The notes under the pieces are model-generated. The model was not told where the DNA came from and did no database searches. It saw nothing but the letters and a program-made list of their open reading frames with translations. A stretch of 64,000 nt of DNA from Pseudorhodobacter sp. MZDSW-24AT (lineage in GTDB: Bacteria > Pseudomonadota > Alphaproteobacteria > Rhodobacterales > Rhodobacteraceae). Positions 1 through 64,000 of the stretch are shown here, piece by piece. The stretch lies in contig NZ_PGOI01000009.1 of NCBI RefSeq assembly GCF_002794355.1, positions 124,001 through 188,000 on the forward strand, read 5' to 3'. The number at the start of each line of letters is the position of its first letter. Position 1 is the stretch's first letter. The position numbers and the translations under genes were made by a program.

Positions 1-32
1 CTTGCTTTGCGCCAAAAAACCAAGACTTAATC

Positions 33-66
33 CGCACATAAGTTCGCTAATCGCACGCTCTGTGCG
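33..66. promoter_or_regulatory. Operator-like element 1 (IclR type), upstream of dipeptide ABC operon
   Basis: Half-sites CGCAC (33-37), GTTC (42-45), CGCAC (52-56) and GTGCG (62-66) sit about 10 bp apart. The inner 15-mer GTTCGCTAATCGCAC closely resembles the operator I recall for PcaR/PcaU/PobR-type IclR regulators (GTTCGATAATCGCAC). It lies 33 bp before the substrate-binding protein gene. Confidence 0.7.
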
Positions 67-98
67 GGCGTTGTCGACCCAACTGGAGAGGAAATGCA

Positions 99-1676
99 AT
101 GAAAAGAAACCTGTTTCTGTCAACCGCGCTTGCGGTTTTGTCTATGGGGGCGGCTGCGCATGCTGAAACGCTTCGTTGGGCTTTGGCCGGCGATGCTCTG
201 ACCCTTGATCCGCACGCCCAGAACGAAGGCGTGACGATCATGCTGCAATCGCAGATGATGGAACCTCTGGTTTCGCGCGCGCCGACGGGCGAGCTTGAGC
301 CGACGCTGGCGACGGAATGGGCCGTCAAGGCCGACGATCCGACCGTTTGGGTCTTCAAGCTGCGCGAAGGTGTGACCTTCCACGATGGCGCGACCTTCGA
401 CAGCGAAGACGTCGTGTTCTCGATGGACCGCGCGCGCTCGGAAGCGAGCCAGATGAAGGGCATCATCACGTCGATCGCTGAAGTGCGCGCCACCGGGCCT
501 TATGAGGTTGAGATCGTGACCAACGGTCCGAACCCGATCCTGCCCGCCGCACTGACCAGCATCATGATGCTGGACAAAGGCTGGACTGAAGCCAACAACG
601 CCGTGACCGTGCAAAACGTGGCGGCGGGCGAGGTGACCTTTTCGTCGACCAATGTGAACGGGACCGGACCTTACACGCTGGTGTCGCGTGAAGCAGACTC
701 CCGCACGGTGATGCGTGCGTTTGACAACTATTGGGGCAAGGACACCTTCCCGCTGGCCTATAGCGAGATCATCTTCACCCCGATTCAGAACGCATCCACC
801 CGTGTGGCCGCGCTGCTGTCGGGCGAGCTTGATTTCATTCAGGACGTTCCGGTGCAAGACATCGACCGCGTGAAGGGCACGGCCGGGCTGAAAGTGGAAA
901 GCTCGTCCGAGAACCGCTCGGTCTTCTTTGGCCTGAACGTCAGCGATACGCTGGTGGCAGGCAACATCGATGGCAAGAACCCGCTGGCCGATCTGAAGGT
1001 GCGTCAGGCGATCAACATGACGATCAACCGCGATGCGATCCGCGATGTCGTGATGCGGGGGCAGTCGGTTCCGGCAGGCATCATCATGCCGCCCTTTGTG
1101 AACGGCTGGACGGAAGAGCTGAACGCTTACCCGGCACCGGACAATGACGCCGCAAAAGCGTTGCTGGCCGAAGCGGGCTATCCGAACGGCTTCCCGATCA
1201 CAGTGGATTGCCCGAATGACCGCTACATCAACGATGAGGCGATCTGTCAGGCGGCCGTGGGGATGCTGGGCCAGATCGGCATTCAGGCCCGTCTGAACGC
1301 CACGTCCAAGGCGCTGTTCTTCCCGCAGGTCAACGCGATGGAGACCGACTTCTATATGCTGGGTTGGGGTGTGCCGAGCTATGACTCGGAATACATCTTC
1401 AACTTCCTGTATCACACCCGTGACGAGTCCTTTGGCAGCTGGAACAGCACCCGCTATTCCAACCCGGAACTGGATGCCCAGATCAAGGCTATCGCGGCTG
1501 AAGTCGATCTGGCCAAGCGCGACGCGATGATCGCCGAAATGTGGGCGACCGCGAAAAATGATCTGGCCTACATCCCCGTGCATCACCAGATGTTGAATTG
1601 GGCGATGAAAGACGGCTTGACGGTGACGGTGGACCCGGACAATCAGGCGCGCGTGAAATACTTCGCGCTGAACTGA
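99..1676 (+). CDS. Dipeptide/oligopeptide-type ABC transporter substrate-binding protein (family 5)
   Basis: This is the periplasmic receptor of a Dpp/Opp-type importer. The 525-residue product has a Sec signal peptide with likely cleavage after AHA at residue 22, followed by the SBP_bac_5 fold. The opening TLRWALAGDALTLDPH and the later PNDRYINDEA region are typical of the family. The ATG is preceded by GGAGAGG. It is the first gene of a five-gene operon, and a strong hairpin separates it from the permeases, which should give it higher expression. Peptide, opine or other substrates cannot be told apart from sequence. A paralogous receptor is encoded at 39459-41066. Confidence 0.93.
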   Translation: MKRNLFLSTALAVLSMGAAAHAETLRWALAGDALTLDPHAQNEGVTIMLQSQMMEPLVSRAPTGELEPTLATEWAVKADDPTVWVFKLREGVTFHDGATFDSEDVVFSMDRARSEASQMKGIITSIAEVRATGPYEVEIVTNGPNPILPAALTSIMMLDKGWTEANNAVTVQNVAAGEVTFSSTNVNGTGPYTLVSREADSRTVMRAFDNYWGKDTFPLAYSEIIFTPIQNASTRVAALLSGELDFIQDVPVQDIDRVKGTAGLKVESSSENRSVFFGLNVSDTLVAGNIDGKNPLADLKVRQAINMTINRDAIRDVVMRGQSVPAGIIMPPFVNGWTEELNAYPAPDNDAAKALLAEAGYPNGFPITVDCPNDRYINDEAICQAAVGMLGQIGIQARLNATSKALFFPQVNAMETDFYMLGWGVPSYDSEYIFNFLYHTRDESFGSWNSTRYSNPELDAQIKAIAAEVDLAKRDAMIAEMWATAKNDLAYIPVHHQMLNWAMKDGLTVTVDPDNQARVKYFALN

Positions 1677-1698
1677 ACCTGATGTGATCGAAAAGACT

Positions 1699-1727
1699 CC
1701 GGCGGCTTTCGGGCCGCCGGGTTTTTT
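1699..1727 (+). terminator. Intrinsic terminator/attenuator between receptor and permease genes
   Basis: A perfect 8-bp stem, CCGGCGGC/GCCGCCGG with loop TTTCGG, is followed by GTTTTTT. It sits inside the operon just after the receptor gene, so it probably lowers transcription into the permease genes and leaves the receptor in excess. Confidence 0.8.
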
Positions 1728-1752
1728 GTCCCTTTGTGCCGAGAACACCTTC

Positions 1753-2730
1753 ATGCTCGCTTTCCTCATTCGCCGTCTGATCCAGTCGGTCGTTGTCCTG
1801 CTGGTGGTGGGCGCCGTGTCCTTTGGCATGTTCCGCTTCATCGGGGATCCGGTGAACAACATGCTGGGTCAGGAGCGCACGCAAGCCGACATTGCCGAGT
1901 TGCGGGACCGCCTTGGCTTGGACCGGTCGGTTTTGGTGCAATATGCGGTTTTCCTGCGCAACGCGGCGCAGGGCGATTTTGGCGTGAGCTATCGTCAAGG
2001 GCGGCCTGTGGCTGACATTATCGCCGAGCGCGCGCCTGCCACGCTGGAGCTTGCGGCAGTGTCGGGCGTGATGGCGCTGGTGTTCGGGATCGGGCTTGGC
2101 GTGATCACGGCCATCAAGCGCAACAGCTGGGCGTCCAGCGCGATCATGACGATCTCGCTGGTGGGGGTGTCCTTGCCGACGTTCCTGATCGGTATCTTGC
2201 TGATCTATGTCTTTTCGGTGCAGCTGGAATGGCTGCCCAGTTTTGGCCGCGGGGAGACCGTGCTGGTGGGCGGATGGTCCACCGGGTTCTTGACGCAATC
2301 GGGCCTTGTGGCGCTGATCTTGCCCGCCATCACGTTGGGCCTCTATCAGATGACCCTGATCATGCGGATCGTGCGGTCCGAGATGTTGGAAGTGCTGCGG
2401 CAGGATTACATTCGTTTCGCGCGGGCGCGCGGCTTGCGGGAACGCTCGATCAATTTCCGCCATGCGCTGAAAAACACATTGGTGCCGGTGATCACCGTGA
2501 CCGGCTTGCAGATGGGCAGCATCATCGCCTTTTCGATCATCACCGAAACGGTGTTCCAATGGCCGGGCATGGGGCTGCTGTTCATCAATGCGGTGCAGTT
2601 CGTCGATATTCCGGTGATGGCCGCTTATCTGATGCTGATTTCCGTGCTGTTCGTCAGCATCAACCTTGTGGTGGATCTGTTGTATTTCGCCATTGATCCC
2701 CGGCTGCGCATCGAAAGGGCAAAAGCATGA
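1753..2730 (+). CDS. Dipeptide-type ABC transporter permease (DppB/OppB family)
   Basis: Inner-membrane permease of the Dpp-type importer, 325 residues from the ATG at 1753. That start is chosen over an in-frame codon at 1684 because the terminator hairpin lies between the two. The protein has an N-terminal transmembrane helix, a periplasmic loop containing DRLGLDRSVLVQY, then a block of helices. The cytoplasmic EAA loop reads RFARARGLRERSINFRHALK and would dock on the ATPases. The next permease overlaps it by ATGA, so translation is coupled. Confidence 0.93.
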   Translation: MLAFLIRRLIQSVVVLLVVGAVSFGMFRFIGDPVNNMLGQERTQADIAELRDRLGLDRSVLVQYAVFLRNAAQGDFGVSYRQGRPVADIIAERAPATLELAAVSGVMALVFGIGLGVITAIKRNSWASSAIMTISLVGVSLPTFLIGILLIYVFSVQLEWLPSFGRGETVLVGGWSTGFLTQSGLVALILPAITLGLYQMTLIMRIVRSEMLEVLRQDYIRFARARGLRERSINFRHALKNTLVPVITVTGLQMGSIIAFSIITETVFQWPGMGLLFINAVQFVDIPVMAAYLMLISVLFVSINLVVDLLYFAIDPRLRIERAKA

Positions 2731-3644
2731 TCCGGCAGTTCTCGGCTTTTTGGCAGTCGGATTTCGGCTGGAAGTTCCGCCATTCGCCGACGGCGATCCT
2801 GTCGGCCTTGGTTACCCTTATCCTTGTCGGGGCGGCGATTTTCGCGCCCCTGATTGCCCCCTACAACCCGTTTGACTCCTCGAGCCTGAACCTGATGAAC
2901 GGGTTCTCGGCTCCGATGGCCCCTAATGCCTTTACCGGCGAGGTGTTCCTGCTGGGCACCGATGACCAAGGGCGCGACGTGTTCTCGACCATCCTTTATG
3001 GCATGCGGGTGTCGCTGTTCGTGGGGGTGCTGGCGGTGCTGTTCGGGCTGGTGCTTGGGGTGACGCTGGGACTGATCGCCGGGTATGCGGGCGGGCGCGT
3101 GGATGGGTTCATCATGCGCGTCGCCGATATCCAGCTGACCTTTCCGGCCATTCTGGTGGCCATGTTGATCTTTGGCATCGCCAAGGGGATCATCGCGCCG
3201 CAATACCGCGACCAGATGGCGATCTGGGTGCTGATCATTGCGATCGGGTTGTCGGACTGGGTGCCCTTTGCGCGCGTTGTGCGCGGGGCCACCATGGTGG
3301 AGAAGAACCGCGATTATGTGCAGGCGGCGCGACTGATCGGGCGCAAGCCAGTGGCCATCATGGTGCTGCACATTCTGCCCAACGTGCTGAACCCCATTCT
3401 GGTGATTGCCACGATTTCGCTGGCTTTGGCCATCATCGCCGAGGCGACGCTGAGCTTTCTTGGCGTCGGGGCTCCGCCGACGCAGCCCTCGCTGGGCACG
3501 CTGATCCGCATCGGTCAAACCTTCCTGTTCTCTGGCGAGTGGTGGATCCTGTTGTTCCCCGCCGCCACGCTTCTGGCACTGGCGCTGGCCGTCAACTCTT
3601 TGGGTGACTGGCTGCGCGACGCCCTGAATCCGAGGCTGAAATGA
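2727..3644 (+). CDS. Dipeptide-type ABC transporter permease (DppC/OppC family)
   Basis: Second inner-membrane permease of the importer, 305 residues. It begins with the short DppC-type N-terminal segment and a first helix, followed by the family motif GTDDQGRDVFS. The cytoplasmic EAA loop contains DYVQAARLIGRKPVAIMVLH, and a later stretch reads SFLGVGAPPTQPSLGTLI. It overlaps the upstream permease and the downstream ATPase by 4 nt on each side, a tightly coupled operon. It should form a heterodimer with the product of 1753-2730. Confidence 0.93.
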   Translation: MIRQFSAFWQSDFGWKFRHSPTAILSALVTLILVGAAIFAPLIAPYNPFDSSSLNLMNGFSAPMAPNAFTGEVFLLGTDDQGRDVFSTILYGMRVSLFVGVLAVLFGLVLGVTLGLIAGYAGGRVDGFIMRVADIQLTFPAILVAMLIFGIAKGIIAPQYRDQMAIWVLIIAIGLSDWVPFARVVRGATMVEKNRDYVQAARLIGRKPVAIMVLHILPNVLNPILVIATISLALAIIAEATLSFLGVGAPPTQPSLGTLIRIGQTFLFSGEWWILLFPAATLLALALAVNSLGDWLRDALNPRLK

Positions 3645-4621
3645 CACCTCCTCCTGTCTTGTCCGTCCGCAACCTTGTGGTTGAGATCCCGTCCCGCGCC
3701 GGGATCAGCCGCCCGGTCAACAACATCAGCTATGACATCGCGCCGGGCGAAATTCTGGGCGTGGTCGGCGAGAGTGGTGCCGGCAAGTCCATGGCGGGCA
3801 ATGCCATCATCGGCTTGCTGGACCGACCGGCGCATATTGCTTCGGGTGAGGTCTGGTTGAACGGCAGCCGCATCGACAATCTGCCTTTGGAAGACCTGCG
3901 CCGCATCCGGGGGCGTCAGATCGGGATGGTGTTTCAGGACCCGCTGACCTCGCTTAACCCTTTGCTGCGTATCGGGGACCAGCTGACGGAAACGATCCGT
4001 GAGCACCTGCCCGTGACCGCCGCGCAGGCGCGTGAGCGTGCCGTGGCCGCATTGGAGGAGGTGGGCATCCCGGCGGCGGCCGAGCGGCTTGACAGCTATC
4101 CGCACGAGTTTTCCGGCGGCATGCGGCAGCGCGTTGTGATTGCGCTGGCGCTGTGCGCAGAGCCCAGCTTTGTGATCGCGGATGAGCCGACGACGGCTTT
4201 GGATGTGTCGGTGCAGGCGCAGATCATTGCCTTGCTGCGGCGCCTGTGCCGCGACCGTGGCACCGCGGTGATGTTGGTCACGCATGACATGGGGGTGATC
4301 GCTGAAGCGGCGGATCGGGTGGCGGTGATGTATGCGGGGCGTCTGGCCGAACTGGGGCCGGTGCGTTCGGTGATCAATGCGCCGCGACACCCTTATGCCG
4401 ACGGGCTGATGGGGGCGATGCCGTCGCTGTCGATCGGGCAGCGGCGCTTGCGACAGATTCCGGGCGCCATGCCGCGGCCGTCGAAAATCCCGCCGGGGTG
4501 TGCCTTTCATCCGCGGTGTCCCCGCGCGGCCGATCCGTGCCGGGTCGATCCGCCGCCGACGATCCTTGATGATCCGCAAGGCCGCGCGGCCTGCTGGTTC
4601 CCGCTGGAGCATTCTGCATGA
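3641..4621 (+). CDS. Oligopeptide-type ABC transporter ATPase (DppD/OppD family)
   Basis: Cytoplasmic ATPase energising the importer, 326 residues. It shows Walker A GESGAGKS, the Q-loop in GMVFQDPLTSLNP, the signature FSGGMRQR and Walker B FVIADEPTTALD. The C-terminal extension has the paired-cysteine segment CAFHPRCPRAADPC typical of Opp/Dpp ATPases. It overlaps its neighbours by 4 nt at both ends. Partner of the second ATPase at 4618-5595. Confidence 0.94.
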   Translation: MTPPPVLSVRNLVVEIPSRAGISRPVNNISYDIAPGEILGVVGESGAGKSMAGNAIIGLLDRPAHIASGEVWLNGSRIDNLPLEDLRRIRGRQIGMVFQDPLTSLNPLLRIGDQLTETIREHLPVTAAQARERAVAALEEVGIPAAAERLDSYPHEFSGGMRQRVVIALALCAEPSFVIADEPTTALDVSVQAQIIALLRRLCRDRGTAVMLVTHDMGVIAEAADRVAVMYAGRLAELGPVRSVINAPRHPYADGLMGAMPSLSIGQRRLRQIPGAMPRPSKIPPGCAFHPRCPRAADPCRVDPPPTILDDPQGRAACWFPLEHSA

Positions 4622-5595
4622 CTGCCTTTGTCGAAGTGTCGCACCTTGGCCGCAGCTTTGATGTGTCAAAGCCTTGGCTGAACCGGGTGATCGAACGTTT
4701 GCCGCGCCGCAATCTGGTGGCGGTGTCCGACGTGTCTTTTCAGATCGAGGAAGGCGCGGTCTATGCGCTGGTGGGCGAAAGTGGTTCGGGCAAATCCACC
4801 ATCGGGCGGATGCTGGCCGGGCTGATGACGCCGAGCGCCGGAACGGTCAAGGTGGCCGGTGCCGATCTGCATGCCGATCCCGCGGCGCGCAAGGCGGCGG
4901 GCATTCAGATGATCTTTCAGGACCCCTACGCCAGCCTCAATCCGCGCTGGAAAGTGCGCCGCATCATCTGCGAGCCGGTTGTGGTGGCGGGTGGGGCCAC
5001 CGCTGGTTTGGCCGAGCGCCTGCTGGAGCAGGTTGGGTTGGCTGCCGAGGATGCCGACAAGTTCCCGCATGAGTTTTCGGGCGGGCAACGGCAGCGGATC
5101 TGTATTGCGCGTGCCTTGGCGGCCAATCCGCGATTCATCATCTGCGACGAGCCGACATCGGCGCTGGACGTTTCCGTTCAGGCGCAGGTTCTGAACCTGA
5201 TGAGCGATTTGCGGGATGAGCTTGGCCTGACCTATATGTTCATCAGCCATGACCTGACCGTGGTGCGTCATATGGCGGACCGGATCGGGGTGCTTTATCT
5301 GGGTCGGCTGATGGAAGAGGCGATGCCCGAGCAGCTTTTCGCCCGTCCGCGCCATCCCTATACCCAGATGCTGCTGGCGGCCGCCCCGTTGATGGAAGGG
5401 CGCACGCGCGAAATCGACTTGCCCAAGGGCGAAGTGCCCGATCCGATTTCGCCGCCGCCGGGCTGTGCCTTCCATCCGCGGTGTCCGTTCGCCATTGACC
5501 TGTGCCGCAAAGAGCGGCCCGAGTTGCGCGACGTGGACGGCGTACGGGTGGCGTGCCACCGGGCAGAGGATATTGTGCCGGCATCTGCGGCCTAA
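4618..5595 (+). CDS. Oligopeptide-type ABC transporter ATPase (DppF/OppF family)
   Basis: Second ATPase of the importer, 325 residues and last gene of the operon. Walker A is GESGSGKS, the Q-loop is IFQDPYASLNP, the signature is FSGGQRQR and Walker B is FIICDEPTSALD. The C-terminal segment CAFHPRCPFAIDLC is the usual Opp/Dpp extension. The operon ends at a GC-rich hairpin shared with the convergent aldo/keto reductase-RidA gene. Confidence 0.94.
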   Translation: MTAFVEVSHLGRSFDVSKPWLNRVIERLPRRNLVAVSDVSFQIEEGAVYALVGESGSGKSTIGRMLAGLMTPSAGTVKVAGADLHADPAARKAAGIQMIFQDPYASLNPRWKVRRIICEPVVVAGGATAGLAERLLEQVGLAAEDADKFPHEFSGGQRQRICIARALAANPRFIICDEPTSALDVSVQAQVLNLMSDLRDELGLTYMFISHDLTVVRHMADRIGVLYLGRLMEEAMPEQLFARPRHPYTQMLLAAAPLMEGRTREIDLPKGEVPDPISPPPGCAFHPRCPFAIDLCRKERPELRDVDGVRVACHRAEDIVPASAA

Positions 5596-5604
5596 AGGCA
5601 GGGT

Positions 5605-5626
5605 GCCCCCTCCTTCAGGAGGGGGC
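5605..5626. terminator. Terminator-like hairpin between convergent genes
   Basis: A perfect 9-bp stem, GCCCCCTCC/GGAGGGGGC with loop TTCA, lies at the convergent ends of the ABC operon (stop at 5595) and the reductase gene (stop at 5615). There is no clear T-run on either strand, so termination strength is uncertain. Confidence 0.5.
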
Positions 5627-7075
5627 GATCTCGGCCTCGGCTTCCACTTCCAGCAGATACTCTCCGATCAGATCAACGCCGCCAATCAGGGTGTTGGCGG
5701 GGCGCGCCGTGCCAAAGGCGCGTGCATGGGCGGCAGAGACGGCCTCCCAATCTTGGGCATGGCGCAGATAAATGCGGGTGCGCACCACATCTTCTTCACG
5801 CCCCCCTAAAGACAGGATGGCCGCCTTGACCTTGTCGAAGGCAAAGGTTGCTTGCCCCCCCGCATCCCCGGGACAGATCGCCGAACCGTCTGGCGCGGTG
5901 GCCGTGGTGCCGCTGACCAAAATGCGGGACCCGCTGCGCACAGCGCGGGAGAAACCTGCCTTTTCCTCCCAGATACTGCCTGAGTCGGCATGGGCGCGGC
6001 CGTTTCGGGTGACCACGGGAAAGGGCGGCGGCAAGGCATCGAGGTGATGGCTCAGATCGCCCGAGGCTGTCAGGAAAGGTGGTTTGCGGTATTCGTCGCC
6101 GCAGTCGCCGGGAATGGGCGTCAGGGTCGAGAGCACCTGTTCGATTTCCGCAAGATCATCCGTGGTGAGCGTTACAGACAAGGCGCGAAGGTTGTCGGCA
6201 CTGTGGTCGCGTTCTGTCAGCCTTGTGCCGATGATGCAAGCGGAGACCCCGGGCTGCGCCAGAGTCCAAGCGGTGACGATGTTGGACAGCGACACGTCAT
6301 GCCGCCGCGCCACACCGTCCAGCACGGTCAGAAGCGATTGCAGCCGCTCCCAGCCACCGGCGGTGTCGATGAAGCGTTTGTATTTCATACGGCTCCAGTC
6401 GCTGATCTCGGTCGGTTCCGGCGCACCAAGGTTGCGGGCGGAAAGAAAACCGCCCGCCATGCTGCCAAAGGCCAGAATGGCGACGCCATGGGCTTGGGCC
6501 ACCTCGGCCATCTCCTGCCGGGCGCGGCGGTCCAGCATGGAGAAGCAGACCTGATTCGAGGCAATCGGCACGCCGTGTGTCACCAACATCCGCAGATGAG
6601 CCGCATCAAAGTTGGTGAGACCGATTTCGCGGATCAGACCTTCGGCACGCAGGTCGGCAAGATGCGTCAGTGCGTCGATGTAGCTTTGGTCTTCGTAGCG
6701 CCACCAGTGAAACTGCATCACGTCGATACAGTCGAGGCCCAGCCGGTCGAGCGCACGTTCCACCCCGGCGCGGACGGTTCCGGCATCCATCGGGCCGGGC
6801 GGAGGGCACCATTTCGTCAGGATGGTGGGCGGTGTCTCGCCCGCGTCGCGCATCGCCTTGTGAACCATGCCCGCGACACATTCTGCGCTGCCGTAATGGT
6901 CGGCCATGTCGAAGGTGTCGAACCCGGCGCGCGCATATCGTGCAAGCGACTCCGCGGCTGCGTCGAGATCAAGGGCGCGGCCATCGCGTTCCTGATCTGC
7001 CATCTGCCACAAGCCGGTGATCATCCGGCGGATCTTCACGCTTTGGCCAAGCGGTGTTGATGGCGGTGTTTGCAT
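5615..7075 (-). CDS. Aldo/keto reductase-RidA fusion protein
   Basis: A 486-residue two-domain enzyme. Residues about 15-345 are an aldo/keto reductase with the catalytic tetrad visible: Asp56 and Tyr61 (DMADHYG), Lys88 (LTKW) and His123 (MQFHW). Residues about 365-486 are a RidA/YjgF-type imine deaminase domain, with ILVSGTTAT and a C-terminal EVEAEAEI strand. Where canonical RidA has the carboxylate-binding Arg (PARSCVEV in my recollection) this protein has PANTLI, so it is a divergent Rid class. The start is ATG 7075 with AGGGGG upstream; a much longer open frame upstream is non-homologous. It diverges from the AcoX-like gene across a shared operator. Joint role (inference): hydrolyse imines made by nearby amine oxidases and reduce the resulting carbonyls. 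Confidence 0.88.
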   Translation of the reverse strand: MQTPPSTPLGQSVKIRRMITGLWQMADQERDGRALDLDAAAESLARYARAGFDTFDMADHYGSAECVAGMVHKAMRDAGETPPTILTKWCPPPGPMDAGTVRAGVERALDRLGLDCIDVMQFHWWRYEDQSYIDALTHLADLRAEGLIREIGLTNFDAAHLRMLVTHGVPIASNQVCFSMLDRRARQEMAEVAQAHGVAILAFGSMAGGFLSARNLGAPEPTEISDWSRMKYKRFIDTAGGWERLQSLLTVLDGVARRHDVSLSNIVTAWTLAQPGVSACIIGTRLTERDHSADNLRALSVTLTTDDLAEIEQVLSTLTPIPGDCGDEYRKPPFLTASGDLSHHLDALPPPFPVVTRNGRAHADSGSIWEEKAGFSRAVRSGSRILVSGTTATAPDGSAICPGDAGGQATFAFDKVKAAILSLGGREEDVVRTRIYLRHAQDWEAVSAAHARAFGTARPANTLIGGVDLIGEYLLEVEAEAEIAPS

Positions 7076-7096
7076 GAAATTGCCCCCTGTGATTTT

Positions 7097-7120
7097 CGCA
7101 CAACTGTGCGCATATTGAAC
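7097..7120. promoter_or_regulatory. Operator-like element 2 (IclR type) between divergent genes
   Basis: CGCAC (7097-7101), N4, GTGCG (7106-7110), N6, GAAC (7117-7120). It fills most of the 64-bp gap between the reductase-RidA and AcoX-like starts. The architecture matches elements 6 and 10. Confidence 0.65.
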
Positions 7121-7139
7121 CGCAAGACAAGGGGGGCGC

Positions 7140-8255
7140 ATGAAGATTGGTTTGGTGGTCAATCCGGTCGCTGGCTTGGGCGGGGCGGTGGGACTTAAGG
7201 GCACCGACGGCGCGGACACGGTGGCCGAGGCGCTGCGTCGGGGTGCGGTGGCGCAGGCCGGTGCCCGCGCCAGACGGGCGATGGCGCTCTTGGCGCAGCG
7301 TGTGCCGGGCGCACCGCTGTGTGTGGCCCCCGGCGCGCTGGGAGCGGATTGGGTGGCAGGTCTTGATCTGGCGGTGCAGACCGCGCCGCTGCCGGCACCC
7401 ACAGGCTCGGCCGAGGATACGCGGAGGGCGGTGCGGGCGCTGGGGGACTGTGATGTGCTGGTTTTCGCCGGGGGGGATGGCACGGCGCGGGATGTGGCTT
7501 CCAGCCTTGAAGGCACCACCGGTCTTTTGGGAATCCCCTGTGGGGTGAAGATGCATTCTGGCGTTTTTGCCATCTCGCCTGAGGCTGCCGGAACGGCCTT
7601 GGGCGAGATGATGTTAAACCCTGCGGCGATCAGATGGGATGACGCCGCCGAGATCATGGATATTGATGAAGATATCCTGCGCGCCGGGCGGCTTGCGCCG
7701 CGTTTGTATGGATATGCACGGGTGCCGCAGTTGCGCGCCCGGATTCAGGCGGCCAAGGGGGGGCCGCGCCAAGATGCGGGGCAGGCCTTGGCGGGTGCTG
7801 CTGCCGAGATCGCCAAAGGGATGGAGGCTGGCACCCTGTATCTGATCGGACCCGGCACCAGCGCGGGCGCCGTGGCGCAGGCGATTGGGCATCGGGCCAC
7901 CTTGCTTGGGACAGATGCCTTGCTGGACCACAAGATTATTGCGCGGGATGCCCGGTCTGCCGATCTTGAGCGATTGGCGCAGGGGCGCAAGCTGCGCATC
8001 GTTCTGGGCGTGACGGGACGGCAGGGGTTTCTGCTGGGGCGGGGCAATCAGACGATTTCCGAAGCCTTGATTGCCCAAGCCGGACGCGCGGGCTTGATCG
8101 TGCTGGCCACGGCGGAAAAGCTTGATGCTTTGGCGCAGCCCATGCTGTGGGTCGATACCGGAGATCCACAGCTGGATGCGGCCCTGTCGGGGTTTGTGCA
8201 CGTCCACACCGGCCCACGGCAGCGGCGACTGATACGAATTGGCGCGGCCGCATAA
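7140..8255 (+). CDS. ATP-NAD kinase-like protein (AcoX family)
   Basis: A 371-residue protein with the diacylglycerol/NAD-kinase-type nucleotide motif GGDGT at residues 111-115, and an N-terminal MKIGLVVNPVAGLGG strand-loop. These features fit the AcoX/COG3199 family, often annotated as ATP-NAD kinase and first named from acetoin clusters. Its substrate is unsettled, and no acetoin dehydrogenase genes are nearby. AGGGGGG precedes the ATG. The next genes, the split P-protein pair, begin 72 bp downstream with their own operator. Confidence 0.8.
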   Translation: MKIGLVVNPVAGLGGAVGLKGTDGADTVAEALRRGAVAQAGARARRAMALLAQRVPGAPLCVAPGALGADWVAGLDLAVQTAPLPAPTGSAEDTRRAVRALGDCDVLVFAGGDGTARDVASSLEGTTGLLGIPCGVKMHSGVFAISPEAAGTALGEMMLNPAAIRWDDAAEIMDIDEDILRAGRLAPRLYGYARVPQLRARIQAAKGGPRQDAGQALAGAAAEIAKGMEAGTLYLIGPGTSAGAVAQAIGHRATLLGTDALLDHKIIARDARSADLERLAQGRKLRIVLGVTGRQGFLLGRGNQTISEALIAQAGRAGLIVLATAEKLDALAQPMLWVDTGDPQLDAALSGFVHVHTGPRQRRLIRIGAAA

Positions 8256-8264
8256 AAGGGGCTT

Positions 8265-8288
8265 GTGCGCACAACGAACTTTTGTGCA
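8265..8288. promoter_or_regulatory. Operator-like element 3 (IclR type) upstream of the P-protein pair
   Basis: GTGCG (8265-8269), N6, GAAC (8276-8279), N4, GTGCA (8284-8288). The first 15-mer, read in reverse, is GTTCGTTGTGCGCAC, with both half-sites perfect. It ends 39 bp before the chosen start codon. Confidence 0.68.
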
Positions 8289-8327
8289 ATAATCGCCTTA
8301 ATGAAATTCGAGATGAAGGAGCGCGTG

Positions 8328-9734
8328 ATGACGGGACCCACCCGAGCCCATCCATGGATGGCGAATTCCGCACCGGGGATGCTGGAGGCAATGCTGGCAG
8401 AGATCGGTGCTGCGAATGTTGCGGAAGTGTTCGAGCAGATCCCACCGGAGCATTTCCGCACGGCTCCGCTGCGCCTGCCGCCGCAGCTTTCGTCCGAGAT
8501 GGAGTTGAAGCGCGATCTGCTGGCCAAGTTGCGCAAGAACGCCACCTGCGAGGAAAACCTGAGCTTTCTGGGCGCAGGGGTCTGGCAGCATCATGTGCCA
8601 GCGATTGTGGACGAGATCATCGGGCGGACAGAGTTTGCCACCAACGTCTGGGGCAGCCTGCAATCGGATCATGGGCGCAATCAGGCGTGGTTTGAATTCT
8701 CGTCGCAGCTTGGGGCCTTGCTGAACCTGGATGTGGTGCAACTGCCGGTTTACTCGTGGGGCTGTGCGATTGGTCACGCGATCCGCATGGCGGCGCGCAA
8801 GACCGGGCGCACCAAGGTGCTGCTGCCGCGCCTGTCCGACCCCGAGCGCCTGTCGGTGATCCGCACCTATTGTCAGCCACAAGAGATGGACAGCGCCATC
8901 GAGATTGTCCTGATCGAAGCCGATGCCGAGAGCGGGCGGCTGGATCTGGCCGACCTGAAGGCCAAGCTGGGCGCGGATGTGGCGGCGGTTTATTTCGAGA
9001 ACCCGGCCTATCTGGGCACCATCGAGACCGAAGCGGCAGAGATTGCGCGGATGGCGCGTGCGGCCGGGGCCGAAACGATTGTGGGTGTTGACCCGATCAG
9101 CCTTGGGGTGATGACCGCGCCGGGCGATTACGGTGCCGATATCGTCACCGGGCCAGTGCAGCCCTTGGGCGTGCATATGAACTGCGGCGGTGGTGTGGGC
9201 GGGTTCATCGCCTCGCGCGATGAGCCGGACTATGTCCATCAATACAACGGCTTTCTGGTGTCGATCGCGGAAACCGTGCAGCCCGGACAACTTGGCTTTG
9301 GGCTGGCCTGCCCCCACCAGAACTCTTACGGTCAGCGCGAGCATGGCAATGACTGGACCGGCAATTCCACCTATCTGTGGGCGATTGCGGGCGCGGTTTA
9401 CATGAGCCTTCTGGGGCCCGAGGGCTTCCGTGAGCTGGGCCATCTGATCATCTCGCGTGCGCGCTATGCGGCCAAGCTGTTGGCCGAGGTGCCGGGGGTG
9501 CGCATCCAGTGGCCGGACAGCACCTTCAAGGAATTCGTGGTCAACTTTGACGACACCGGCCTGAGCGTGGCCGAGATCAACGACCGCCTGCGCGCGCGCG
9601 GGATTTTCGGAGGCAAGGATCTTTCCGGCGAAGGTCTTGGCCTTGGCCAGTCTGCCTTGTGGTGCGTGACCGAAGTGCACAGCGCCGCCGACCTTCGCCA
9701 TGCCGCAACGACCCTTTCGGAGGTGCTGAAATGA
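8328..9734 (+). CDS. Glycine dehydrogenase (decarboxylating) subunit 1-like protein (GcvPA family)
   Basis: A 468-residue homologue of the N-terminal half of the glycine-cleavage P-protein, the subunit that lacks the PLP lysine. It resembles GcvPA in NLSFLGAGVWQHHVPAIVDE and in the later GGGVGGFIASRDEPD. The ATG at 8328 is chosen because AAGGAG lies 6 nt upstream; earlier in-frame codons overlap or crowd the operator. It overlaps the subunit 2 gene by ATGA. No gcvH, gcvT or lpd is seen in the window, so glycine cleavage is not the only possible role. It could instead decarboxylate or rearrange another amino acid. Confidence 0.82.
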   Translation: MTGPTRAHPWMANSAPGMLEAMLAEIGAANVAEVFEQIPPEHFRTAPLRLPPQLSSEMELKRDLLAKLRKNATCEENLSFLGAGVWQHHVPAIVDEIIGRTEFATNVWGSLQSDHGRNQAWFEFSSQLGALLNLDVVQLPVYSWGCAIGHAIRMAARKTGRTKVLLPRLSDPERLSVIRTYCQPQEMDSAIEIVLIEADAESGRLDLADLKAKLGADVAAVYFENPAYLGTIETEAAEIARMARAAGAETIVGVDPISLGVMTAPGDYGADIVTGPVQPLGVHMNCGGGVGGFIASRDEPDYVHQYNGFLVSIAETVQPGQLGFGLACPHQNSYGQREHGNDWTGNSTYLWAIAGAVYMSLLGPEGFRELGHLIISRARYAAKLLAEVPGVRIQWPDSTFKEFVVNFDDTGLSVAEINDRLRARGIFGGKDLSGEGLGLGQSALWCVTEVHSAADLRHAATTLSEVLK

Positions 9735-11287
9735 CCCGTCTTCCCACTTTTCACGCCGCGAAATGGGATGAACCCCTTGTCATGGACATGGGCCGCCCCG
9801 GCGGACGTGGCCAGTTGTTCCCAGCGCCCGAGCCAGAGGTGGCAGAGGCGGTGGGACAAAACCCGGTGCCCGCCGCGATGCAGCGCAAGGATCGCCCGGT
9901 GCTGCCCGAGATCACCGAATTCGAAGCGCAGCGGCATTATCTGCATCTGAGCCAGATGACCTTGGGGATGATGGGGGTCAGCCTCTTTGGCACCTGCACG
10001 ATGAAGTATAACTCCAAAACCTCGGAATTCGCGACATGGCGGCCCCAGATCGCCGAGGTGCATCCCTATCAGCACCCCGATACACTGCAGGGCGTGCTGG
10101 AAATCATGCATGATTTTGACGGCATCCTGCAGTCGCTGTCGGGGATGGATCAGTTCGTGTTCCAGCCGGGGGGCGGCGCGGATGCCGCGTATACGATGAC
10201 GGCAGTCGCCCGCGCCTATTGGGCGGATCGCGGCCAGTTGGGCCAGCGCACGGAAATGGTGACCAGCATTCAGGCGCATCCTTGCAACCCCGCAACGGCG
10301 GCGGCGGCAGGGTTTACGGTCATCAACCTGCCGCTGGAAGAAAACGGCTATCCGTCACTCGAGGCGCTGAAGGCCGCGCTGAGCGAGCGCACCGCGCTGA
10401 TCATGCTGAACAACCCCGATGACATGGGGATTTATAACCCCGAGATCCGCGAATGGGTGCAGGCCGCCAAGGATGTGGGCGCGCTGTGTTTCTATGACCA
10501 TGCCAATTTCAACGGGGTGATGGGCAAGCTTTCGGCCCGCGAGCTGGGCTTTGATGCCTGCATGTTCATGCTGCACAAAACTTTTGGGGCGCCCAAGGCC
10601 GGGGGCGGCCCCGCCGTGGGCGCCTTTGGCTGCACGGCCGAGCTGGCGCCCTATATGCCTGCACCCGTGGTGGTGAAGCAGGGGGAGCGTTATGTTCTGG
10701 ACGAAGACCGCCCGAAATCCTGCGGCAAGATCCGGGAATTCTGGGGCAACGTGCCGCAAGTGGTGAAGGCCTATGCTTGGGCGCGCGCCATGGGGGCCGA
10801 GGGCATTCAGCTGGCCAGCGACATTTCGGTGGTGGCCAACAACTATATGGATCACCGCTTGTCGCAGCTGCCCGGCATTGCGCGGTCTAACCCTGACGTG
10901 ACCAAGAGGCGGATGGAGATGACGCGCTGGTCGCTGGCGCCCTTGCATGAAGAAACCGGGATCGGCACGGTCGAGATCGCCAACCGGATGGCTGATTACG
11001 GGATTGATCCATGGTGGATGAGCCACGAGCCTTGGATCGTGCCGCAGCCCTTTACGCCCGAGGCCGGGGAGCTTTGGTCGAAAGAGGACATCGACCTGTG
11101 GATCGACGTGCTGGCACAGATCATGCAAGAGGCGCGGGAAAACCCCGAACTGGTGCGGACGGCTCCGCATAATCAGCCGATTGCGCAGGTCAAAGGCGAC
11201 GCGTTCGAAGATCCGTCAAAATGGGCGATGACATGGCGCGCCTATCTGCGCAAACGCGATCAGGCCGCTGCACAGGGCGCGGCCTGA
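9731..11287 (+). CDS. Glycine dehydrogenase (decarboxylating) subunit 2-like protein (GcvPB family)
   Basis: A 518-residue PLP subunit paired with the preceding gene. The PLP-binding lysine is Lys283 in LHKTFGAP, followed by the glycine-rich GGGPAVG loop. CTMKYNSK near the N-terminus and FQPGGGADAAYT are also typical of the P-protein. It uses the overlapping ATGA start at 9731. It is longer by a few dozen residues than the GcvPB proteins I know, mostly at the C-terminus. It converges on the FAD oxidoreductase gene, 13 bp away. Confidence 0.82.
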   Translation: MTRLPTFHAAKWDEPLVMDMGRPGGRGQLFPAPEPEVAEAVGQNPVPAAMQRKDRPVLPEITEFEAQRHYLHLSQMTLGMMGVSLFGTCTMKYNSKTSEFATWRPQIAEVHPYQHPDTLQGVLEIMHDFDGILQSLSGMDQFVFQPGGGADAAYTMTAVARAYWADRGQLGQRTEMVTSIQAHPCNPATAAAAGFTVINLPLEENGYPSLEALKAALSERTALIMLNNPDDMGIYNPEIREWVQAAKDVGALCFYDHANFNGVMGKLSARELGFDACMFMLHKTFGAPKAGGGPAVGAFGCTAELAPYMPAPVVVKQGERYVLDEDRPKSCGKIREFWGNVPQVVKAYAWARAMGAEGIQLASDISVVANNYMDHRLSQLPGIARSNPDVTKRRMEMTRWSLAPLHEETGIGTVEIANRMADYGIDPWWMSHEPWIVPQPFTPEAGELWSKEDIDLWIDVLAQIMQEARENPELVRTAPHNQPIAQVKGDAFEDPSKWAMTWRAYLRKRDQAAAQGAA

Positions 11288-11300
11288 CCCCATGCGGCCT

Positions 11301-12440
11301 TTAGTCCGCCAGGACCGAGATGCCTTTCAGAGGCAAGGCAGGCGGCCGACCGAGCACAAGGTCGGCCGTGATGCGCGCGGTCATGGGCCCGGCGCTGAAG
11401 CCCACCCAAGGGAACAGCGCGAGGAAGAACCCCGGCAGGCCCGGCGCTTCGCCCAAGATGGGCCGCCAGTCCGGGGTGCCGTTGACCCAAGCGGTCCACG
11501 AGCGCAGGGCACGCACACCGCCCACCGACGGCACCACCCCCGCCGCCATGCCCATGTTCCCGGTCAGGCTGCGCGGGTCAGTGACCAGCCCGCCATCCTG
11601 ACGCAGGGCTGCGGGCCAGCCGCCGCCGATCACCAGCCCGCCATTGGCGACCTGCTTCAGCGACAGCTTTCCTGCCGCCGAATACACCAGATGCGGAATG
11701 GTCGCGGCCATCGGCTCGGTCACCGTCACCTGCAGCGGGAAGCCTTCGATGTTCAGGTGCAGGCCCAGCATTTCGGCAATCTGCCCTGCGGCAGCACCGG
11801 CGGCGTTGACGATGCGGCGGGCGCGAATCTGACCCTTGTCCGTGGTCACCGTATATCCGTCGCGCCCGGTTTCGATTGCCGTCACGCGGGTGTGCTTTTG
11901 GATCACCGCCCCGGCACGCTCCGCTGCGGCCGCGATGGCGGGGGTGGCGCGCAGCGGATTGGCTTTGCCCTCCCGCGCGCAGAACCCGGCCCCGATGGCA
12001 TCTTCGGCCAAGTAAGGCGCGACAGCCCGCAGGTCTGCCTGAGACAGCAGAACGGTTTCCACTCCGGCTTCCGCCTCGATCCGCGCCTTGGCGGCGATGG
12101 CCTGCATCTGCGCATCGGTGCGCGCCACCACCAACCCACCGGCGAGCTTGACCTGCAAATCCTCGCCCACCCGCGCGGACAGGCCCTGCCACAGGGTCAG
12201 CGACTCCGTCAGCAGCCGCAGGCAAGGCGCATAGGCGCGGCCCCAGCTTTCGCCATAGGCCACGAATTCCGGATACTGGATTTGCAGATGGATCGAGCCT
12301 GCATTGGCGCCCGAGGCCTGCGCGCCCAGCTCGCCCGCTTCCAGCAGCCGCACCTCGGCCCCGTCTTCGGCCATATACATGGCCGTCATCAGGCCGGCGA
12401 TCCCGCCGCCAATCACCACAACATCCGCGTTTTGTTGCAT
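11301..12440 (-). CDS. FAD-dependent amino acid/amine oxidoreductase (DadA/HcnC/opine oxidase B type)
   Basis: A 379-residue flavoprotein of the DAO superfamily. The Rossmann FAD motif VVVIGGGIAGLMTA is at the N-terminus. It shares the stretches ANAGSIHLQ and LVIGGGWPA with the product of 19761-20885, so the two are paralogues. A GTG codon three bases upstream is possible, but the ATG at 12440 is better placed 5 nt after GGGGG. It would oxidise a secondary or D-amino acid to an imine. It stands alone, divergent from a DapA-family gene, with no A-type partner beside it. Confidence 0.85.
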   Translation of the reverse strand: MQQNADVVVIGGGIAGLMTAMYMAEDGAEVRLLEAGELGAQASGANAGSIHLQIQYPEFVAYGESWGRAYAPCLRLLTESLTLWQGLSARVGEDLQVKLAGGLVVARTDAQMQAIAAKARIEAEAGVETVLLSQADLRAVAPYLAEDAIGAGFCAREGKANPLRATPAIAAAAERAGAVIQKHTRVTAIETGRDGYTVTTDKGQIRARRIVNAAGAAAGQIAEMLGLHLNIEGFPLQVTVTEPMAATIPHLVYSAAGKLSLKQVANGGLVIGGGWPAALRQDGGLVTDPRSLTGNMGMAAGVVPSVGGVRALRSWTAWVNGTPDWRPILGEAPGLPGFFLALFPWVGFSAGPMTARITADLVLGRPPALPLKGISVLAD

Positions 12441-12487
12441 CACAACCCCCGTGCCGGTTCGTGCCGGTCGTCAGAAAGGACAAAAAA

Positions 12488-13435
12488 ATGAAAACCTTCT
12501 CCGGCAGTTACACTGTCACCGTCACGCCCTTTACCGAAGGCGGGGCCGAGATTGACTATGCGGCATGGCGCCGGTTTCTGGATTGGCAGTTGGCCAGCGG
12601 CGTGCCGGGCATCATCATTCTGGGCACCACCGGCGAATTCCTGACCCTGACCGATGACGAACGCGGCGCTTTCATCGAAGCCACGGTCAAGCACATCGCA
12701 GGGCGCATTCCGGTGATGGTCGGGTCGATGAACGCCTATACGCCGAATGCGGTGCGCTATTCGAAACAGGCCGAAGATCTGGGCGCAGACGGGTTGATGA
12801 TCATCCCGCCCTATTACTACACGCCCACCGAAGACGAGATCTTCAACTATTACAAGGCGATCTGCGAAGGCTGCTCCTTGCCGATCATGCTTTACAACAA
12901 CCCGTTCACGTCCAATGTCGACATGTCGGCCAAGCTGGTGGGGCGACTGACCAAATCTTTCGAGCAGATCCGCTATATCAAGGAAGCCAGCCAGCGGATC
13001 GAGCGCATCCATGCGATCATCGTGGAATCGGATGGTTTGATGAACGTCTGGGCGGGCCAGCAGGTGCTGGAGAGCTACAAGATGGGCGCCAAGGGCTATG
13101 TGAACCCCTATGGCAACTACATCCCGCGGGCGAGTGTGAAGTTCGTGGAATATGCCGAGCAGGGCCGCTGGGATGATGTCTGGGCCATCCAGTCGCTGAT
13201 CCAGAAGTTTGATGCGATCATCACCAAGGGCCACCCGCTGTATGGGCATCAGTGCTATTCCAAGGCTTTGGCTGCGGCGGCAGGCTATCCGGTGGGCGAT
13301 GTGCGCGCGCCGATCACCACCTTTGCCAGCCTTGGCGACGAAGGCCGCGCCCGGGTGGCGGCGATGGTGCCGCTGATGGCGGAACTCGACCGGGTGGTGG
13401 ACCAGATCGAGGCGCGCGCACAAGCCGCTGCATAG
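12488..13435 (+). CDS. DapA/KDG-aldolase family lyase (first copy)
   Basis: A 315-residue TIM-barrel protein of the dihydrodipicolinate synthase/N-acetylneuraminate lyase superfamily. The Schiff-base lysine is Lys165 (YIKEAS), the conserved tyrosine is in LYNNP, and GTTGEFLTL is the carboxylate-binding loop. An adjacent RBS (AAAGGA) supports the ATG at 12488. Members either cleave or form 2-oxo acids or deaminate cyclic imines such as pyrroline-hydroxycarboxylate, so the substrate is open. It is probably not the biosynthetic DapA, given the catabolic surroundings. Confidence 0.88.
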   Translation: MKTFSGSYTVTVTPFTEGGAEIDYAAWRRFLDWQLASGVPGIIILGTTGEFLTLTDDERGAFIEATVKHIAGRIPVMVGSMNAYTPNAVRYSKQAEDLGADGLMIIPPYYYTPTEDEIFNYYKAICEGCSLPIMLYNNPFTSNVDMSAKLVGRLTKSFEQIRYIKEASQRIERIHAIIVESDGLMNVWAGQQVLESYKMGAKGYVNPYGNYIPRASVKFVEYAEQGRWDDVWAIQSLIQKFDAIITKGHPLYGHQCYSKALAAAAGYPVGDVRAPITTFASLGDEGRARVAAMVPLMAELDRVVDQIEARAQAAA

Positions 13436-13437
13436 GC

Positions 13438-14202
13438 TCATCTGATGTAAGCCGCACCGTTGATATCAAGGGTCGCGCCGGTGAGATGCCGCGCGCGGCC
13501 CGAGGCCAGAAACACCGCGAGCTCCGCGATTTCTTGCGGGGGGACCCATTCTCCCATCGGCAATTGTGCGGTGACGGCGGCAACGCCGCCGGTCCGCTCG
13601 GCGCTTTCCACGCTCATCTGCGTGGCGACAACGCCGGGGGCAATGACATAGGCCAGAATGCCATCCTTGGCGTGGTTGCGGGCGACAGTTTTCGTGGCGG
13701 CCGCGATGGCCGCCTTGGTTGCCGCATAGGCAATGGCGCCGGGGTTGGTGGTGCCGCGCGTGGTGACCCAAGATCCGATTCCGATGACAGCGCCGGGACG
13801 CGCGGCCTCCAGCCAGTCGCGCACCGCCAGCCGCATCAGCTGTGCAGGGGCAAGCACGTTGACGCGCCATGCCTCATCCCAAGTGTCATCCCAGAGCGCG
13901 GCGTCATCTGCGATGCCGCCGGCCTGTCGCATGATTGCGGCATTGTTCACGATGACATCGGGGAGGCCATGGGCCCGCACCTCGGTCCAGAAGGCGGGAA
14001 TGCTGGCCGGATCGCCGAAGTCGGCAGAGACGAGTCGCGCGCGGTCCGGGGCGGCGGCGACCGCCGCCTCGGCTCCGGCACGATCCCGGCCATAATGGGC
14101 GATCACCTGCGCGCCGGCGCCCAGCATGGCCGATGCGATGGCGGCGCCGATCCCCTTGGAGGCGCCGGTGACCAGAACGGTGCGGCCAGACAGAGTGGTC
14201 AT
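13438..14202 (-). CDS. SDR family oxidoreductase
   Basis: A 254-residue classical short-chain dehydrogenase. The cofactor motif is TGASKGIG, followed by NNA, a catalytic serine in IGIGSW, and the Tyr-x3-Lys pair in AYAATKAA. It is the second gene of a two-gene minus-strand operon, beginning 3 nt after the stop of the old yellow enzyme gene. Its stop codon lies 2 bp from that of the convergent DapA-family gene. Substrate unknown. Confidence 0.88.
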   Translation of the reverse strand: MTTLSGRTVLVTGASKGIGAAIASAMLGAGAQVIAHYGRDRAGAEAAVAAAPDRARLVSADFGDPASIPAFWTEVRAHGLPDVIVNNAAIMRQAGGIADDAALWDDTWDEAWRVNVLAPAQLMRLAVRDWLEAARPGAVIGIGSWVTTRGTTNPGAIAYAATKAAIAAATKTVARNHAKDGILAYVIAPGVVATQMSVESAERTGGVAAVTAQLPMGEWVPPQEIAELAVFLASGRARHLTGATLDINGAAYIR

Positions 14203-14205
14203 GGC

Positions 14206-15306
14206 TTACTTCCTTGTGATGAAGGGGGTGTTGCGCAGGGCGGGGTTGGACCGGGCATAGGGGGCGGGCAGGACGATCTGCTCACCAAGCGCCAGAGCCG
14301 CCCGCCACGCCCAGTGCGGGTCCCACAGCATGCCCCGCGCGATCGAAATCATGTCGGCCTGATCGGCGGCCAGAATGGTTTCGGCCTGCACGGCTTCGGT
14401 GATCTGGCCCACGGCCATGGTCGGGATGGCGCTTTCGGCCCGGATCCTGCCCGAGAAGCCCACCTGATAGCCCGGTCCTGTCACGATCTTTTGCCGATGG
14501 TCCAAACCGCCCGAGGAGACATCGATCATGTCGCAGCCTGCTTCGCGCAGCGCGGTTGACAGTGCGACCGCTTCGCCCACGTCCCAGCCGCCTTCGACCC
14601 AGTCGGTTGCCGACAGCCGCAAGATGACCGGGTAATCCTCTGGCACGGCGGCGCGCACCGCGCGGAACACCTCCAGCGTCAGGCGCAGCCGGTTTTCCAG
14701 ACTGCCGCCGTAGGCGTCGGTCCGCTGGTTTGACAGCGGCGACATGAATTGATGCAGCAGATAGCCATGGGCGGCGTGAATCTGGATCAGGTCAAACCCT
14801 GCCCGCACGGCGCGGCGCGCACTGTCGGCAAAAGCGGCGATCAGATCGGCAATGGCCTGCGCATCCATTTCGCGCGGGGTGGGCCATGTGTCCAGATAGG
14901 GCAAGGCGCTGGGGCCTACGGTTTCCCATGCCTCATCGCCTTGCGCCGGGCCGCTGCCTTGCCATGGCGGCAGGGTGCTGGCCTTGCGCCCGGCGTGGGC
15001 CAGTTGAATGCCGATCTTCGCGGGGCTCTGGCGGTGGACGAAATCCACCACCTTGGCGAAAGCCTCTTCCTGCGCATCACTCCACAGACCGGGGCAACCG
15101 GGTGTGATGCGGCCTTCGGGCACTACGCCGGTGGCCTCGGCAATGATGAGGCCGACGCCGCCCAAGGCAAACTGGCCCAGATGCACCATGTGCCAATCGG
15201 ACGGCACGCCATCATGGGCCTGATATTGGCACATCGGCGCGACCACGATGCGATTGGGGACCGTCAGGCCGCGAATGTCGATGGGGGTAAACAGCCTGCT
15301 TGCCAT
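14206..15306 (-). CDS. NADH:flavin oxidoreductase, old yellow enzyme (YqjM type)
   Basis: A 366-residue FMN-dependent TIM-barrel ene-reductase. VAPMCQYQAHDG carries the YqjM-type active-site cysteine, HAGRKAS lies on the FMN face, and HAAHGYLLHQF plus GGSLENRLR are family signatures. The ATG at 15306 follows GAAGGA. It heads the minus-strand pair with the SDR gene and diverges from the TIM-barrel isomerase across operator 4. It would reduce an activated C=C bond, or take part in demethylation as in some OYE relatives. Confidence 0.9.
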   Translation of the reverse strand: MASRLFTPIDIRGLTVPNRIVVAPMCQYQAHDGVPSDWHMVHLGQFALGGVGLIIAEATGVVPEGRITPGCPGLWSDAQEEAFAKVVDFVHRQSPAKIGIQLAHAGRKASTLPPWQGSGPAQGDEAWETVGPSALPYLDTWPTPREMDAQAIADLIAAFADSARRAVRAGFDLIQIHAAHGYLLHQFMSPLSNQRTDAYGGSLENRLRLTLEVFRAVRAAVPEDYPVILRLSATDWVEGGWDVGEAVALSTALREAGCDMIDVSSGGLDHRQKIVTGPGYQVGFSGRIRAESAIPTMAVGQITEAVQAETILAADQADMISIARGMLWDPHWAWRAALALGEQIVLPAPYARSNPALRNTPFITRK

Positions 15307-15343
15307 GCTCGTTCCTTCAAGATTGTGATTGAACCTGTGGTTC

Positions 15344-15367
15344 GTGCGATATATGAACTTATGTGCG
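15344..15367. promoter_or_regulatory. Operator-like element 4 (IclR type) between divergent genes
   Basis: GTGCG (15344-15348), N6, GAAC (15355-15358), N4, GTGCG (15363-15367): a complete match to the three-half-site pattern and the mirror image of element 1. It lies between the old yellow enzyme and isomerase genes. Confidence 0.72.
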
Positions 15368-15416
15368 CCATTATGCTCTGCCTGTGAAGCCCTTACAAAC
15401 AAAAAGGACCTGGAAC

Positions 15417-16256
15417 ATGACTGCACTACCTGTCGCCGCCAGCACATTTCCCTTTCTGTACTCGCGCGATGGTCTGGATGCGCTGAAGCATTTGCGCGGT
15501 CTGGGCTTTGATGCCTTTGAGATGATGATCTTTCCACCGCATTGCTGGCCGCGCGAGATGACGGTCGCGCAGCGTCGGGAGACGAAGACGTGGCTGGATG
15601 GTGAGGGCGCACGCCTGACCTCTTTCTGCTATCCGCTCTTGGACAACAACCCCAATGGTGTGGATCGGCTGATGCGCGGCTACACGCTGGACCGCTATCG
15701 TGAGGCGATCGACCTCGCGGCGGAATGGAGCTGCCCCTATGTGGTGGCGATCCCCGGTCCGGTCAGTTCGCTGATCAATCCGCCGCGGGAGTGGATGCTG
15801 AACTGGTTCGTGGAAGGTGTGCAGGATCTGGTGCGCTATGCCAAGGGCACGGGTGTGGAGATCCTGTTGGAGAACGTGCCCTTCACCTTTTTGCCGACGG
15901 CGCAAGACATGGCAGAGACCGCGCGCCTGATCGGGCCGGAGGTTGGCATCAACTTCGACATCTGCAATTCGGCCTATATCAAGGAAGACCCTGCAGCGGC
16001 GATCCGGATGCTGGGGGATCTGGTGAAGAACGTTCATATCTCGGACTCTGGCTATGGCGATTTCAAGCATGAGCGTTTGGGAACCGGCATTGTCGATCCC
16101 GCGCCGGTCGCCGCGGCCTTGAAAGAGATCGGCTATACCGGGGCGACGGTTCTGGAAATCATCACCGACGCTCTGCTGCCCGATGCCGACCCCGATGGCG
16201 ACATTCTGGCCAGCAAGGACATTCTGGTGCAGCACGGCTGGAAACCCTTGTCCTGA
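15417..16256 (+). CDS. Sugar phosphate isomerase/epimerase family protein (xylose isomerase-like TIM barrel)
   Basis: A 279-residue AP-endonuclease-2/xylose-isomerase-like TIM barrel. Likely metal ligands are a Glu in ILLENVPF, an Asp in INFDICN, a His in NVHISDS and a Glu in TVLEII. The ATG at 15417 follows AAAAGGACC. It is the lone plus-strand gene downstream of operator 4. Members include hydroxypyruvate isomerase, tagatose epimerases and inosose dehydratase; the exact reaction cannot be assigned. Its presence implies that a sugar-like or hydroxy-keto intermediate is handled here. Confidence 0.85.
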   Translation: MTALPVAASTFPFLYSRDGLDALKHLRGLGFDAFEMMIFPPHCWPREMTVAQRRETKTWLDGEGARLTSFCYPLLDNNPNGVDRLMRGYTLDRYREAIDLAAEWSCPYVVAIPGPVSSLINPPREWMLNWFVEGVQDLVRYAKGTGVEILLENVPFTFLPTAQDMAETARLIGPEVGINFDICNSAYIKEDPAAAIRMLGDLVKNVHISDSGYGDFKHERLGTGIVDPAPVAAALKEIGYTGATVLEIITDALLPDADPDGDILASKDILVQHGWKPLS

Positions 16257-16267
16257 CCCAAGATTTC

Positions 16268-16295
16268 GCCTGACCCCGTCAATACGGGGTCAGGC
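16268..16295. terminator. Bidirectional terminator-like hairpin
   Basis: A perfect 12-bp stem, GCCTGACCCCGT/ACGGGGTCAGGC with loop CAAT, between the convergent isomerase gene (stop at 16256) and an SDR gene (stop at 16290), slightly overlapping the latter. No long T-run follows. Confidence 0.6.
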
Positions 16296-17048
16296 CAATC
16301 CGGCCTCGACCGGGTAGACATGGCCGGTAAGGCCCGCGGCGGCATCGCTGGCCAGAAAATGGGCGAGGTTGGCCACGTCTTGCTGGGTTGCCATGCGGCC
16401 CAGCATCGTCTCTGCCGCCAAGGCGCCAAGTGCCACCTCGGGTGCAGGCCCGCCTGCCGCGTGGCGTGCCGTGATCCGGGAGAGCAGCGCCTCTGTCGCA
16501 ATGGGTCCGGGGGCCAAGGCGTTGACCCGGACGCCCTTTTGACCAAGATCCATGGCGGCGGCGCGCATCACGCCAATCACAGCATGTTTTGACGCGGTAT
16601 AAAGCACTTGCTTGGGGTGGGCGCGGTAACCGTTGATCGAGGCCATCACGATGCCGGACCCGTGCCCCGACGTGGCGAGCGCCTCGGCAAAACTGCCCAG
16701 CGTGATGGCGACTCCCCAGACATTGACCGCCATCACGCGCTGCCATTCGACCGCGTCCAGTTCTGTGATGCCGCGCCAGCGTGGCACCAGCCCTGCGTTC
16801 GCGACAACCACCGACACCGAGCCCAATCGGGTGGCCACGCGCTGCATCTGCTCTGCCGCGGTGGGGTCTGTCAGATCCAGTGCGATGCCCTCCCATCCCG
16901 CGGGGAGGGCGTCCAGCGCGTCGGGCAGATCAAAAGCCACGATGCGCGCGCCTGACGCGGCCAGACGGTCGGCGATGGCGCGGCCCAAACCGCCCGCCGC
17001 GCCAGTGACAACAGCCGTGCGACCGGCCAAATCCTGCAGAACGCTCAT
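16290..17048 (-). CDS. SDR family oxidoreductase
   Basis: A 252-residue classical SDR. Cofactor motif TGAAGGLG, NAG, catalytic serine in MASINGY and Tyr-x3-Lys in YTASKHAV. The ATG at 17048 is chosen because homology starts there; an in-frame extension upstream runs through operator 5 and has no SDR character. It diverges from the hydroxyacid dehydrogenase-flavoprotein operon and is probably co-regulated with it. Substrate unknown. Confidence 0.88.
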   Translation of the reverse strand: MSVLQDLAGRTAVVTGAAGGLGRAIADRLAASGARIVAFDLPDALDALPAGWEGIALDLTDPTAAEQMQRVATRLGSVSVVVANAGLVPRWRGITELDAVEWQRVMAVNVWGVAITLGSFAEALATSGHGSGIVMASINGYRAHPKQVLYTASKHAVIGVMRAAAMDLGQKGVRVNALAPGPIATEALLSRITARHAAGGPAPEVALGALAAETMLGRMATQQDVANLAHFLASDAAAGLTGHVYPVEAGLA

Positions 17049-17089
17049 ATTGCACGCCGCTTTCGATGTGAGTAGAGTGAGGTATTGTT

Positions 17090-17113
17090 CGCACTTTTGT
17101 TCGTCATGTGAAC
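17090..17113. promoter_or_regulatory. Operator-like element 5 (IclR type) between divergent genes
   Basis: CGCAC (17090-17094), N4, GTTC (17099-17102), N6, TGAAC (17109-17113, degenerate third half-site). The 15-mer GTTCGTCATGTGAAC at 17099-17113 is itself a GTTC/GAAC inverted repeat. It lies between the SDR and dehydrogenase starts. Confidence 0.58.
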
Positions 17114-17165
17114 GAATGCAAGTGCAATCGGCAGGGTTCAAGGCAATTCGGGGGCGAGGCAGGGC

Positions 17166-18107
17166 GTGACAGAGCATAACGATGTGACAATTCTGGGGGC
17201 AGGCTCCATCGGGCTGTCTTTTGCTGCGGTGTTTGCTGATGCGGGCTTTCGTGTCACGATTTGTGATCCGCAAGCCGAACGCCGGGCGCAGGCGGAGGCA
17301 GGTTTGGCGGTGCAGCGCGATGCGATCGCCTTGGCAGGCCTGCAGCAAGGCAAAGCAGGGGAAATCAGCATTGCCGAGGCAAGCGATGCAGTTCTGGCCA
17401 GCACGGATCTGGTGATTGAATGTGGCCCTGAAAATCTGGAGATCAAACAGGCGATCTTTGCCGATCTCTTGACGCGGTGCCCTGAGACCGCCGTGTTGGT
17501 GACGGCCTCTTCCGCGATTCCGATGTCTTCCATTCTTCCGGTGGCAAAAGATCAGCGCCGCTGCCTTGTGGCGCATCCTGTCAACCCGCCCGCCGTGTTG
17601 CGGATGATCGAGCTTTGCCCGGCGCCCGGCACTGACGCGCAGGTGATGGACCAAGCCGCTGTGCTTTTCGCCGCGGCAGGATTTGAAGCGGTTCGGCTGG
17701 GGCATGAGATCGAAGGTTTTGTCCTGAATCGTCTGCAAGGAGCGGTGCTGCGCGAGGCCTATCGGCTGGTGGATGAGGGCGTGACGGATGTTGCCGGGAT
17801 CGAGGCGGTGATGCGCTTGGGTCTTGGTCCTCGCTGGGCGCTGTCCGGGCCGTTTGAAACCGCCGAGTTGAACACGCCCGGCGGCATCCGCGCCCATGCG
17901 GCACGCATGGGCCCTGCCTATGCCCGGATGGGGCGCGGACGGGGTGAGACGGTGGACTGGCACGCAGGGTTGATCGAGACGGTCGAGGCACAGCGGCGTG
18001 CCGCGCTTGCCGCCGATCTTTTGCCCGCCCGTGCAGCATGGCGGGCGCGGGCGGTGGCACGACTGGTGGCGTCACGGGACGCCTTGATGGCAGAGGCATC
18101 GAAATGA
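17166..18107 (+). CDS. 3-hydroxyacyl-CoA dehydrogenase family protein (lambda-crystallin/L-gulonate or carnitine dehydrogenase type)
   Basis: A 313-residue NAD-dependent dehydrogenase with the GAGSIGLSFA dinucleotide motif near residue 10 and the HPVNPP motif. The latter marks the lambda-crystallin/L-gulonate 3-dehydrogenase/carnitine dehydrogenase branch rather than true fatty-acid enzymes. The start is GTG at 17166 behind GAGGCAGGG. It overlaps the iron-sulfur flavoprotein gene by ATGA, so the three genes 17166-20885 form one operon. The likely substrate is a 3-hydroxy acid derived from the flavoenzyme or isomerase step. Confidence 0.82.
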   Translation: MTEHNDVTILGAGSIGLSFAAVFADAGFRVTICDPQAERRAQAEAGLAVQRDAIALAGLQQGKAGEISIAEASDAVLASTDLVIECGPENLEIKQAIFADLLTRCPETAVLVTASSAIPMSSILPVAKDQRRCLVAHPVNPPAVLRMIELCPAPGTDAQVMDQAAVLFAAAGFEAVRLGHEIEGFVLNRLQGAVLREAYRLVDEGVTDVAGIEAVMRLGLGPRWALSGPFETAELNTPGGIRAHAARMGPAYARMGRGRGETVDWHAGLIETVEAQRRAALAADLLPARAAWRARAVARLVASRDALMAEASK

Positions 18108-19771
18108 CGCAGGCGGCAGAGCACTTTACGTTTGATGGTCACAGCGTGCCGTTGCGCGCCGGTCAATCGCTGGCCGCTGCCTTGACCGACGCCGGTTTGC
18201 GCCGCTTTCGGCAGACCGCGAAAGGCGCGGCGCGCGGAGTCTTTTGCGGGATGGGGGTCTGTCAGGATTGCCTTGTGACCGTTGATGGCGTTCCGAACCG
18301 CCGGGCTTGCATGACTGCGGCGGCGCCGGGCCAGCAGGTTCTGACCCAAAATCCCTTTCCCGATCTGGCGACCGCCAAAGTGCCTTTAGCGGCCCATCCG
18401 GCGCGGGTCATTGCGCCTGATCTTCTTGTCGTCGGGGGCGGCGCGGGCGGGCTTTCGGCAGCCATTGCGGCGCGCGCCGCGGGTGCGAGTGTGGTGATTC
18501 TGGACGAGCGCAAGGTGGGCGGCGGCCAGTATTTCAAGCAATCTGCCGTCAGTGCGCCGCTTGATGCGCAGCAGGCCGCCGGGGCGGAGTTGCTTGCTCA
18601 GGCCTTGGCCGCCGGCGCAAAACTGATCGGCGAAGTGGAAATCTGGGGCGCCTTTGACGGGTTGCTGTTTCTGGCCGAGCACAAGGGCGCGGCCTTGGTG
18701 GCCCGCCCGCGCGCGGCGATCATCGCCACAGGGGCTTATGAGCGGCCCGAGATCCGGCCGGGCTGGACCTTGCCGGGCGTTATGACCACTGGTGCGGCGC
18801 AAACGCTTTGGCGCAGCTATCGCACCTTGCCGGGCAAGCGTGTGGCGATTGTCGGCTCTGGTCCGTTGAACTTGCAGGTCGGGCGTGAGCTGGCCTTGGG
18901 CGGCGCCGAGGTGGTGATGATCGCCGAGCGTGGGCCAGCGCCTTGGCTGCGGCCCTTGGCCTCGGCGGTCTTGGCCTTTGCCGATCCCGGTTTGGTGCTG
19001 TCGGGGCTGCGCATGCTGTCTGACCTGCGCAAGCGTGGTGCTCCCGTCCGCCACGGCACGCGGCTGGACCGGATCGACGCTGAAGGTTCGGCGCTGCGGG
19101 TCACGGTGACAGATGGCGCCAAGACGACGGCGGTGACGGCCGATGCTGTGCTGATGAATGCCGGCTTTGATCCGCAAAACGAGATCTTGCGGTTGCTGGG
19201 CGCGCGCGCCAACTATGACCCCGCCTTCGGCCACCTTCGTGTGGTGCGGGATGAGCGTTGCGCCACAAGCGTGCCGGGCCTTTATGCCGTTGGCGATTGT
19301 GCCGGGTTGGGGGGCGCGCCTGCGGCAATGGCTGAGGGGCGGATTGCAGGGCGCGCTGCGGCAGCCGAGCTTGGGTTTGGCGATGGGTATGATGTCTTTG
19401 CCGATCAGCGCCAACTGCGCCGCCATCGGCGCTTTCAGCGCCAGCTTTGGGCCTTGCACGACGTGGCCCCCCGCTTGCCCGAGGTTCCGGATGATACGCT
19501 GATCTGCCGCTGCGAAGAGATTGACGCAGGCCAGATCCGGCAAGGGCTGGGTGAGCGGCCGGGCCATGCCGGCACGTTGAAACGGGCAACCCGCGTGGGC
19601 ATGGGGCGGTGTCAGGGGCGGTATTGCGGACTCGTCGCCGCACGACTTGTGGCCGCTGCAACGGGAATGCCGGTGGATGAGCGCAGTTACTTTGCGCCGC
19701 GTGTGCCGATCAAACCCGTGGCGATTTCCTCCATTCTGGCGGCAGAAGAGGCGTTGAAGGATGGACTCTGA
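18104..19771 (+). CDS. 2Fe-2S/FAD oxidoreductase, fused HcnA+HcnB or opine oxidase A-type subunit
   Basis: A 555-residue flavoprotein. An N-terminal ferredoxin-like 2Fe-2S domain carries Cys48, Cys53, Cys56 and Cys69. A pyridine-nucleotide-disulfide-type FAD domain begins VVGGGAGGLSA at about residue 109. A C-terminal BFD-like cysteine set (Cys468, Cys470, Cys503, Cys508) completes it. HcnA and HcnB of hydrogen cyanide synthase, and the gamma and alpha chains of D-hydroxyproline dehydrogenase, are separate proteins corresponding to these parts. It overlaps the B-type subunit gene by 11 bp, so an A-B complex oxidising a secondary amine, opine or imino acid is expected. Confidence 0.85.
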   Translation: MTQAAEHFTFDGHSVPLRAGQSLAAALTDAGLRRFRQTAKGAARGVFCGMGVCQDCLVTVDGVPNRRACMTAAAPGQQVLTQNPFPDLATAKVPLAAHPARVIAPDLLVVGGGAGGLSAAIAARAAGASVVILDERKVGGGQYFKQSAVSAPLDAQQAAGAELLAQALAAGAKLIGEVEIWGAFDGLLFLAEHKGAALVARPRAAIIATGAYERPEIRPGWTLPGVMTTGAAQTLWRSYRTLPGKRVAIVGSGPLNLQVGRELALGGAEVVMIAERGPAPWLRPLASAVLAFADPGLVLSGLRMLSDLRKRGAPVRHGTRLDRIDAEGSALRVTVTDGAKTTAVTADAVLMNAGFDPQNEILRLLGARANYDPAFGHLRVVRDERCATSVPGLYAVGDCAGLGGAPAAMAEGRIAGRAAAAELGFGDGYDVFADQRQLRRHRRFQRQLWALHDVAPRLPEVPDDTLICRCEEIDAGQIRQGLGERPGHAGTLKRATRVGMGRCQGRYCGLVAARLVAAATGMPVDERSYFAPRVPIKPVAISSILAAEEALKDGL

Positions 19772-20885
19772 TCTTCTTGTCATCGGGGGTGGCATCACCG
19801 GGATGATGGCCGCGCTTCACCTTGCCGAGGCGGGGGCGCGGGTGCGCATTGTCGATGCTGGGGAGAATGCCGGGACTTGGGCCAATGCGGGCAGTCTGCA
19901 TGTGCAGATGCAAAGCCGTTTCATGCGGCTCTACCCAGATCAGGTGCCCGCTGTCGAGGCATCTTTGCCGCTTTACAAGGCGGCGGCGGAGGAATGGGTA
20001 CGTCTCGACGCGCTTTATGGTCCGTTCGAATTGGTGCGCAAAGGCGGCCTGATGCTGGCGGAAGGCGCGGAGCAACTGCGCTTTCTGGAAGGAAAGGCCC
20101 GCCGAGAGGAAGCGCGCGGCTTGAGCGTAGAGATGCTGGATCGGGCAGCGCTTGACGGGATCGCGCCTTGGCTAGGCCCCCAGATCCTTGGGGCCGAGCT
20201 GTGCCGGGATGAGGGCAAGCTGAACCCGCTGATGGCCAATGCGCGCTTGCTGGCAGAGCTGGACCGGCGGGGCGTCGCGCGTGTTCAGGATCGGATCATC
20301 GGGCTGGAACAACAGACGAATGGTCTGGTGGCGGTGGGGCGTGCCGCTGTGTATCGGGCAGACCAGATCATCATCGCCTCTGCTTGGGGCGCGGGCGATA
20401 TTGTGCGTGGCTTGGGCGTGGATATCCCGACCAAGGCCGAGCCCCTGCACATGAACATCACCGAAGCGGCGGCTGTCAGCATCGGGCATCTGATCCAGCA
20501 TGCCGAGCGGTCCATCACGCTCAAGCAACTGGGCCAAGGGCAGATTGTGATTGGGGGAGGCTGGCCCGCACAGGACAGGGGGCGCGAGACGCCCCCCGCC
20601 GTGCTGGCGGGCTCCTTCCTTGGCAATGTGGCCTTGGCAGCCCGGCTTGTGCCACAGATCGGCGGCCTGCGCGTGATCCGCACATGGGCCGGGATGAACA
20701 CCACTGCCGATGGGGCAAGCACGATCGGACGGTTGCCGCAAGCCTCGCGGGTGGTCATGGCCTTGCCGGGGGACGCGGGCTACACGCTTGGGCCGCTTGT
20801 GGCCAAGATGGCGGCGGCCGTCACGCTGGGAGCCATGCCGGAAGCCGACATGGTTCGCTATACCCCCGCCCGTTTTGCCGCGTGA
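19761..20885 (+). CDS. FAD-dependent oxidoreductase, HcnC/opine oxidase B-type subunit
   Basis: A 374-residue DAO-superfamily flavoprotein with LLVIGGGITGMMAA at the N-terminus, ANAGSLHVQ and IVIGGGWPA. It overlaps the A-type gene by 11 bp and is its natural partner; the B subunit holds the FAD that oxidises the substrate C-N bond. It is paralogous to the orphan flavoprotein at 11301-12440. The gene converges on the IclR gene with no spacer, the two stops being adjacent at 20885/20886. Confidence 0.87.
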   Translation: MDSDLLVIGGGITGMMAALHLAEAGARVRIVDAGENAGTWANAGSLHVQMQSRFMRLYPDQVPAVEASLPLYKAAAEEWVRLDALYGPFELVRKGGLMLAEGAEQLRFLEGKARREEARGLSVEMLDRAALDGIAPWLGPQILGAELCRDEGKLNPLMANARLLAELDRRGVARVQDRIIGLEQQTNGLVAVGRAAVYRADQIIIASAWGAGDIVRGLGVDIPTKAEPLHMNITEAAAVSIGHLIQHAERSITLKQLGQGQIVIGGGWPAQDRGRETPPAVLAGSFLGNVALAARLVPQIGGLRVIRTWAGMNTTADGASTIGRLPQASRVVMALPGDAGYTLGPLVAKMAAAVTLGAMPEADMVRYTPARFAA

Positions 20886-21764
20886 TCAGCGCTTGAGCGA
20901 TTCGCGGATGTTCAGCACGGTTTCCTGCAGTTTGGGCAGCACATATTCGATGGCGGTCGCGGCGCTCATGCGGACGGTCGGAATGCCGACGTTGATCGCG
21001 CCCACCAAGCCGCCCGAAGGGTTGTGCAGCGGCACCGCGATCGACATGAGGCCGGTTTCCAGCTCTTGATCCACCAATGACCACCCTTGATCCCGGACCT
21101 GTTCCAGCACGCGGCGAAACTCTGTCGGGTCGGTGACGGTGTGCTCGGTCATGCGGGTCAGCGGGATGTGCTGAAGCATCCCGGGCCACATCTCGGGCGC
21201 CTGAGCCGCCAAAAGAACCCGGCCGGTCGCGGTGCAATGCGCGGGAAAGCGTGCCCCCACCGTGATGCCGACGCTGATCACCCGGTGATATTGCGCACCC
21301 GAGACATAGACCACATCAAAGCGGTCCAGCACAGCGGCGGAGACTGATTCGCGCAATTCGCTCGACAGGTGGTCGATGAACGGGCGGGCGATGTCCCATG
21401 CGCCCTTGGACGACAGCACAGAATAGCCCAGTTCGAGAACTTGCGGTGTCAGATCAAAGAGTTTGCCATCGGCCACCGCATAGCCTTCGTGCACCAGCGT
21501 GAGCAGAATGCGCCGCGCGCCCGCCCGGGTGTTGCCGGTTTCGGCGGCGACTTCTGACAGGGTCATCTTCCGACGTGTGCGGTTGAAGGCGCGCAGAACC
21601 TCGAGACCGCGTGCGAGACTGGAGACGTAATCGCGGGGATTGAGACCTCCGTTTTCGTCATCGCTCCAGTCCGGCGATGCGGTCATCAATCCTGTCCGCG
21701 CCGGATTGCGCGGGGGCAGAACGTCTACCGAGGCCTCGTCTTTTTCCACCACTTCCTTGGCCAT
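20886..21764 (-). CDS. IclR family transcriptional regulator (PcaR/PobR type)
   Basis: A 292-residue regulator. After an unusual acidic N-terminal extension of about 45 residues, the winged helix-turn-helix begins at SLARGLEVLRAFN and contains MTLSEVAAETG and RAGARRILLTL. The IclR effector domain follows, with ARFPAHCTATGRVLLA and an AVPLHNPSGG segment. The SLARGL and RAGARR signatures place it near PcaR/PcaU/PobR, whose operators resemble the repeated elements found here. It is the only regulator in the island and diverges from the sugar ABC operon across element 6, so autoregulation is likely. Effector unknown. Confidence 0.92.
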   Translation of the reverse strand: MAKEVVEKDEASVDVLPPRNPARTGLMTASPDWSDDENGGLNPRDYVSSLARGLEVLRAFNRTRRKMTLSEVAAETGNTRAGARRILLTLVHEGYAVADGKLFDLTPQVLELGYSVLSSKGAWDIARPFIDHLSSELRESVSAAVLDRFDVVYVSGAQYHRVISVGITVGARFPAHCTATGRVLLAAQAPEMWPGMLQHIPLTRMTEHTVTDPTEFRRVLEQVRDQGWSLVDQELETGLMSIAVPLHNPSGGLVGAINVGIPTVRMSAATAIEYVLPKLQETVLNIRESLKR

Positions 21765-21891
21765 GGGCCGCCTCCGTTATCCATTCGGGTCACTGCATTT
21801 TGGCGCTCTTCGTAGCACAGCCAAATCGCATCCTATACCCAGAAATACGCGTGTTTAGGACTTGCTTTTTGATCTGGTTTCATTGTTATAT

Positions 21892-21915
21892 CGCACAAGA
21901 GTGCGTTATGTGAAC
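21892..21915. promoter_or_regulatory. Operator-like element 6 (IclR type), regulator/ABC intergenic region
   Basis: CGCAC (21892-21896), N4, GTGCG (21901-21905), N6, GAAC (21912-21915). It lies 128 bp upstream of the IclR start and 27 bp upstream of the binding-protein gene. Same architecture as element 2. Confidence 0.68.
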
Positions 21916-21941
21916 AATAGCACCGCAGGGAGATCGAAAAA

Positions 21942-23276
21942 ATGAAGAATAGCCTCACTTTTCCGAACGGACTGACGAGAAGATCCATGCTGGCCGGGCT
22001 TGCCGCGGGCACCGCCCTGTCGGCGCTGCCGCGCCGCGCCCATGCGCAAGATGTCACGCTGCGCTGGTGGTCCCCTCAGGGCGCTCCCGCCCAAGCCGAA
22101 GCCTACAAGTTCCAGATTGCCGCCTTCGAAGCCTTGAACCCCGGGATCAAGGTGGTGTTCGAAACCACTTCGGACGAAGGCTATGCGCCGCAGCTCGCCG
22201 CCGCTTTCGCGAGTGGGGAGGTGCCCGATCTGGTGACGCACCTGCCGTCCTTCTCGGTGCAGACCTATTATTCCAACGGCCTGATCGAGCCGTTTGACGA
22301 TGTGATCAACGCCATTGGTGCCGATGACTATTATCCCGGTGCGAATGACGTCTTTAAAACGGCGGATGGCAAATACTGCGGCACGGGCATCGGCAACACG
22401 GCCGCCAACATGCTGTGGCTGCGCCGCGACCTGATGGAGGCTGCGGGCGTTGCTGCGGCACCAAAGACGTGGGATGAGCTGCGCGCGGCCTGTCAGGCCA
22501 TGCAGAAGGACGGGATTTTCGGCGCGCCGCTGCCCTATGGCCAGAATTCCATGACATCGCTGATCTTCATCGGCTTTATTCATGGCGCGGGTGGGCAGGT
22601 GTTCACGCCTGATCTTCAGGTTGCCATCGACAGCGAGCAAACCCGCGCGGCCTTGGAGTTCTACAAGTCCATGCGCGAGCTTTGCCCGCCCGGTGCCACC
22701 AATTACAGCTGGGGGGAAAGTCTGACGGCGTTTGTGTCGGGTGCCACGGCCACCGGCATCTATGCGGGCCGCGTGCTGGCGAATGTTGTGGCGCAGAATC
22801 CCGGCATTGCCGACCATGTCACCTGCACGACTTATCCGACCATTTCGGCCGATGTCGCGCCGTGGACCTTCAACGACTTCCCCAGCGTCTTCATCCCGGC
22901 GCAGTCCAAGAACAAGGACGCGGCCAAGGCCTTTGCCGCCTTCCTGTTCGATCCGGAAGGTTACATCAAGCAACTGCACGCGGCACCGGGTCACGTTCTG
23001 CCGGTGTTGAAGTCGATCAACGAAAACCCCGCCTATCAGGACAATGACATCATCAAGAAATACCCTGCGGAGGTGGATCTGATGTCGGGTGCCGCAGCGG
23101 GTGGATTCAATCTGGGCTATGAATCCAGTGCGCATGCGTCGAATGACCGGGCAGGCGAGGTGATTGCCTCCAATGCGATTGCCGATCTGGTCCAGCGCGT
23201 GGTTCTGAACGGCGATGATGTGAATGCAGCCCTTGGCGATTGTGCCAAGGCCATCGACGCAATCATGAAGGCCTGA
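21942..23276 (+). CDS. Sugar-type ABC transporter substrate-binding protein (family 1), Tat-exported
   Basis: A 444-residue periplasmic receptor of the UgpB/MalE type (SBP_bac_1). The N-terminus has the twin-arginine-like motif TRRSMLAGL before a hydrophobic stretch ending PRRAHA|QD. Mature motifs include LRWWSPQ and NPGIKVVFE. A perfect 12-bp hairpin follows the gene. It heads a long operon: receptor, two permeases, ATPase, then DapA-like lyase, two SDRs, aminotransferase and aldehyde dehydrogenase. The ligand could be a sugar, polyol or amine conjugate. Confidence 0.92.
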   Translation: MKNSLTFPNGLTRRSMLAGLAAGTALSALPRRAHAQDVTLRWWSPQGAPAQAEAYKFQIAAFEALNPGIKVVFETTSDEGYAPQLAAAFASGEVPDLVTHLPSFSVQTYYSNGLIEPFDDVINAIGADDYYPGANDVFKTADGKYCGTGIGNTAANMLWLRRDLMEAAGVAAAPKTWDELRAACQAMQKDGIFGAPLPYGQNSMTSLIFIGFIHGAGGQVFTPDLQVAIDSEQTRAALEFYKSMRELCPPGATNYSWGESLTAFVSGATATGIYAGRVLANVVAQNPGIADHVTCTTYPTISADVAPWTFNDFPSVFIPAQSKNKDAAKAFAAFLFDPEGYIKQLHAAPGHVLPVLKSINENPAYQDNDIIKKYPAEVDLMSGAAAGGFNLGYESSAHASNDRAGEVIASNAIADLVQRVVLNGDDVNAALGDCAKAIDAIMKA

Positions 23277-23284
23277 GGCACCTG

Positions 23285-23313
23285 CAGGCTGCCTGATCTG
23301 GTCAGGCAGCCTG
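23285..23313 (+). terminator. Intercistronic hairpin after the receptor gene
   Basis: A perfect 12-bp stem, CAGGCTGCCTGA/TCAGGCAGCCTG with loop TCTGG and no T-run, between the receptor and first permease genes. It probably stabilises the receptor mRNA 3' end or attenuates the downstream genes. Confidence 0.6.
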
Positions 23314-23333
23314 CGTCTTGAAGGAATTTCCCG

Positions 23334-24233
23334 ATGCCTGCCCCCATCCAATCTCCGCTGGAGCGCCGATACGCGCGTCTTGGCCTGCTGCTGATTGCGC
23401 CGACGGTTCTGATCTTTTGCGCTGTCATCATCTATCCGCTGGTGTCCGCAATCTATCTGTCCCTGTTCCGGGTGTTTACGCCGACGCTGGAAAGCAGTTG
23501 GGTCGGGCTTTCGAATTACCGCGAGCTTCTGGCCAGCGGTGTGTTCTGGAAAGCGCTCTGGAACACGTTGATCTGGACGGCGGGCACTCTGACCCTGCAA
23601 ATCGTGCTTGGCATCGGCATGGCCTTGGTGCTGCACCAGAACATCTGGTTCCGGTCCTTGGCGCGGTCGCTGATCCTGTTCCCCTATTTCATTTCGACCG
23701 TTGTGGCGGTGCTGGTGTGGAAATGGGTGTTCAATGATCTTTACGGTATTCTGAACCATCTGCTGATGCGCGGCGGCATCATCGACATGCCGATTGATTA
23801 TCTGGGCAGCATGCCCAATGCGATGATCTCGGTCATTCTGGTGGGCGCGTGGAAGTATTTTCCTTTCGTCGTGATCGCTGTGCTGGCACGGCTGCAGACC
23901 ATTCCCGAACCCCTTTATGAAGCGGCGCGGATTGATGGGGCAGGGCCGATCGCCCGCTTCTTCGACGTGACGTTGCCGCAACTGCGCGATGTGCTGGTGG
24001 TCATCATCATGTTGCGGGCGATCTGGGATTTCAAAGAATTCGACCTGATCTGGTTGCTGACCGGGGGCGGCCCGTCCTCGTCGACCGAGACGCTTCCGAT
24101 CGTGGTCTATCGTCAGGCCTTTGCGCTCAACCAGATGGGCATGGCGGCGGCTTGGGCGGTGTCGATGATGGCCATCCTGCTGGTGTTCATGATCGTCTAC
24201 ATCCGCCGCACCCGCGAGAAGGAGACGGCATGA
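23334..24233 (+). CDS. Sugar-type ABC transporter permease (MalF/UgpA family)
   Basis: A 299-residue inner-membrane permease with six predicted helices, beginning LGLLLIAPTVLIF. The cytoplasmic EAA loop reads YEAARIDGAGPIARFFDVTLP, the classic MalF/G docking motif. GAAGGA precedes the ATG. Its stop codon lies within ATGATG at the start of the next permease, so translation is coupled. Confidence 0.93.
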   Translation: MPAPIQSPLERRYARLGLLLIAPTVLIFCAVIIYPLVSAIYLSLFRVFTPTLESSWVGLSNYRELLASGVFWKALWNTLIWTAGTLTLQIVLGIGMALVLHQNIWFRSLARSLILFPYFISTVVAVLVWKWVFNDLYGILNHLLMRGGIIDMPIDYLGSMPNAMISVILVGAWKYFPFVVIAVLARLQTIPEPLYEAARIDGAGPIARFFDVTLPQLRDVLVVIIMLRAIWDFKEFDLIWLLTGGGPSSSTETLPIVVYRQAFALNQMGMAAAWAVSMMAILLVFMIVYIRRTREKETA

Positions 24234-25063
24234 TGCGCAAATTCCTTGGCCCGGTTGTGCTGAACGTCTTTGCCTGGACAACCATTCTTGCGGTCGCCTT
24301 TCCGCTGTTCTGGATGCTGGTGACCTCGGTCAAACCGCAGTCGGAGCTGTTCCGCCGCCCGCCGACCATGCTGCCCGAAAGCTGGACCTTTGAACATTAC
24401 TGGCACCTGCTGAGCCAGACCAATTTTCTGGTCTATTTCCGCAACTCGGTGATGCTATCGACGGTGACCACACTGCTGGTTGTGACGGTGGCAACCTTGG
24501 GCGCCTATAGTCTGGTGCGGTTCCGCTATCGTGGGCGCGAAAGCCTCGCCTTCATGGTGCTGTTTACCTATCTTCTGCCTTCGGTCGTGTTGATCATCCC
24601 GCTTTATCTGATGCTGGTCAGCATGGGCCTGTCGAACACCCTGTTTTCGCTGGTGATCGCTTACACCACTTTTGCGCTTCCTTACGCGCTGTGGCTGATG
24701 CGGTCTTTCATGGCGGGCGTTCCGGATGATCTGGAATATGCCGCCATGGTTGATGGGGCCAGCCGGATGGGGGCCTTTGTCGATGTGATCCTGCCGCAGC
24801 TTTTGCCCGGCATCATTTCGACCGCCTTGTTCACCTTCATCTTGAGCTGGAACGAATACCTTTATGCGCTTGTCCTTGTGAATTCGGACGAAGCGCGCCC
24901 GCTGACCACCGGCGTGATGAACATGCTGATCTCGTCCTTCAACATCGAATGGTCGCTTCTGATGGCGGCATCGGTGATGATGAGTGTGCCTCTGATCATC
25001 GTTTTCGCCTTCCTTCAAAGCTATCTGACCCGCGGCTTCGGCGCGGGAGCCGTGAAAGGCTGA
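24230..25063 (+). CDS. Sugar-type ABC transporter permease (MalG/UgpE family)
   Basis: A 277-residue partner permease. It starts at ATG 24230 (a second ATG follows at 24233), overlapping the upstream stop, with GAAGGAGA just upstream. FPLFWMLVTSVKP is the MalG-type first helix and exit, and the EAA loop is EYAAMVDGASRMGAFVDVILP. It forms the membrane channel with the MalF-type protein. Confidence 0.93.
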   Translation: MMRKFLGPVVLNVFAWTTILAVAFPLFWMLVTSVKPQSELFRRPPTMLPESWTFEHYWHLLSQTNFLVYFRNSVMLSTVTTLLVVTVATLGAYSLVRFRYRGRESLAFMVLFTYLLPSVVLIIPLYLMLVSMGLSNTLFSLVIAYTTFALPYALWLMRSFMAGVPDDLEYAAMVDGASRMGAFVDVILPQLLPGIISTALFTFILSWNEYLYALVLVNSDEARPLTTGVMNMLISSFNIEWSLLMAASVMMSVPLIIVFAFLQSYLTRGFGAGAVKG

Positions 25064-25066
25064 TCC

Positions 25067-26218
25067 ATGGCCAATGTCGATTTCCGCGCCGTCACCAAAT
25101 CTTTCGGCGCTTTTACGGCCCTGCATGGGCTGGATCTTTCTATCAAGTCCGGTGAATTCGTCGCATTGCTGGGGCCTTCGGGCTGCGGCAAGACAACCAC
25201 CTTGCGCATGCTGGCCGGACTGGAATTTCCCACCACCGGCGACATCATCATCGGCGACCGGCGGGTGAATGACCTGGCGCCGGGGGAGCGTGATATCGCC
25301 ATGGTGTTCCAGTCATATGCGCTTTACCCGCATATGACGGTTGCCGAAAACATGGCCTATCCGCTGAAAAAGCGCGGCGTGCCCAAGGCAGATCGCGGGC
25401 CGATGGTGGCGAAAACCGCCGAGATGCTGCATCTGACCGCGCTTCTGGATCGCAAGCCCAAGCAGTTGAGCGGTGGCCAACAGCAGCGTGTCGCCCTTGG
25501 GCGGGCGCTGATCCGTGATCCAAAGGTCTTTTTGCTCGACGAACCGCTGTCGAATCTGGATGCCAAGCTGCGCAGCCAGTTGCGGGCGGAACTGATCGAG
25601 CTGCACCGCCGACTGGGGCGGACGATGGTGTATGTGACGCATGACCAGCTGGAAGCCATGACGATGGCCGACCGCATCGCCATCATGGAAGGCGGCAATC
25701 TTCAGCAATTCGCGCCTCCGGCCGAGGTTTATGCCCGACCCGCGAACCGCTTTGTGGCGGGGTTCATCGGGACACCGGGCATGACGCTGATCGACGGCGC
25801 GCTGGTGCAGGACCAAGGGCGCTGGCTGTTCGAAGGTGATGGCTTGCGGCTGGATGTGCCAGCACTGGTGGCGGGTGCCTCTGCCGGACCCGCAGCCTTT
25901 GGCATCCGTCCCGAAGATGTGCACATCGGCCGCGGGGATCTGCAGGGAGAAATCGTGCTGACGGAAGCCACGGGCCACGAAACCATCGTTACCGTCGCGC
26001 TTTCTGCGGCCGTGCGCGTGGTGGCCCGCGTGCCGGGCACCCCAAGCCTGCGCATCGGCGAGCGCGTGCCTGTCGGGCTTGATGCCGCATGCGCCCATAT
26101 TTTTGCCGCAGGTCCACATGGGGTGCGGCTGAACCATCCATCGGGCGCCGCAGGTGCAGATGAAACCGATAATATCGCCGCGCCGCTGCGCGTGGCTTCC
26201 AAAGGAGTTGTGTCTTGA
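25067..26218 (+). CDS. Sugar-type ABC transporter ATPase (MalK/UgpC family)
   Basis: A 383-residue ATPase: Walker A GPSGCGKT, Q-loop MVFQSYALYPHM, signature LSGGQQQR, Walker B VFLLDEPLSNLD and H-loop VYVTHDQ. The C-terminal third is the OB-fold regulatory domain typical of MalK/UgpC, with FGIRPEDVHIG. It starts 3 bp after the MalG-type stop. The next gene overlaps its stop with a TTG start. Confidence 0.94.
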   Translation: MANVDFRAVTKSFGAFTALHGLDLSIKSGEFVALLGPSGCGKTTTLRMLAGLEFPTTGDIIIGDRRVNDLAPGERDIAMVFQSYALYPHMTVAENMAYPLKKRGVPKADRGPMVAKTAEMLHLTALLDRKPKQLSGGQQQRVALGRALIRDPKVFLLDEPLSNLDAKLRSQLRAELIELHRRLGRTMVYVTHDQLEAMTMADRIAIMEGGNLQQFAPPAEVYARPANRFVAGFIGTPGMTLIDGALVQDQGRWLFEGDGLRLDVPALVAGASAGPAAFGIRPEDVHIGRGDLQGEIVLTEATGHETIVTVALSAAVRVVARVPGTPSLRIGERVPVGLDAACAHIFAAGPHGVRLNHPSGAAGADETDNIAAPLRVASKGVVS

Positions 26219-27135
26219 ATCGTCATTCTGTCGACTGGGCGGGTCCCATGCCCGCGATCACCACGCCCTTCCGCAAGGATCTGACGATTGACGAAGAGTC
26301 TTTCGTGGCCAACATCGACCGGCTGTTTGCAGCCGGATCAACGGGCATGGTCGCGGCAGGTTGCACCGGCGAGTTCTGGGCGTTGAGCTTGAAAGAGCGG
26401 GCCCGCCTTGCCAAGGTGACCGCGGAAGCCTGCAAAGGCAAAGGGCCCGCGATCATCGGAACCGGCGCAATCCGCCAAGAAGAGGTCATCGAGCAAATCC
26501 ACGCTGTCAAGGAAGCGGGCGGTGATGGCGTGCTGGTGCTGCCACCCTTCTTTGCACACCTGACAGAGTCCGAAATCATCGCGCATTTCGAAGCCGTCAA
26601 TGCCGCCAGCGTTTTGCCCATCGTGCTGTATAACATTCCGGGCAATGCCGGGAATGCGATCACGCCCGCCATTGCCAGCCGTTTGGCCGATCTGGACAAG
26701 GTGGTGGCGATCAAGGAATCCTCGGGCGACTGGCGCAACTTCCATGCGACCTTGCTGCAAGTGCGCGACCGGATCCGGGTCTATTGCGGGCCGTCCTCGG
26801 TGTACGGCGTGGCGGCGACGCTTGCCGGGGCCGATGGGCTGATCGACTGTTTCCCCAACGTCTGGGACAAGGGCTGTCAGGATCTGTGGCACGCCACCAA
26901 GGCAGGGCGCCTTGACGAGGCTTGGGCGTTGCAGCGCATCGGGATCGAGATGACCCATCTGTTCACCTCGGAAGGCCGCTCGCTTTATCCGGCCACAAAG
27001 GCTGCTATGAACTTCCTTGGCCTTCCCGGCGGGGGTGAACTGCGTCCGCCGCTGCGGGCGCTTTCGGGCGCGCCGCTTCAGGGCTTGAAGGCCGGAATGG
27101 AGGCGCTTTTGGCGCCGGAAGCAAAGGTGGCATGA
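26215..27135 (+). CDS. DapA/KDG-aldolase family lyase (second copy)
   Basis: A 306-residue DHDPS-superfamily TIM barrel. The Schiff-base lysine is Lys167 (VAIKESS), the tyrosine is in LYNIPG, and GCTGEFWAL is the substrate-carboxylate loop. The start is an uncommon TTG at 26215, supported by AAAGGAG 7 nt upstream and by the TTGA overlap with the ATPase stop. It is divergent from the copy at 12488-13435. Its place directly after a transporter suggests it acts early on the imported carbon skeleton. Confidence 0.86.
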   Translation: MNRHSVDWAGPMPAITTPFRKDLTIDEESFVANIDRLFAAGSTGMVAAGCTGEFWALSLKERARLAKVTAEACKGKGPAIIGTGAIRQEEVIEQIHAVKEAGGDGVLVLPPFFAHLTESEIIAHFEAVNAASVLPIVLYNIPGNAGNAITPAIASRLADLDKVVAIKESSGDWRNFHATLLQVRDRIRVYCGPSSVYGVAATLAGADGLIDCFPNVWDKGCQDLWHATKAGRLDEAWALQRIGIEMTHLFTSEGRSLYPATKAAMNFLGLPGGGELRPPLRALSGAPLQGLKAGMEALLAPEAKVA

Positions 27136-27917
27136 TGGAACTGGGACTGAAGGGGCGGCGGGCGATCGTCACCGCAGCATCGCGAGGGCTGGGGCTGGCA
27201 ACGGCGCGGTCTTTGGCGCGGGAAGGCGTTTCGGTGGTGATGAACGCCCGCTCGGCGGGGCCGCTGGAAGAGGCGGCTTCGGCGATCCGCGCGGAGTTTG
27301 GTGTCGAGGCGATCCCGGTCGCGGTGGATTTCAACACCGCCGAAGGCCGGGCCGAGATTCTTTCGGCGGCGGGGCAGGTTGATATTCTGGTCAACAACCC
27401 GGGCGTTCGCCAAGTGCCCACCCCTTCGGCCCAGATCACATCGGAAGACTGGCGGCATTGGCTTGAGGTGCATTTCCTGTCATCGGTCGAGATGATTCAG
27501 GCGGTGACGCCCGGGATGATCGAGCGTCGCTTTGGTCGCATCGTCAACATGAGCGTCAGCTTCATCAAGTTCCCGCAGGTGGGCTTTGCGCATTCGCACG
27601 CGGCGCGTCTGGCGCTGTCGGGGGCGGTGGCGGCGATGTCGCGCGAATTGCTCCCCCATAACGTGACCGTAAACACCGTCTGCCCCGGTTTGTTCGACAC
27701 GGATGCGTTGCACACGAACCTGCATGGCCATGCCAAGCGCGGCAACACCACCTATGAGGCGATCCTGAAGAACCGGCTGGAAACCTGCCCCGCCGGACGC
27801 TTGGGCGACCCGTCGGAATGCGGCGATCTGATTGCCTTCTTGTGCTCGGCGCAGGCTGGGTTCATCTCGGGGCAGAACATCGTCAATGACGGCGGCGTCT
27901 ATCAGGGATTGTTCTGA
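27132..27917 (+). CDS. SDR family protein with altered catalytic residues
   Basis: A 261-residue SDR with a normal N-terminal fold and cofactor motif (TAASRGLGLA) and a serine in NMSVSF. In the active-site helix where Tyr-x3-Lys is expected, the sequence reads HSHAARLALSG, so tyrosine aligns with Ser and lysine with Arg. Some SDR subfamilies (I recall PRK07062-like ones) share this change and may use other catalysis. It overlaps both neighbours (ATGA upstream, a single base downstream). Confidence 0.82.
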   Translation: MMELGLKGRRAIVTAASRGLGLATARSLAREGVSVVMNARSAGPLEEAASAIRAEFGVEAIPVAVDFNTAEGRAEILSAAGQVDILVNNPGVRQVPTPSAQITSEDWRHWLEVHFLSSVEMIQAVTPGMIERRFGRIVNMSVSFIKFPQVGFAHSHAARLALSGAVAAMSRELLPHNVTVNTVCPGLFDTDALHTNLHGHAKRGNTTYEAILKNRLETCPAGRLGDPSECGDLIAFLCSAQAGFISGQNIVNDGGVYQGLF

Positions 27918-28615
27918 TGGCGCGGGTGGTTCTGATCTCGGGCGGTGGCCGCGGACTTGGGGCCGCCATCACCGACCGCCTGCTGGCGGATGGCTGGTCC
28001 GTGTCGCTGGGTCTGCGTGATGTGGCGCGGGCGACGCGTTTTGGCCTGCCAGACCGCGTTCAGGCGGTGGCCTTTGATGCGACCGACCCGGCTGCCGCCC
28101 CGGCTTGGGTGGCGGCGGCGGTCGAACGCTTTGGCCGCATTGATGCTTTGGTGAACAATGCCGGCATCATGCATATGGTGGATTTTGAAAAGGGCTCGGA
28201 AGACGAGCTTGACGCCATGTGGGGCGTGAACGTCAAGGCGCCGTTCCGCCTGATCCGGGCCGCGTTGCCGCATTTGCGCCAGACGGGGCAAGGCCGGGTG
28301 GTCAATGTCGCCTCGACCGACGCCAAGCGGTATCGCAACGGCACCAGTGTTGGCTATTCCATGACCAAACACGCCCTGCTGTCGATGACGCAGGCGGTGC
28401 GTGCCGCTGCGTGGGACGATGGCGTGCGCGCCACCGCGCTGTGCCCCGGCGCCATTGATACCGATCTCTTGGCCAATGTGACCGGAGCCACCCCGAAACC
28501 TGACCGCCTGACGCCCGAAACCGTGGCCGGCATGGTGTCTTTCCTGTTGTCGCTGCCCAATCAGGCGAGCGTTCCGGAACTGATCGCCAACACCCGGCAG
28601 GAGAGTTTGATATGA
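27917..28615 (+). CDS. SDR family oxidoreductase
   Basis: A 232-residue classical [13 protein letters not shown] cofactor motif, NNAGIMH, catalytic serine in NVASTDA, and Tyr-x3-Lys in YSMTKHAL. It starts within the TGATG at the end of the preceding SDR and overlaps the aminotransferase gene by ATGA. Short for the family, but all core motifs are present. Confidence 0.88.
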
Positions 28616-29991
28616 CCCTTGATCCGCGCCTGAATGATGATCTTGCCGCATGGGATGCGGCGCATTTCCTGCACCCCACCACCCATATCGCCAATCATGC
28701 CAAAGGCGTGGTGGCCGGGCGCATCGTGACCGGAGGCGATGGCTGCACCATCGTGGACCGGGACGGCAATCGTTTTCTGGATGGTTTCGCGGCGCTTTAC
28801 TGCGTGAACGCAGGCTATGGTCGTCCGGAGATTGCCGATGCCATGGCCAAACAGGCGCATGAGCTGGCGTTTTTCCACAGCTTTGGCGGGCATGGCAACG
28901 AACCTGCCATCCGGCTGGCCAAGATGGTGATGGACCGCGCCCCCGCCCATATGAGCCGGGTGTTCTTCGGTCTGTCCGGGTCGGACGCCAATGAGACCAA
29001 CGTCAAGCTGGCCTGGCATTACCACATCCTCAGGGGGCAGCCGCAGCGGCGCAAGATCATCTCGCGCTGGCGGGCCTATCATGGATCGGGGATCGTCTCG
29101 GGCTCGATGACGGGCTTGCCCGGCTATCACACCCGCATGGGCCTGCCCTTGCCCGGCTTCTTGCACACCCACACGCCGCATTTCCTGCGGCGCCCGCAGG
29201 ATGACATGGACGAGGCCACGCATCTGGACTGGCTGATCGCCGAGCTGGAGCAGATGATCGAGGCCGAGGGTCCCGACACCATCGCCGCTTTTGCGGGCGA
29301 GCCTGCGATGGGCACCGGCGGCATCATCCCGCCGCCGCCCGGCTATTGGGCGCGGGTGCAAGAGGTGCTGGACCGCCACGGCATTCTGCTGATCGCGGAT
29401 GAGGTGGTGACGGGCTTTGGCCGCACCGGGTCGATGTTCGGGTCGGATCACTTTGGCCTGCGCCCGGATTTCATCACGGTCGCCAAAGGGCTGACATCGG
29501 CCTATGCGCCGCTGTCGGGGTCGATCATCTCGAAACGGGTGATGGATGTGCTGCTGACCGGTTCCGAAGAGCATGGGATGCTGGCGCATGGCTTCACCTA
29601 TTCCGCGCACCCCGTGTGCGCGGCGGCCGGTGTTGCCACCTTGGATTTGGTCGACAGCATGGGTCTGGTCGCCAATGCGGGCAAGGTGGGGGCCTATTTC
29701 AAGGGCGCCTTGACCGATGCCTTGGGCGCGCATCCGAATGTGGCGGAAATCCGGGGCGAGGGCTTGATGCTGGCGCTGGAATTCATGGCCGATCCGGGCA
29801 AGCGGGAGTGGTTCGCTCCGATGACGGTGGTGCCCAAGATCACTGCCGCCATGCTGACGCGCGGCGTGATCGCGCGGCCCTTGCCTGAAGGCAATATTCT
29901 GGGCTTCGCGCCGCCGCTGTGCCTGACGGAAGCCGAGGCCGATCGCATGGTCTCGACGCTCAAGGATGCGGTGACCGAGGTTCTGGGCTGA
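28612..29991 (+). CDS. Class III PLP-dependent aminotransferase
   Basis: A 459-residue fold-type I aminotransferase. The PLP lysine is Lys292 (VAKGLTS); [12 protein letters not shown] holds the Asp that contacts the pyridine nitrogen. The sequence is of the omega-amino acid/polyamine/taurine:pyruvate branch ([16 protein letters not shown]). Together with the aldehyde dehydrogenase it could convert a terminal amine to an acid through a semialdehyde. ATGA overlap with the SDR gene shows membership of the long operon. Confidence 0.9.
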
Positions 29992-30018
29992 CGCCGCGAC
30001 GCAACAAAAGGACATGAC

Positions 30019-31467
30019 ATGACTGATTTTTCGTCTTTGGTGCGCGAGCAGAACCTGATCGGCGGCGCTTGGGTCGGGGCCGACTCTGGCGCCATGATTG
30101 ATGTCACCAACCCGGCCACGGGGGCTGTGATTGCGCGCGTGCCAAACGCCGGGGCCGCAGAAACCCGTCGCGCGATTGATGCGGCACAGGCGGCCTTTCC
30201 CGCCTATGCCGCGCTTTCGCTGAATGACCGCGTGGGGATGCTGCGCCGCCTGCATCAGGCGATCATGGATCATCATGAACCGCTCGCCCGCATGATGACC
30301 GCCGAACAAGGCAAGCCTTTGACCGAGGCGCGTGCCGAAGTCGCCTCGAGTGCCGCTTATGTGCTGTGGTTCGCTGAAGAGGCGCGCCGCATCTATGGCG
30401 AGATCATTCCCTCGCCCGTGTTGGGGCGGCGGCTGATGACGACCAAGCACCCGGTTGGCGTGGTGGCGGCCATCACGCCTTGGAACTTCCCGTCGTCGAT
30501 GCTGGCGCGCAAGATTGGTCCGGCTCTGGCGGCAGGCTGCACGGTGGTGGTGAAACCTGCCAGTGCCACCCCGCTGTCGGGGCTGGTCTGGGGCCAACTG
30601 GCCGAGCAGGCGGGCTTTCCCGCCGGGGTGGTCAACGTGCTGACCGGCAGCGCCCGCGCCATCGGCGGCGAGATCATGGCCAATCCCAAGGTGCGCAAGA
30701 TTACCTTTACCGGGTCGACCGACATCGGCAAGGACCTGATCCGCGCCGCCGCTGGCACGGTCAAACGGGTGTCGATGGAGTTGGGCGGCAACGCGCCCTT
30801 CATGGTGTTTGATGATGCCGATCTGGAAAGTGCCGTCAAAGGCGCGATCATCGCCAAGTTCCGCAATGCAGGCCAAACCTGCATCTGCACCAACCGGCTT
30901 TATGTGCAGTCGGGCATCTATGATCGCTTTGTGGCCGCCTTTGCCGAACGTGTGGCCGCGCTGAAAGTGGCCGCTGGAGATGAAGACGGTGCCGAGCAAG
31001 GCCCCATGATCGATGAAGCCGCTGTCGATAAGATGGAAGGCATGCTCGCCGATGCGTTGGAAAAGGGCGGGCAGCTTGTCACCGGGGGCGGGCGCCACCC
31101 GCGCGGCGGCTTGTTCTTCCAGCCAACGGTGATCAAGGACGCGACGCCCGCGATGCGTGTCAGTTCGGAAGAGATCTTCGGCCCTGTGGCGGCGGTCTAC
31201 AAGTTCGAGACCGAGGACGAGGCCATCGCCTTGGCCAATGACACAGAATACGGGCTGGCGGCCTATGCCTATACCCAAGACATGCGGCGCGTGTTCCGGC
31301 TGCAGGATCAACTGGGCTATGGCCTTTTGGGGATCAACGAGGTGCTGATCGTTACGCCCGAAGCACCCTTTGGCGGCATCAAGGAGTCTGGCATGGGCCG
31401 TGAAGGTGGGCATCAGGGCATCGAGGACTTCCTCGACCTGAAATACACCTGCATCGGCGGGCTCTGA
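30019..31467 (+). CDS. NAD(P)-dependent aldehyde dehydrogenase (succinate-semialdehyde dehydrogenase type)
   Basis: A 482-residue ALDH. The catalytic cysteine is Cys288 (GQTCICT) and the general base is Glu254 (SMELGGNAP). TPWNFPSSM and TGSTDIGKDL fit the GabD/SSADH branch. AAAGGA precedes the ATG. It would oxidise the semialdehyde made by the aminotransferase 27 bp upstream. A GC-rich hairpin follows, separating it from the TRAP genes. Exact aldehyde unknown. Confidence 0.9.
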   Translation: MTDFSSLVREQNLIGGAWVGADSGAMIDVTNPATGAVIARVPNAGAAETRRAIDAAQAAFPAYAALSLNDRVGMLRRLHQAIMDHHEPLARMMTAEQGKPLTEARAEVASSAAYVLWFAEEARRIYGEIIPSPVLGRRLMTTKHPVGVVAAITPWNFPSSMLARKIGPALAAGCTVVVKPASATPLSGLVWGQLAEQAGFPAGVVNVLTGSARAIGGEIMANPKVRKITFTGSTDIGKDLIRAAAGTVKRVSMELGGNAPFMVFDDADLESAVKGAIIAKFRNAGQTCICTNRLYVQSGIYDRFVAAFAERVAALKVAAGDEDGAEQGPMIDEAAVDKMEGMLADALEKGGQLVTGGGRHPRGGLFFQPTVIKDATPAMRVSSEEIFGPVAAVYKFETEDEAIALANDTEYGLAAYAYTQDMRRVFRLQDQLGYGLLGINEVLIVTPEAPFGGIKESGMGREGGHQGIEDFLDLKYTCIGGL

Positions 31468-31474
31468 TCGCCCC

Positions 31475-31502
31475 TCGGCCGCCCTGCCCAAGGGGCGGCC
31501 GA
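31475..31502 (+). terminator. Terminator-like hairpin before the TRAP genes
   Basis: A perfect 10-bp stem, TCGGCCGCCC/GGGCGGCCGA with loop TGCCCAAG, following the aldehyde dehydrogenase gene. There is no T-run, so read-through into the TRAP genes is possible. Confidence 0.5.
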
Positions 31503-31588
31503 CACGACTGCGACGATCTGATTTGCGCACATGCCGCAGGCTTTTGCGCGGCATGAAGACACGGCCATCATCACAGGGAGTCACCGAT

Positions 31589-32572
31589 ATGTTCACCATT
31601 TCCAGATCCGGTTTCGTGCGGGGCGTTGTCGCCTCATTTGGCGTGGCCCTGTTGTGCGGTGCGCCCGCCCAAGCCGAAACCACGCTGCGCTTTGCGCATT
31701 TTTCGGTCGAGGATGATCCGAACCACCGCGCGGCCTCGGAACTGGCTGAAATGGTGGCGGCGGCGACGGATGGAGAGGTCAAGATTGCCATCTCGCCCAA
31801 CTCGCAACTTGGTGGCGAGGTGGATGTGGTCGAGGGTATCCTTCTGGGCACGATCGACATGGCCCCGCCCTCTGCCGCCGTTCTGGCGAATTGGGTGCCC
31901 GAAATGAACGTGCTGAACATGCCGTTCGTGTTCCGCGACTGGGACCATTACCAAACGGTGCTGAATGGCCAGATCTATGACGAGCTGAGCGCTGCCGCCG
32001 CGCCCAAGGGACTGCGCTTGCTGGGCTTCATGACCTCAGGCCCGCGCCACATCATGACCTCTTCCGCGGTGAACAGCATGGAGGATCTGGCGGGGCGCAA
32101 GATCCGAACCGTTCAGAACCCGGTGCATGTGGCCACCTTCAACGCCTTTGGCGCCAATGCCACCGCCATCGCCTATCCGGAGGTGTACAGCGCCTTGCAA
32201 AGCGGTGTCGTGGACGGAGCCGATGCGGCCAACACCAATTACTTTACGGCGAAATTCTACGAAGTCGCGCCGTTCTGGGCGCAAGTCAGCTGGCTGTTCT
32301 ACACCAACCCGATTGTGATTTCCGAGGCGAAGTTTCAATCTTTTGATGCCGAAACGCAGCAGGCATTGCTGGAGGCCGGGCGCAAGGTCGGGCAGACCCA
32401 ACAGGCCGATTGGCGGACGAGCGACGACAAGTTGCTGGCGGACCTGACCGCAAATGGTGTCACGGTCACGACACCTGATCCGGCACCTTTCCGTGCCGCC
32501 GCAGAAGCGATTTATGCCGAATTCCTGACGACCGATGAGCAGAAGCGTCTCATGGCGCTGATCACCGAGTAG
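31589..32572 (+). CDS. TRAP transporter substrate-binding protein (DctP family), first system
   Basis: A 327-residue periplasmic receptor. The signal peptide ends AQA|ET at about residue 29; mature TTLRFAHFS and GRKIRTVQNP are DctP-type, the latter with the conserved Arg that binds the ligand carboxylate. The ATG at 31589 follows CAGGGAG; an earlier in-frame codon at 31523 would disrupt the signal peptide. The small and large membrane subunits follow directly. The ligand is expected to be an organic acid. Confidence 0.92.
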   Translation: MFTISRSGFVRGVVASFGVALLCGAPAQAETTLRFAHFSVEDDPNHRAASELAEMVAAATDGEVKIAISPNSQLGGEVDVVEGILLGTIDMAPPSAAVLANWVPEMNVLNMPFVFRDWDHYQTVLNGQIYDELSAAAAPKGLRLLGFMTSGPRHIMTSSAVNSMEDLAGRKIRTVQNPVHVATFNAFGANATAIAYPEVYSALQSGVVDGADAANTNYFTAKFYEVAPFWAQVSWLFYTNPIVISEAKFQSFDAETQQALLEAGRKVGQTQQADWRTSDDKLLADLTANGVTVTTPDPAPFRAAAEAIYAEFLTTDEQKRLMALITE

Positions 32573-32577
32573 GGGAG

Positions 32578-33081
32578 ATGCCTGTCAAGCGCCTGATCGC
32601 CTTTGTGCGGGCCCTGACCACCGGATGCGCCGTCCTCTGCTTTTGTTTCATGGTGCTGGCCGTGAGCGTTCAGGTGATCGGGCGCTATGTTTTGCCGATA
32701 AAGCTTGGCAATGCCGTTGAAAGCGCGGCCTTTGCGCAGGTTTGGCTGGCCTGTCTTGGCGCCGGGCTGGCGCTCCGCCACGGCGCGGTGTTTGCGGTTG
32801 ATGCGCTGCCTGCGGCTTTGCCGCTGTGGGCGGCGCGGGTGGCCTCTGTCTTGATCGCCGCCGGCTCCTTGGTGTTTCTTGCGGTGCTGATCTATGGCGG
32901 CCTCCTCTTGACGCGGCAAGGCGCCTCACAGACCTCGCCCACGTTGCTGCTTCCCATGTGGACCGTTTTCTTGGCCGTTCCTGTTGGTATGGGTTTCATG
33001 GCGCTGGAAGTGGTTTTGCGGGTCTTCGAGCGGTGGTCAGATCCCTTCGCGCCTGTGTTTGAGACGGAGACATCGCAATGA
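32578..33081 (+). CDS. TRAP transporter small permease (DctQ family)
   Basis: A 167-residue protein with four predicted transmembrane helices, the small membrane subunit of the tripartite transporter. It starts 5 bp after the receptor stop with GGGGAG upstream, and overlaps the large subunit by ATGA. FAQVWLACLGAGLALRHG matches the DctQ core. Confidence 0.9.
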   Translation: MPVKRLIAFVRALTTGCAVLCFCFMVLAVSVQVIGRYVLPIKLGNAVESAAFAQVWLACLGAGLALRHGAVFAVDALPAALPLWAARVASVLIAAGSLVFLAVLIYGGLLLTRQGASQTSPTLLLPMWTVFLAVPVGMGFMALEVVLRVFERWSDPFAPVFETETSQ

Positions 33082-34361
33082 TGCCGCTGGGTGGGATGGC
33101 GCTTTTGCTGCTGGCAGGCGGGGTGCCGATTTTCTTCGTGCTGGGTCTGACAGCGCTGGTGTCGGTCATCTACGCAGACCTGCCGCTGGTGCTGTTGGCG
33201 CATCGCTTTTACGCGGGCCTGAACAATTTTACCCTGATGGCCATTCCCTTCTTCATTCTCGCCGGGATGCTGATGGACGCTGGCGGGCTGTCGCGGCGGA
33301 TCGTTGATTTTGCCATGGCCCTGATTGGCTGGGTGACAGGCAGCTTGCTCATGGTGGCAATCGTGGCGGCGACGGCCTTGGCGGCGATGTCCGGGTCGGG
33401 CAGTGCCGACACGGCGGCGGTTTCGGCGGTTCTGCAACCAGAGCTGCGGCGGCGGCGCTATAATGTAGACTTCGCTGCTGCGCTGATTGCCGCTTCGGGC
33501 ACCCTGGCGCAAATCATTCCGCCCAGTCTCATGCTGGTGCTGATCGGCGTGGTGAACAATCTGTCGATCGGTGCGCTGTTCCTTGCCGGGATCTTGCCGG
33601 GCCTTCTGATCCTGCCCGGCTTTTTCTACATCGCACACCGCCATGCCGTACGGGGCGGGCCGCAATATCGGGCTGCCGAGCCTTTTGACGCCAAGCGTCT
33701 GTGGACCACCTTTGTGGCGGCGGTCCCTGCCTTTGGCATGGCAGTGGTCATCATGGGCGGTATCATAGGCGGGATCTTCACCCCGACCGAGGCGGCGGGG
33801 GCGGCCGTCGTTTATGCGCTGATTGTGGGGGCGGTCGTCTACCGCGAGTTGACGTGGTCACGTTTCCTAAACGCCATGGTGCAGGCCAGCGCCTTCACTT
33901 CAGGCATCCTCATTCTGGTTGCGGCGGCCACCACCTTCAACTGGCTGATCGCCGTCGCGGGTTTTCCAGAGATGGTCAAAATCTGGTTTGCCGACAACAT
34001 CACCAATTTCTGGATGTTCCTGCTGATCGTGAACCTGTTGCTCATGATCTTGGGCATGGTGATGGAGAGCCTTGCCATCATTCTGCTGCTGAGTCCGATC
34101 CTGTTGCCCATCGCCGTGTCTTACGGAATTGATCCGGTGCATTTCAGCGTGGTGATGGTCTTCAACTGCGCTGTGGGGATGATCACGCCGCCATTGGGGG
34201 GCGCGGTTTTCGTGGCCGCCACGATCGCGCGGCGGCCCTTTCTCGCGGTGGTCAAGCATGTCTGGCAGCCATGGCTGGTGATGACGGCGGTCTTGCTTGT
34301 GATCTCGTTCGTGCCGTTCTTCACCCTGATCTTGCCTCGGTTGGCGGGTTACATGCCCTAG
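33078..34361 (+). CDS. TRAP transporter large permease (DctM family)
   Basis: A 427-residue membrane protein with about 12 predicted helices that carries substrate with sodium. Family motifs include MAIPFFILAGMLMDAGG, SGSGSADTAAVS, GIFTPTEAAGAAVVYA and GMITPPLGG. It is the last gene before a strong bidirectional terminator. Confidence 0.93.
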   Translation: MMPLGGMALLLLAGGVPIFFVLGLTALVSVIYADLPLVLLAHRFYAGLNNFTLMAIPFFILAGMLMDAGGLSRRIVDFAMALIGWVTGSLLMVAIVAATALAAMSGSGSADTAAVSAVLQPELRRRRYNVDFAAALIAASGTLAQIIPPSLMLVLIGVVNNLSIGALFLAGILPGLLILPGFFYIAHRHAVRGGPQYRAAEPFDAKRLWTTFVAAVPAFGMAVVIMGGIIGGIFTPTEAAGAAVVYALIVGAVVYRELTWSRFLNAMVQASAFTSGILILVAAATTFNWLIAVAGFPEMVKIWFADNITNFWMFLLIVNLLLMILGMVMESLAIILLLSPILLPIAVSYGIDPVHFSVVMVFNCAVGMITPPLGGAVFVAATIARRPFLAVVKHVWQPWLVMTAVLLVISFVPFFTLILPRLAGYMP

Positions 34362-34383
34362 TCACCCTCGGGGCGCAGACCAA

Positions 34384-34413
34384 AAAAAGGGGGGCCGGTT
34401 GGCCCCCCTTTTT
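34384..34413. terminator. Strong bidirectional intrinsic terminator
   Basis: A perfect inverted repeat, A5 GGGGGGCC/GGCCCCCC T5 with loop GGTT, lies between the convergent DctM gene (stop at 34361) and the M24 peptidase gene (stop at 34415). T-runs follow the stem on both strands. Confidence 0.9.
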
Positions 34414-34414
34414 C

Positions 34415-35563
34415 TTACTCGACAACCACCAGATCCTGCCATCCGGTCGTGAGTGCCTCGCCGCCGCCGGGGCGGGCCACAACGCAATCCTCGACCCGGG
34501 CCGAAAAGTTGCCGTCCTGAAAGATCGACGGTTCGATGGTGAAGATCATGCCCTCCTCGACCGGGGTTTCGTCGCCATTGGTCAGGAACGGAGGTTCATG
34601 CACATCCCAGCCGATGCCATGACCCAGACGGTGCCGGAACTTGTCGCCATAGCCGGCATCTGCAATCACATCCCGGGCAATCTTGTCGACTTCCTGACAG
34701 GTGATCGCCCCAGCCTTCAGGGCGGCGATCCCCGCCCGCTGGCTGTCCATGATCAGCCGATGCACCTTGACCTGTTCGTCATTGGGCGCGCCAAAGCTCA
34801 CCGTGCGGCCAAAGTCATAGCACATGCCGTCCAGCACCGCGCCAAAGTCGAACAGCACCGAGACTGGCGCCGTCAGGACACGCGGCCATGTCTCCAGCCT
34901 GCGGCCAAAGCGCATCGGATGGTTGGGGCCGGTGTTGTAAAGCGATGTCGTGAACGACGGCCCCAGCGAGCCGTGACGCTTCATCTGAAAATCAACCTCG
35001 GCGACGATATCCAGTTCTGTCATCCCGATCTTCAGCTTGCTGACGACATCGGCAAAGGCGGCCTCGGTGATACGCCCGGCCTCGCGCATCGTGGCGATCT
35101 CGTCCGCGTCCTTGATCACGCGCAGGGCACGCAGAATGTGGGTGGCCGAGGCAAAGCGCGCCCCCGGCACCAGCTTTTGCAATTCCATCAGGCTTTCGGC
35201 TTCGGCATCGTCCGAGGTTGCAATCGTTGCCCCCTCACGGATGCCCAATTCCTTCAGGATGCCCTGCACCATCTGCACCGGATCGTCCCAATCGCCCAGA
35301 ACACGCACATCCAAGCCGTCGAATCCGTCTTTCGCGCCGAATTCGGCGGTCATGCGGGGGATGGTCAGGATCGGGTCACGGTCGGGGGCGATCCATGCAC
35401 CTTCCAGCCACATGCCGGGGTGCAGGTTGCGGCCATAGTTTGGGATATCGCGGTGAATGCCGGTCAGATAGTCCAGATCGGTGCCGAGGGGGATGAACAC
35501 AAGGTCCGCCTTGCCGGGCAAAAGGCCCCGGAAACGGGTCATGCGGTCTTGGTAGGTAGCCAT
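34415..35563 (-). CDS. M24 family metallopeptidase (Xaa-Pro peptidase/creatinase-like)
   Basis: A 382-residue pita-bread-fold protein. Metal ligands are visible: two Asp in VLFDFG and GMCYDFGRT, His in HRLGHGIGWDVHEPP, Glu in FTIEPSIF and Glu in RVEDCVV. It is the last gene of the second Dpp-type operon, 27 bp after the DppF-like stop, so it probably acts on the imported molecule. Xaa-Pro dipeptidases, creatinase and ectoine hydrolase all share this fold and size, so a peptide is not the only option. Confidence 0.87.
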   Translation of the reverse strand: MATYQDRMTRFRGLLPGKADLVFIPLGTDLDYLTGIHRDIPNYGRNLHPGMWLEGAWIAPDRDPILTIPRMTAEFGAKDGFDGLDVRVLGDWDDPVQMVQGILKELGIREGATIATSDDAEAESLMELQKLVPGARFASATHILRALRVIKDADEIATMREAGRITEAAFADVVSKLKIGMTELDIVAEVDFQMKRHGSLGPSFTTSLYNTGPNHPMRFGRRLETWPRVLTAPVSVLFDFGAVLDGMCYDFGRTVSFGAPNDEQVKVHRLIMDSQRAGIAALKAGAITCQEVDKIARDVIADAGYGDKFRHRLGHGIGWDVHEPPFLTNGDETPVEEGMIFTIEPSIFQDGNFSARVEDCVVARPGGGEALTTGWQDLVVVE

Positions 35564-35590
35564 CAGGTCTCTCCCTTTGGTGGTTCGGAT

Positions 35591-36565
35591 TCAGATGAGG
35601 TGGCAGGCGGCGCGCCGCCCCGGCGCAATCTCGCGCAGGATCGGGCTTTCAACCCGGCAGCGATCGGTCGCCATGGGGCAGCGCGGGTGAAAGTGGCAGC
35701 CCGAGGGTGGATTCAGCGGCGACGGGATTTCCCCTGCAACCGGGTGAAAGGTCGTGCGGCGGCGATCCAGTCGCGGCACGGCTTCGACCAAGGCGCGCGT
35801 GTAGGGGTGCTGAGGCGCGTCAAACACATCTTCGGCTCCGCCTTCCTCGACCACGCGGCCCAAATACATCACCAGCACCTTGTCGGCCAAGTGGCGAACG
35901 ATGCCCAAGTCATGACTGATGAAAATGTAGGTCAGACCCAACTCTTCCCGCAGATCCATGAACAGGTTGACGATCTGCGCCTGCACCGAAACATCGAGTG
36001 CCGACACCGCCTCGTCACAGATCAGCACCTCTGGTTTGACAGCCAGCGCCCGTGCAATGCCGATGCGCTGCCGCTGTCCGCCCGAAAACTGATGCGCAAA
36101 GCGGTCGTGAAAGGCGGGGTCGATGCCGCAGCGTTCCATCAAGACGCGGACGTAGCTTTCCAGTTCGGCGGGGCCGACGATGCGGTGCACGCGCGGTGCT
36201 TCGCCGATCAGTTCTGTCACCCGTTTGCGGGGGTTCAGCGAGGAGAACGGGTCCTGAAAGATCATCTGGCGATCCAGACCTTCGGTCACATCGCGCGTCT
36301 TGCCTTCCTGCAAGACTTGACCCGACGAAGGCCGGGTCAGGCCTGCGGCCATGCGGCCAAGCGTGGACTTGCCACATCCGGACTCGCCAACCACGCCCAA
36401 CACATCCCCCCGATGCAAGGTGAAGTCGACGCCATCGACCGCGCGCACCACCTGAGGGCCGGGGCCAAGGCCCAACCGACCGATGGCGCGGGACAGAAGG
36501 CTGTCGTTCTGGCGGAAGGTCTTAGTCAGCCCGCGCGCTTCAAGAATGGGAAGTTCGGCCGTCAT
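35591..36565 (-). CDS. Oligopeptide-type ABC transporter ATPase (DppF/OppF family), second system
   Basis: A 324-residue ATPase: Walker [10 protein letters not shown]-loop [11 protein letters not shown], signature FSGGQRQR, Walker [13 protein letters not shown]. Note DEAVSALD in place of the usual DEPTSALD. The Opp-type C-terminal [14 protein letters not shown] is present. It starts at ATG 36565 overlapping the OppD-like stop by ATGA; an in-frame codon farther upstream lies inside that gene. Confidence 0.93.
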
Positions 36566-37548
36566 GCCACAGCTCCGGCTGGTTCGGTCAAGGGATGGTG
36601 GCAGCGCACGGTCTGGCCTGCGCCTGTCGGGTGCGGTTCGGGGCGCGTCGTTTCGCAAAGCGGGCTGCGGCGTGGGCAGCGGGCGGCGAAGGCACAGCCT
36701 TGCGGCAGATCAGACAGCAAGGGCATACGTCCGGGAATCATCGGCAGGCGCGCGCCCTTGGGCTGGCTGGCTGCCACACTGTCGATCAGACCGCGCGTAT
36801 ACGGATGGGCGGGCGTGTCCAGCACCGCATCGACGGGGCCTTCTTCAACCACCCGCCCGGCATACATCACCGACACGCGGTCTGCGATGCCCGCCACCAC
36901 GGCAAGATCATGGGTGATCCAGACCAGCGCCGTCCCCCGCTCGCGGCACAGCCGCTGCGCCAAGGCAAGGATCTGCCCCTGAATCGTCACGTCCAGCGCG
37001 GTTGTGGGCTCATCCGCAATGATAAGTTCAGGGCTGTGCAGCAAGGCGGTTGCAATCGCCACCCGCTGTCGCATGCCCCCTGAAAGCTCATGGGGCCACG
37101 CCCGCAGCCGCTGTTCAGGCGCAGCGATCCCGACTTCGGCAAGCGCGGCGATCAGCCGGGTGCGCACCTCTTGGCGGGACAGGGTGCTGTGCGCCCGTAA
37201 GGCATCGCGCATCTGCGTTTCGACCCGAAGCACGGGGTTCAGCGTCATCATCGGGTCCTGAAAGATCATCCCGACGCGACTGCCGCGCACCTGACGCATC
37301 TCACGCGCAGACAGCGTGCGCAGATCAACCTCACCAAGGCGAATGCTGCCACCTGTCACGCGGGCCACACCGGGCAAAAGGCCATTGATGGAAAAACCGG
37401 TTAAGGATTTCCCAGAGCCACTCTCGCCGACAAGTGCCACGATTTCACCCGCGTGAACGGTCAGATCCACGCCATCCAAGGCGCGCAATTCCTGTGTGCC
37501 ACTTCCAAAGACCGTGGTTAGGCCACGCACAGAGAGAACGGGGGCCAT
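36562..37548 (-). CDS. Oligopeptide-type ABC transporter ATPase (DppD/OppD family), second system
   Basis: A 328-residue ATPase: Walker A GESGSGKS, Q-loop IFQDPMMTLNP, signature LSGGMRQR, Walker B LIIADEPTTALD, and the C-terminal CAFAARCPRRSPLC segment. The gene starts 3 bp after the DppC-like stop and overlaps the DppF-like gene by 4 nt. Confidence 0.93.
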   Translation of the reverse strand: MAPVLSVRGLTTVFGSGTQELRALDGVDLTVHAGEIVALVGESGSGKSLTGFSINGLLPGVARVTGGSIRLGEVDLRTLSAREMRQVRGSRVGMIFQDPMMTLNPVLRVETQMRDALRAHSTLSRQEVRTRLIAALAEVGIAAPEQRLRAWPHELSGGMRQRVAIATALLHSPELIIADEPTTALDVTIQGQILALAQRLCRERGTALVWITHDLAVVAGIADRVSVMYAGRVVEEGPVDAVLDTPAHPYTRGLIDSVAASQPKGARLPMIPGRMPLLSDLPQGCAFAARCPRRSPLCETTRPEPHPTGAGQTVRCHHPLTEPAGAVA

Positions 37549-37551
37549 GGA

Positions 37552-38439
37552 TCAGCCTCTCAGATGGGGGTTGAGGACTTCCCGCAAGCGATCGCCCACG
37601 ACGTTGATCGACACGACCAACACCAACAGCACCACGCCGGGCAGCACCGAAATCCACCAGCGGCCCGATTGCAAATAGTCGAAGCCATTGGCGATCAGCA
37701 GTCCAAGAGAAGGGCGTGTCGGTGGCAGGCCCAATCCCAGGAAGCTCAGCGTCGCTTCAAGAGAGATGGCCTGTGCCATCTGGATGGTTGCCACGACCAG
37801 CAGGGTTGGCAGGCAGTTGGGCAAGATGTGGAAAAAGAGGATGCGCAGAGGCGGCAGGCGCAAGCCGCGCGCCGCGTCGACATAGTCGCGCGCATTTTCC
37901 ACAAGCGCCACGCCGCGCACGGTGCGGGCGAAATAGGCCCATTGCACCACGACAAGCGCGATGATGATCTTGTCGATGCCGCGGCCCAAGATCACCAGCA
38001 GGATGAGCGCCACCAGAATGGTGGGCAGGCTGAGCTGCAGATCGACGATCCGCATCAGCAAGGCATCGACCCAGCCGCCGCGAAAGGCCGCGATCAGACC
38101 GATCAACGTGCCAAAGGCCAAGGCAATGACCCCAGAGGCCAAGCCGACGATCAAGGAGATCCGAAGACCGAACAACATGGCCGAAAGCATGTCGCGGCCT
38201 TGCCCGTCGGTTCCCATCCAATAGGTCATACCGCCAAAGCTGACCTCTCCGGGAGGCAGCAGGTTGTCTAGGATCGAGACAGAGCGCAGATCATAGGGGT
38301 CTTGCGGCGCGATGAGATGCGCGAAAATGGCGGCAAGCGACATGGCGACAAAGACGCAAAGCGCGATGGCCGCCGTGGGAGAATTGAAAAATGCCCTTGT
38401 GAAGGCGCGCAGGCGCGACGGGCGTTCAGCGATGATCAT
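37552..38439 (-). CDS. Dipeptide-type ABC transporter permease (DppC family), second system
   Basis: A 295-residue permease with GTDGQGRDMLS, the EAA loop DYVDAARGLRLPPLRILFFH and SFLGLGLPPTRPSLGLLI. A GTG at 38445 is an alternative start, but GAGGG is best spaced for the ATG at 38439. It lies between the DppB-like and ATPase genes. Confidence 0.92.
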   Translation of the reverse strand: MIIAERPSRLRAFTRAFFNSPTAAIALCVFVAMSLAAIFAHLIAPQDPYDLRSVSILDNLLPPGEVSFGGMTYWMGTDGQGRDMLSAMLFGLRISLIVGLASGVIALAFGTLIGLIAAFRGGWVDALLMRIVDLQLSLPTILVALILLVILGRGIDKIIIALVVVQWAYFARTVRGVALVENARDYVDAARGLRLPPLRILFFHILPNCLPTLLVVATIQMAQAISLEATLSFLGLGLPPTRPSLGLLIANGFDYLQSGRWWISVLPGVVLLVLVVSINVVGDRLREVLNPHLRG

Positions 38440-38447
38440 GGGCACCC

Positions 38448-39425
38448 TCAGGCCGCTCCGGCGCCAAGGCGCACGCGCGGGTCAAGCAGCGAATACAGGA
38501 TGTCGATCACCAGATTGAGCAGCACGAACATCGTGACCACGAAGATCAGGTAAGCGACGATGAGCGGGCGGTCGAGCACGCTGATCGCGTCGATCAGCAT
38601 CTTGCCGACGCCGGGCCAAGAAAAGATGGATTCCGTCACCACGGCAAAGGCAATGACACCGCCGAATTCCATCCCGAGCACGGTGACGATCGGGATCAGC
38701 AGGTTCTTCATCGCATGCCAGCCCAGAACGCGATATTCCGGCACACCATTCGCGCGGGCGAAGCGGATGTAATCCGACGTCATTACCTCGCGCAGGCCTG
38801 CGCGGGTCAGGCGGATGACCATCGACATCATCAGCAGCGAAAGCGTGAAGGCAGGCATCGCCAGATGGCGCAGGCCGTCCAGCGTCAGGAAGCTGACCCG
38901 CACCCCAAAGACGGTGACCAGATCGCCGCGGCCAATGGCGGGAAGCCAGCCGAGTTTGACCGAGAAGGTCAGGATCATGATCAGGCCGATCCAGAAGATC
39001 GGCACCGAAAAGCCGATCATCGACAGGCCCATGATGGCTTTTGAAATCCAGCTGTCGGGCCGCAACCCCGCGTAGAAACCCAGCGGCAGACCGATGACCA
39101 GCGCCAGCACCAAGGCAGCCACGGCCAGTTCCAGCGTGGCCGGGAAGCGTTCCCAGATCAGGCTCATCGCGGGCACGCCATGGGTGAAGGAACGGCCCAG
39201 ATCCCCCTCGGCAAGGTTGCCGAGGAAAATCAGGTATTGCTGCCAGACTGGCCGATCAAGGCCAAGGTTGACCATGATCTCGTCCAGACAGGCTTTCGTG
39301 CATTCCGACGAGGCAAAGAGATCGACGGGATTCCCGATCACATGGATGCCAAAGAACACCAGAACGGTCATCACAAACAAGACCAGCATGGCCTGCAGGA
39401 TGCGCCGGAGGATGAATTCCGCCAT
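38448..39425 (-). CDS. Dipeptide-type ABC transporter permease (DppB family), second system
   Basis: A 325-residue permease with an N-terminal helix (RRILQAMLVLFVMTVLVFFG), a periplasmic loop holding two cysteines (SSECTKACLDE) and the EAA loop RFARANGVPEYRVLGWHAMK. The paired cysteines are absent from the first system's DppB and may form a disulfide. It starts 33 bp after the receptor stop. Confidence 0.92.
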   Translation of the reverse strand: MAEFILRRILQAMLVLFVMTVLVFFGIHVIGNPVDLFASSECTKACLDEIMVNLGLDRPVWQQYLIFLGNLAEGDLGRSFTHGVPAMSLIWERFPATLELAVAALVLALVIGLPLGFYAGLRPDSWISKAIMGLSMIGFSVPIFWIGLIMILTFSVKLGWLPAIGRGDLVTVFGVRVSFLTLDGLRHLAMPAFTLSLLMMSMVIRLTRAGLREVMTSDYIRFARANGVPEYRVLGWHAMKNLLIPIVTVLGMEFGGVIAFAVVTESIFSWPGVGKMLIDAISVLDRPLIVAYLIFVVTMFVLLNLVIDILYSLLDPRVRLGAGAA

Positions 39426-39458
39426 GATTTAAACTCTCTGCCTCGTCTTGTTCAGGCG

Positions 39459-41066
39459 TCAGTCAACGCGCTTGATTTCAGTCGCCAAAGTGCGCTCGTT
39501 GGTGCGCGGGGAATGTTCCAGATTGGATTTCATCGCCCATTTGTTGACTTGGAAGTGCAGCGGGATCAGCGCATAGTCGTCCATCGCCCAGCGGGTCGCA
39601 TCCTGCAGCAGGGCAAGGCGGGCCGTGCGGTCGATGGTCTGCTTGGCCAGCACCGATTTCGCGTCGACAGAAGGGTTGGAATAGCGGCCAAAGTTGCCGT
39701 TTCCACCACCCGTGGCGGCATTGTAGGTTTCAAGAATGCCAGAGACACTGTAAGTGGCCTCGCCAGCAACCGTGCCCCAGCCGGTCAGGGACATCGAAAA
39801 CTTCGGGCTGTCAAAGCCGGGGAAGCTGTCGGCGCCACCGCGGATCAGATCCGAAAAGAAGACAGCCCGCGGCATGGTGTCCACTTCGGTGGTGATGCCG
39901 ATTTGGGTCCAGAATTGCGCCACCGCCTCGACGATGCGCGCATCGTTGATATAGCGGTCGTTCGGCCCGTGGATCGTCATCCGGAAGCCGTCTCCATAGC
40001 CAGCTTCGGTCAGGAGCGCCTTGGCAGCCTCGGGATCATAGGCATCCGGTTGCAGATCCTCGACATAGCCGAAGAAGCCCGGCGGAACGATGTTGCGCGT
40101 TGGCTGGCTGGCGCCGCCCATGATCCGGTCGCGGATGGCCTCACGGTTGATGGCCAGCGACAGGGCCTTGCGCACCCGCCAGTCACGCAACGGGTTTGGC
40201 ATCGCGCTGCCGTCATTCGCGGTGATGTAAGGCTCGGTGTGGCGGTAAGACGGCATCATATAGATGAGCCGGTCTGACGCGATGGATGAAACGCGGAAAC
40301 GGTCATCCGCTTCGAGCTGTGGCAGATCGACGGTCGGAGGGTAATCGATCACATCGACATCGCCGTTCAGCAAAGCGGCCAGACGTGCGCTGTCTTCGCC
40401 AACCGGGCGGAACACCACTTCATCCCAGCCCGGATCGCCGCCCCACCAGTTGGGGTTCTTGGCCACAACGATGCGGTTGCCCGGGCTGAATTCCTTGTAG
40501 ACGAAGGGGCCCGTACCAATGGCTGCTGCGCCCGAGTTGAAATCGACCGAAGGAGTCTTCCCCGGCACCACATGCTCGGCCACGATTGGGATCATGGCCA
40601 GATCTTCCGCCATGGTGGGATAGGGGCCTTCCGTGGTGATCTGGATGGTGTGATCGTCCACCTTGGTCCAGGATTTGCCGCCTTTCGCCAACTGGAAGGC
40701 CGGGCTCGCGGTCGCGCCTTCAATCCCTGCTTTCAGGCGATCGAAAGAGTAGATGACATCGTCGGCGGTGAAAGCCTCGCCGTCATGCCACGTGACCCCC
40801 TGACGCAGCTTGAATTCCCATGTGGTGTCATTGATCGGTGCCCAAGAGACGGCCAGTCCCGGCGAAGGCTGTGACGCGCTGTCAAGATCGACCAGATGTT
40901 CGAAGATGTGCTCCTGCAGTTGCAGGTCGGCAGAAAGCTGGGTCCAGTGCGGGTCCAGCGTGGCTGCCTCCGAGCGGACGCCGATGGTCAGCACCTCTTG
41001 CGCCAGCGCCGCATGTGCGCTGCTGAACGCAAGGGTTGCCGCGATGGCAAAGCCAAGTCGTTTCAC
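39459..41066 (-). CDS. Dipeptide-type ABC transporter substrate-binding protein, second system
   Basis: A 535-residue periplasmic receptor of family 5. The start is GTG at 41066, placed 7 nt after GGAGG; the longer open frame upstream lacks signal-peptide character. The signal peptide runs to SAHAALAQ|EV, then LTIGVRSEAATLDPHW. It shares PNDRYINDARI with the first receptor (PNDRYINDEAI) but is clearly diverged, so the two systems probably take different ligands. First gene of a six-gene minus-strand operon ending with the M24 peptidase. Confidence 0.92.
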   Translation of the reverse strand: MKRLGFAIAATLAFSSAHAALAQEVLTIGVRSEAATLDPHWTQLSADLQLQEHIFEHLVDLDSASQPSPGLAVSWAPINDTTWEFKLRQGVTWHDGEAFTADDVIYSFDRLKAGIEGATASPAFQLAKGGKSWTKVDDHTIQITTEGPYPTMAEDLAMIPIVAEHVVPGKTPSVDFNSGAAAIGTGPFVYKEFSPGNRIVVAKNPNWWGGDPGWDEVVFRPVGEDSARLAALLNGDVDVIDYPPTVDLPQLEADDRFRVSSIASDRLIYMMPSYRHTEPYITANDGSAMPNPLRDWRVRKALSLAINREAIRDRIMGGASQPTRNIVPPGFFGYVEDLQPDAYDPEAAKALLTEAGYGDGFRMTIHGPNDRYINDARIVEAVAQFWTQIGITTEVDTMPRAVFFSDLIRGGADSFPGFDSPKFSMSLTGWGTVAGEATYSVSGILETYNAATGGGNGNFGRYSNPSVDAKSVLAKQTIDRTARLALLQDATRWAMDDYALIPLHFQVNKWAMKSNLEHSPRTNERTLATEIKRVD

Positions 41067-41140
41067 TTCAGATCCTCCGTGTTGATGATGTGTTGGGGTC
41101 GCATTCCGCGCCACGGTCTCTTGCTCTTTTCCTGGCAAAA

Positions 41141-41163
41141 GTTCGCATTGCGCACAAAAGTTC
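41141..41163. promoter_or_regulatory. Operator-like element 7 (IclR type) upstream of second Dpp operon
   Basis: GTTC (41141-41144), N6, CGCAC (41151-41155), N4, GTTC (41160-41163). The 15-mer GTTCGCATTGCGCAC is identical to one in element 10. It lies 75 bp upstream of the receptor start. Confidence 0.7.
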
Positions 41164-41197
41164 TTTACAGGCTAGGCCAGCTTGGGGCGCCTGTAAA
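41164..41197. repeat. Inverted repeat next to element 7
   Basis: TTTACAGGC (41164-41172) and GCCTGTAAA (41189-41197) form a perfect 9-bp inverted repeat with a 16-nt spacer, directly after element 7. It may be a second regulator site or a stem-loop at the end of the ligase transcript; no T-run is present. Confidence 0.45.
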
Positions 41198-41258
41198 CAA
41201 ATATTTGAACATAAGTTCGCGAATAACGGTGAGCCTTGTGGCCCGGCAGATCGTGGGG

Positions 41259-42560
41259 TCAGTAGACCAGTGACAGTTTGCTTGCGAGCGCGTCAAACGT
41301 GTGGGGGGCGGCCTCTACGACGTCATTTCGGCGGCAGCTGAAATAAGCCGCCGCCAAGTCGGGGCCGAGCCATCGCGACGCATCGGCCTGTGCTTGCGGT
41401 GTGAGGGCTGACTCCAGCGTGGCGGGCAAAGCGCGGATGCCCAGCGCGCGCCGCTCGTCCGGAGAGAAGCTGTCCGGGTCCTGCTGAACATTCGGTGGTG
41501 CCGGGTGCTTTCCAGCAATGCCAGCAAGCCCGGCGCGGATGATCGCGGTAAGGGCAAGATACACATTCGCGGTGGCGTCCGTCACACGATATTCCAAGGA
41601 TGCGTTCGGATTGGCACCATCGGCAGCCGCTGCGCGGGGCACCAACCGAATCATCGCCTCACGGTTGCGAGTCCCGACGCAGGTATAAGCGCCCACCCAG
41701 GCATGGGGTTTGATGCGTGCATAAGAATTGGCAGATGCAATCGTCAGCGGAAGAAGGCTCTCTGCATGGGCGACAAGCCCGGCGACAAAGGGTGCAGACC
41801 GTTCCGTCAGCCAATCCATCTGTGCGGTTACATTCTTGTCCTTCTCCCAAAGCGAGAAGTGAATGTGAACACCATTGCCCACATCATCCAAAGCTGGCTT
41901 GGGCAGGAAACTGGCCCGCAGCCCCAAGCTGCGCGCTGTGTCACGGATGGTTTCCAGCGTCAGAACAGTGCGGTCGGCGGCGGTCAGCGGATCTGCCGGA
42001 ACAGAGCTGATCTCGAACTGCGACTGGCCATATTCTGCCTGAAACTGTTCCAGCGTGAAGCCTGCGCGTTCCACCACGTCTAGCACACGCTGGCCCAAGG
42101 GCGCGACCACGCGGCCTGCGGACAGCGAAAAGGCGATGTGATTGGGTTGGTTCAGTCCGTGCACGGTGAACTCGTGCTCAAAAGCGACCTTCATTGTAAG
42201 GCCAGTTGCCGCGTGCAAATCGCGGACGGCCGACTTCAATGCGGTGCGTGGACAGCAAGACCAATCGCGGCCGTCCATTTGCCGGGCATCACACAGGACC
42301 AGATCAAATGCAGGTCCGTCGGCGTGGCCGCCCAGTGTCAGGCGGGCGGTGGCGTCGGGGATAAAGCGGATCTCGCCCATGGGGCCAAAGCCATTGTCAG
42401 GTGGCAACCCGTTTAATGCGCCGATCGTGATGTTTGCGGGCACCCACGGCAGCCCGTTGGCCATGGCCTCGTCGATGCGGGCAGCGGGAACCGACCTGCC
42501 ACGCAGGATGCCGCTCAGATCCTGATGTCCCAGAAACAGAAAGTGTCCGCGCTGTGTCAT
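41259..42560 (-). CDS. Glutamine synthetase-family ligase (gamma-glutamyl ligase-like)
   Basis: A 433-residue GS-fold protein. Putative metal/glutamate ligands are in FEHEFTV and in YGQSQFEIS; the His in NGVHIHFSLW and the Arg-rich NREAMIRLVPRA match the ATP and glutamate sites of the GS family. It diverges strongly from GlnA and is closer in style to PuuA-like or methylamide-forming ligases. The ATG at 42560 follows AAGGAGA. It is the last gene of the second TRAP operon, suggesting the imported compound or its amine product is gamma-glutamylated. Confidence 0.8.
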   Translation of the reverse strand: MTQRGHFLFLGHQDLSGILRGRSVPAARIDEAMANGLPWVPANITIGALNGLPPDNGFGPMGEIRFIPDATARLTLGGHADGPAFDLVLCDARQMDGRDWSCCPRTALKSAVRDLHAATGLTMKVAFEHEFTVHGLNQPNHIAFSLSAGRVVAPLGQRVLDVVERAGFTLEQFQAEYGQSQFEISSVPADPLTAADRTVLTLETIRDTARSLGLRASFLPKPALDDVGNGVHIHFSLWEKDKNVTAQMDWLTERSAPFVAGLVAHAESLLPLTIASANSYARIKPHAWVGAYTCVGTRNREAMIRLVPRAAAADGANPNASLEYRVTDATANVYLALTAIIRAGLAGIAGKHPAPPNVQQDPDSFSPDERRALGIRALPATLESALTPQAQADASRWLGPDLAAAYFSCRRNDVVEAAPHTFDALASKLSLVY

Positions 42561-42609
42561 CAACGGCCTCTCCTTTGTGTCGGGCAGGGCCTTCACCCTG
42601 CCCGTGGCA

Positions 42610-42632
42610 AAGGCCCGGACGCGCCGGGCCTT
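42610..42632 (-). terminator. Intercistronic hairpin between TRAP receptor and ligase genes
   Basis: Perfect 9-bp stem AAGGCCCGG/CCGGGCCTT with a 5-nt loop, 11 bp downstream of the DctP stop. No T-run follows on the minus strand, so attenuation or mRNA stabilisation is more likely than full termination. Confidence 0.5.
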
Positions 42633-42642
42633 CTTCCTTGGA

Positions 42643-43632
42643 TCAGCGACCCAGCGCGGCCTGAATACGCTCCAGATAGGCCTGCGCCTCTGGCTGGTCT
42701 TTCAGGATCACGTCCCAAGAAGCCTTGGCCTTTTCCATAAAGGGCGCCAGATCAGGCTCGATGATCTCCACCCCGGCGGCACGCGCGGTTTCAATTCCGT
42801 CGGCTGCCAGTTTATCATGCGCCGCAATCCCAACGGCGATCGACTCGGTGGCGGCGGTTTGCACGATTTCCTTCAGATCATCGGGCAGCGACTCCCAGAA
42901 GGATTTGGACAACAGGAAAACGGTGGTCGACTGGTGCACGGTCAGCATCGTGTAGCTGTTGACCGTTTCGTGGAACTTATCGGCCACCAGCGCATCGGGC
43001 GAGATTTCGATGGCGTCGACCACATTGTTCTGAAGGGCCATGAACAGCTCGCCATAGGCCATCGGGGTGGGTTGCGTGCCGAAGGCATTATAGGCCTCGA
43101 CAAAACCCGGGGTCGGCAGCACGCGGATCTTCACGCCCGCCAGATCGTCGACGGTTTCGATCCGAACCGGATTGCGCGATGCAACGCTGCGTTCATAGCT
43201 GGAGCCGAAGCCCAAGCCATACATGTCATACTCACCCAGCAGATCCATCATCTCGCGGCCCATGTCGCTTTGCAGCACTTCATAGGCCTGTGCCTTGTTG
43301 TCGAACAGGTAAGGCAAAGACAGGACGCGGTAGGCGGGCACCACTGTTTCAAGCGTCGAGCCGCCGATGAAACCGCCGGTCAGGATGCCGGTGCGGATCG
43401 ACTGAATGGCGCGTGTTTCGTTGCCAGCTTGCGCGCAGCACTGGATTTCCACTGTGATGCGCCCGCCCGAACGTTCTTCCATCAACTCGGAAAAATGGTT
43501 CAGGATCACCTGATAGGGGCTCTGGTCGCTCAGCACATGGGCGAGTGTCATGTTGTAGGTCTGGGCCGCTGCCGTGCCCGCCAGCATTACGGTGCTGGCG
43601 GCTGTGGCAATCAGTGTCTTGAAAGCATTCAT
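42643..43632 (-). CDS. TRAP transporter substrate-binding protein (DctP family), second system
   Basis: A 329-residue receptor with signal peptide MNAFKTLIATAASTVMLAGTA and mature YNMTLAHVLSDQSP. GVKIRVLPTPGF carries the conserved ligand-binding Arg. QCCAQAGNE holds a Cys-Cys pair where most DctP proteins have a Pro/Gly-rich stretch. It follows the small and large permease genes in this operon, the reverse of the first system's order. Confidence 0.92.
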   Translation of the reverse strand: MNAFKTLIATAASTVMLAGTAAAQTYNMTLAHVLSDQSPYQVILNHFSELMEERSGGRITVEIQCCAQAGNETRAIQSIRTGILTGGFIGGSTLETVVPAYRVLSLPYLFDNKAQAYEVLQSDMGREMMDLLGEYDMYGLGFGSSYERSVASRNPVRIETVDDLAGVKIRVLPTPGFVEAYNAFGTQPTPMAYGELFMALQNNVVDAIEISPDALVADKFHETVNSYTMLTVHQSTTVFLLSKSFWESLPDDLKEIVQTAATESIAVGIAAHDKLAADGIETARAAGVEIIEPDLAPFMEKAKASWDVILKDQPEAQAYLERIQAALGR

Positions 43633-43667
43633 CTAAAGTTCCTCCTGTGGACTGGTTTTCTTGGGCA

Positions 43668-44939
43668 TTATCGAAGCAGGGCCAGCGAAATGCTGGGGAC
43701 GTAGGTGATCACCATCAGGTTGCCGAACAGCACCGCCAGAAAGATCGCCAGCGGTCGCATCAGTTGTTCCATCGAGATTTTGGCAATGCCGCAGGCGATG
43801 AAGAGATTGACGCCCACCGGCGGTGTCACCATGCCCACCGCGAGATTGACGATCATGATCATGCCAAAGTGCACAGGATGGATGCCGTAGCTGGCGGCAA
43901 TGGGTGCCAAGATCGGGCCAAGAATGATGATGGCGGCGAAGGTTTCCATGAACATCCCCACACCGATCAAAAACACGTTGACCAGCAACAGAAAGATCAG
44001 GGGGTTGTCGGTCAGGGTGCTCAGCAAGCCGCCGATCAGTTGCGGCGCGCGCATCAGGTGCAGGGCAAATCCGAACATGGCGGCGAAGGCCACGATGATC
44101 ATCACGACTGCCGAGGTGACGGCGGCCCCGGCGAAAATGCGCGGCATGTCGCTGAGCTTGATCTCACGATAGACCACCACACTCAGGAACATCGCGTAAA
44201 CCACGGCAACCACAGCAGCCTCGGTCGCGGTGAAGATCCCGCCGAAAATGCCGCCCAGAATGATCACCGGCAGGAACAGCGACAAAGAGGCCCGCACCGT
44301 TGCCGCCCACACCCGGCGGGCGTAGGGACCAAGAACAAAGGCTTCGCGCTCGCCATAGCCTTTGATCGTCGAGATCACGATCACGGTGGCGATCAGCGAC
44401 AAGCCGATCATCAGGCCGGGCAAGAAGCCCGCGATGAACATTTCGGTGATCGAGACCCCTGTGGTGACGCCGTAGATGATCATCGCCACAGAGGGCGGGA
44501 TGATGACGCCCAACTCGCCCGAAGCCGCTGTGGTGGCTGCGCTGAAGGGGCGCGGATACTTTTGTTTTTCCATCTCGGGGATCAGCATCGAGCCCACGGC
44601 CGCCGCCGTAGCGGCAGATGACCCGGAGATCGTCGCAAAGAGCATCGACGTCAGCACGACGGCCGCCGCAAGCCCGCCCCGCACCCAGCTGAGCAGCGCC
44701 TTGGCCAGATCGACCAAGCGCTCTGCGATGCCCCCGAATTGCATCAGACGCCCTGCCAGCACGTAAAGCGGCAGCGCCATCAGCGTGAAACTGTCCAGCG
44801 ATTCAAAGACCACCTGCGGCACGGCGATCAGGGGAATCCCACGTTCGATCAGATAGGGCAGCGATGCCATCCCCAGTGCCAAGGCAATCGGCACGCTGAT
44901 GGCAAAAAGACCCAGCAGGATCAGGATCAAGGAAACCAT
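43668..44939 (-). CDS. TRAP transporter large permease (DctM family), second system
   Basis: A 423-residue, about 12-helix permease. MALPLYVLAGRLMQFGG, ISGSSAATAAAVGS, GIFTATEAAVVAVVYA and GMVTPPVGVNLF are the family hallmarks. It starts 3 bp after the DctQ-like stop and ends 35 bp before the receptor. Confidence 0.93.
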   Translation of the reverse strand: MVSLILILLGLFAISVPIALALGMASLPYLIERGIPLIAVPQVVFESLDSFTLMALPLYVLAGRLMQFGGIAERLVDLAKALLSWVRGGLAAAVVLTSMLFATISGSSAATAAAVGSMLIPEMEKQKYPRPFSAATTAASGELGVIIPPSVAMIIYGVTTGVSITEMFIAGFLPGLMIGLSLIATVIVISTIKGYGEREAFVLGPYARRVWAATVRASLSLFLPVIILGGIFGGIFTATEAAVVAVVYAMFLSVVVYREIKLSDMPRIFAGAAVTSAVVMIIVAFAAMFGFALHLMRAPQLIGGLLSTLTDNPLIFLLLVNVFLIGVGMFMETFAAIIILGPILAPIAASYGIHPVHFGMIMIVNLAVGMVTPPVGVNLFIACGIAKISMEQLMRPLAIFLAVLFGNLMVITYVPSISLALLR

Positions 44940-44942
44940 CGG

Positions 44943-45530
44943 TCAAATCTCCGGGGCGTCATCGGCGGCGTAACGGATGTCGCGGCCGTTCAGGTGGGTG
45001 TCGATTATCAGCGCCACCGAGTTGAGGATCATGAGGGCCGCCCCAAACGGCATGGCCCAATAGACGTAATTCTTGGTGAGTCCCAGAACCGGGCTGGTTT
45101 CTGTGCGGCCGAGGTCGACAAAGGAGAGTCCAACCCAGACCATCAAGGCGAAAAAGCCCATGCAAAGCAGGATCGAAAGATAGCGCAGAGGGATGCCCAA
45201 GCGGGGCGGCAGCTTGCGCACGCCGAATTCCAAGGCAATCATCTGGGCGTGTCGCACACCCACTCCGGCGCCCAAGAACACCATCCAGATCAACGCATAG
45301 CGGGCCAGTTCCTCTGTCCACGGGGCGCTGATGTTAAGGCCGAGAGCGGTCAGCAGGAAACGGACCGTGACCTGACCGAACACCGCGACGGTGACCACCA
45401 TCAGCAGAAGGCCGACCACGACTGTCACGACAGCGTTAACTGTGTCGATGGCCGAGACGATGCTTCGCAAGGGCGCGCTCCTTGTTCCGTGGCCGCTAGG
45501 GCCGGGGATCTGGTCGGATTTGCGACGCAT
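44943..45530 (-). CDS. TRAP transporter small permease (DctQ family), second system
   Basis: A 195-residue four-helix protein and first gene of the operon DctQ-DctM-DctP-ligase. WTEELARYALIWMVFLGAGVGVR is the DctQ core. The start at 45530 has only a weak RBS; a shorter form beginning inside the first helix is possible. Elements 8a/8b lie about 50-80 bp upstream. Confidence 0.88.
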   Translation of the reverse strand: MRRKSDQIPGPSGHGTRSAPLRSIVSAIDTVNAVVTVVVGLLLMVVTVAVFGQVTVRFLLTALGLNISAPWTEELARYALIWMVFLGAGVGVRHAQMIALEFGVRKLPPRLGIPLRYLSILLCMGFFALMVWVGLSFVDLGRTETSPVLGLTKNYVYWAMPFGAALMILNSVALIIDTHLNGRDIRYAADDAPEI

Positions 45531-45578
45531 CGCCGCGCCTCAAAACCTGTCTCTAGATTTGTTCACCAGAATTCATTT

Positions 45579-45612
45579 GTGCGCAATAGTTTCTTTTGTT
45601 CGCATATAGAAC
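45579..45612. promoter_or_regulatory. Operator-like element 8 (IclR type) upstream of second TRAP operon
   Basis: GTGCG (45579-45583), N6, TTTC (degenerate), N4, GTTC (45598-45601), followed by GAAC (45609-45612). The two 15-mers GTGCGCAATAGTTTC and GTTCGCATATAGAAC lie in tandem. Less regular than the others. Confidence 0.5.
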
Positions 45613-45660
45613 AATTTGCACGTGGTCGCCCCATATGCTCGGGTGCGCGGATCGCACGCG

Positions 45661-46125
45661 TCAGCGACGGCCGATGGGATGCATCCTGCTCCGGTGAAAA
45701 TCCTTCATCCCCGCAGCTTTCAAGGTCAGCCGCGTGATCTTCCATCCTTCCGGCACGCGTGCAAATTCATGATGATATTGCGCCCAGAGTTCGCCATCCG
45801 GCGCGCCGGAGTGATAACGGTGCCACGCATAGAGATAGCTGATGCTGCTGGCGGTATCGGCTGAATTAAAGCGGATTTCGATGTTTGACACATGGTGGCT
45901 TGTGGCGGCGAAAGTGCGTTCGAGGCCCGTCGCCACCGCGGCTCGGATCGCCTCTGTTCCAGTGAGCAGGGCGGCTTCAGGCCCGTAATCCACCACGGCC
46001 TCTGGGGCGAAAAGAGCGACAAGCGCATCTGGTTCATTGCGGTCGAAGTGATAGCAATAGGCGCGGATCACGGCTGCGATGGCCTCTCGGTCTACCAGAT
46101 GTCTGAGCGCAAGATCCGCGTCCAT
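45661..46125 (-). CDS. NTF2-like/SnoaL-like small protein
   Basis: A 154-residue cone-shaped NTF2-fold protein of the SnoaL-like type: an N-terminal helix (DREAIAAVIRAYCYHFDRNEPDALVALFAPEA has the family pattern), then alternating strands. Members bind or isomerise small hydrophobic ligands or serve as dioxygenase beta chains; nothing here decides between them. ATG at 46125 with GGAGG upstream. It has its own operator (element 9) and lies between the Pot-type and TRAP operons. Confidence 0.8.
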   Translation of the reverse strand: MDADLALRHLVDREAIAAVIRAYCYHFDRNEPDALVALFAPEAVVDYGPEAALLTGTEAIRAAVATGLERTFAATSHHVSNIEIRFNSADTASSISYLYAWHRYHSGAPDGELWAQYHHEFARVPEGWKITRLTLKAAGMKDFHRSRMHPIGRR

Positions 46126-46159
46126 CGGGGCTTCCTCCTTGATTTGTCGAGTTTCATTT

Positions 46160-46174
46160 GTGCGATTTACGCAC
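46160..46174. promoter_or_regulatory. Operator-like element 9 (IclR type) upstream of the NTF2-like gene
   Basis: The 15-mer GTGCGATTTACGCAC is a near-perfect palindrome of two GTGCG half-sites. It lies 35 bp upstream of the NTF2-like start and just beyond the end of the Pot-type permease gene. Confidence 0.6.
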
Positions 46175-46180
46175 AGTTGT

Positions 46181-46978
46181 TTATTTAGCGGATGGCCAAA
46201 ACAGGGCGCGTCGAATGCCCAGCAGAGCCAAGACAATCAGGCCGGAGACGAATGTGCCGATCACGGCGATGGCGGGCACAAGGGGCGAATAGTTCGTGGC
46301 GGTGCGCGAAAACAGCCAGAGCGGGAGCGGCGTATCGGCACCGCTGGTGTAGACCGACAAGGGAAGGTTGGACCAAGACAGCAGGAACGCAAACAGCGCG
46401 CCGGAAAAGAGTCCTGGCCACAAAGCGGGCAACGTGACCTCGCGCGCCACCTGCCAGCGTGATGCGCCCAAATCGAATGCGGCCTCTTCCTGCGCCACAT
46501 CATAGCCGAACATCCGGATCGAGATCACCAGCGTGACGATTGGCACAATCCAGACGGCATGTGCCACCACCGCCGTTTTCCAGCTTGGCGCGATCCCCAG
46601 CGCAGACATCGAAAGCAGCAGCGCCAAGCCCAGCACCGGTTGCGGGAAAAAGATCGGCAGGATCAGGATCTTCTGGAACAGACTTCGGCCACGCCAATCA
46701 TAACGCGCATAGGCCATTGCCCCGATGGTCCCCAGAAGCACCGACAAGACAACCACCGAGACGGCAATCTGCAACGAAATCACATGCAAGGTGACCGTCG
46801 TGTAATCCGCTGCCGCGGCGCGGTAGGCATCCAATGTCCAGGTTTTATGGGGAAAACGCATGTACCGCGTGTTGGCCAAAGACGCGAGCACGACAGAGAC
46901 GATCGGCAGATAAAGCGCTGTCAGGATGGTGCCGATCCACACCGCCTTCAGCCAAACCGTGTTGCCTTGCGCCTTCAT
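46181..46978 (-). CDS. Spermidine/putrescine-type ABC transporter permease (PotC family)
   Basis: A 265-residue permease, the last gene of the Pot-type operon. Helices begin at WIGTILTALYLPIVSVVLAS; the EAA loop reads EEAAFDLGASRWQVAREVTLP, typical of PotC/YdcV. ATG at 46978 overlaps the upstream permease stop by 4 nt. The longer open frame starting at 47176 lies antisense-free but inside the upstream gene, so it is rejected as the start. Confidence 0.91.
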   Translation of the reverse strand: MKAQGNTVWLKAVWIGTILTALYLPIVSVVLASLANTRYMRFPHKTWTLDAYRAAAADYTTVTLHVISLQIAVSVVVLSVLLGTIGAMAYARYDWRGRSLFQKILILPIFFPQPVLGLALLLSMSALGIAPSWKTAVVAHAVWIVPIVTLVISIRMFGYDVAQEEAAFDLGASRWQVAREVTLPALWPGLFSGALFAFLLSWSNLPLSVYTSGADTPLPLWLFSRTATNYSPLVPAIAVIGTFVSGLIVLALLGIRRALFWPSAK

Positions 46979-47817
46979 CGCCGGATGATCCTGCCAAGGT
47001 CGATCCGGCGCAGCGCGGGAAACACCAGCGCGGCCGTCACAAGGATCACAAGAACCGTCAAGGCGGCGCCCATCGGCCAGTCTTGCGCATAGTTGAAGCG
47101 TTGCTCGATGGCGGCTGTGATAACCGTTACGGCCCGCCCGCCCAGAATAGCGGCTTCGGCATTGGCGCCAAGGCACAGCACGAAGGTCAGTAAGCCGCCA
47201 ACCAAAAGGCCCGGCGCCGCCAGCGGCAATTCCACCTCACGCAACACAGCCCAGCGGTTTGCGCCCAAATCTCGGGCTGCCTCGATGCGGTCGGCGGGAA
47301 TCATGGCAACTCCGAGCAGCATGGGAAACAGCATGAAGGGAAAGTGAATGTAGATCATCCCGACCAAAGCGGCCAAGCGTGTGTTCAAGATGGTCCCGAT
47401 CTGCACGTCGAACACAGCGTTCAAAGTGCCCGCAAGGATTCCGCCTCCCGGCATCAGGAACACGGAAAGACCGAACAGGCGCACGCTTTCGGAAATGAAG
47501 ATCGGCAAAGCGATCAAGGCGGTCACAAGGCTTGCCCATCGACCTGCATGATGATGCAAGATCTTCGCCGTCGGCCACGCCAGCAAGGCTGTGACAAGCG
47601 TTGTCAAGGCGGCGCCGATGATCGACCACATCAGGGGGCGCCCATACCCTTCGGTAAAGGCGCTGCGGTAATTCTGCAGCCCAAGATCGGCGGTCAGCGC
47701 AAAGCTGCGGGGCGGCATCAGGCTATACCATCCCACGATGACCAAAGGTGCCGCAAAGAACAGCAGCATCATCAAGATCAAGGGCATCGCATACCAAAGG
47801 CCGGGATTGCGACGCAT
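46975..47817 (-). CDS. Spermidine/putrescine-type ABC transporter permease (PotB family)
   Basis: A 280-residue permease beginning with a helix MPLILMMLLFFAAPLVIVGW. The EAA loop is IEAARDLGANRWAVLREVELP. It overlaps both the ATPase stop and the next permease start, showing a coupled operon. Partner of the PotC-type protein. Confidence 0.91.
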   Translation of the reverse strand: MRRNPGLWYAMPLILMMLLFFAAPLVIVGWYSLMPPRSFALTADLGLQNYRSAFTEGYGRPLMWSIIGAALTTLVTALLAWPTAKILHHHAGRWASLVTALIALPIFISESVRLFGLSVFLMPGGGILAGTLNAVFDVQIGTILNTRLAALVGMIYIHFPFMLFPMLLGVAMIPADRIEAARDLGANRWAVLREVELPLAAPGLLVGGLLTFVLCLGANAEAAILGGRAVTVITAAIEQRFNYAQDWPMGAALTVLVILVTAALVFPALRRIDLGRIIRR

Positions 47818-48854
47818 CAGGAATTGACCCAGACAATATCGGTTGGGTCAAAGCTGAAGCGGGCAGTGTCCCCGATCCGAAGCGTGGTGCCGTGACCTGC
47901 CGCAACTTCGGCGATCAGGGTGGCTGTCCCGGCGCGCAGGTGGAATTGAGTGCGGGAGCCCAGCATCAGTTTCTGGACGATGTGCGCGTCAAAGCAGAAT
48001 GTCCCCTCCGCGTCGCAAGACAGGGCCTCGGGCCGCAGCACGGCAAAGGTGCCTTTTGCATCGGGTGCGGGCAGCTCCAGATCGGCAAAGACCGTAGCAC
48101 CGCCCTGTTGCTGCACGGTCAGGATGTTCACCTCCCCCATGAAGCTGGCCACAAAGCGGTTCATCGGACGGCGATAAATCTCTTCCGGTGTTCCGATCTG
48201 CTCGAACTGTCCTGCGCGCATGATGGCGATCCGGTCAGACATCACCATGGCCTCTTCAAGGCTGTGGGTGATGTAGATAAAGGTTTTGCCGGTGCGCTGA
48301 TGCAATTCCTTCAGCTCCACCTCCAGCGTCTTGCGCAGACGGTAATCAATCGCCGAAAGCGGTTCGTCGAAGAACAAAATCTCGGGGTCAGAGCCCAAGG
48401 CGCGGGCGAGGGCCACACGCTGACGCTCACCGCCAGAGCATTGGGTCACCGGTCGGGGGTAATAATCCTCGGGCAGGCGCACAAGCCGCAGCAGTTCAAG
48501 CGCCCGTGCGCGGCGCGCTTCCGGGGCCACGCCTTTCATCTTCATAGCAAATTCAATGTTCTGTCCAACCGTGCGGTGGTCGAACAGCGCCAAGGATTGA
48601 AAGACCATAGCGGTTGGGCGCCGATTGGCCGGTGTCTCGGTGATGTCCTGCCCGCGCAGGGTCAGGCGGCCTGCCGACGGGGCATCCAGCCCCGCCAGCA
48701 ATCGCACCAAAGACGACTTCCCGCTGCCAGATGGCCCGACAATCGTGAAGAACTCACCTTCCCGAATGTCGATCGAGATATCGTTGACTGCGGTCGTCTT
48801 GCCGAAACGTTTGGTCAGACCCGTCAGCGAGAGGGCCGCCGGGGAATGCGCCAT
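47817..48854 (-). CDS. Spermidine/putrescine-type ABC transporter ATPase (PotA family)
   Basis: A 345-residue ATPase: Walker A GPSGSGKS, Q-loop MVFQSLALFDH, signature CSGGERQR (Cys in place of the usual Leu), Walker B ILFFDEPLSAID, H-loop IYITHSLEE. A TOBE-type C-terminal domain follows. It lies 3 bp after the receptor stop. Confidence 0.92.
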   Translation of the reverse strand: MAHSPAALSLTGLTKRFGKTTAVNDISIDIREGEFFTIVGPSGSGKSSLVRLLAGLDAPSAGRLTLRGQDITETPANRRPTAMVFQSLALFDHRTVGQNIEFAMKMKGVAPEARRARALELLRLVRLPEDYYPRPVTQCSGGERQRVALARALGSDPEILFFDEPLSAIDYRLRKTLEVELKELHQRTGKTFIYITHSLEEAMVMSDRIAIMRAGQFEQIGTPEEIYRRPMNRFVASFMGEVNILTVQQQGGATVFADLELPAPDAKGTFAVLRPEALSCDAEGTFCFDAHIVQKLMLGSRTQFHLRAGTATLIAEVAAGHGTTLRIGDTARFSFDPTDIVWVNS

Positions 48855-48857
48855 ACC

Positions 48858-50051
48858 TTAGCCCCGTGCGCGCATTGCTGCGGAATAGATGTCATACAGG
48901 CGGTCGTAGTCCGGAACGATGTCGAATTCGACAGCATTCGCGATACGCTCGTCAAACTCGTCCCATTGGATGGCGGCCAGTTCCTCTGTCGAGAAGCGCG
49001 CCATCAGATCGGGGTTTGCCATCTGGGCCACCGGCTGGAAGTTGCCATTGCCGCGCGCCACAATCTCTGCGGCGTCCGGGGTGGTGATGAACTCAAGGAA
49101 ATCGAACGCCGCATCCAAGGGATCGGGATTGTTGACGGCCGAGTTGATCTCGATCCAGTTGATCCCGCCTTTTCCATCCGCCGGGCCCGAATTCGGCGTG
49201 ATGGCATAGAGATTGCTCACCCCCTCTAGGCGCGCGGCGGCGGTGGTATAGGTGCCGCCCGTGAAATACAGGTCTATCTCACCATTCAGGATGGCCAGAT
49301 TCAACTGAACGAAATCGGTTGTGATCAGCTTTGCGTTCTGAATCCAGCGCTTGGCGGTCTCCTCGAACCGCGCCACTTCTTCGTCGGTCTTGACCTTGAA
49401 CGGGTGAACCCCTGCGCCCATGCAGATGTCCATCACGTTCCAGTCTTCATAGGCCAAAATCCCGTAGCGGCCTGCGAAATCCGGGTTGTTGAACAGATCC
49501 CAGCCTTCATCCTTGGCCAGCTCCGGCGAGATCACATCGGAATTGACAACGAAATCAAAGGTTTCATAGCGTTGCACCACGCCCAGAAGATGGTTGCCAT
49601 CCTCGCTCATGGCCCATGGGTAGGGCGCTGCAAACTTTGGCTTCATCTGCGCATAAAGCGGTTCAAAGCGGTCACGGGGCAGCTCGCGGATCAGTCCGGC
49701 AGGCCACATTTCACCGCGCGCCCAAGGGTTGTTGACGTTGATGAAATCCCAGACCGAGGTTTCGCCGGCGCGCAGGCGGTTTACCGAACTCGGGTCGGAA
49801 ATATGGATCTCATAGCGAATGTCGCCGCCTGTCTGCTCTTTCCACAGCGCCAGCAGGCGCGGATCGGCATAGGCGTCCCATGTCAGCAGAGAGAGCGGCC
49901 GCGATTGGGCCGCTGCCATGCGCGGCAGGCCAGCGGCCGCGACGCCAGCACCCAGCCCTTGCATGAATTTGCGGCGGGTGACGGAATGCTGCATCGGCGT
50001 GCGCAGCGGGTTGCGGGATGCCATCTGGCGCAGAATAAGGTCGCTGGTCAT
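48858..50051 (-). CDS. Spermidine/putrescine-type ABC transporter substrate-binding protein (PotD family), Tat-exported
   Basis: A 397-residue receptor. The N-terminus has a clear twin-arginine signal, VTRRKFMQGLGAG, with cleavage likely after RMAAA at about residue 48. PotD-type motifs include LSLLTWDAYADPRLL and DFINVNNPWAR. The ATG at 50051 follows AGGAGG; a GTG-type upstream codon at 50078 would read through the operator. It heads the receptor-ATPase-permease-permease operon. The ligand is probably an amine or amino acid derivative. Confidence 0.91.
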   Translation of the reverse strand: MTSDLILRQMASRNPLRTPMQHSVTRRKFMQGLGAGVAAAGLPRMAAAQSRPLSLLTWDAYADPRLLALWKEQTGGDIRYEIHISDPSSVNRLRAGETSVWDFINVNNPWARGEMWPAGLIRELPRDRFEPLYAQMKPKFAAPYPWAMSEDGNHLLGVVQRYETFDFVVNSDVISPELAKDEGWDLFNNPDFAGRYGILAYEDWNVMDICMGAGVHPFKVKTDEEVARFEETAKRWIQNAKLITTDFVQLNLAILNGEIDLYFTGGTYTTAAARLEGVSNLYAITPNSGPADGKGGINWIEINSAVNNPDPLDAAFDFLEFITTPDAAEIVARGNGNFQPVAQMANPDLMARFSTEELAAIQWDEFDERIANAVEFDIVPDYDRLYDIYSAAMRARG

Positions 50052-50063
50052 GGAAGCCTCCTT

Positions 50064-50087
50064 GTTCGCATTGCGCACTGCCGTGCG
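50064..50087. promoter_or_regulatory. Operator-like element 10 (IclR type) upstream of the Pot-type operon
   Basis: GTTC (50064-50067), N6, CGCAC (50074-50078), N4, GTGCG (50083-50087). Contains the same GTTCGCATTGCGCAC 15-mer as element 7. It lies 13 bp upstream of the receptor start and overlaps where an initiating polymerase would sit. Confidence 0.72.
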
Positions 50088-50278
50088 TTATTGATTCATT
50101 GAACTATCATCGCCCCCCTGCAATTTTTCAACGAAATTTTTCGACCGCCCGTGGTCATTTTTCGCCGCCATGCTTTGGAGTGCGGATTTGGCCATATTTT
50201 TGAGGGTGTCACGGTTCCGAGACGTAGGGCGACAGGGCTGGGAGGGCGTTACCCCTATTTATCTCACTTGCTCAGCGT

Positions 50279-50302
50279 CTTCGCATCGTGAACAGATGTG
50301 CG
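50279..50302. promoter_or_regulatory. Operator-like element 11 (IclR type) upstream of the isochorismatase gene
   Basis: CTTC (50279-50282, degenerate), N6, TGAAC (50289-50293), N4, GTGCG (50298-50302), 46 bp before the isochorismatase start. Between elements 10 and 11 (50088-50278) I see only AT-richer sequence consistent with divergent promoters and no gene. Confidence 0.55.
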
Positions 50303-50347
50303 GATAGGTGGCGCCATTGGCGTCCTCTCTGGCTTCCGAGGATCATC

Positions 50348-51004
50348 ATGTCATCATTGTTTCTGTCCACCACATCGCGGGATATTCCCATCGTCCCGGC
50401 CCGCGCAGCGCTTCTTTTCATCGATGTGCAGAACTTTTCGTGTCACCCTGATGGTGGCGAGTGGGCAATGATGCCGCCCGCTGAACGGGCCGCCAAACGC
50501 GACTCGTTTCTCGCTCATCTGCAATCAGAGGTGATTCCGCGCATGCAGCGCCTGCAAAAGGCCGCGCGTGAGGCCGGACTCGAGGTTTTGTATACGACCA
50601 TCGAAAGCCTGACGCTGGACGGGCGCGACCGCAGCTTGGACTACAAGATCAGTGGCTTCAACGTGCCAAAAGGATCTTGGGATGGAAAGGTGCTGGACGC
50701 CATCGCGCCGCAAGGGGATGAGATTGTCCTGCCGAAATCATCGTCCAGCGTCTTTGTCTCGACCCACATTGATTACATCCTTCGCAATCTCGGTGTTCAG
50801 CAACTGATCATCTCGGGGGTGCTGACGGATCAATGTGTGGAAAGCGCGATTCGGGATGCGTGCGATCTTGGCTATCTAGTGACCCAAGTCACCGATGCCT
50901 GTGCCACCTTTGGTGAGGCGCGACAGGCGGCTTCGCTGTCGGCGATCCGGGGGTATTGCCGCCAAGTCACCACGGATGCGCTGGTGGCAGAGTTAAGCGC
51001 GTGA
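50348..51004 (+). CDS. Isochorismatase-like cysteine hydrolase
   Basis: A 218-residue hydrolase of the isochorismatase/nicotinamidase superfamily with the full catalytic triad: Asp26 (FIDVQN), Lys130 (LPKSSSS) and Cys163 (LTDQCVES). Such enzymes split amides, ureides (biuret, N-carbamoyl compounds) or vinyl ethers. ATG at 50348 is supported by GAGGATC. Divergent from the Pot-type operon; amide hydrolysis of an imported amine derivative would fit the context. Confidence 0.88.
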   Translation: MSSLFLSTTSRDIPIVPARAALLFIDVQNFSCHPDGGEWAMMPPAERAAKRDSFLAHLQSEVIPRMQRLQKAAREAGLEVLYTTIESLTLDGRDRSLDYKISGFNVPKGSWDGKVLDAIAPQGDEIVLPKSSSSVFVSTHIDYILRNLGVQQLIISGVLTDQCVESAIRDACDLGYLVTQVTDACATFGEARQAASLSAIRGYCRQVTTDALVAELSA

Positions 51005-51013
51005 GGTGATTTT

Positions 51014-51037
51014 GGGCGTTGTGCGAACTTTAGTGCG
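51014..51037. promoter_or_regulatory. Operator-like element 12 (IclR type) upstream of deacetylase operon
   Basis: GGGCG (51014-51018, one mismatch), N6, GAAC (51025-51028), N4, GTGCG (51033-51037). It lies between the isochorismatase stop and the deacetylase start. A GTTC-N7-GAAC sequence at 51098-51112 may be an additional weak site. Confidence 0.55.
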
Positions 51038-51180
51038 AAAATGCTAGACACGGGGTGGCGTGACTTTGTAGCATTCCTGTGCGCCAAGAAAACTTATGTT
51101 CTTCACGCGAACGCCCCGAACCTGTAGGTGAACATGCCCTCGATTGATCCAAGTTGCACCTTTGGTTCGGCGCCCGCCAG

Positions 51181-52080
51181 ATGAACCCGGATCGTGTCTG
51201 GGAAACACCCGAGTCTGACTGGCGGGCTTTGGTTGATCGTGTGCGTGCCGGGCGACCGCTGAAACCCAAGGTCTGGCCCAATGGCGCGCGCAGTGCCGTT
51301 GCCCTGTCCTTCGACGCCGATCACGAGACGTTTGAACTGGGGCAGGGGCGTTCTGCGATCGGGCGGCTGGCGTGGGGCGAATTCGGACGGCGCACGGGCG
51401 TGCCGCGGGTTCTGGACGTGCTGCATCGGCACGATGTGCGCGCAACCTTCTTCACCCCTGCGGTTGCCGCCTTGATCGAGCCTGCTGCCATGCGCCCGAT
51501 CACAGATGCCGGGCATGAGATTGGGGTGCATGGCTGGTTGCATGAAAACACGTCGCGCCTTGACCGCGCCACCGAGCGCGAGCTGATGTTGCGGGCGCGC
51601 GACACGCTGGAGCAACTGACAGGCCAGCGCCCGGTGGGGCATCGCGCCGCGCAATGGGATCTGAGCCCGCATACCATCGAGTTGGTGGCAGAATTGGGCT
51701 TTGCCTATGACAGCAGCATGATGGCCGATGACGAGTGCTATGAACTGGTCGCCAATGGCAGGCCGACGGGCGTGGTCGAGGTTCCGGTGGAATGGGTGCG
51801 CGATGATGCGGTTTACCTGCTGTTCAACCGCGACCCCGCCACCCGCCCTTGGACGCCACCGGAAGCCGTTTTCGATATCTTCCGTCGCGAGTTCGACGCG
51901 TCTTTCGATGAAGGCGGGCTCTTCCAGCTGGTGATGCATCCTTTCGTCATCGGCTATCGCTCGCGCATCTGGATCTTGGATCAGCTGATCGCGCATGCAC
52001 GCAGCCGCGGTCCGATCTGGTTTGCGACCCATGCGGAAGTTGCCGATTGGGTCTGGCAAAACCGCACCGAAACACTGTGA
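51181..52080 (+). CDS. Polysaccharide deacetylase family protein (NodB homology)
   Basis: A 299-residue NodB-fold metal-dependent deacetylase: motif 1 LSFDADHET (Asp-Asp-His metal site), motif 2 HEIGVHGWLHE, then GHRAAQWDLS and a late His in LVMHPF. The intracellular PuuE/PgdA-like branch, which includes cyclic-amide and peptidoglycan-type hydrolases, fits best; no signal peptide is visible. ATG 51181 is chosen, though no good RBS is present; a TTG at 51154 is an alternative. Confidence 0.82.
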   Translation: MNPDRVWETPESDWRALVDRVRAGRPLKPKVWPNGARSAVALSFDADHETFELGQGRSAIGRLAWGEFGRRTGVPRVLDVLHRHDVRATFFTPAVAALIEPAAMRPITDAGHEIGVHGWLHENTSRLDRATERELMLRARDTLEQLTGQRPVGHRAAQWDLSPHTIELVAELGFAYDSSMMADDECYELVANGRPTGVVEVPVEWVRDDAVYLLFNRDPATRPWTPPEAVFDIFRREFDASFDEGGLFQLVMHPFVIGYRSRIWILDQLIAHARSRGPIWFATHAEVADWVWQNRTETL

Positions 52081-52117
52081 GGCCAACGGGCGCCTGCCCG
52101 CGCAGAAGGACATCCGC

Positions 52118-52807
52118 ATGCTCAAGTTCTACTACAACGCCGCGCCGAACCCTTTGAAAGTTGCCCTGTTCCTTGAGGAGTCTGGCTTGCCCTACGAAGG
52201 TATCGCCGTGGACACCAAGCGCGGTCAGCAGCATGAGCCAGCCTATCTTGCCATCAATCCCAACGCCAAGGTCCCGGCGCTTGAGGATGGCGACGTGGTC
52301 GTGTTCGACAGCAACGCCATCCTCTTGTACCTTGCAGAAAAGACCGGGGAGTTTCTGCCCGACAACACTCCTGCGGCCCGTGGTGCGCTGCTGTCGTGGC
52401 TCATGTTCATTGCGTCGGGGGTGGGGCCGTTTTCGGGGCAAGCCGTTCACTTCCGCAATTTCGCCCCCGGCGACCACCCTTATGCGCGCAAGCGCTATAC
52501 GTTCGAGGCGCGCCGTCACTGGCGCATCATCGATGAGCGTTTGGCCAAGGGGCGCTATATGATGGGGGAGCGGTATACGATCCTCGATATGGCGATCTGG
52601 GGCTGGGCGCCGCGTATTCCCGCCATGCTGGGCGATCAGGCGATGGATGAGTTTCCGCACCTTTCGCGTTTGATGGCCGAACTGGACGCGCGACCTGCGG
52701 CGCAGCGCGCCCTGACGTTGAAAGACAGGCATGCGTTCAAAATGGACATGGATGAGGACGCTTTGCGTTCGATGTATCCTCAGATTTTCGCGCCGGACCC
52801 GGCATGA
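52118..52807 (+). CDS. Glutathione S-transferase family protein
   Basis: A 229-residue GST with an N-terminal thioredoxin-like domain (NAAPNPLKVALFLEESGLPYE, then NAKVPALEDG with the cis-Pro) and an all-helical C-terminal domain. The SNAILLYLAEKTG segment contacts glutathione. Resembles the Nu-class/YfcG type. AGAAGGA precedes the ATG at 52118. It overlaps the SDR gene by ATGA. Its role in the pathway is unknown. Confidence 0.87.
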   Translation: MLKFYYNAAPNPLKVALFLEESGLPYEGIAVDTKRGQQHEPAYLAINPNAKVPALEDGDVVVFDSNAILLYLAEKTGEFLPDNTPAARGALLSWLMFIASGVGPFSGQAVHFRNFAPGDHPYARKRYTFEARRHWRIIDERLAKGRYMMGERYTILDMAIWGWAPRIPAMLGDQAMDEFPHLSRLMAELDARPAAQRALTLKDRHAFKMDMDEDALRSMYPQIFAPDPA

Positions 52808-53568
52808 TGCGCACGGCGATTGTCACCGGTGCGGGGTCCGGTATCGGGCGCGCCGTCGCGGCACGGCTTGCTTTTGATGGTCTGGCGGTCTTGTGTGCCG
52901 ATCTGAACCAGCCCGCGGCCGAAGAAACCGCCGCGCAGCTGGCAAAGGCCGGATATCCTACCCGCGCGGTTGGCGCTGACATTACCGATGAGGCGGCTGT
53001 GAGTGCCATGGTGGCGCAGGCGTTGGACTGGACGGGGCGCATCGATACCTGTGTTGCGAATGCAGGCGCCATGATCGAAGGGGACATCCTTTCCCTTTCG
53101 CTTGATGATTGGAACCGCGCGCTGCACATCAATGCGACCGGCGCCTTTCTCACGGCGCGGGCGGTGCTGCCGCATCTGCTGGTGCAGGGAGGCACATTGG
53201 TGTTCACGGCGTCCACCGTGGGCTTGTCGGGCATGAAGGGCGTGGCGGCCTATTCGGCGGCCAAGGGGGCAGTCGTGGCACTGACGCGCCAACTGGCCGC
53301 AGATTTCGCGGCCCGCGGGGTGCGGGTGAACGCGGTGGCGCCCGGCGCGGTGCGCACACCCTTGTCAGAGTCGCAGTTCCGAGCGCGCGCGGTTGACGAA
53401 GACGCGTTCCAGACCTTGCTGGCACAGGTCATCGGGCGCTACCCGATTTCCCGGTGGGGAACTCCTGAAGAAATTGCCGAAGTAGTCCTGTTCCTTGCAA
53501 CGGAACGCTCGTCCTGGATGACAGGGCAGATCATTCCGGTCGATGGCGGGCTGCTGGAATTGCGCTGA
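52804..53568 (+). CDS. SDR family oxidoreductase
   Basis: A 254-residue classical SDR: TGAGSGIGRA cofactor motif, NAGAM, serine in TASTVGL and Tyr-x3-Lys in YSAAKGAV. Last gene of the deacetylase-GST-SDR operon and last gene of the island. A small hairpin follows. Substrate unknown. Confidence 0.88.
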   Translation: MMRTAIVTGAGSGIGRAVAARLAFDGLAVLCADLNQPAAEETAAQLAKAGYPTRAVGADITDEAAVSAMVAQALDWTGRIDTCVANAGAMIEGDILSLSLDDWNRALHINATGAFLTARAVLPHLLVQGGTLVFTASTVGLSGMKGVAAYSAAKGAVVALTRQLAADFAARGVRVNAVAPGAVRTPLSESQFRARAVDEDAFQTLLAQVIGRYPISRWGTPEEIAEVVLFLATERSSWMTGQIIPVDGGLLELR

Positions 53569-53585
53569 CGCAGTGCGGACTGCGT
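53568..53585 (+). terminator. Weak terminator-like hairpin after the SDR gene
   Basis: A perfect 7-bp stem ACGCAGT/ACTGCGT with loop GCGG directly after the stop codon, followed by GCTTT. Weak because the T-run is short. Confidence 0.4.
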
Positions 53586-53612
53586 GCTTTGGGCGAGCAA
53601 AGTGCGCGCCAA

Positions 53613-53642
53613 TTGCGAAGCATTCATAATCTTCTTTAGAAT
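53613..53642 (+). promoter_or_regulatory. Candidate promoter of the split metH operon
   Basis: TTGCGA (53613-53618) and TAGAAT (53637-53642) are 18 bp apart, a plausible -35/-10 pair. The inverted repeat at 53622-53649 covers the -10. Confidence 0.35.
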
Positions 53643-53649
53643 TATGAAT
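53622..53649. repeat. Perfect inverted repeat over the metH promoter
   Basis: ATTCATAAT (53622-53630) and ATTATGAAT (53641-53649) form a 9-bp inverted repeat with a 10-nt spacer. AT-rich in a GC-rich genome and overlapping a likely -10, it looks like a repressor or activator site for methionine regulation. The regulator is not identified. Confidence 0.6.
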
Positions 53650-53674
53650 TTCTATCATGATCAGATGTGGTGTA

Positions 53675-53701
53675 GTGCCTCCGTTCCCTTAACGGAAGCA
53701 C
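53675..53701 (+). promoter_or_regulatory. Leader hairpin at the start of the split metH operon
   Basis: GTGC-C-TCCGTT-CCCTT-AACGGA-A-GCAC folds into a hairpin of 6 plus 4 bp whose 3' arm contains the only SD-like GGAAG before the start codon at 53703 or 53709. It could limit translation. It does not match a riboswitch class I know. Confidence 0.4.
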
Positions 53702-53702
53702 A

Positions 53703-54734
53703 ATGCTCATGCCCGACACCTGCCGCCATCTCGACACTCTGACAGCCCTTGCCCGGGAACGTATCCTGATCCTCGACGGTGCCATGGGGACGCAGATTCA
53801 AGACCTTGGTCTGTCAGAAGAAGATTACGTCGGTCAGGGTTCGGGTCACACCTGCCGTCACCATTCCGAGCATCCGCAGAAGGGCAACAACGATCTGCTG
53901 ATCCTGACGCAGCCCAAGGCCATCGAAGACATTCACTTCACCTATGCGATGGCTGGCGCCGATATTGTCGAGACGAACACTTTTTCGGCAACCACCGTCG
54001 CGCAGGCCGATTATGGCATGGAGGCTGCGGTTCATGACCTGAACGCGGAAGGCGCACGGATCGTGCGCCGCGCCTTGGACCGGGCGACAGCAATTGATGG
54101 CCGCCCGCGCTTTGTGGCGGGGGCCATCGGCCCCACCAACCGCACCGCCAGCCTCAGCCCAGATGTGAATGATCCGGGCTATCGGGCGGTGACCTTTGAT
54201 GATCTGCGGATCGCCTACGGCCAACAGGCGCGCGGGTTGATCGCAGGAGGGGCCGATCTGATCCTGATCGAGACAGTCTTTGACACGTTGAACGCCAAGG
54301 CCGCGATTTTTGCGTGTTTCGAGGTGTTTGCCGAAACGGGACAGCGGTTGCCCTTGATGATTTCGGGCACCATCACCGATGCGTCGGGCCGCACCCTTTC
54401 CGGGCAGACGCCCACGGCGTTTTGGCATTCGGTCGCCCATGCGCGGCCTTTTACCGTCGGGCTGAACTGCGCACTCGGGGCCTCGGCGATGCGACCGCAC
54501 TTGGCAGAGCTTGCCGGTGTCGCCAACACCTTCATCTGCGCCTATCCGAACGCCGGCTTGCCGAATGCCTTTGGGCGGTATGACGAAGGCCCGGATGCCA
54601 CCGCTGCCCAGATCGCGGAGTTCGCGCGCGAGGGACTGGTGAATGTGGTGGGCGGCTGTTGCGGCACCACCCCCGACCATATCCGCGCCATTGCCGAGGC
54701 TGTGGCGGGCCACACGCCAAGGAGCCTGACATGA
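53703..54734 (+). CDS. Homocysteine S-methyltransferase module of split methionine synthase
   Basis: A 343-residue homocysteine-binding TIM barrel equivalent to the first module (about residues 1-353) of E. coli MetH, here encoded alone. [10 protein letters not shown] is the N-terminal signature; zinc ligands are the Cys in GLNCALG and the Cys pair in GGCCGT. It transfers the methyl group from methylcobalamin to homocysteine. A second in-frame ATG at 53709 is an equally good start. It overlaps the next gene by ATGA, so the two MetH parts are made together. Confidence 0.9.
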
Positions 54735-57445
54735 CACGTTATCTCCGCCTTTCCGGACTGGAGCCCTTCACCCTCACCCCGGATATTCCGTTCGTGAACA
54801 TCGGTGAGCGCACGAACGTGACTGGCTCGGCCCGGTTTCGCAAATTGATCGTGAACCGTGATTACGCGGCGGCCCTAGAGGTGGCCCGTGATCAGGTCGA
54901 GAATGGCGCCCAGATCATCGATATCAACATGGATGAAGGGCTGATCGACTCCAGATCCGCGATGGTGGAGTTCCTGAACCTGCTGGCGGCCGAGCCCGAT
55001 ATTGCCCGCGTGCCGGTGATGATTGACAGTTCCAAATGGGAGGTGATCGAGGCTGGCTTGAAATGCGTGCAGGGCAAGCCGGTGGTGAACTCGATCAGCC
55101 TGAAGGAAGGCGAGGCGGCGTTCCGGCACCATGCGGGTCTGTGCTTGGCCTATGGCGCGGCGGTGGTTGTGATGGCCTTTGACGAGGCCGGGCAAGCCGA
55201 TACCTTTGCCCGCAAGACCGAGATCTGCGCCCGTGCCTATCGCATTCTGGTGGAGGAGGTGGGCTTCCCCCCGGAAGACATCATCTTTGATCCCAATATC
55301 TTTGCCGTGGCCACTGGCATTGAAGAGCATAACAACTATGGCGTCGATTTTCTTGAGGCGACGCGCTGGATCAGGGCAAACCTGCCGCATGCCCATGTGT
55401 CAGGCGGTGTTTCCAATCTGTCTTTCAGCTTTCGCGGCAATGAGCCGGTGCGTGAGGCGATGCATGCGGTCTTTCTCTACCATGCCATTCAGGCAGGCAT
55501 GGACATGGGAATCGTCAATGCTGGCCAACTGGCAGTCTATGATCAGATCGATCCCGCGCTGCGCGACGCCTGCGAAGATGTGGTGCTCAATCGCCGCGCG
55601 GATGCCACCGATCGGTTGCTGGAGATGGCAGACCGGTTCAAGGGCGGCGCCCGCGAAGAAAAGCTGCGCGATCTGGCTTGGCGCGACTGGCCGGTGGAAA
55701 AGCGGCTGGAACATGCCTTGGTGAATGGGATCACCGAGTTCATCGAGGAAGACACCGAAGCCGCCCGCCAGATGGTGGAGCGCCCGCTGCATGTGATCGA
55801 AGGCCCGCTGATGGCGGGGATGAATGTGGTGGGTGATCTGTTTGGCGCGGGCAAGATGTTCCTGCCGCAGGTGGTGAAATCGGCCCGCGTGATGAAGCAA
55901 GCGGTGGCGGTGTTGCTGCCCTATATGGATGCGGAAAAGCAGGCGAGTGGCGGCGCGGGCCGTCAGACGGCGGGCAAGGTGCTGATGGCCACGGTCAAGG
56001 GCGATGTGCATGACATTGGCAAGAACATCGTGGGCGTCGTGCTGGCCTGCAACAATTACGAGATCATTGATCTGGGCGTGATGGTGCCGCCGCAGAAAAT
56101 CTTGCAGGTCGCGCGCGAGGAACAGGTGGATGTGATCGGCCTGTCGGGTCTGATCACACCAAGCTTGGACGAGATGGTGCATCTGGCGTCTGAAATGCAG
56201 CGTGAGGGGTTCACCCTGCCCTTGCTGATCGGGGGCGCCACCACGTCAAAGGTGCATACGGCGGTGAAGATCGCGCCGCGCTACGCCGGACCTGCGGTGC
56301 ATGTGCTGGACGCCAGCCGCGCGGTGGGGGTGGTCAGCCAGCTTTTGAACCCCACGCAGAAGGCGCCCTTTGTTCAAGCCTTGGAGGCGGAGTATCGCGA
56401 CGTGGCCGAGCGGCACGCGCGCAACGAGCGCGCCAAGGAGCGGCTGCCGCTTGCACAGGCGCGGGCGAATGCGCTGCAACTGGACTGGAAAAGTTACGCC
56501 GTGCCCGCGCCCGAGCGGCTGGGTGTGCAGGTGATCGACGATTGGGATCTGGCGGAAATCGCGCGCTTCATCGACTGGACCCCCTTTTTCCAGACATGGG
56601 AATTGAAGGGCAGCTACCCGAAGATTCTGGACGACCCCAAGCAAGGCGAGGCCGCGCGCACCCTGTTTGCCGACGCACAGGCGATGCTGGCGCGCATCAT
56701 CGAGGAGCGCTGGTTCGGGCCGCGCGCGGTGGTGGGCTTCTGGCCCGCGCATGCGGAAGGCGAGGATATTCACCTGTTCACCGATGAAACGCGGCAGGTG
56801 CCGCTGGCCACGCTACACACCTTGCGTCAGCAGCATGCCAAGCGCGAAGGTCGCCCGAATGTGGCCTTGGCTGACTTCGTGGCCCCCAAAGGCACCGTGC
56901 CCGATTATGTGGGGGGCTTTGTGGTGACGGCAGGTCCCGAAGAGGCGGAGATCGCTGCCCGCTTCGACCGCGCCAATGACAATTACGCGGCCATTCTGGT
57001 CAAGGCGCTTGCCGACCGCTTTGCCGAAGCCATGGCCGAGATGCTGCATCAACGTGTGCGGCGCAGATTGTGGGGCTATGCGCCGGATGAGAACTTTGCC
57101 CCCGATGAGCTGGTGGGCGAACCTTACCGGGGCATCCGGCCTGCGCCGGGCTATCCGGCCCAGCCGGATCACACAGAGAAGCGCACGCTTTTTGATCTTT
57201 TGGGGGCCGAGGCCGCCACTGGCGTAAGCTTGACAGAAAGCATGGCGATGTGGCCCGGTTCGTCCGTTTCGGGGCTTTATATTGGTCACCCGGACGCGTA
57301 TTACTTTGGGGTGGCCAAGGTTGAACGCGATCAGGTGGCCGATTATGCCCGCCGCAAGGGCATGGATCTAGCCGAGGCAGAACGCTGGCTGGCCCCCATC
57401 CTGAACTATGTCCCCTCTGCTGCGGCTGCGCTTGCCGCAGAATGA
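54731..57445 (+). CDS. metH: Methionine synthase, folate/cobalamin/activation modules
   Basis: A 904-residue protein equivalent to modules 2-4 of MetH. The methyltetrahydrofolate-binding domain opens with [13 protein letters not shown]. The cobalamin domain carries [11 protein letters not shown], in which the His is the lower axial cobalt ligand. The C-terminal AdoMet activation domain has [11 protein letters not shown] and PGSSVSGLY. Start ATG 54731 overlaps the upstream gene; an in-frame codon 72 bp earlier lies inside that gene. With the preceding 343-residue protein it adds up to a normal MetH of about 1,240 residues. Confidence 0.94.
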
Positions 57446-57466
57446 ATGTCAAGCGCATACCACATA

Positions 57467-57495
57467 TTGACAGTGATCGGGCAAATCGGTCAATT
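57467..57495 (+). promoter_or_regulatory. Candidate promoter of the nrdHIEF operon
   Basis: TTGACA (57467-57472) and TCAATT (57490-57495) are 17 bp apart, just upstream of the riboswitch. The -35 is consensus; the -10 is weak. Confidence 0.4.
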
Positions 57496-57501
57496 GGTAG
57501 C

Positions 57502-57690
57502 GTCATGGTGATCCGGGGCGACTCGGGATGAAAAGGGAAACCGGTGCGGAAGCTGCTCCAAATCCGGTGCTGCCCCCGCAACTGTAAGCGATGAGCAAGG
57601 CTGACATGCCACTTTGGGGTAACCCTTGGGAAGGCCAGCCAAGCCCTGATGCGCGAGCCAGGAAACCTGCCATGGCACGAGACGACCGAA
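57502..57690 (+). ncRNA. Cobalamin (B12) riboswitch
   Basis: Core blocks occur in the right order: GGGAAACCGGTG (about 57535-57546), AATCCGGTGCTGCCCCCGCA (57561-57580), CTGTAAGCG, GCCACT (about 57608), GGGAAGGC (about 57629-57636), and the B12 box GCGAGCCAGGAAACCTGCCA (57653-57672). It precedes nrdHIEF, so high B12 should shut off this B12-independent ribonucleotide reductase. The outer ends are approximate. The 57691-57785 leader between aptamer and nrdH would hold the expression platform. Confidence 0.93.
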
Positions 57691-57785
57691 ACCATGCGGC
57701 GGGCATGGGGACGTGTTCGGGCCGGGTTTTCCTTGTCCAAGCGCGTGCCTGTTTCCGCAAGACACTTCGCCAAAGGAAATAGGGC

Positions 57786-58007
57786 ATGACCATCACAGTT
57801 TACTCCAAACCCGCCTGCGTGCAGTGCACGGCCACCACCCGTGCTCTGGATGCCAAGGGGATTGCCTACAGCGTCGTCGACCTGACCGAAGATGCCGAGG
57901 CGATGGAGAAAGTGATGTCGATGGGCTATCGCCAAGCGCCTGTCGTGGTGGCCGGAAACGCTCACTGGGCTGGTTTTCGCCCTGACATGATCGGCCAACT
58001 GGCCTGA
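57786..58007 (+). CDS. nrdH: Glutaredoxin-like protein NrdH
   Basis: A 73-residue thioredoxin-fold electron donor to class Ib ribonucleotide reductase. The redox motif is Cys11-Val-Gln-Cys14; the C-terminal WAGFRPDMI is the NrdH signature segment. RBS AAAGGAAA precedes the ATG. First gene of nrdHIEF, downstream of the B12 riboswitch. Confidence 0.95.
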
Positions 58008-58011
58008 CACC

Positions 58012-58425
58012 ATGGCCGGGCTGGTCTATTTTTCGTCCGGTTCGGGCAATACGGCTCGCTTTGTGGCGGCGCTGGGATTGCCCGCCGCGCGCATCCCGAT
58101 CCGGCCCGCCGACCCGATGCCCCAGCCCTGCCAGCCGTTTGTGTTGATCTGCCCGACCTATGCGGATGGAACCGGCAAGGGCGCGGTGCCCAAACAGGTG
58201 ATCGCCTTTCTGAATGATCCCGCCCGACGCGCCCTGATCCGGGGTGTCATCGCGGCGGGAAATCGTAACTTTGGCGAAACTTTTGCCCTTGCCGGGCGGG
58301 TGATCGCCGCCAAATGCAACGTGCCCGTGCTGTACAGTTTTGAACTGGCGGGGACCGAAACCGATATTTTCCGCGTGCGCGCGGGGCTAGACCGCTTCTG
58401 GGGGACTGAATGCTTGACGCCGTGA
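58012..58425 (+). CDS. nrdI: NrdI flavodoxin-like protein
   Basis: A 137-residue flavodoxin-fold protein that activates the manganese cofactor of NrdF. The FMN phosphate loop is [26 protein letters not shown] and GNRNFGETF are NrdI signatures. It begins 4 bp after nrdH and overlaps nrdE by 16 bp. Confidence 0.94.
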
Positions 58426-60533
58426 AACCTGCGCTGGATTACCATGCGTTGAATGCCATGCTGAACCTGTATGATGATCAGGGGCGCATCCGGTTTGAGG
58501 CCGACCGCATGGCCGCGCGGCAGTATTTCCTCCAGCACGTCAACCAGAACACGGTGTTCTTTCATTCGCTGGATGAAAAACTGGGCTATCTGGTGGCCGA
58601 GGGCTATTATGAAGCCGCCGTGCTTGACCAGTATTCGCGCAACTTCCACCGCCAGATCTGGGATGCGGCCTATGCGGCCAAGTTCCGTTTCCCCACTTTT
58701 CTGGGCGCGTTCAAGTATTACACCAGCTACACCCTGAAGACCCGCGACGGGCAGCGTTATCTGGAGCGCTATGAGGACCGCGTGGTGATGGTGGCGCTGA
58801 CGCTTGCGCGTGGAGACGAGGCGCTGGCGCTTCGCTTCATGCAGGAGATGTTGTCGGGCCGGTTCCAGCCGGCCACCCCCACCTTCTTAAACGCGGGCAA
58901 GGCGCAGCGGGGCGAGCTGATTTCGTGCTTCTTGCTGCGCATCGAAGACAACATGGAGTCCATTGGCCGGGCGATCAATTCGTCGCTGCAACTGTCCAAG
59001 CGGGGCGGCGGCGTGGCCTTGATGCTGACCAATATCCGCGAGGCTGGCGCCCCGATCAAAGGGATCGAGAACCAGTCTTCGGGGGTGATCCCGGTGATGA
59101 AGCTGTTGGAAGACAGCTTTTCCTATGCCAACCAACTGGGCGCGCGCCAAGGGGCGGGGGCGGTGTATCTGAACGCGCATCACCCCGATATCCTGCGTTT
59201 CCTTGATACAAAGCGCGAGAATGCGGATGAAAAGATCCGCATCAAGACGCTGTCGCTTGGCGTGGTGATTCCGGATATCACCTTTGAGTTGGCGAAGAAA
59301 AATCAGGACATGTATCTGTTCTCGCCGCATGACGTGGAGCGGGTTTACGGCGTGCCCTTCTCGGAAATCTCGGTCAGCGAGAAATATGCCGAGATGGTGG
59401 ATGACAAGCGCATCAAGAAGCGCAAGATCAACGCGCGGGAATTCTTCCAGACCATCGCCGAGATCCAGTTCGAATCCGGCTATCCCTATATCATGTTCGA
59501 AGACACGGTGAACCGTGCCAACCCGATTGCGGGGCGGATCAGCATGTCGAACCTGTGTTCCGAGATCCTGCAGGTGAATGCGCCAAGCGCGTTCAACGAC
59601 GATCTGAGCTATGCGCAGATGGGGACCGATATTTCGTGCAATCTTGGGTCGCTGAACATTGCGGCCACGATGGATGGCCCGGATTTCGGGGCGACGGTGG
59701 AAAACGCGATCCGGGCGCTGACGGCAGTGTCGGAAATGTCGGCGATCGACTCCGTTCCCTCGATCCGGCGCGGTAATGACGAGGCGCATGCCGTGGGGCT
59801 TGGCCAGATGAACCTGCACGGGTTTCTGGCGCGTGAGCGCATCCATTACGGCAGCGCCGAAGGGGTGGAGTTCACGTCCGTCTATTTCGCCGCCGTGGCC
59901 TATCACGCGCTGCGGGCCTCGTGCCTTTTGGCGCAGGAAAAGGGCGAGACCTTCAAGGATTTCGCCACCTCGCGCTATGCGGATGGCAGCTTTTTCGACA
60001 AATACACCAACCGCGACTGGCTGCCGACGCTGCCTGATGTGGTGCGGGTGTTTGACGGCATCACTTTGCCCAGCCGCACGGATTGGGCGCAGCTGCGCGC
60101 CGATGTGATGGCGCACGGGTTGTATAACCGCAACTTGCAGGCGGTGCCGCCGACCGGGTCGATCAGCTATATCAACAACTCCACAAGCTCGATCCATCCG
60201 ATCGTGTCCAAGATCGAGATCCGCAAGGAAGGCAAGATCGGCCGTGTGTATTACCCGGCAGCCTTCATGACGAATGACAATCTGGAATACTACCGCGATG
60301 CCTATGAGATAGGGCCAGAAGCGATCATCGATACCTATGCGGCCGCGACCGAGCATGTGGATCAGGGGCTGAGCCTGACGCTGTTCTTCCCGGCCGAGGC
60401 CACCACCCGCGACATCAACCGCGCGCAGATCTATGCGTGGAAGAAGGGCATCAAGACTATCTACTACATCCGCCTGCGTCAGACCGCGCTGGAAGGGACC
60501 GAAGTGCAGGGCTGCGTGTCCTGCACGCTGTAA
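58410..60533 (+). CDS. nrdE: Class Ib ribonucleoside-diphosphate reductase, alpha subunit
   Basis: A 707-residue catalytic subunit that reduces ribonucleoside diphosphates. Visible motifs: [14 protein letters not shown] with an active-site cysteine, [15 protein letters not shown] with the radical-site cysteine, [17 protein letters not shown], and the C-terminal redox pair in CVSCTL, which is re-reduced by NrdH. No N-terminal ATP cone is seen, as expected for class Ib. Start overlaps nrdI by 16 bp. Confidence 0.96.
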
Positions 60534-60545
60534 GGTCGGCAACCG

Positions 60546-61567
<1,022 letters not shown>

Positions 61568-61580
61568 AAGAATGCAGCAG

Positions 61581-61617
61581 CGCCGCGCGGCACATCCCGC
61601 GCGGCGTAACGGTTTTT
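61581..61617 (+). terminator. Intrinsic terminator of nrdHIEF
   Basis: A perfect 10-bp stem CGCCGCGCGG/CCGCGCGGCG with loop CACATC, followed within 7 nt by a five-T run. Confidence 0.75.
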
Positions 61618-61819
61618 GCTGAAAGCCGATCGGCTGACACCGCCGGTCCTGAACGATCCTTATCCTCCGCCTGCCCCCTTTCCTCCGTTTCAACGGAAGC
61701 GCGGCAAAGCGGTTGTGGCCTGCAAGCTGTCATTGGCAGTCCGACGGCGATCCTTCCACATAGCCACACTTGAAAAACGAACGGGCCCTGTTACGACTGG
61801 AGCAGGCTGGAGGAATCCA

Positions 61820-62953
61820 ATGGATGTCGCCCGTGACACGCCGGTTGAGGCAGAAGCTTTCGGCTTTGTGCCCGTTCGTTTGACAGGCGATCCAAGCGTC
61901 GCGCTGACATGGGAGGAGTTTGCCGCGCACATCCGGGATGAAGATGGCCGCGCTTTGATCCTGATGGACGATCCCTATGCCGCCATCGCGCGTCACTGCG
62001 ATGCGGGGCAGGCCCTTGACGCGGCGATAGATCTTTGGTGCGACTTGGCGCAGGTTTGTCTGTGCCATTGCCGCACCGCACCACGCAGGATTGCGCTTGT
62101 TCAGCGGGTGTCAGACACGGGCGGGGCGGCCGAGGTGGCGCAACGCCTTGCCAAGCGGTTTCCGGATGTGATGCTGCCAGATCTGGTCGAGCATGAAGGG
62201 GGGGGACCAGAGGGTTTTGTCCCTGTGGTGCGTCTTGTCACCGCGCGCGATGCGCTGTTCCGCGATCTGTATGCGGAATTGCAGGCGCGCAGTCTGAACC
62301 CCGTTCCGGATACACTTGCGTTCGATGAAAGCCTTGGTCTTCTGTTGCGGGGGTGGCCGGCGCGGGGCGGCGCGCAGGCAGGCATGCGGCCAGCGGCTGA
62401 GCGCGCCGCAGAGGCGCCTTCCTCCGCTCCTGCCCCCCGCGCGCCCGACTTCCAAGCGACGGAAGCGCCCGCCACCGAAGGCTCTGGGGCCGAGGAGGGG
62501 GATATGCGCGCCACCCTCACGGCCGAGGTTGAAGCGTTGCGGGCGCGGATTCAGGATGCCGCGCAGATTGAAACGATCCTGTGCCAGCAACTGGCCGATC
62601 TGAAACAGGCCTTGCTCGACATGGATGCCCGAAGCCGTGCTGCCGAGGCGGAAAATCAGCTTCTCAAGCGCGGCGAAGGTGTGGAAGATGCGATCATGGT
62701 CCAGCTTGTGCAAGAGGCACAGCAGGCGCTCCAACGCTTGCACAAAGAATGGGCTTGCAACGACACCGCGTCCGAAGCGGTTCAGGATTTTGTGCGCCAG
62801 ACCGAAACAGCCTTGGGGATGGTGGAAAGACGCAGCCGCGGTCTGCGCTCGGACATCGCACGGCTCCAGAGCGAGCTTCACGCGGTCTACACCTCTACCT
62901 CTTGGCGCTTCACCGGACCCATGCGCTCGGTCAAGCGGGTGTTTCAGAGGTGA
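61820..62953 (+). CDS. Coiled-coil protein of unknown function
   Basis: I do not recognise this 377-residue protein. Residues 1-190 are an alpha/beta-like region with many Cys in LWCDLAQVCLCHC. Residues about 195-240 are an Ala/Pro-rich linker. Residues about 245-355 are heptad-rich and likely coiled coil. It ends YTSTSWRFTGPMRSVKR, a motif I associate with C-termini of cell-surface glycan enzymes (S-W-R-x-T-x-P-x-R). Start ATG 61820 follows GGAGGA. Its last 23 bp overlap the convergent sulfotransferase-like gene, suggesting a linked surface-glycan role. Confidence 0.65.
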   Translation: MDVARDTPVEAEAFGFVPVRLTGDPSVALTWEEFAAHIRDEDGRALILMDDPYAAIARHCDAGQALDAAIDLWCDLAQVCLCHCRTAPRRIALVQRVSDTGGAAEVAQRLAKRFPDVMLPDLVEHEGGGPEGFVPVVRLVTARDALFRDLYAELQARSLNPVPDTLAFDESLGLLLRGWPARGGAQAGMRPAAERAAEAPSSAPAPRAPDFQATEAPATEGSGAEEGDMRATLTAEVEALRARIQDAAQIETILCQQLADLKQALLDMDARSRAAEAENQLLKRGEGVEDAIMVQLVQEAQQALQRLHKEWACNDTASEAVQDFVRQTETALGMVERRSRGLRSDIARLQSELHAVYTSTSWRFTGPMRSVKRVFQR

Positions 62954-63893
62954 TCGGCTCTGCGCGCAGGGCGTATCCCAGACGCGCGCACAGCGCGATA
63001 TAGCACGGGCTCTTTTCCAAGACCGCATCAAGCTCCAAAGGCACCTCACGTCTCGGCCGCGCCGTGACCTGTGCGGTGGACCGACCACTGTCACCCGAGA
63101 GGGACACCACTGACAGTAAGGAAGAGGCGTCAGGGAGGTAAGGCAGTTCCAACACGGAGCAGATGCGTTGCAATTCCCCTTCGGTGTCTGCCACGAAATC
63201 CTCATAGCGAAACAAGGGCAGGCCGCGGTGCCGATCCAAGAAGTTCAAGTGACGGCGGGCGTAATCATCAAGTGTGCCGGGGGTGAAGGTGACCCAACCG
63301 TTTGCAAGCAGCGATAAAAAGCAATCCAGCGGATGACGGACCGTCACCACCGACAAGACAGGGCCCGTGCGTGTCAGAAGCTCGTGGAGCGTGGCGCGGT
63401 CCGGCGGCGCTGTGTCAGAGCAGAACTGGGAATGGGCATGGTCGCGCAAGACAAGATAACGCCCTTGCAATGCCAAGGCCTTGTGCAATTCCGCCAAGGC
63501 TGCGGTGAACATCGCCGCCACGGTTTCGCGGCCCACTGGTCGCAGCGAAACACTCGCGCCATAGATCAGATCGGTCGGTAGGAACAGTCTTTTGCCGGGT
63601 TGATGAATCTGCATCTGGCTCAGAGGATCAACCTCGCTTAGCAAGGTGACATTGGGCATCGCCGCGATGCAGCGGCTGATCAATGTTCCCCCCGAGCAAG
63701 CAAAGTGGTGGATCGAACGTATCTTGGGCGCGGGCGGGGCAGGGGTGCACAGCGCCTCGCATTGCGCGATCAGCGTGGCGAGTGGCAAGGCATCCGCCGC
63801 AGCAACAGCCGGATCGGGAGCGTAATCCTGCACCCACTCCAGCATCTCTTGCAGGTTTGCACAAAGCTCATCACGGATGGCCAAAGCGTTCAC
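62931..63893 (-). CDS. Sulfotransferase-like protein
   Basis: A 320-residue protein with the PAPS-binding pattern of sulfotransferases: a P-loop-like HHFACSGGTLISR near residue 65 and the 3'-phosphate motif VTVRHPLDCFLSL. RYEDFVADTEGEL is also characteristic. The GTG start at 63893 is preferred because it overlaps the upstream stop codon as GTGA, with AGAAGG about 10 nt upstream; an in-frame extension to 63989 is low-complexity and lies over the upstream gene. It would sulfate a carbohydrate or other acceptor. Confidence 0.72.
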   Translation of the reverse strand: MNALAIRDELCANLQEMLEWVQDYAPDPAVAAADALPLATLIAQCEALCTPAPPAPKIRSIHHFACSGGTLISRCIAAMPNVTLLSEVDPLSQMQIHQPGKRLFLPTDLIYGASVSLRPVGRETVAAMFTAALAELHKALALQGRYLVLRDHAHSQFCSDTAPPDRATLHELLTRTGPVLSVVTVRHPLDCFLSLLANGWVTFTPGTLDDYARRHLNFLDRHRGLPLFRYEDFVADTEGELQRICSVLELPYLPDASSLLSVVSLSGDSGRSTAQVTARPRREVPLELDAVLEKSPCYIALCARLGYALRAEPITSETPA

Positions 63894-64000
63894 TCCGGGA
63901 CAGCCTTCTTGCTCGGCCTGTCTTTGGCCTTGGCCTTTTTCGTCACCTTGCTTTTCGGAAGCGGCAGATCCCCTGAGGCCGCGGCGCACTGCTGCATGTG
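63890..64000 (-). CDS. Partial gene: lysine-rich C-terminal tail
   Basis: An open frame enters from the right edge of the window and stops at 63890, reading a Lys-rich tail (KSKVTKKAKAKDRPSKK) that ends VPE. The stop shares its bases with the GTG start of the sulfotransferase-like gene (GTGA overlap), the spacing typical of a real operon junction. The family cannot be told from 36 residues. An internal ATG at 63997 is visible but the gene probably starts outside. Confidence 0.5.
   Translation of the reverse strand, partial: HMQQCAAASGDLPLPKSKVTKKAKAKDRPSKKAVPE

Follow-up and report, generated by a model that had tools for sequence, protein, structure and literature searches.

A repeated three-box element predicts a single IclR-family regulon across a nutrient-use island of Pseudorhodobacter

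Results

A 54-kb, roughly 50-gene nutrient-use island, in which a predicted operator fronts nearly every operon, was analysed in a 64,000-nucleotide stretch of the Pseudorhodobacter sp. MZDSW-24AT genome (the window) and in the DNA just 5′ of it. Its genes include the following.

99–5595, + strand: oligopeptide-type ABC transporter, five genes (three assigned by Pfam, the other two by position and length)
8327–11287, + strand: split glycine dehydrogenase-like pair, GcvPA (398.9 bits; cut-off 364) and GcvPB (486.7 bits; cut-off 441), both passing NCBIfam equivalog cut-offs
20886–21764, − strand: IclR-family regulator of 292 aa (Pfam HTH_IclR and IclR_C), the proposed reader of all operators
21942–34361, + strand: ABC transporter, DHDPS-like lyase, two SDRs, class III aminotransferase, aldehyde dehydrogenase and TRAP transporter 1 (11 of 12 genes by Pfam and NCBIfam, one permease by position)
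34415–50051, − strand: M24 peptidase, second oligopeptide-type ABC transporter, glutamine-synthetase-like protein, TRAP transporter 2, SnoaL-like protein and spermidine-type ABC transporter (most genes by Pfam and NCBIfam; oppC2 and the small TRAP subunit by position)

The nearest solved structures of the ABC binding protein, the class III aminotransferase, the flavin oxidoreductase and the 3-hydroxyacyl-CoA dehydrogenase-like protein carry only broad or putative names. The AcoX/NAD-kinase-like protein had no match among solved structures at E 1e-5.

The predicted operator core in the non-coding gaps of the island consists of three half-sites of alternating direction, GTKCG-N5-YGMAC-N4-GTKCG, whose starts are 10 bp and then 9 bp apart. 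The first two boxes are paired in inverted orientation (GTKC-N7-GMAC), the last two in everted orientation (GMAC-N4-GTKC), and the elements agree with the three-box IclR operator pattern GTYC-N7-GRAC-N3/4-GTYC. Having both kinds of pair, each operator might be used by more than one dimer, or by one dimer in two modes. The two-box 15-mer alone occurs at 28 places in the genome, 7 of them inside the window, vs. 46 places for the control; because it shows no genome-wide enrichment, the third box seems to matter. The predicted operators are listed below with their scores in the position weight matrix (PWM) scan.

33–56, − strand: operator 1, 5′ of the oligopeptide-type ABC operon (99–5595); exact three-box match; 26.4 bits; at least 12 bits at the orthologous place in 4/4 relatives
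7097–7120, − strand: operator 2, between the aldo-keto reductase/RidA genes (−) and the AcoX/NAD-kinase-like gene (+); 26.3 bits; present in 4/4 relatives
8265–8288, + strand: operator 3, 5′ of gcvPA-gcvPB; exact 23-mer; 20.4 bits; present in 4/4 relatives
15344–15367, + strand: operator 4, between the divergent OYE-type flavin oxidoreductase (−) and TIM-barrel epimerase-like (+) genes; exact match; 21.0 bits; 24/24 bases identical in 4/4 relatives
17090–17113, − strand: operator 5, between the divergent SDR gene (−) and the genes for the 3-hydroxyacyl-CoA dehydrogenase-like protein, SoxA-like protein and FAD oxidase (+); 34.3 bits (promoter class in training set); at most one mismatch in 19/21 orthologous gaps
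21892–21915, − strand: operator 6, between the divergent IclR gene (−) and the sugar-type ABC binding-protein operon (+); 37.1 bits (promoter class in training set); at most one mismatch 5′ of IclR in 19/24 ortholog loci
41141–41164, + strand: operator 7, 5′ of the second oligopeptide-type ABC operon and M24 peptidase gene (−); exact 23-mer; 29.4 bits; kept in 2/2 relatives with the module, while G009 has neither module nor site
41207–41221, no strand assigned: second, two-box element (everted TGAAC and GTTCG) in the same promoter region as operator 7; both boxes invariant in the own genome and 2/2 aligned relatives
45579–45612, + strand: operator 8, with a degenerate middle box, 5′ of the TRAP transporter 2 and glutamine-synthetase-like genes (−); only 9.2 bits, yet GTGCGCAATAGTTTCTTTTGTTCG shows no change between the own genome and 3/3 aligned relatives
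46160–46183, + strand: operator 9, 5′ of the SnoaL-like gene (−); 13.2 bits; at least 12 bits in 3/3 covered relatives
50064–50087, + strand: operator 10, 5′ of the spermidine/putrescine-type ABC operon (−); exact 23-mer; 24.9 bits; present in 3/3 covered relatives
50279–50302, + strand: operator 11, 5′ of the isochorismatase-like amidohydrolase gene (+; likely start 50348); 20.7 bits; no site of at least 12 bits at the orthologous place in 3/3 relatives, where boxes 2 and 3 alone persist
51014–51037, + strand: operator 12, 5′ of the polysaccharide-deacetylase-like gene (+); about 12.0 bits, just short of 12; at least 12 bits in 2/3 relatives
−2629, 5′ of the window: a thirteenth, new operator; among the top 12 PWM matches

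Operator 10 adjoins the likely ribosome-binding site of its operon. No operator was found in the gap shared by DAO1 and DHDPS1.

The originally predicted pattern, with up to two mismatches allowed, gave 8 matches in the window vs. 1.41 expected, and none of 100 shuffles reached 8. The genome (3.86 Mb) has 7 exact matches to the 23-mer GTKCG-N5-YGMAC-N4-GTKC; 6 of these lie within 53 kb (C26:121371-174086; binomial p about 4e-11), one being just 5′ of the window. With up to one mismatch, 35 matches were found in the genome: 13 in the island, including an intragenic one at 51381, and 22 elsewhere, the same number as for the reversed-pattern control genome-wide (22).

The training set of the PWM comprised 34 sites, drawn from 18 of 20 loci (L023–L042) of distant relatives outside the genus: 17 from the IclR/ugpB gap, 16 from the SDR/HADH gap and one from the OYE/TIM gap. 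Three of the 34 are opposite-strand readings of the same operator. Given the gaps that supplied the training sites, operators 5 and 6 are not independent tests of the matrix; the other operators are. The top 12 matches over 124 kb (positions −2629, 33, 7097, 8265, 15344, 17090, 21892, 41141, 46160, 50064, 50279 and 51014) were 11 of the 12 elements predicted earlier and the new site at −2629. Eleven reached 12 bits, and 51014 fell narrowly below. First-order Markov simulations (n = 20) gave a mean of 0.6 and a maximum of 1 match of at least 12 bits; in one simulation the single match reached 21.8 bits. The column-reversed matrix gave no match in the same 124 kb, and the PWM gave none of at least 12 bits in 51038–64000 and the following 20 kb.

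These findings confirm that the repeated intergenic element of the original prediction is real, and that matches concentrate in the island, as judged by exact matches in the genome and by the 124-kb PWM scan. The pattern scan bore out the full agreement of elements 1 and 4 at all three half-sites, and elements 7 and 10 do have a common 15-mer. The number of twelve elements held for eleven; element 8 fell outside the top 12, although it is invariant in relatives. The reported lack of an element in the metH-nrd region agrees with the empty interval from 51038 to 64000.

Most sites were found again at orthologous places in four close relatives, with sites of at least 12 bits at 11/12 places in G006, 9/11 in G009, 11/12 in G004 and 6/6 covered places in G013. 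The operator was the best-kept part of the aligned promoters. Twenty-four ortholog loci (417,579 bases) contained 50 matches with at most one mismatch, and the reversed pattern none.

The IclR protein scored 53.7 and 128.7 bits for HTH_IclR and IclR_C (cut-offs 22 and 24), which places it in the family, and 293.1 bits against NCBIfam TIGR02431 (pcaR_pcaU; the PcaR/PcaU/PobR model; cut-off 284.75). The subset of island ORFs scanned contained no aromatic-acid or beta-ketoadipate enzyme family. Identity with PcaR, PcaU or PobR was rejected on this ground, and the protein was assigned to the TIGR02431 sequence subfamily only.

The sites are linked to the regulator gene across genomes: 19 of 24 IclR-ortholog loci have one just 5′ of the gene, and among 296 family genomes the exact 23-mer was present in 12/12 carriers of an IclR ortholog vs. 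96/284 non-carriers (Fisher p 3.7e-6). Ten of the 12 carriers, represented by short loci (L009, L043–L051), have a site of at least 28 bits in the gap beside IclR, and the remaining two (the own genome and G009) also have an IclR-adjacent site. Sites from the PWM scan of carrier and paralog loci are not independent of the matrix, because the species may overlap those of the training loci.

Sixteen promoters were examined for −35 and −10 boxes; the calls are rough because the matrix used generic weights. A −10-like box with a 17–18 bp spacer precedes the operator by 2 bp at the OYE promoter (5/5 genomes), by 4 bp at oppA2 (3/3) and by 11–13 bp at HADH (5/5). These three have strong, consistently placed boxes, and those of ugpB (4/4) and oppA1 (3/5) are weak. 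Since the operator at the clearest promoters begins shortly 3′ of the −10 box, we infer a repressor that is released by a pathway compound.

The sign of control could be the opposite, because PobR and PcaU are activators. The same regulator would then serve the same regulon chiefly by activation, or in a dual role, and would bring polymerase to the promoters in the presence of the ligand. This would suit a protein that falls within the PcaR/PcaU/PobR model, with PobR named as an activator in PDB 5hpf. It would also suit the remaining 11 of 16 promoters, whose −10/−35 boxes are inconsistent between genomes, present in one genome only or unclear, as is frequent in activated promoters, and the TIM promoter, whose best −10 lies inside the operator in 3/5 genomes. 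However, at OYE, oppA2 and HADH, and less clearly at ugpB and oppA1, the operator is 3′ of the −10-like box and over the likely start site; we therefore regard activation as doubtful and repression as the better reading.

A different reader of the sites, for example the IclR paralog at C24:516974, which has 40% identity, or several IclR paralogs with common half-sites, is unlikely, with a still smaller chance of being correct. That paralog is present in the own genome, half-sites are alike among many IclR proteins (Table 1 of PMC8222616), and GTTGACATAWCGCACAAA occurs near the gene at three of eight paralogous IclR loci (12.7, 12.7 and 17.4 bits), so IclR specificities may overlap. However, the other five loci, including that of the own genome (L017), had no match of at least 10 bits. 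Four genomes of the genus with only a paralog-level match (G002, G008, G011 and G014) contain 0, 0, 1 and 2 exact patterns, vs. 3 to 7 in the four ortholog carriers and the own genome; in the four carriers, 3, 2, 3 and 3 patterns are at orthologous sites and the rest are chance-like. The predicted operators are thus most likely read by the island-encoded IclR regulator.

That short half-sites recur by chance in GC-rich intergenic DNA has a negligible probability: half-sites of just five bases, the two-box 15-mer below its control and the control-level count of one-mismatch matches outside the island would allow it, but the three-box spacing, clustering, non-coding placement and, decisively, conservation at orthologous promoters refute it.

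Discussion

Four points are direct observations: the sites themselves, the way they cluster, how well they are conserved and their linkage to the regulator gene. They are well explained if one IclR-family repressor, encoded at 20886–21764, uses the elements as operators, controls the island operons and is released by a pathway compound, and we consider this likely. At the clearest promoters, IclR bound just 3′ of the −10 box would block RNA polymerase. Binding of the compound, perhaps a nitrogen-containing small molecule or peptide, to the C-terminal domain would make the repressor let go, and the operons under the 13 operators would be switched on jointly; they comprise around 50 genes, among them those for six transporters and some twenty enzymes. 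The single regulon proposed originally is thus supported by clustering, conservation and the co-occurrence of sites with the IclR gene, with the operators themselves predicted from sequence. Points against it are the DAO1/DHDPS1 gap, which has no operator, and operator 11, of which relatives keep two boxes only.

The island genes probably form one system for a compound that probably contains nitrogen. More tentatively, and with somewhat less than even confidence, we propose one undescribed catabolic system for a nitrogenous compound, under a single IclR switch and including the split GcvPA/GcvPB decarboxylase. This pair would be dedicated, with an AcoX/NAD-kinase-like partner, and separate from the normal glycine cleavage system; the compound would perhaps come from algae or plants, set free in the form of conjugates or peptides. 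The island and its operators would be kept in Rhodobacterales and in a scatter of other groups: Microvirga, Roseibium and Hoeflea, the last with more changed sites.

The operators would bring about 50 genes, annotated only in broad family terms, together as one system under a single switch, and the common switch offers a direct route to finding the substrate. The island is also a natural test case, with many operators, for the way in which an IclR protein works with three half-sites.

BhcR of Paracoccus denitrificans is an IclR-family regulator of the beta-hydroxyaspartate cycle. The island IclR is likewise a family member and a proposed regulator of a local pathway; however, the island protein scored 127.1 bits against the BhcR model (NF045644), far below the equivalog cut-off of 350, and identity with BhcR was rejected. 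P. denitrificans is a related alphaproteobacterium in which this cycle is a local pathway (PMC11323563).

PcaU and PobR of Acinetobacter baylyi belong to the same NCBIfam regulator model as the island IclR, and the original comparison with PcaU/PobR-type proteins was therefore apt. PcaU is described as having GTTCG/CGMAC half-sites and requiring an extra third half-site for binding (PMC8222616). These regulators serve protocatechuate or 4-hydroxybenzoate use, whereas the scanned island proteins include no such enzyme family, and at some island promoters the operator covers the likely start site, which suggests repression.

Suvorova and Gelfand (2021, PMC8222616) described three-box IclR operators, GTYC-N7-GRAC plus GRAC-N3/4-GTYC with a common middle box, and predicted the design for 32 IclR ortholog groups. 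The island operators have the same three alternating boxes and regulator family. This kind of operator was thus already known, and the novelty is smaller than the original prediction implied. According to that article, IclR proteins in general control one or two adjacent operons; 98 of 181 regulogs comprise at most 10 COGs and the largest 55. Compared with the regulogs in the main text of the article, the island differs in having 13 predicted operators within 54 kb. What is unusual here is the size, about 50 genes under 13 operators.

Recurrence of a probable three-box operator in the island

The original prediction held that GTGCG-N6-GAAC-N4-GTGCG elements recur in non-coding gaps of the island. 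These elements correspond to three half-sites, GTKCG-N5-YGMAC-N4-GTKCG, whose starts lie 10 and then 9 bp apart. Recurrence exceeded chance: the window contained 8 matches with up to two mismatches vs. 1.41 expected, and none of 100 shuffles reached 8. The exact 23-mer occurred seven times in the 3.86-Mb genome, six times in C26:121371-174086 (C26 is the contig carrying the window) and once on contig C20; the chance of six of seven falling in that interval is ~4e-11. A genome scan with one mismatch gave 35 matches. Thirteen were in the island, one of them intragenic (51381), and 22 were outside, equal to the whole-genome count for the reversed-pattern control (22). The two-box 15-mer alone showed no genome-wide enrichment (28 places vs. 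46 for the control; 7 of the 28 in the window).

A weight matrix was trained on 34 non-coding sites. These came from distant loci with the orthologous IclR gene (L023-L042, 18 of the 20 contributing sites), with the window's genus excluded. The matrix was used to scan 124 kb comprising the window and its surroundings. The best 12 sites in this span were as follows (negative positions are upstream of the window).

Position -2629: new site, at an M20 amidohydrolase/M24 peptidase pair
Position 33: operator 1, oligopeptide-type ABC operon oppA1
Position 7097: operator 2
Position 8265: operator 3
Position 15344: operator 4, OYE/TIM gap
Position 17090: operator 5, SDR/hydroxyacyl-CoA dehydrogenase (HADH) gap
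Position 21892: operator 6, IclR/ugpB gap
Position 41141: operator 7, oligopeptide-type ABC operon oppA2
Position 46160: operator 9, overlapping a stop codon by 3 bases
Position 50064: operator 10
Position 50279: operator 11, overlapping an ORF only if GTG at 50288, instead of ATG at 50348, is the start
Position 51014: operator 12

Eleven sites scored ≥12 bits (20 simulations averaged 0.6, maximum 1) and ten scored ≥16 bits (simulation average 0.1, with one simulated match reaching 21.8 bits). The four matches ranked directly below the best 12 all overlapped those sites, and the column-reversed matrix gave zero matches in the same 124 kb. Because the training sites were nearly all copies of the operator 5 and 6 promoters, the independent evidence comes from the remaining sites. 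Coding DNA (full ORF extents) makes up ~97% of the span, and the sites stay outside it.

Element 8 (45579-45612) of the original prediction was weak by the matrix, scoring only 9.2 bits because its middle box is degenerate, yet GTGCGCAATAGTTTCTTTTGTTCG was invariant in this genome and three of three relatives. It is likely the operator that serves the glutamine-synthetase-like gene together with TRAP transporter 2. The oppA2 promoter region has, besides operator 7, an element of just two boxes (41207-41221), which is kept in this genome and two of two relatives.

Conservation at orthologous promoters

Scanning with the IclR protein, one genome per species, gave 24 loci (417,579 bases) containing 50 matches with ≤1 mismatch vs. 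0 for the reversed pattern. Such a site lay upstream of IclR in 19 of the 24; the others were L023 (without upstream sequence), L032, L039, L041 and L042, the last three with more altered copies visible in the alignment. The SDR/HADH gap had a site in 19/21 loci, and the exceptions (L040, L042) bear more altered copies. In the OYE/TIM gap, 5/18 loci had ≤1 mismatch, and TAAC replaces GAAC in the other 13. Seven leftover matches comprised three of the same operators read on the opposite strand and four inside genes.

Close relatives kept sites of ≥12 bits at orthologous places: 11/12 in G006, 9/11 in G009, 11/12 in G004 and 6/6 covered in G013. G009 lacks the M24-opp2 module together with its operator. 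Operator 11 was kept at ≥12 bits in 0/3 relatives.

Link to the island IclR regulator

P0001 (20886-21764, minus strand) contains IclR domains and passed the TIGR02431 pcaR_pcaU model. At E ≤1e-85, 12 of 296 family genomes carry an ortholog. The proposed co-occurrence of motif and regulator was borne out: the exact pattern, counted anywhere in the genome, was present in 12/12 carriers vs. 96/284 non-carriers (p 3.7e-6). Among the matches listed, from which G203 is absent, exact matches lay partly or wholly off the IclR contig in at least 3 of the 12 carriers (G076, G183, G265). Each of ten carriers' short loci (L009, L043-L051; 56-83% identity) had a site of ≥28 bits between IclR and an ABC binding protein; this genome and G009 are the two carriers outside that set. 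Within the genus, carriers G004, G006, G009 and G013 had 3, 3, 6 and 4 exact patterns, including 3, 2, 3 and 3 orthologous sites; 11 other genomes had 0 to 2. The existence of the regulon, irrespective of the sign of control, is highly probable.

Another reader of the elements, e.g. a paralogous IclR, is improbable, and keeps some small weight because of one paralog-side match of 17.4 bits. Five of eight paralog loci (L011-L018, 40-45% identity) had no match of ≥10 bits. In L014, L015 and L018, GTTGACATAWCGCACAAA lies close to the gene start, with scores of 12.7 bits (two loci) and 17.4 bits (the third); a single locus of the three has an additional 12.4-bit match. GTTGACATAWCGCACAAA may be the paralog's own, related operator; these matches speak for some overlap in specificity between the paralog and the island IclR. 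L010 holds an IclR homolog of 46-47% identity that comes from another family; its gene is directly preceded by two strong sites, scoring 31.4 and 23.7 bits, that overlap each other, and the motif may therefore predate the island.

Promoter geometry and sign of control

Sixteen promoters were surveyed with a rough sigma-70 matrix. Three were clear (OYE, oppA2, HADH), each with the operator over the likely start site. OYE has a CATAAT -10 and a TTGNNN -35 with a 17-bp spacer, the -10 ending 2 bp ahead of the operator in 5/5 genomes. In oppA2, TAGCMT with TTTACA ends 4 bp ahead (3/3); in HADH, a -10 ends 11-13 bp ahead (5/5). The same geometry appeared weakly at ugpB (4/4) and oppA1 (3/5), and when ugpB promoters of distant loci were aligned, TTGC was conserved and an AT-rich segment resembling a -10 box directly adjoined the operator. 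This placement fits a repressor, which, when bound over the start site, would block polymerase. The remaining 11 of 16 promoters were inconsistent or unclear, and activation at some promoters is conceivable. Operators bound by one island-encoded IclR repressor are the probable explanation overall, held less firmly than the regulon itself because just 3 of 16 promoters clearly favour repression.

Predicted regulon and substrate

From the new upstream site, the predicted regulon has ~50 genes, with operon membership assigned by strand and spacing:

Transporters: two oligopeptide-type ABC, sugar-type ABC, spermidine-type ABC, two TRAP
Hydrolases, RidA and related proteins: M20 and M24 hydrolases, RidA, isochorismatase-like, deacetylase-like
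Redox enzymes: aldo-keto reductase, two FAD oxidases, SoxA-like, several SDRs, OYE-type enzyme, aldehyde dehydrogenase
Other enzymes: AcoX/NAD-kinase-like, GcvPA/GcvPB, two DHDPS-like lyases, class III aminotransferase, glutamine-synthetase-like ligase

Given the aminotransferase, RidA, the amine oxidases and the amide hydrolases, a nitrogen-containing compound or peptides would be a plausible substrate. GcvPA and GcvPB (8327-11287) pass equivalog cut-offs, as does a single-chain GcvP at C25:471112-473868 (C25 is another contig); GcvPA, GcvPB and the product of the AcoX/NAD-kinase-like gene (7140-8255) may together make up a decarboxylase dedicated to this system.

The FAD oxidase (minus strand) and DHDPS-like (plus strand) genes at 11301-13435 have back-to-back starts; the gap between them lacks an operator and leaves little room for ordinary promoters. 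All four genus relatives share this arrangement, and so do 14 distant loci, where gaps measured between BLAST ends were 2-110 bp (L028 was left out as a spurious pair). The two genes may be transcribed through one another's antisense, as noncontiguous operons. Upstream of the window there is another MocA-like/oligopeptide-type ABC cluster (L002:366-5166, window -19634 to -14834), the second of its kind, with a weak 10.5-bit site at -19634; whether or not it is part of the regulon, it is a candidate member. A cobalamin riboswitch (RF00174, 57489-57688, 119.3 bits) has metH on its upstream side and the ribonucleotide reductase region downstream.

Comparison with known IclR systems

The three boxes form one inverted and one everted pair, an arrangement that PMC8222616 interprets as two possible dimerisation modes. 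The same paper reports the GTNCG-N5-6-CGNAC motif type and the three-box arrangement for the IclR family; the island system thus belongs to a known kind. IclR proteins are described there as usually controlling one or two adjacent operons, and 98 of 181 IclR regulogs as having ≤10 COGs (PMC8222616). Beside these regulogs the reach of the island regulon is unusual, though the largest one in that paper has 55 COGs.
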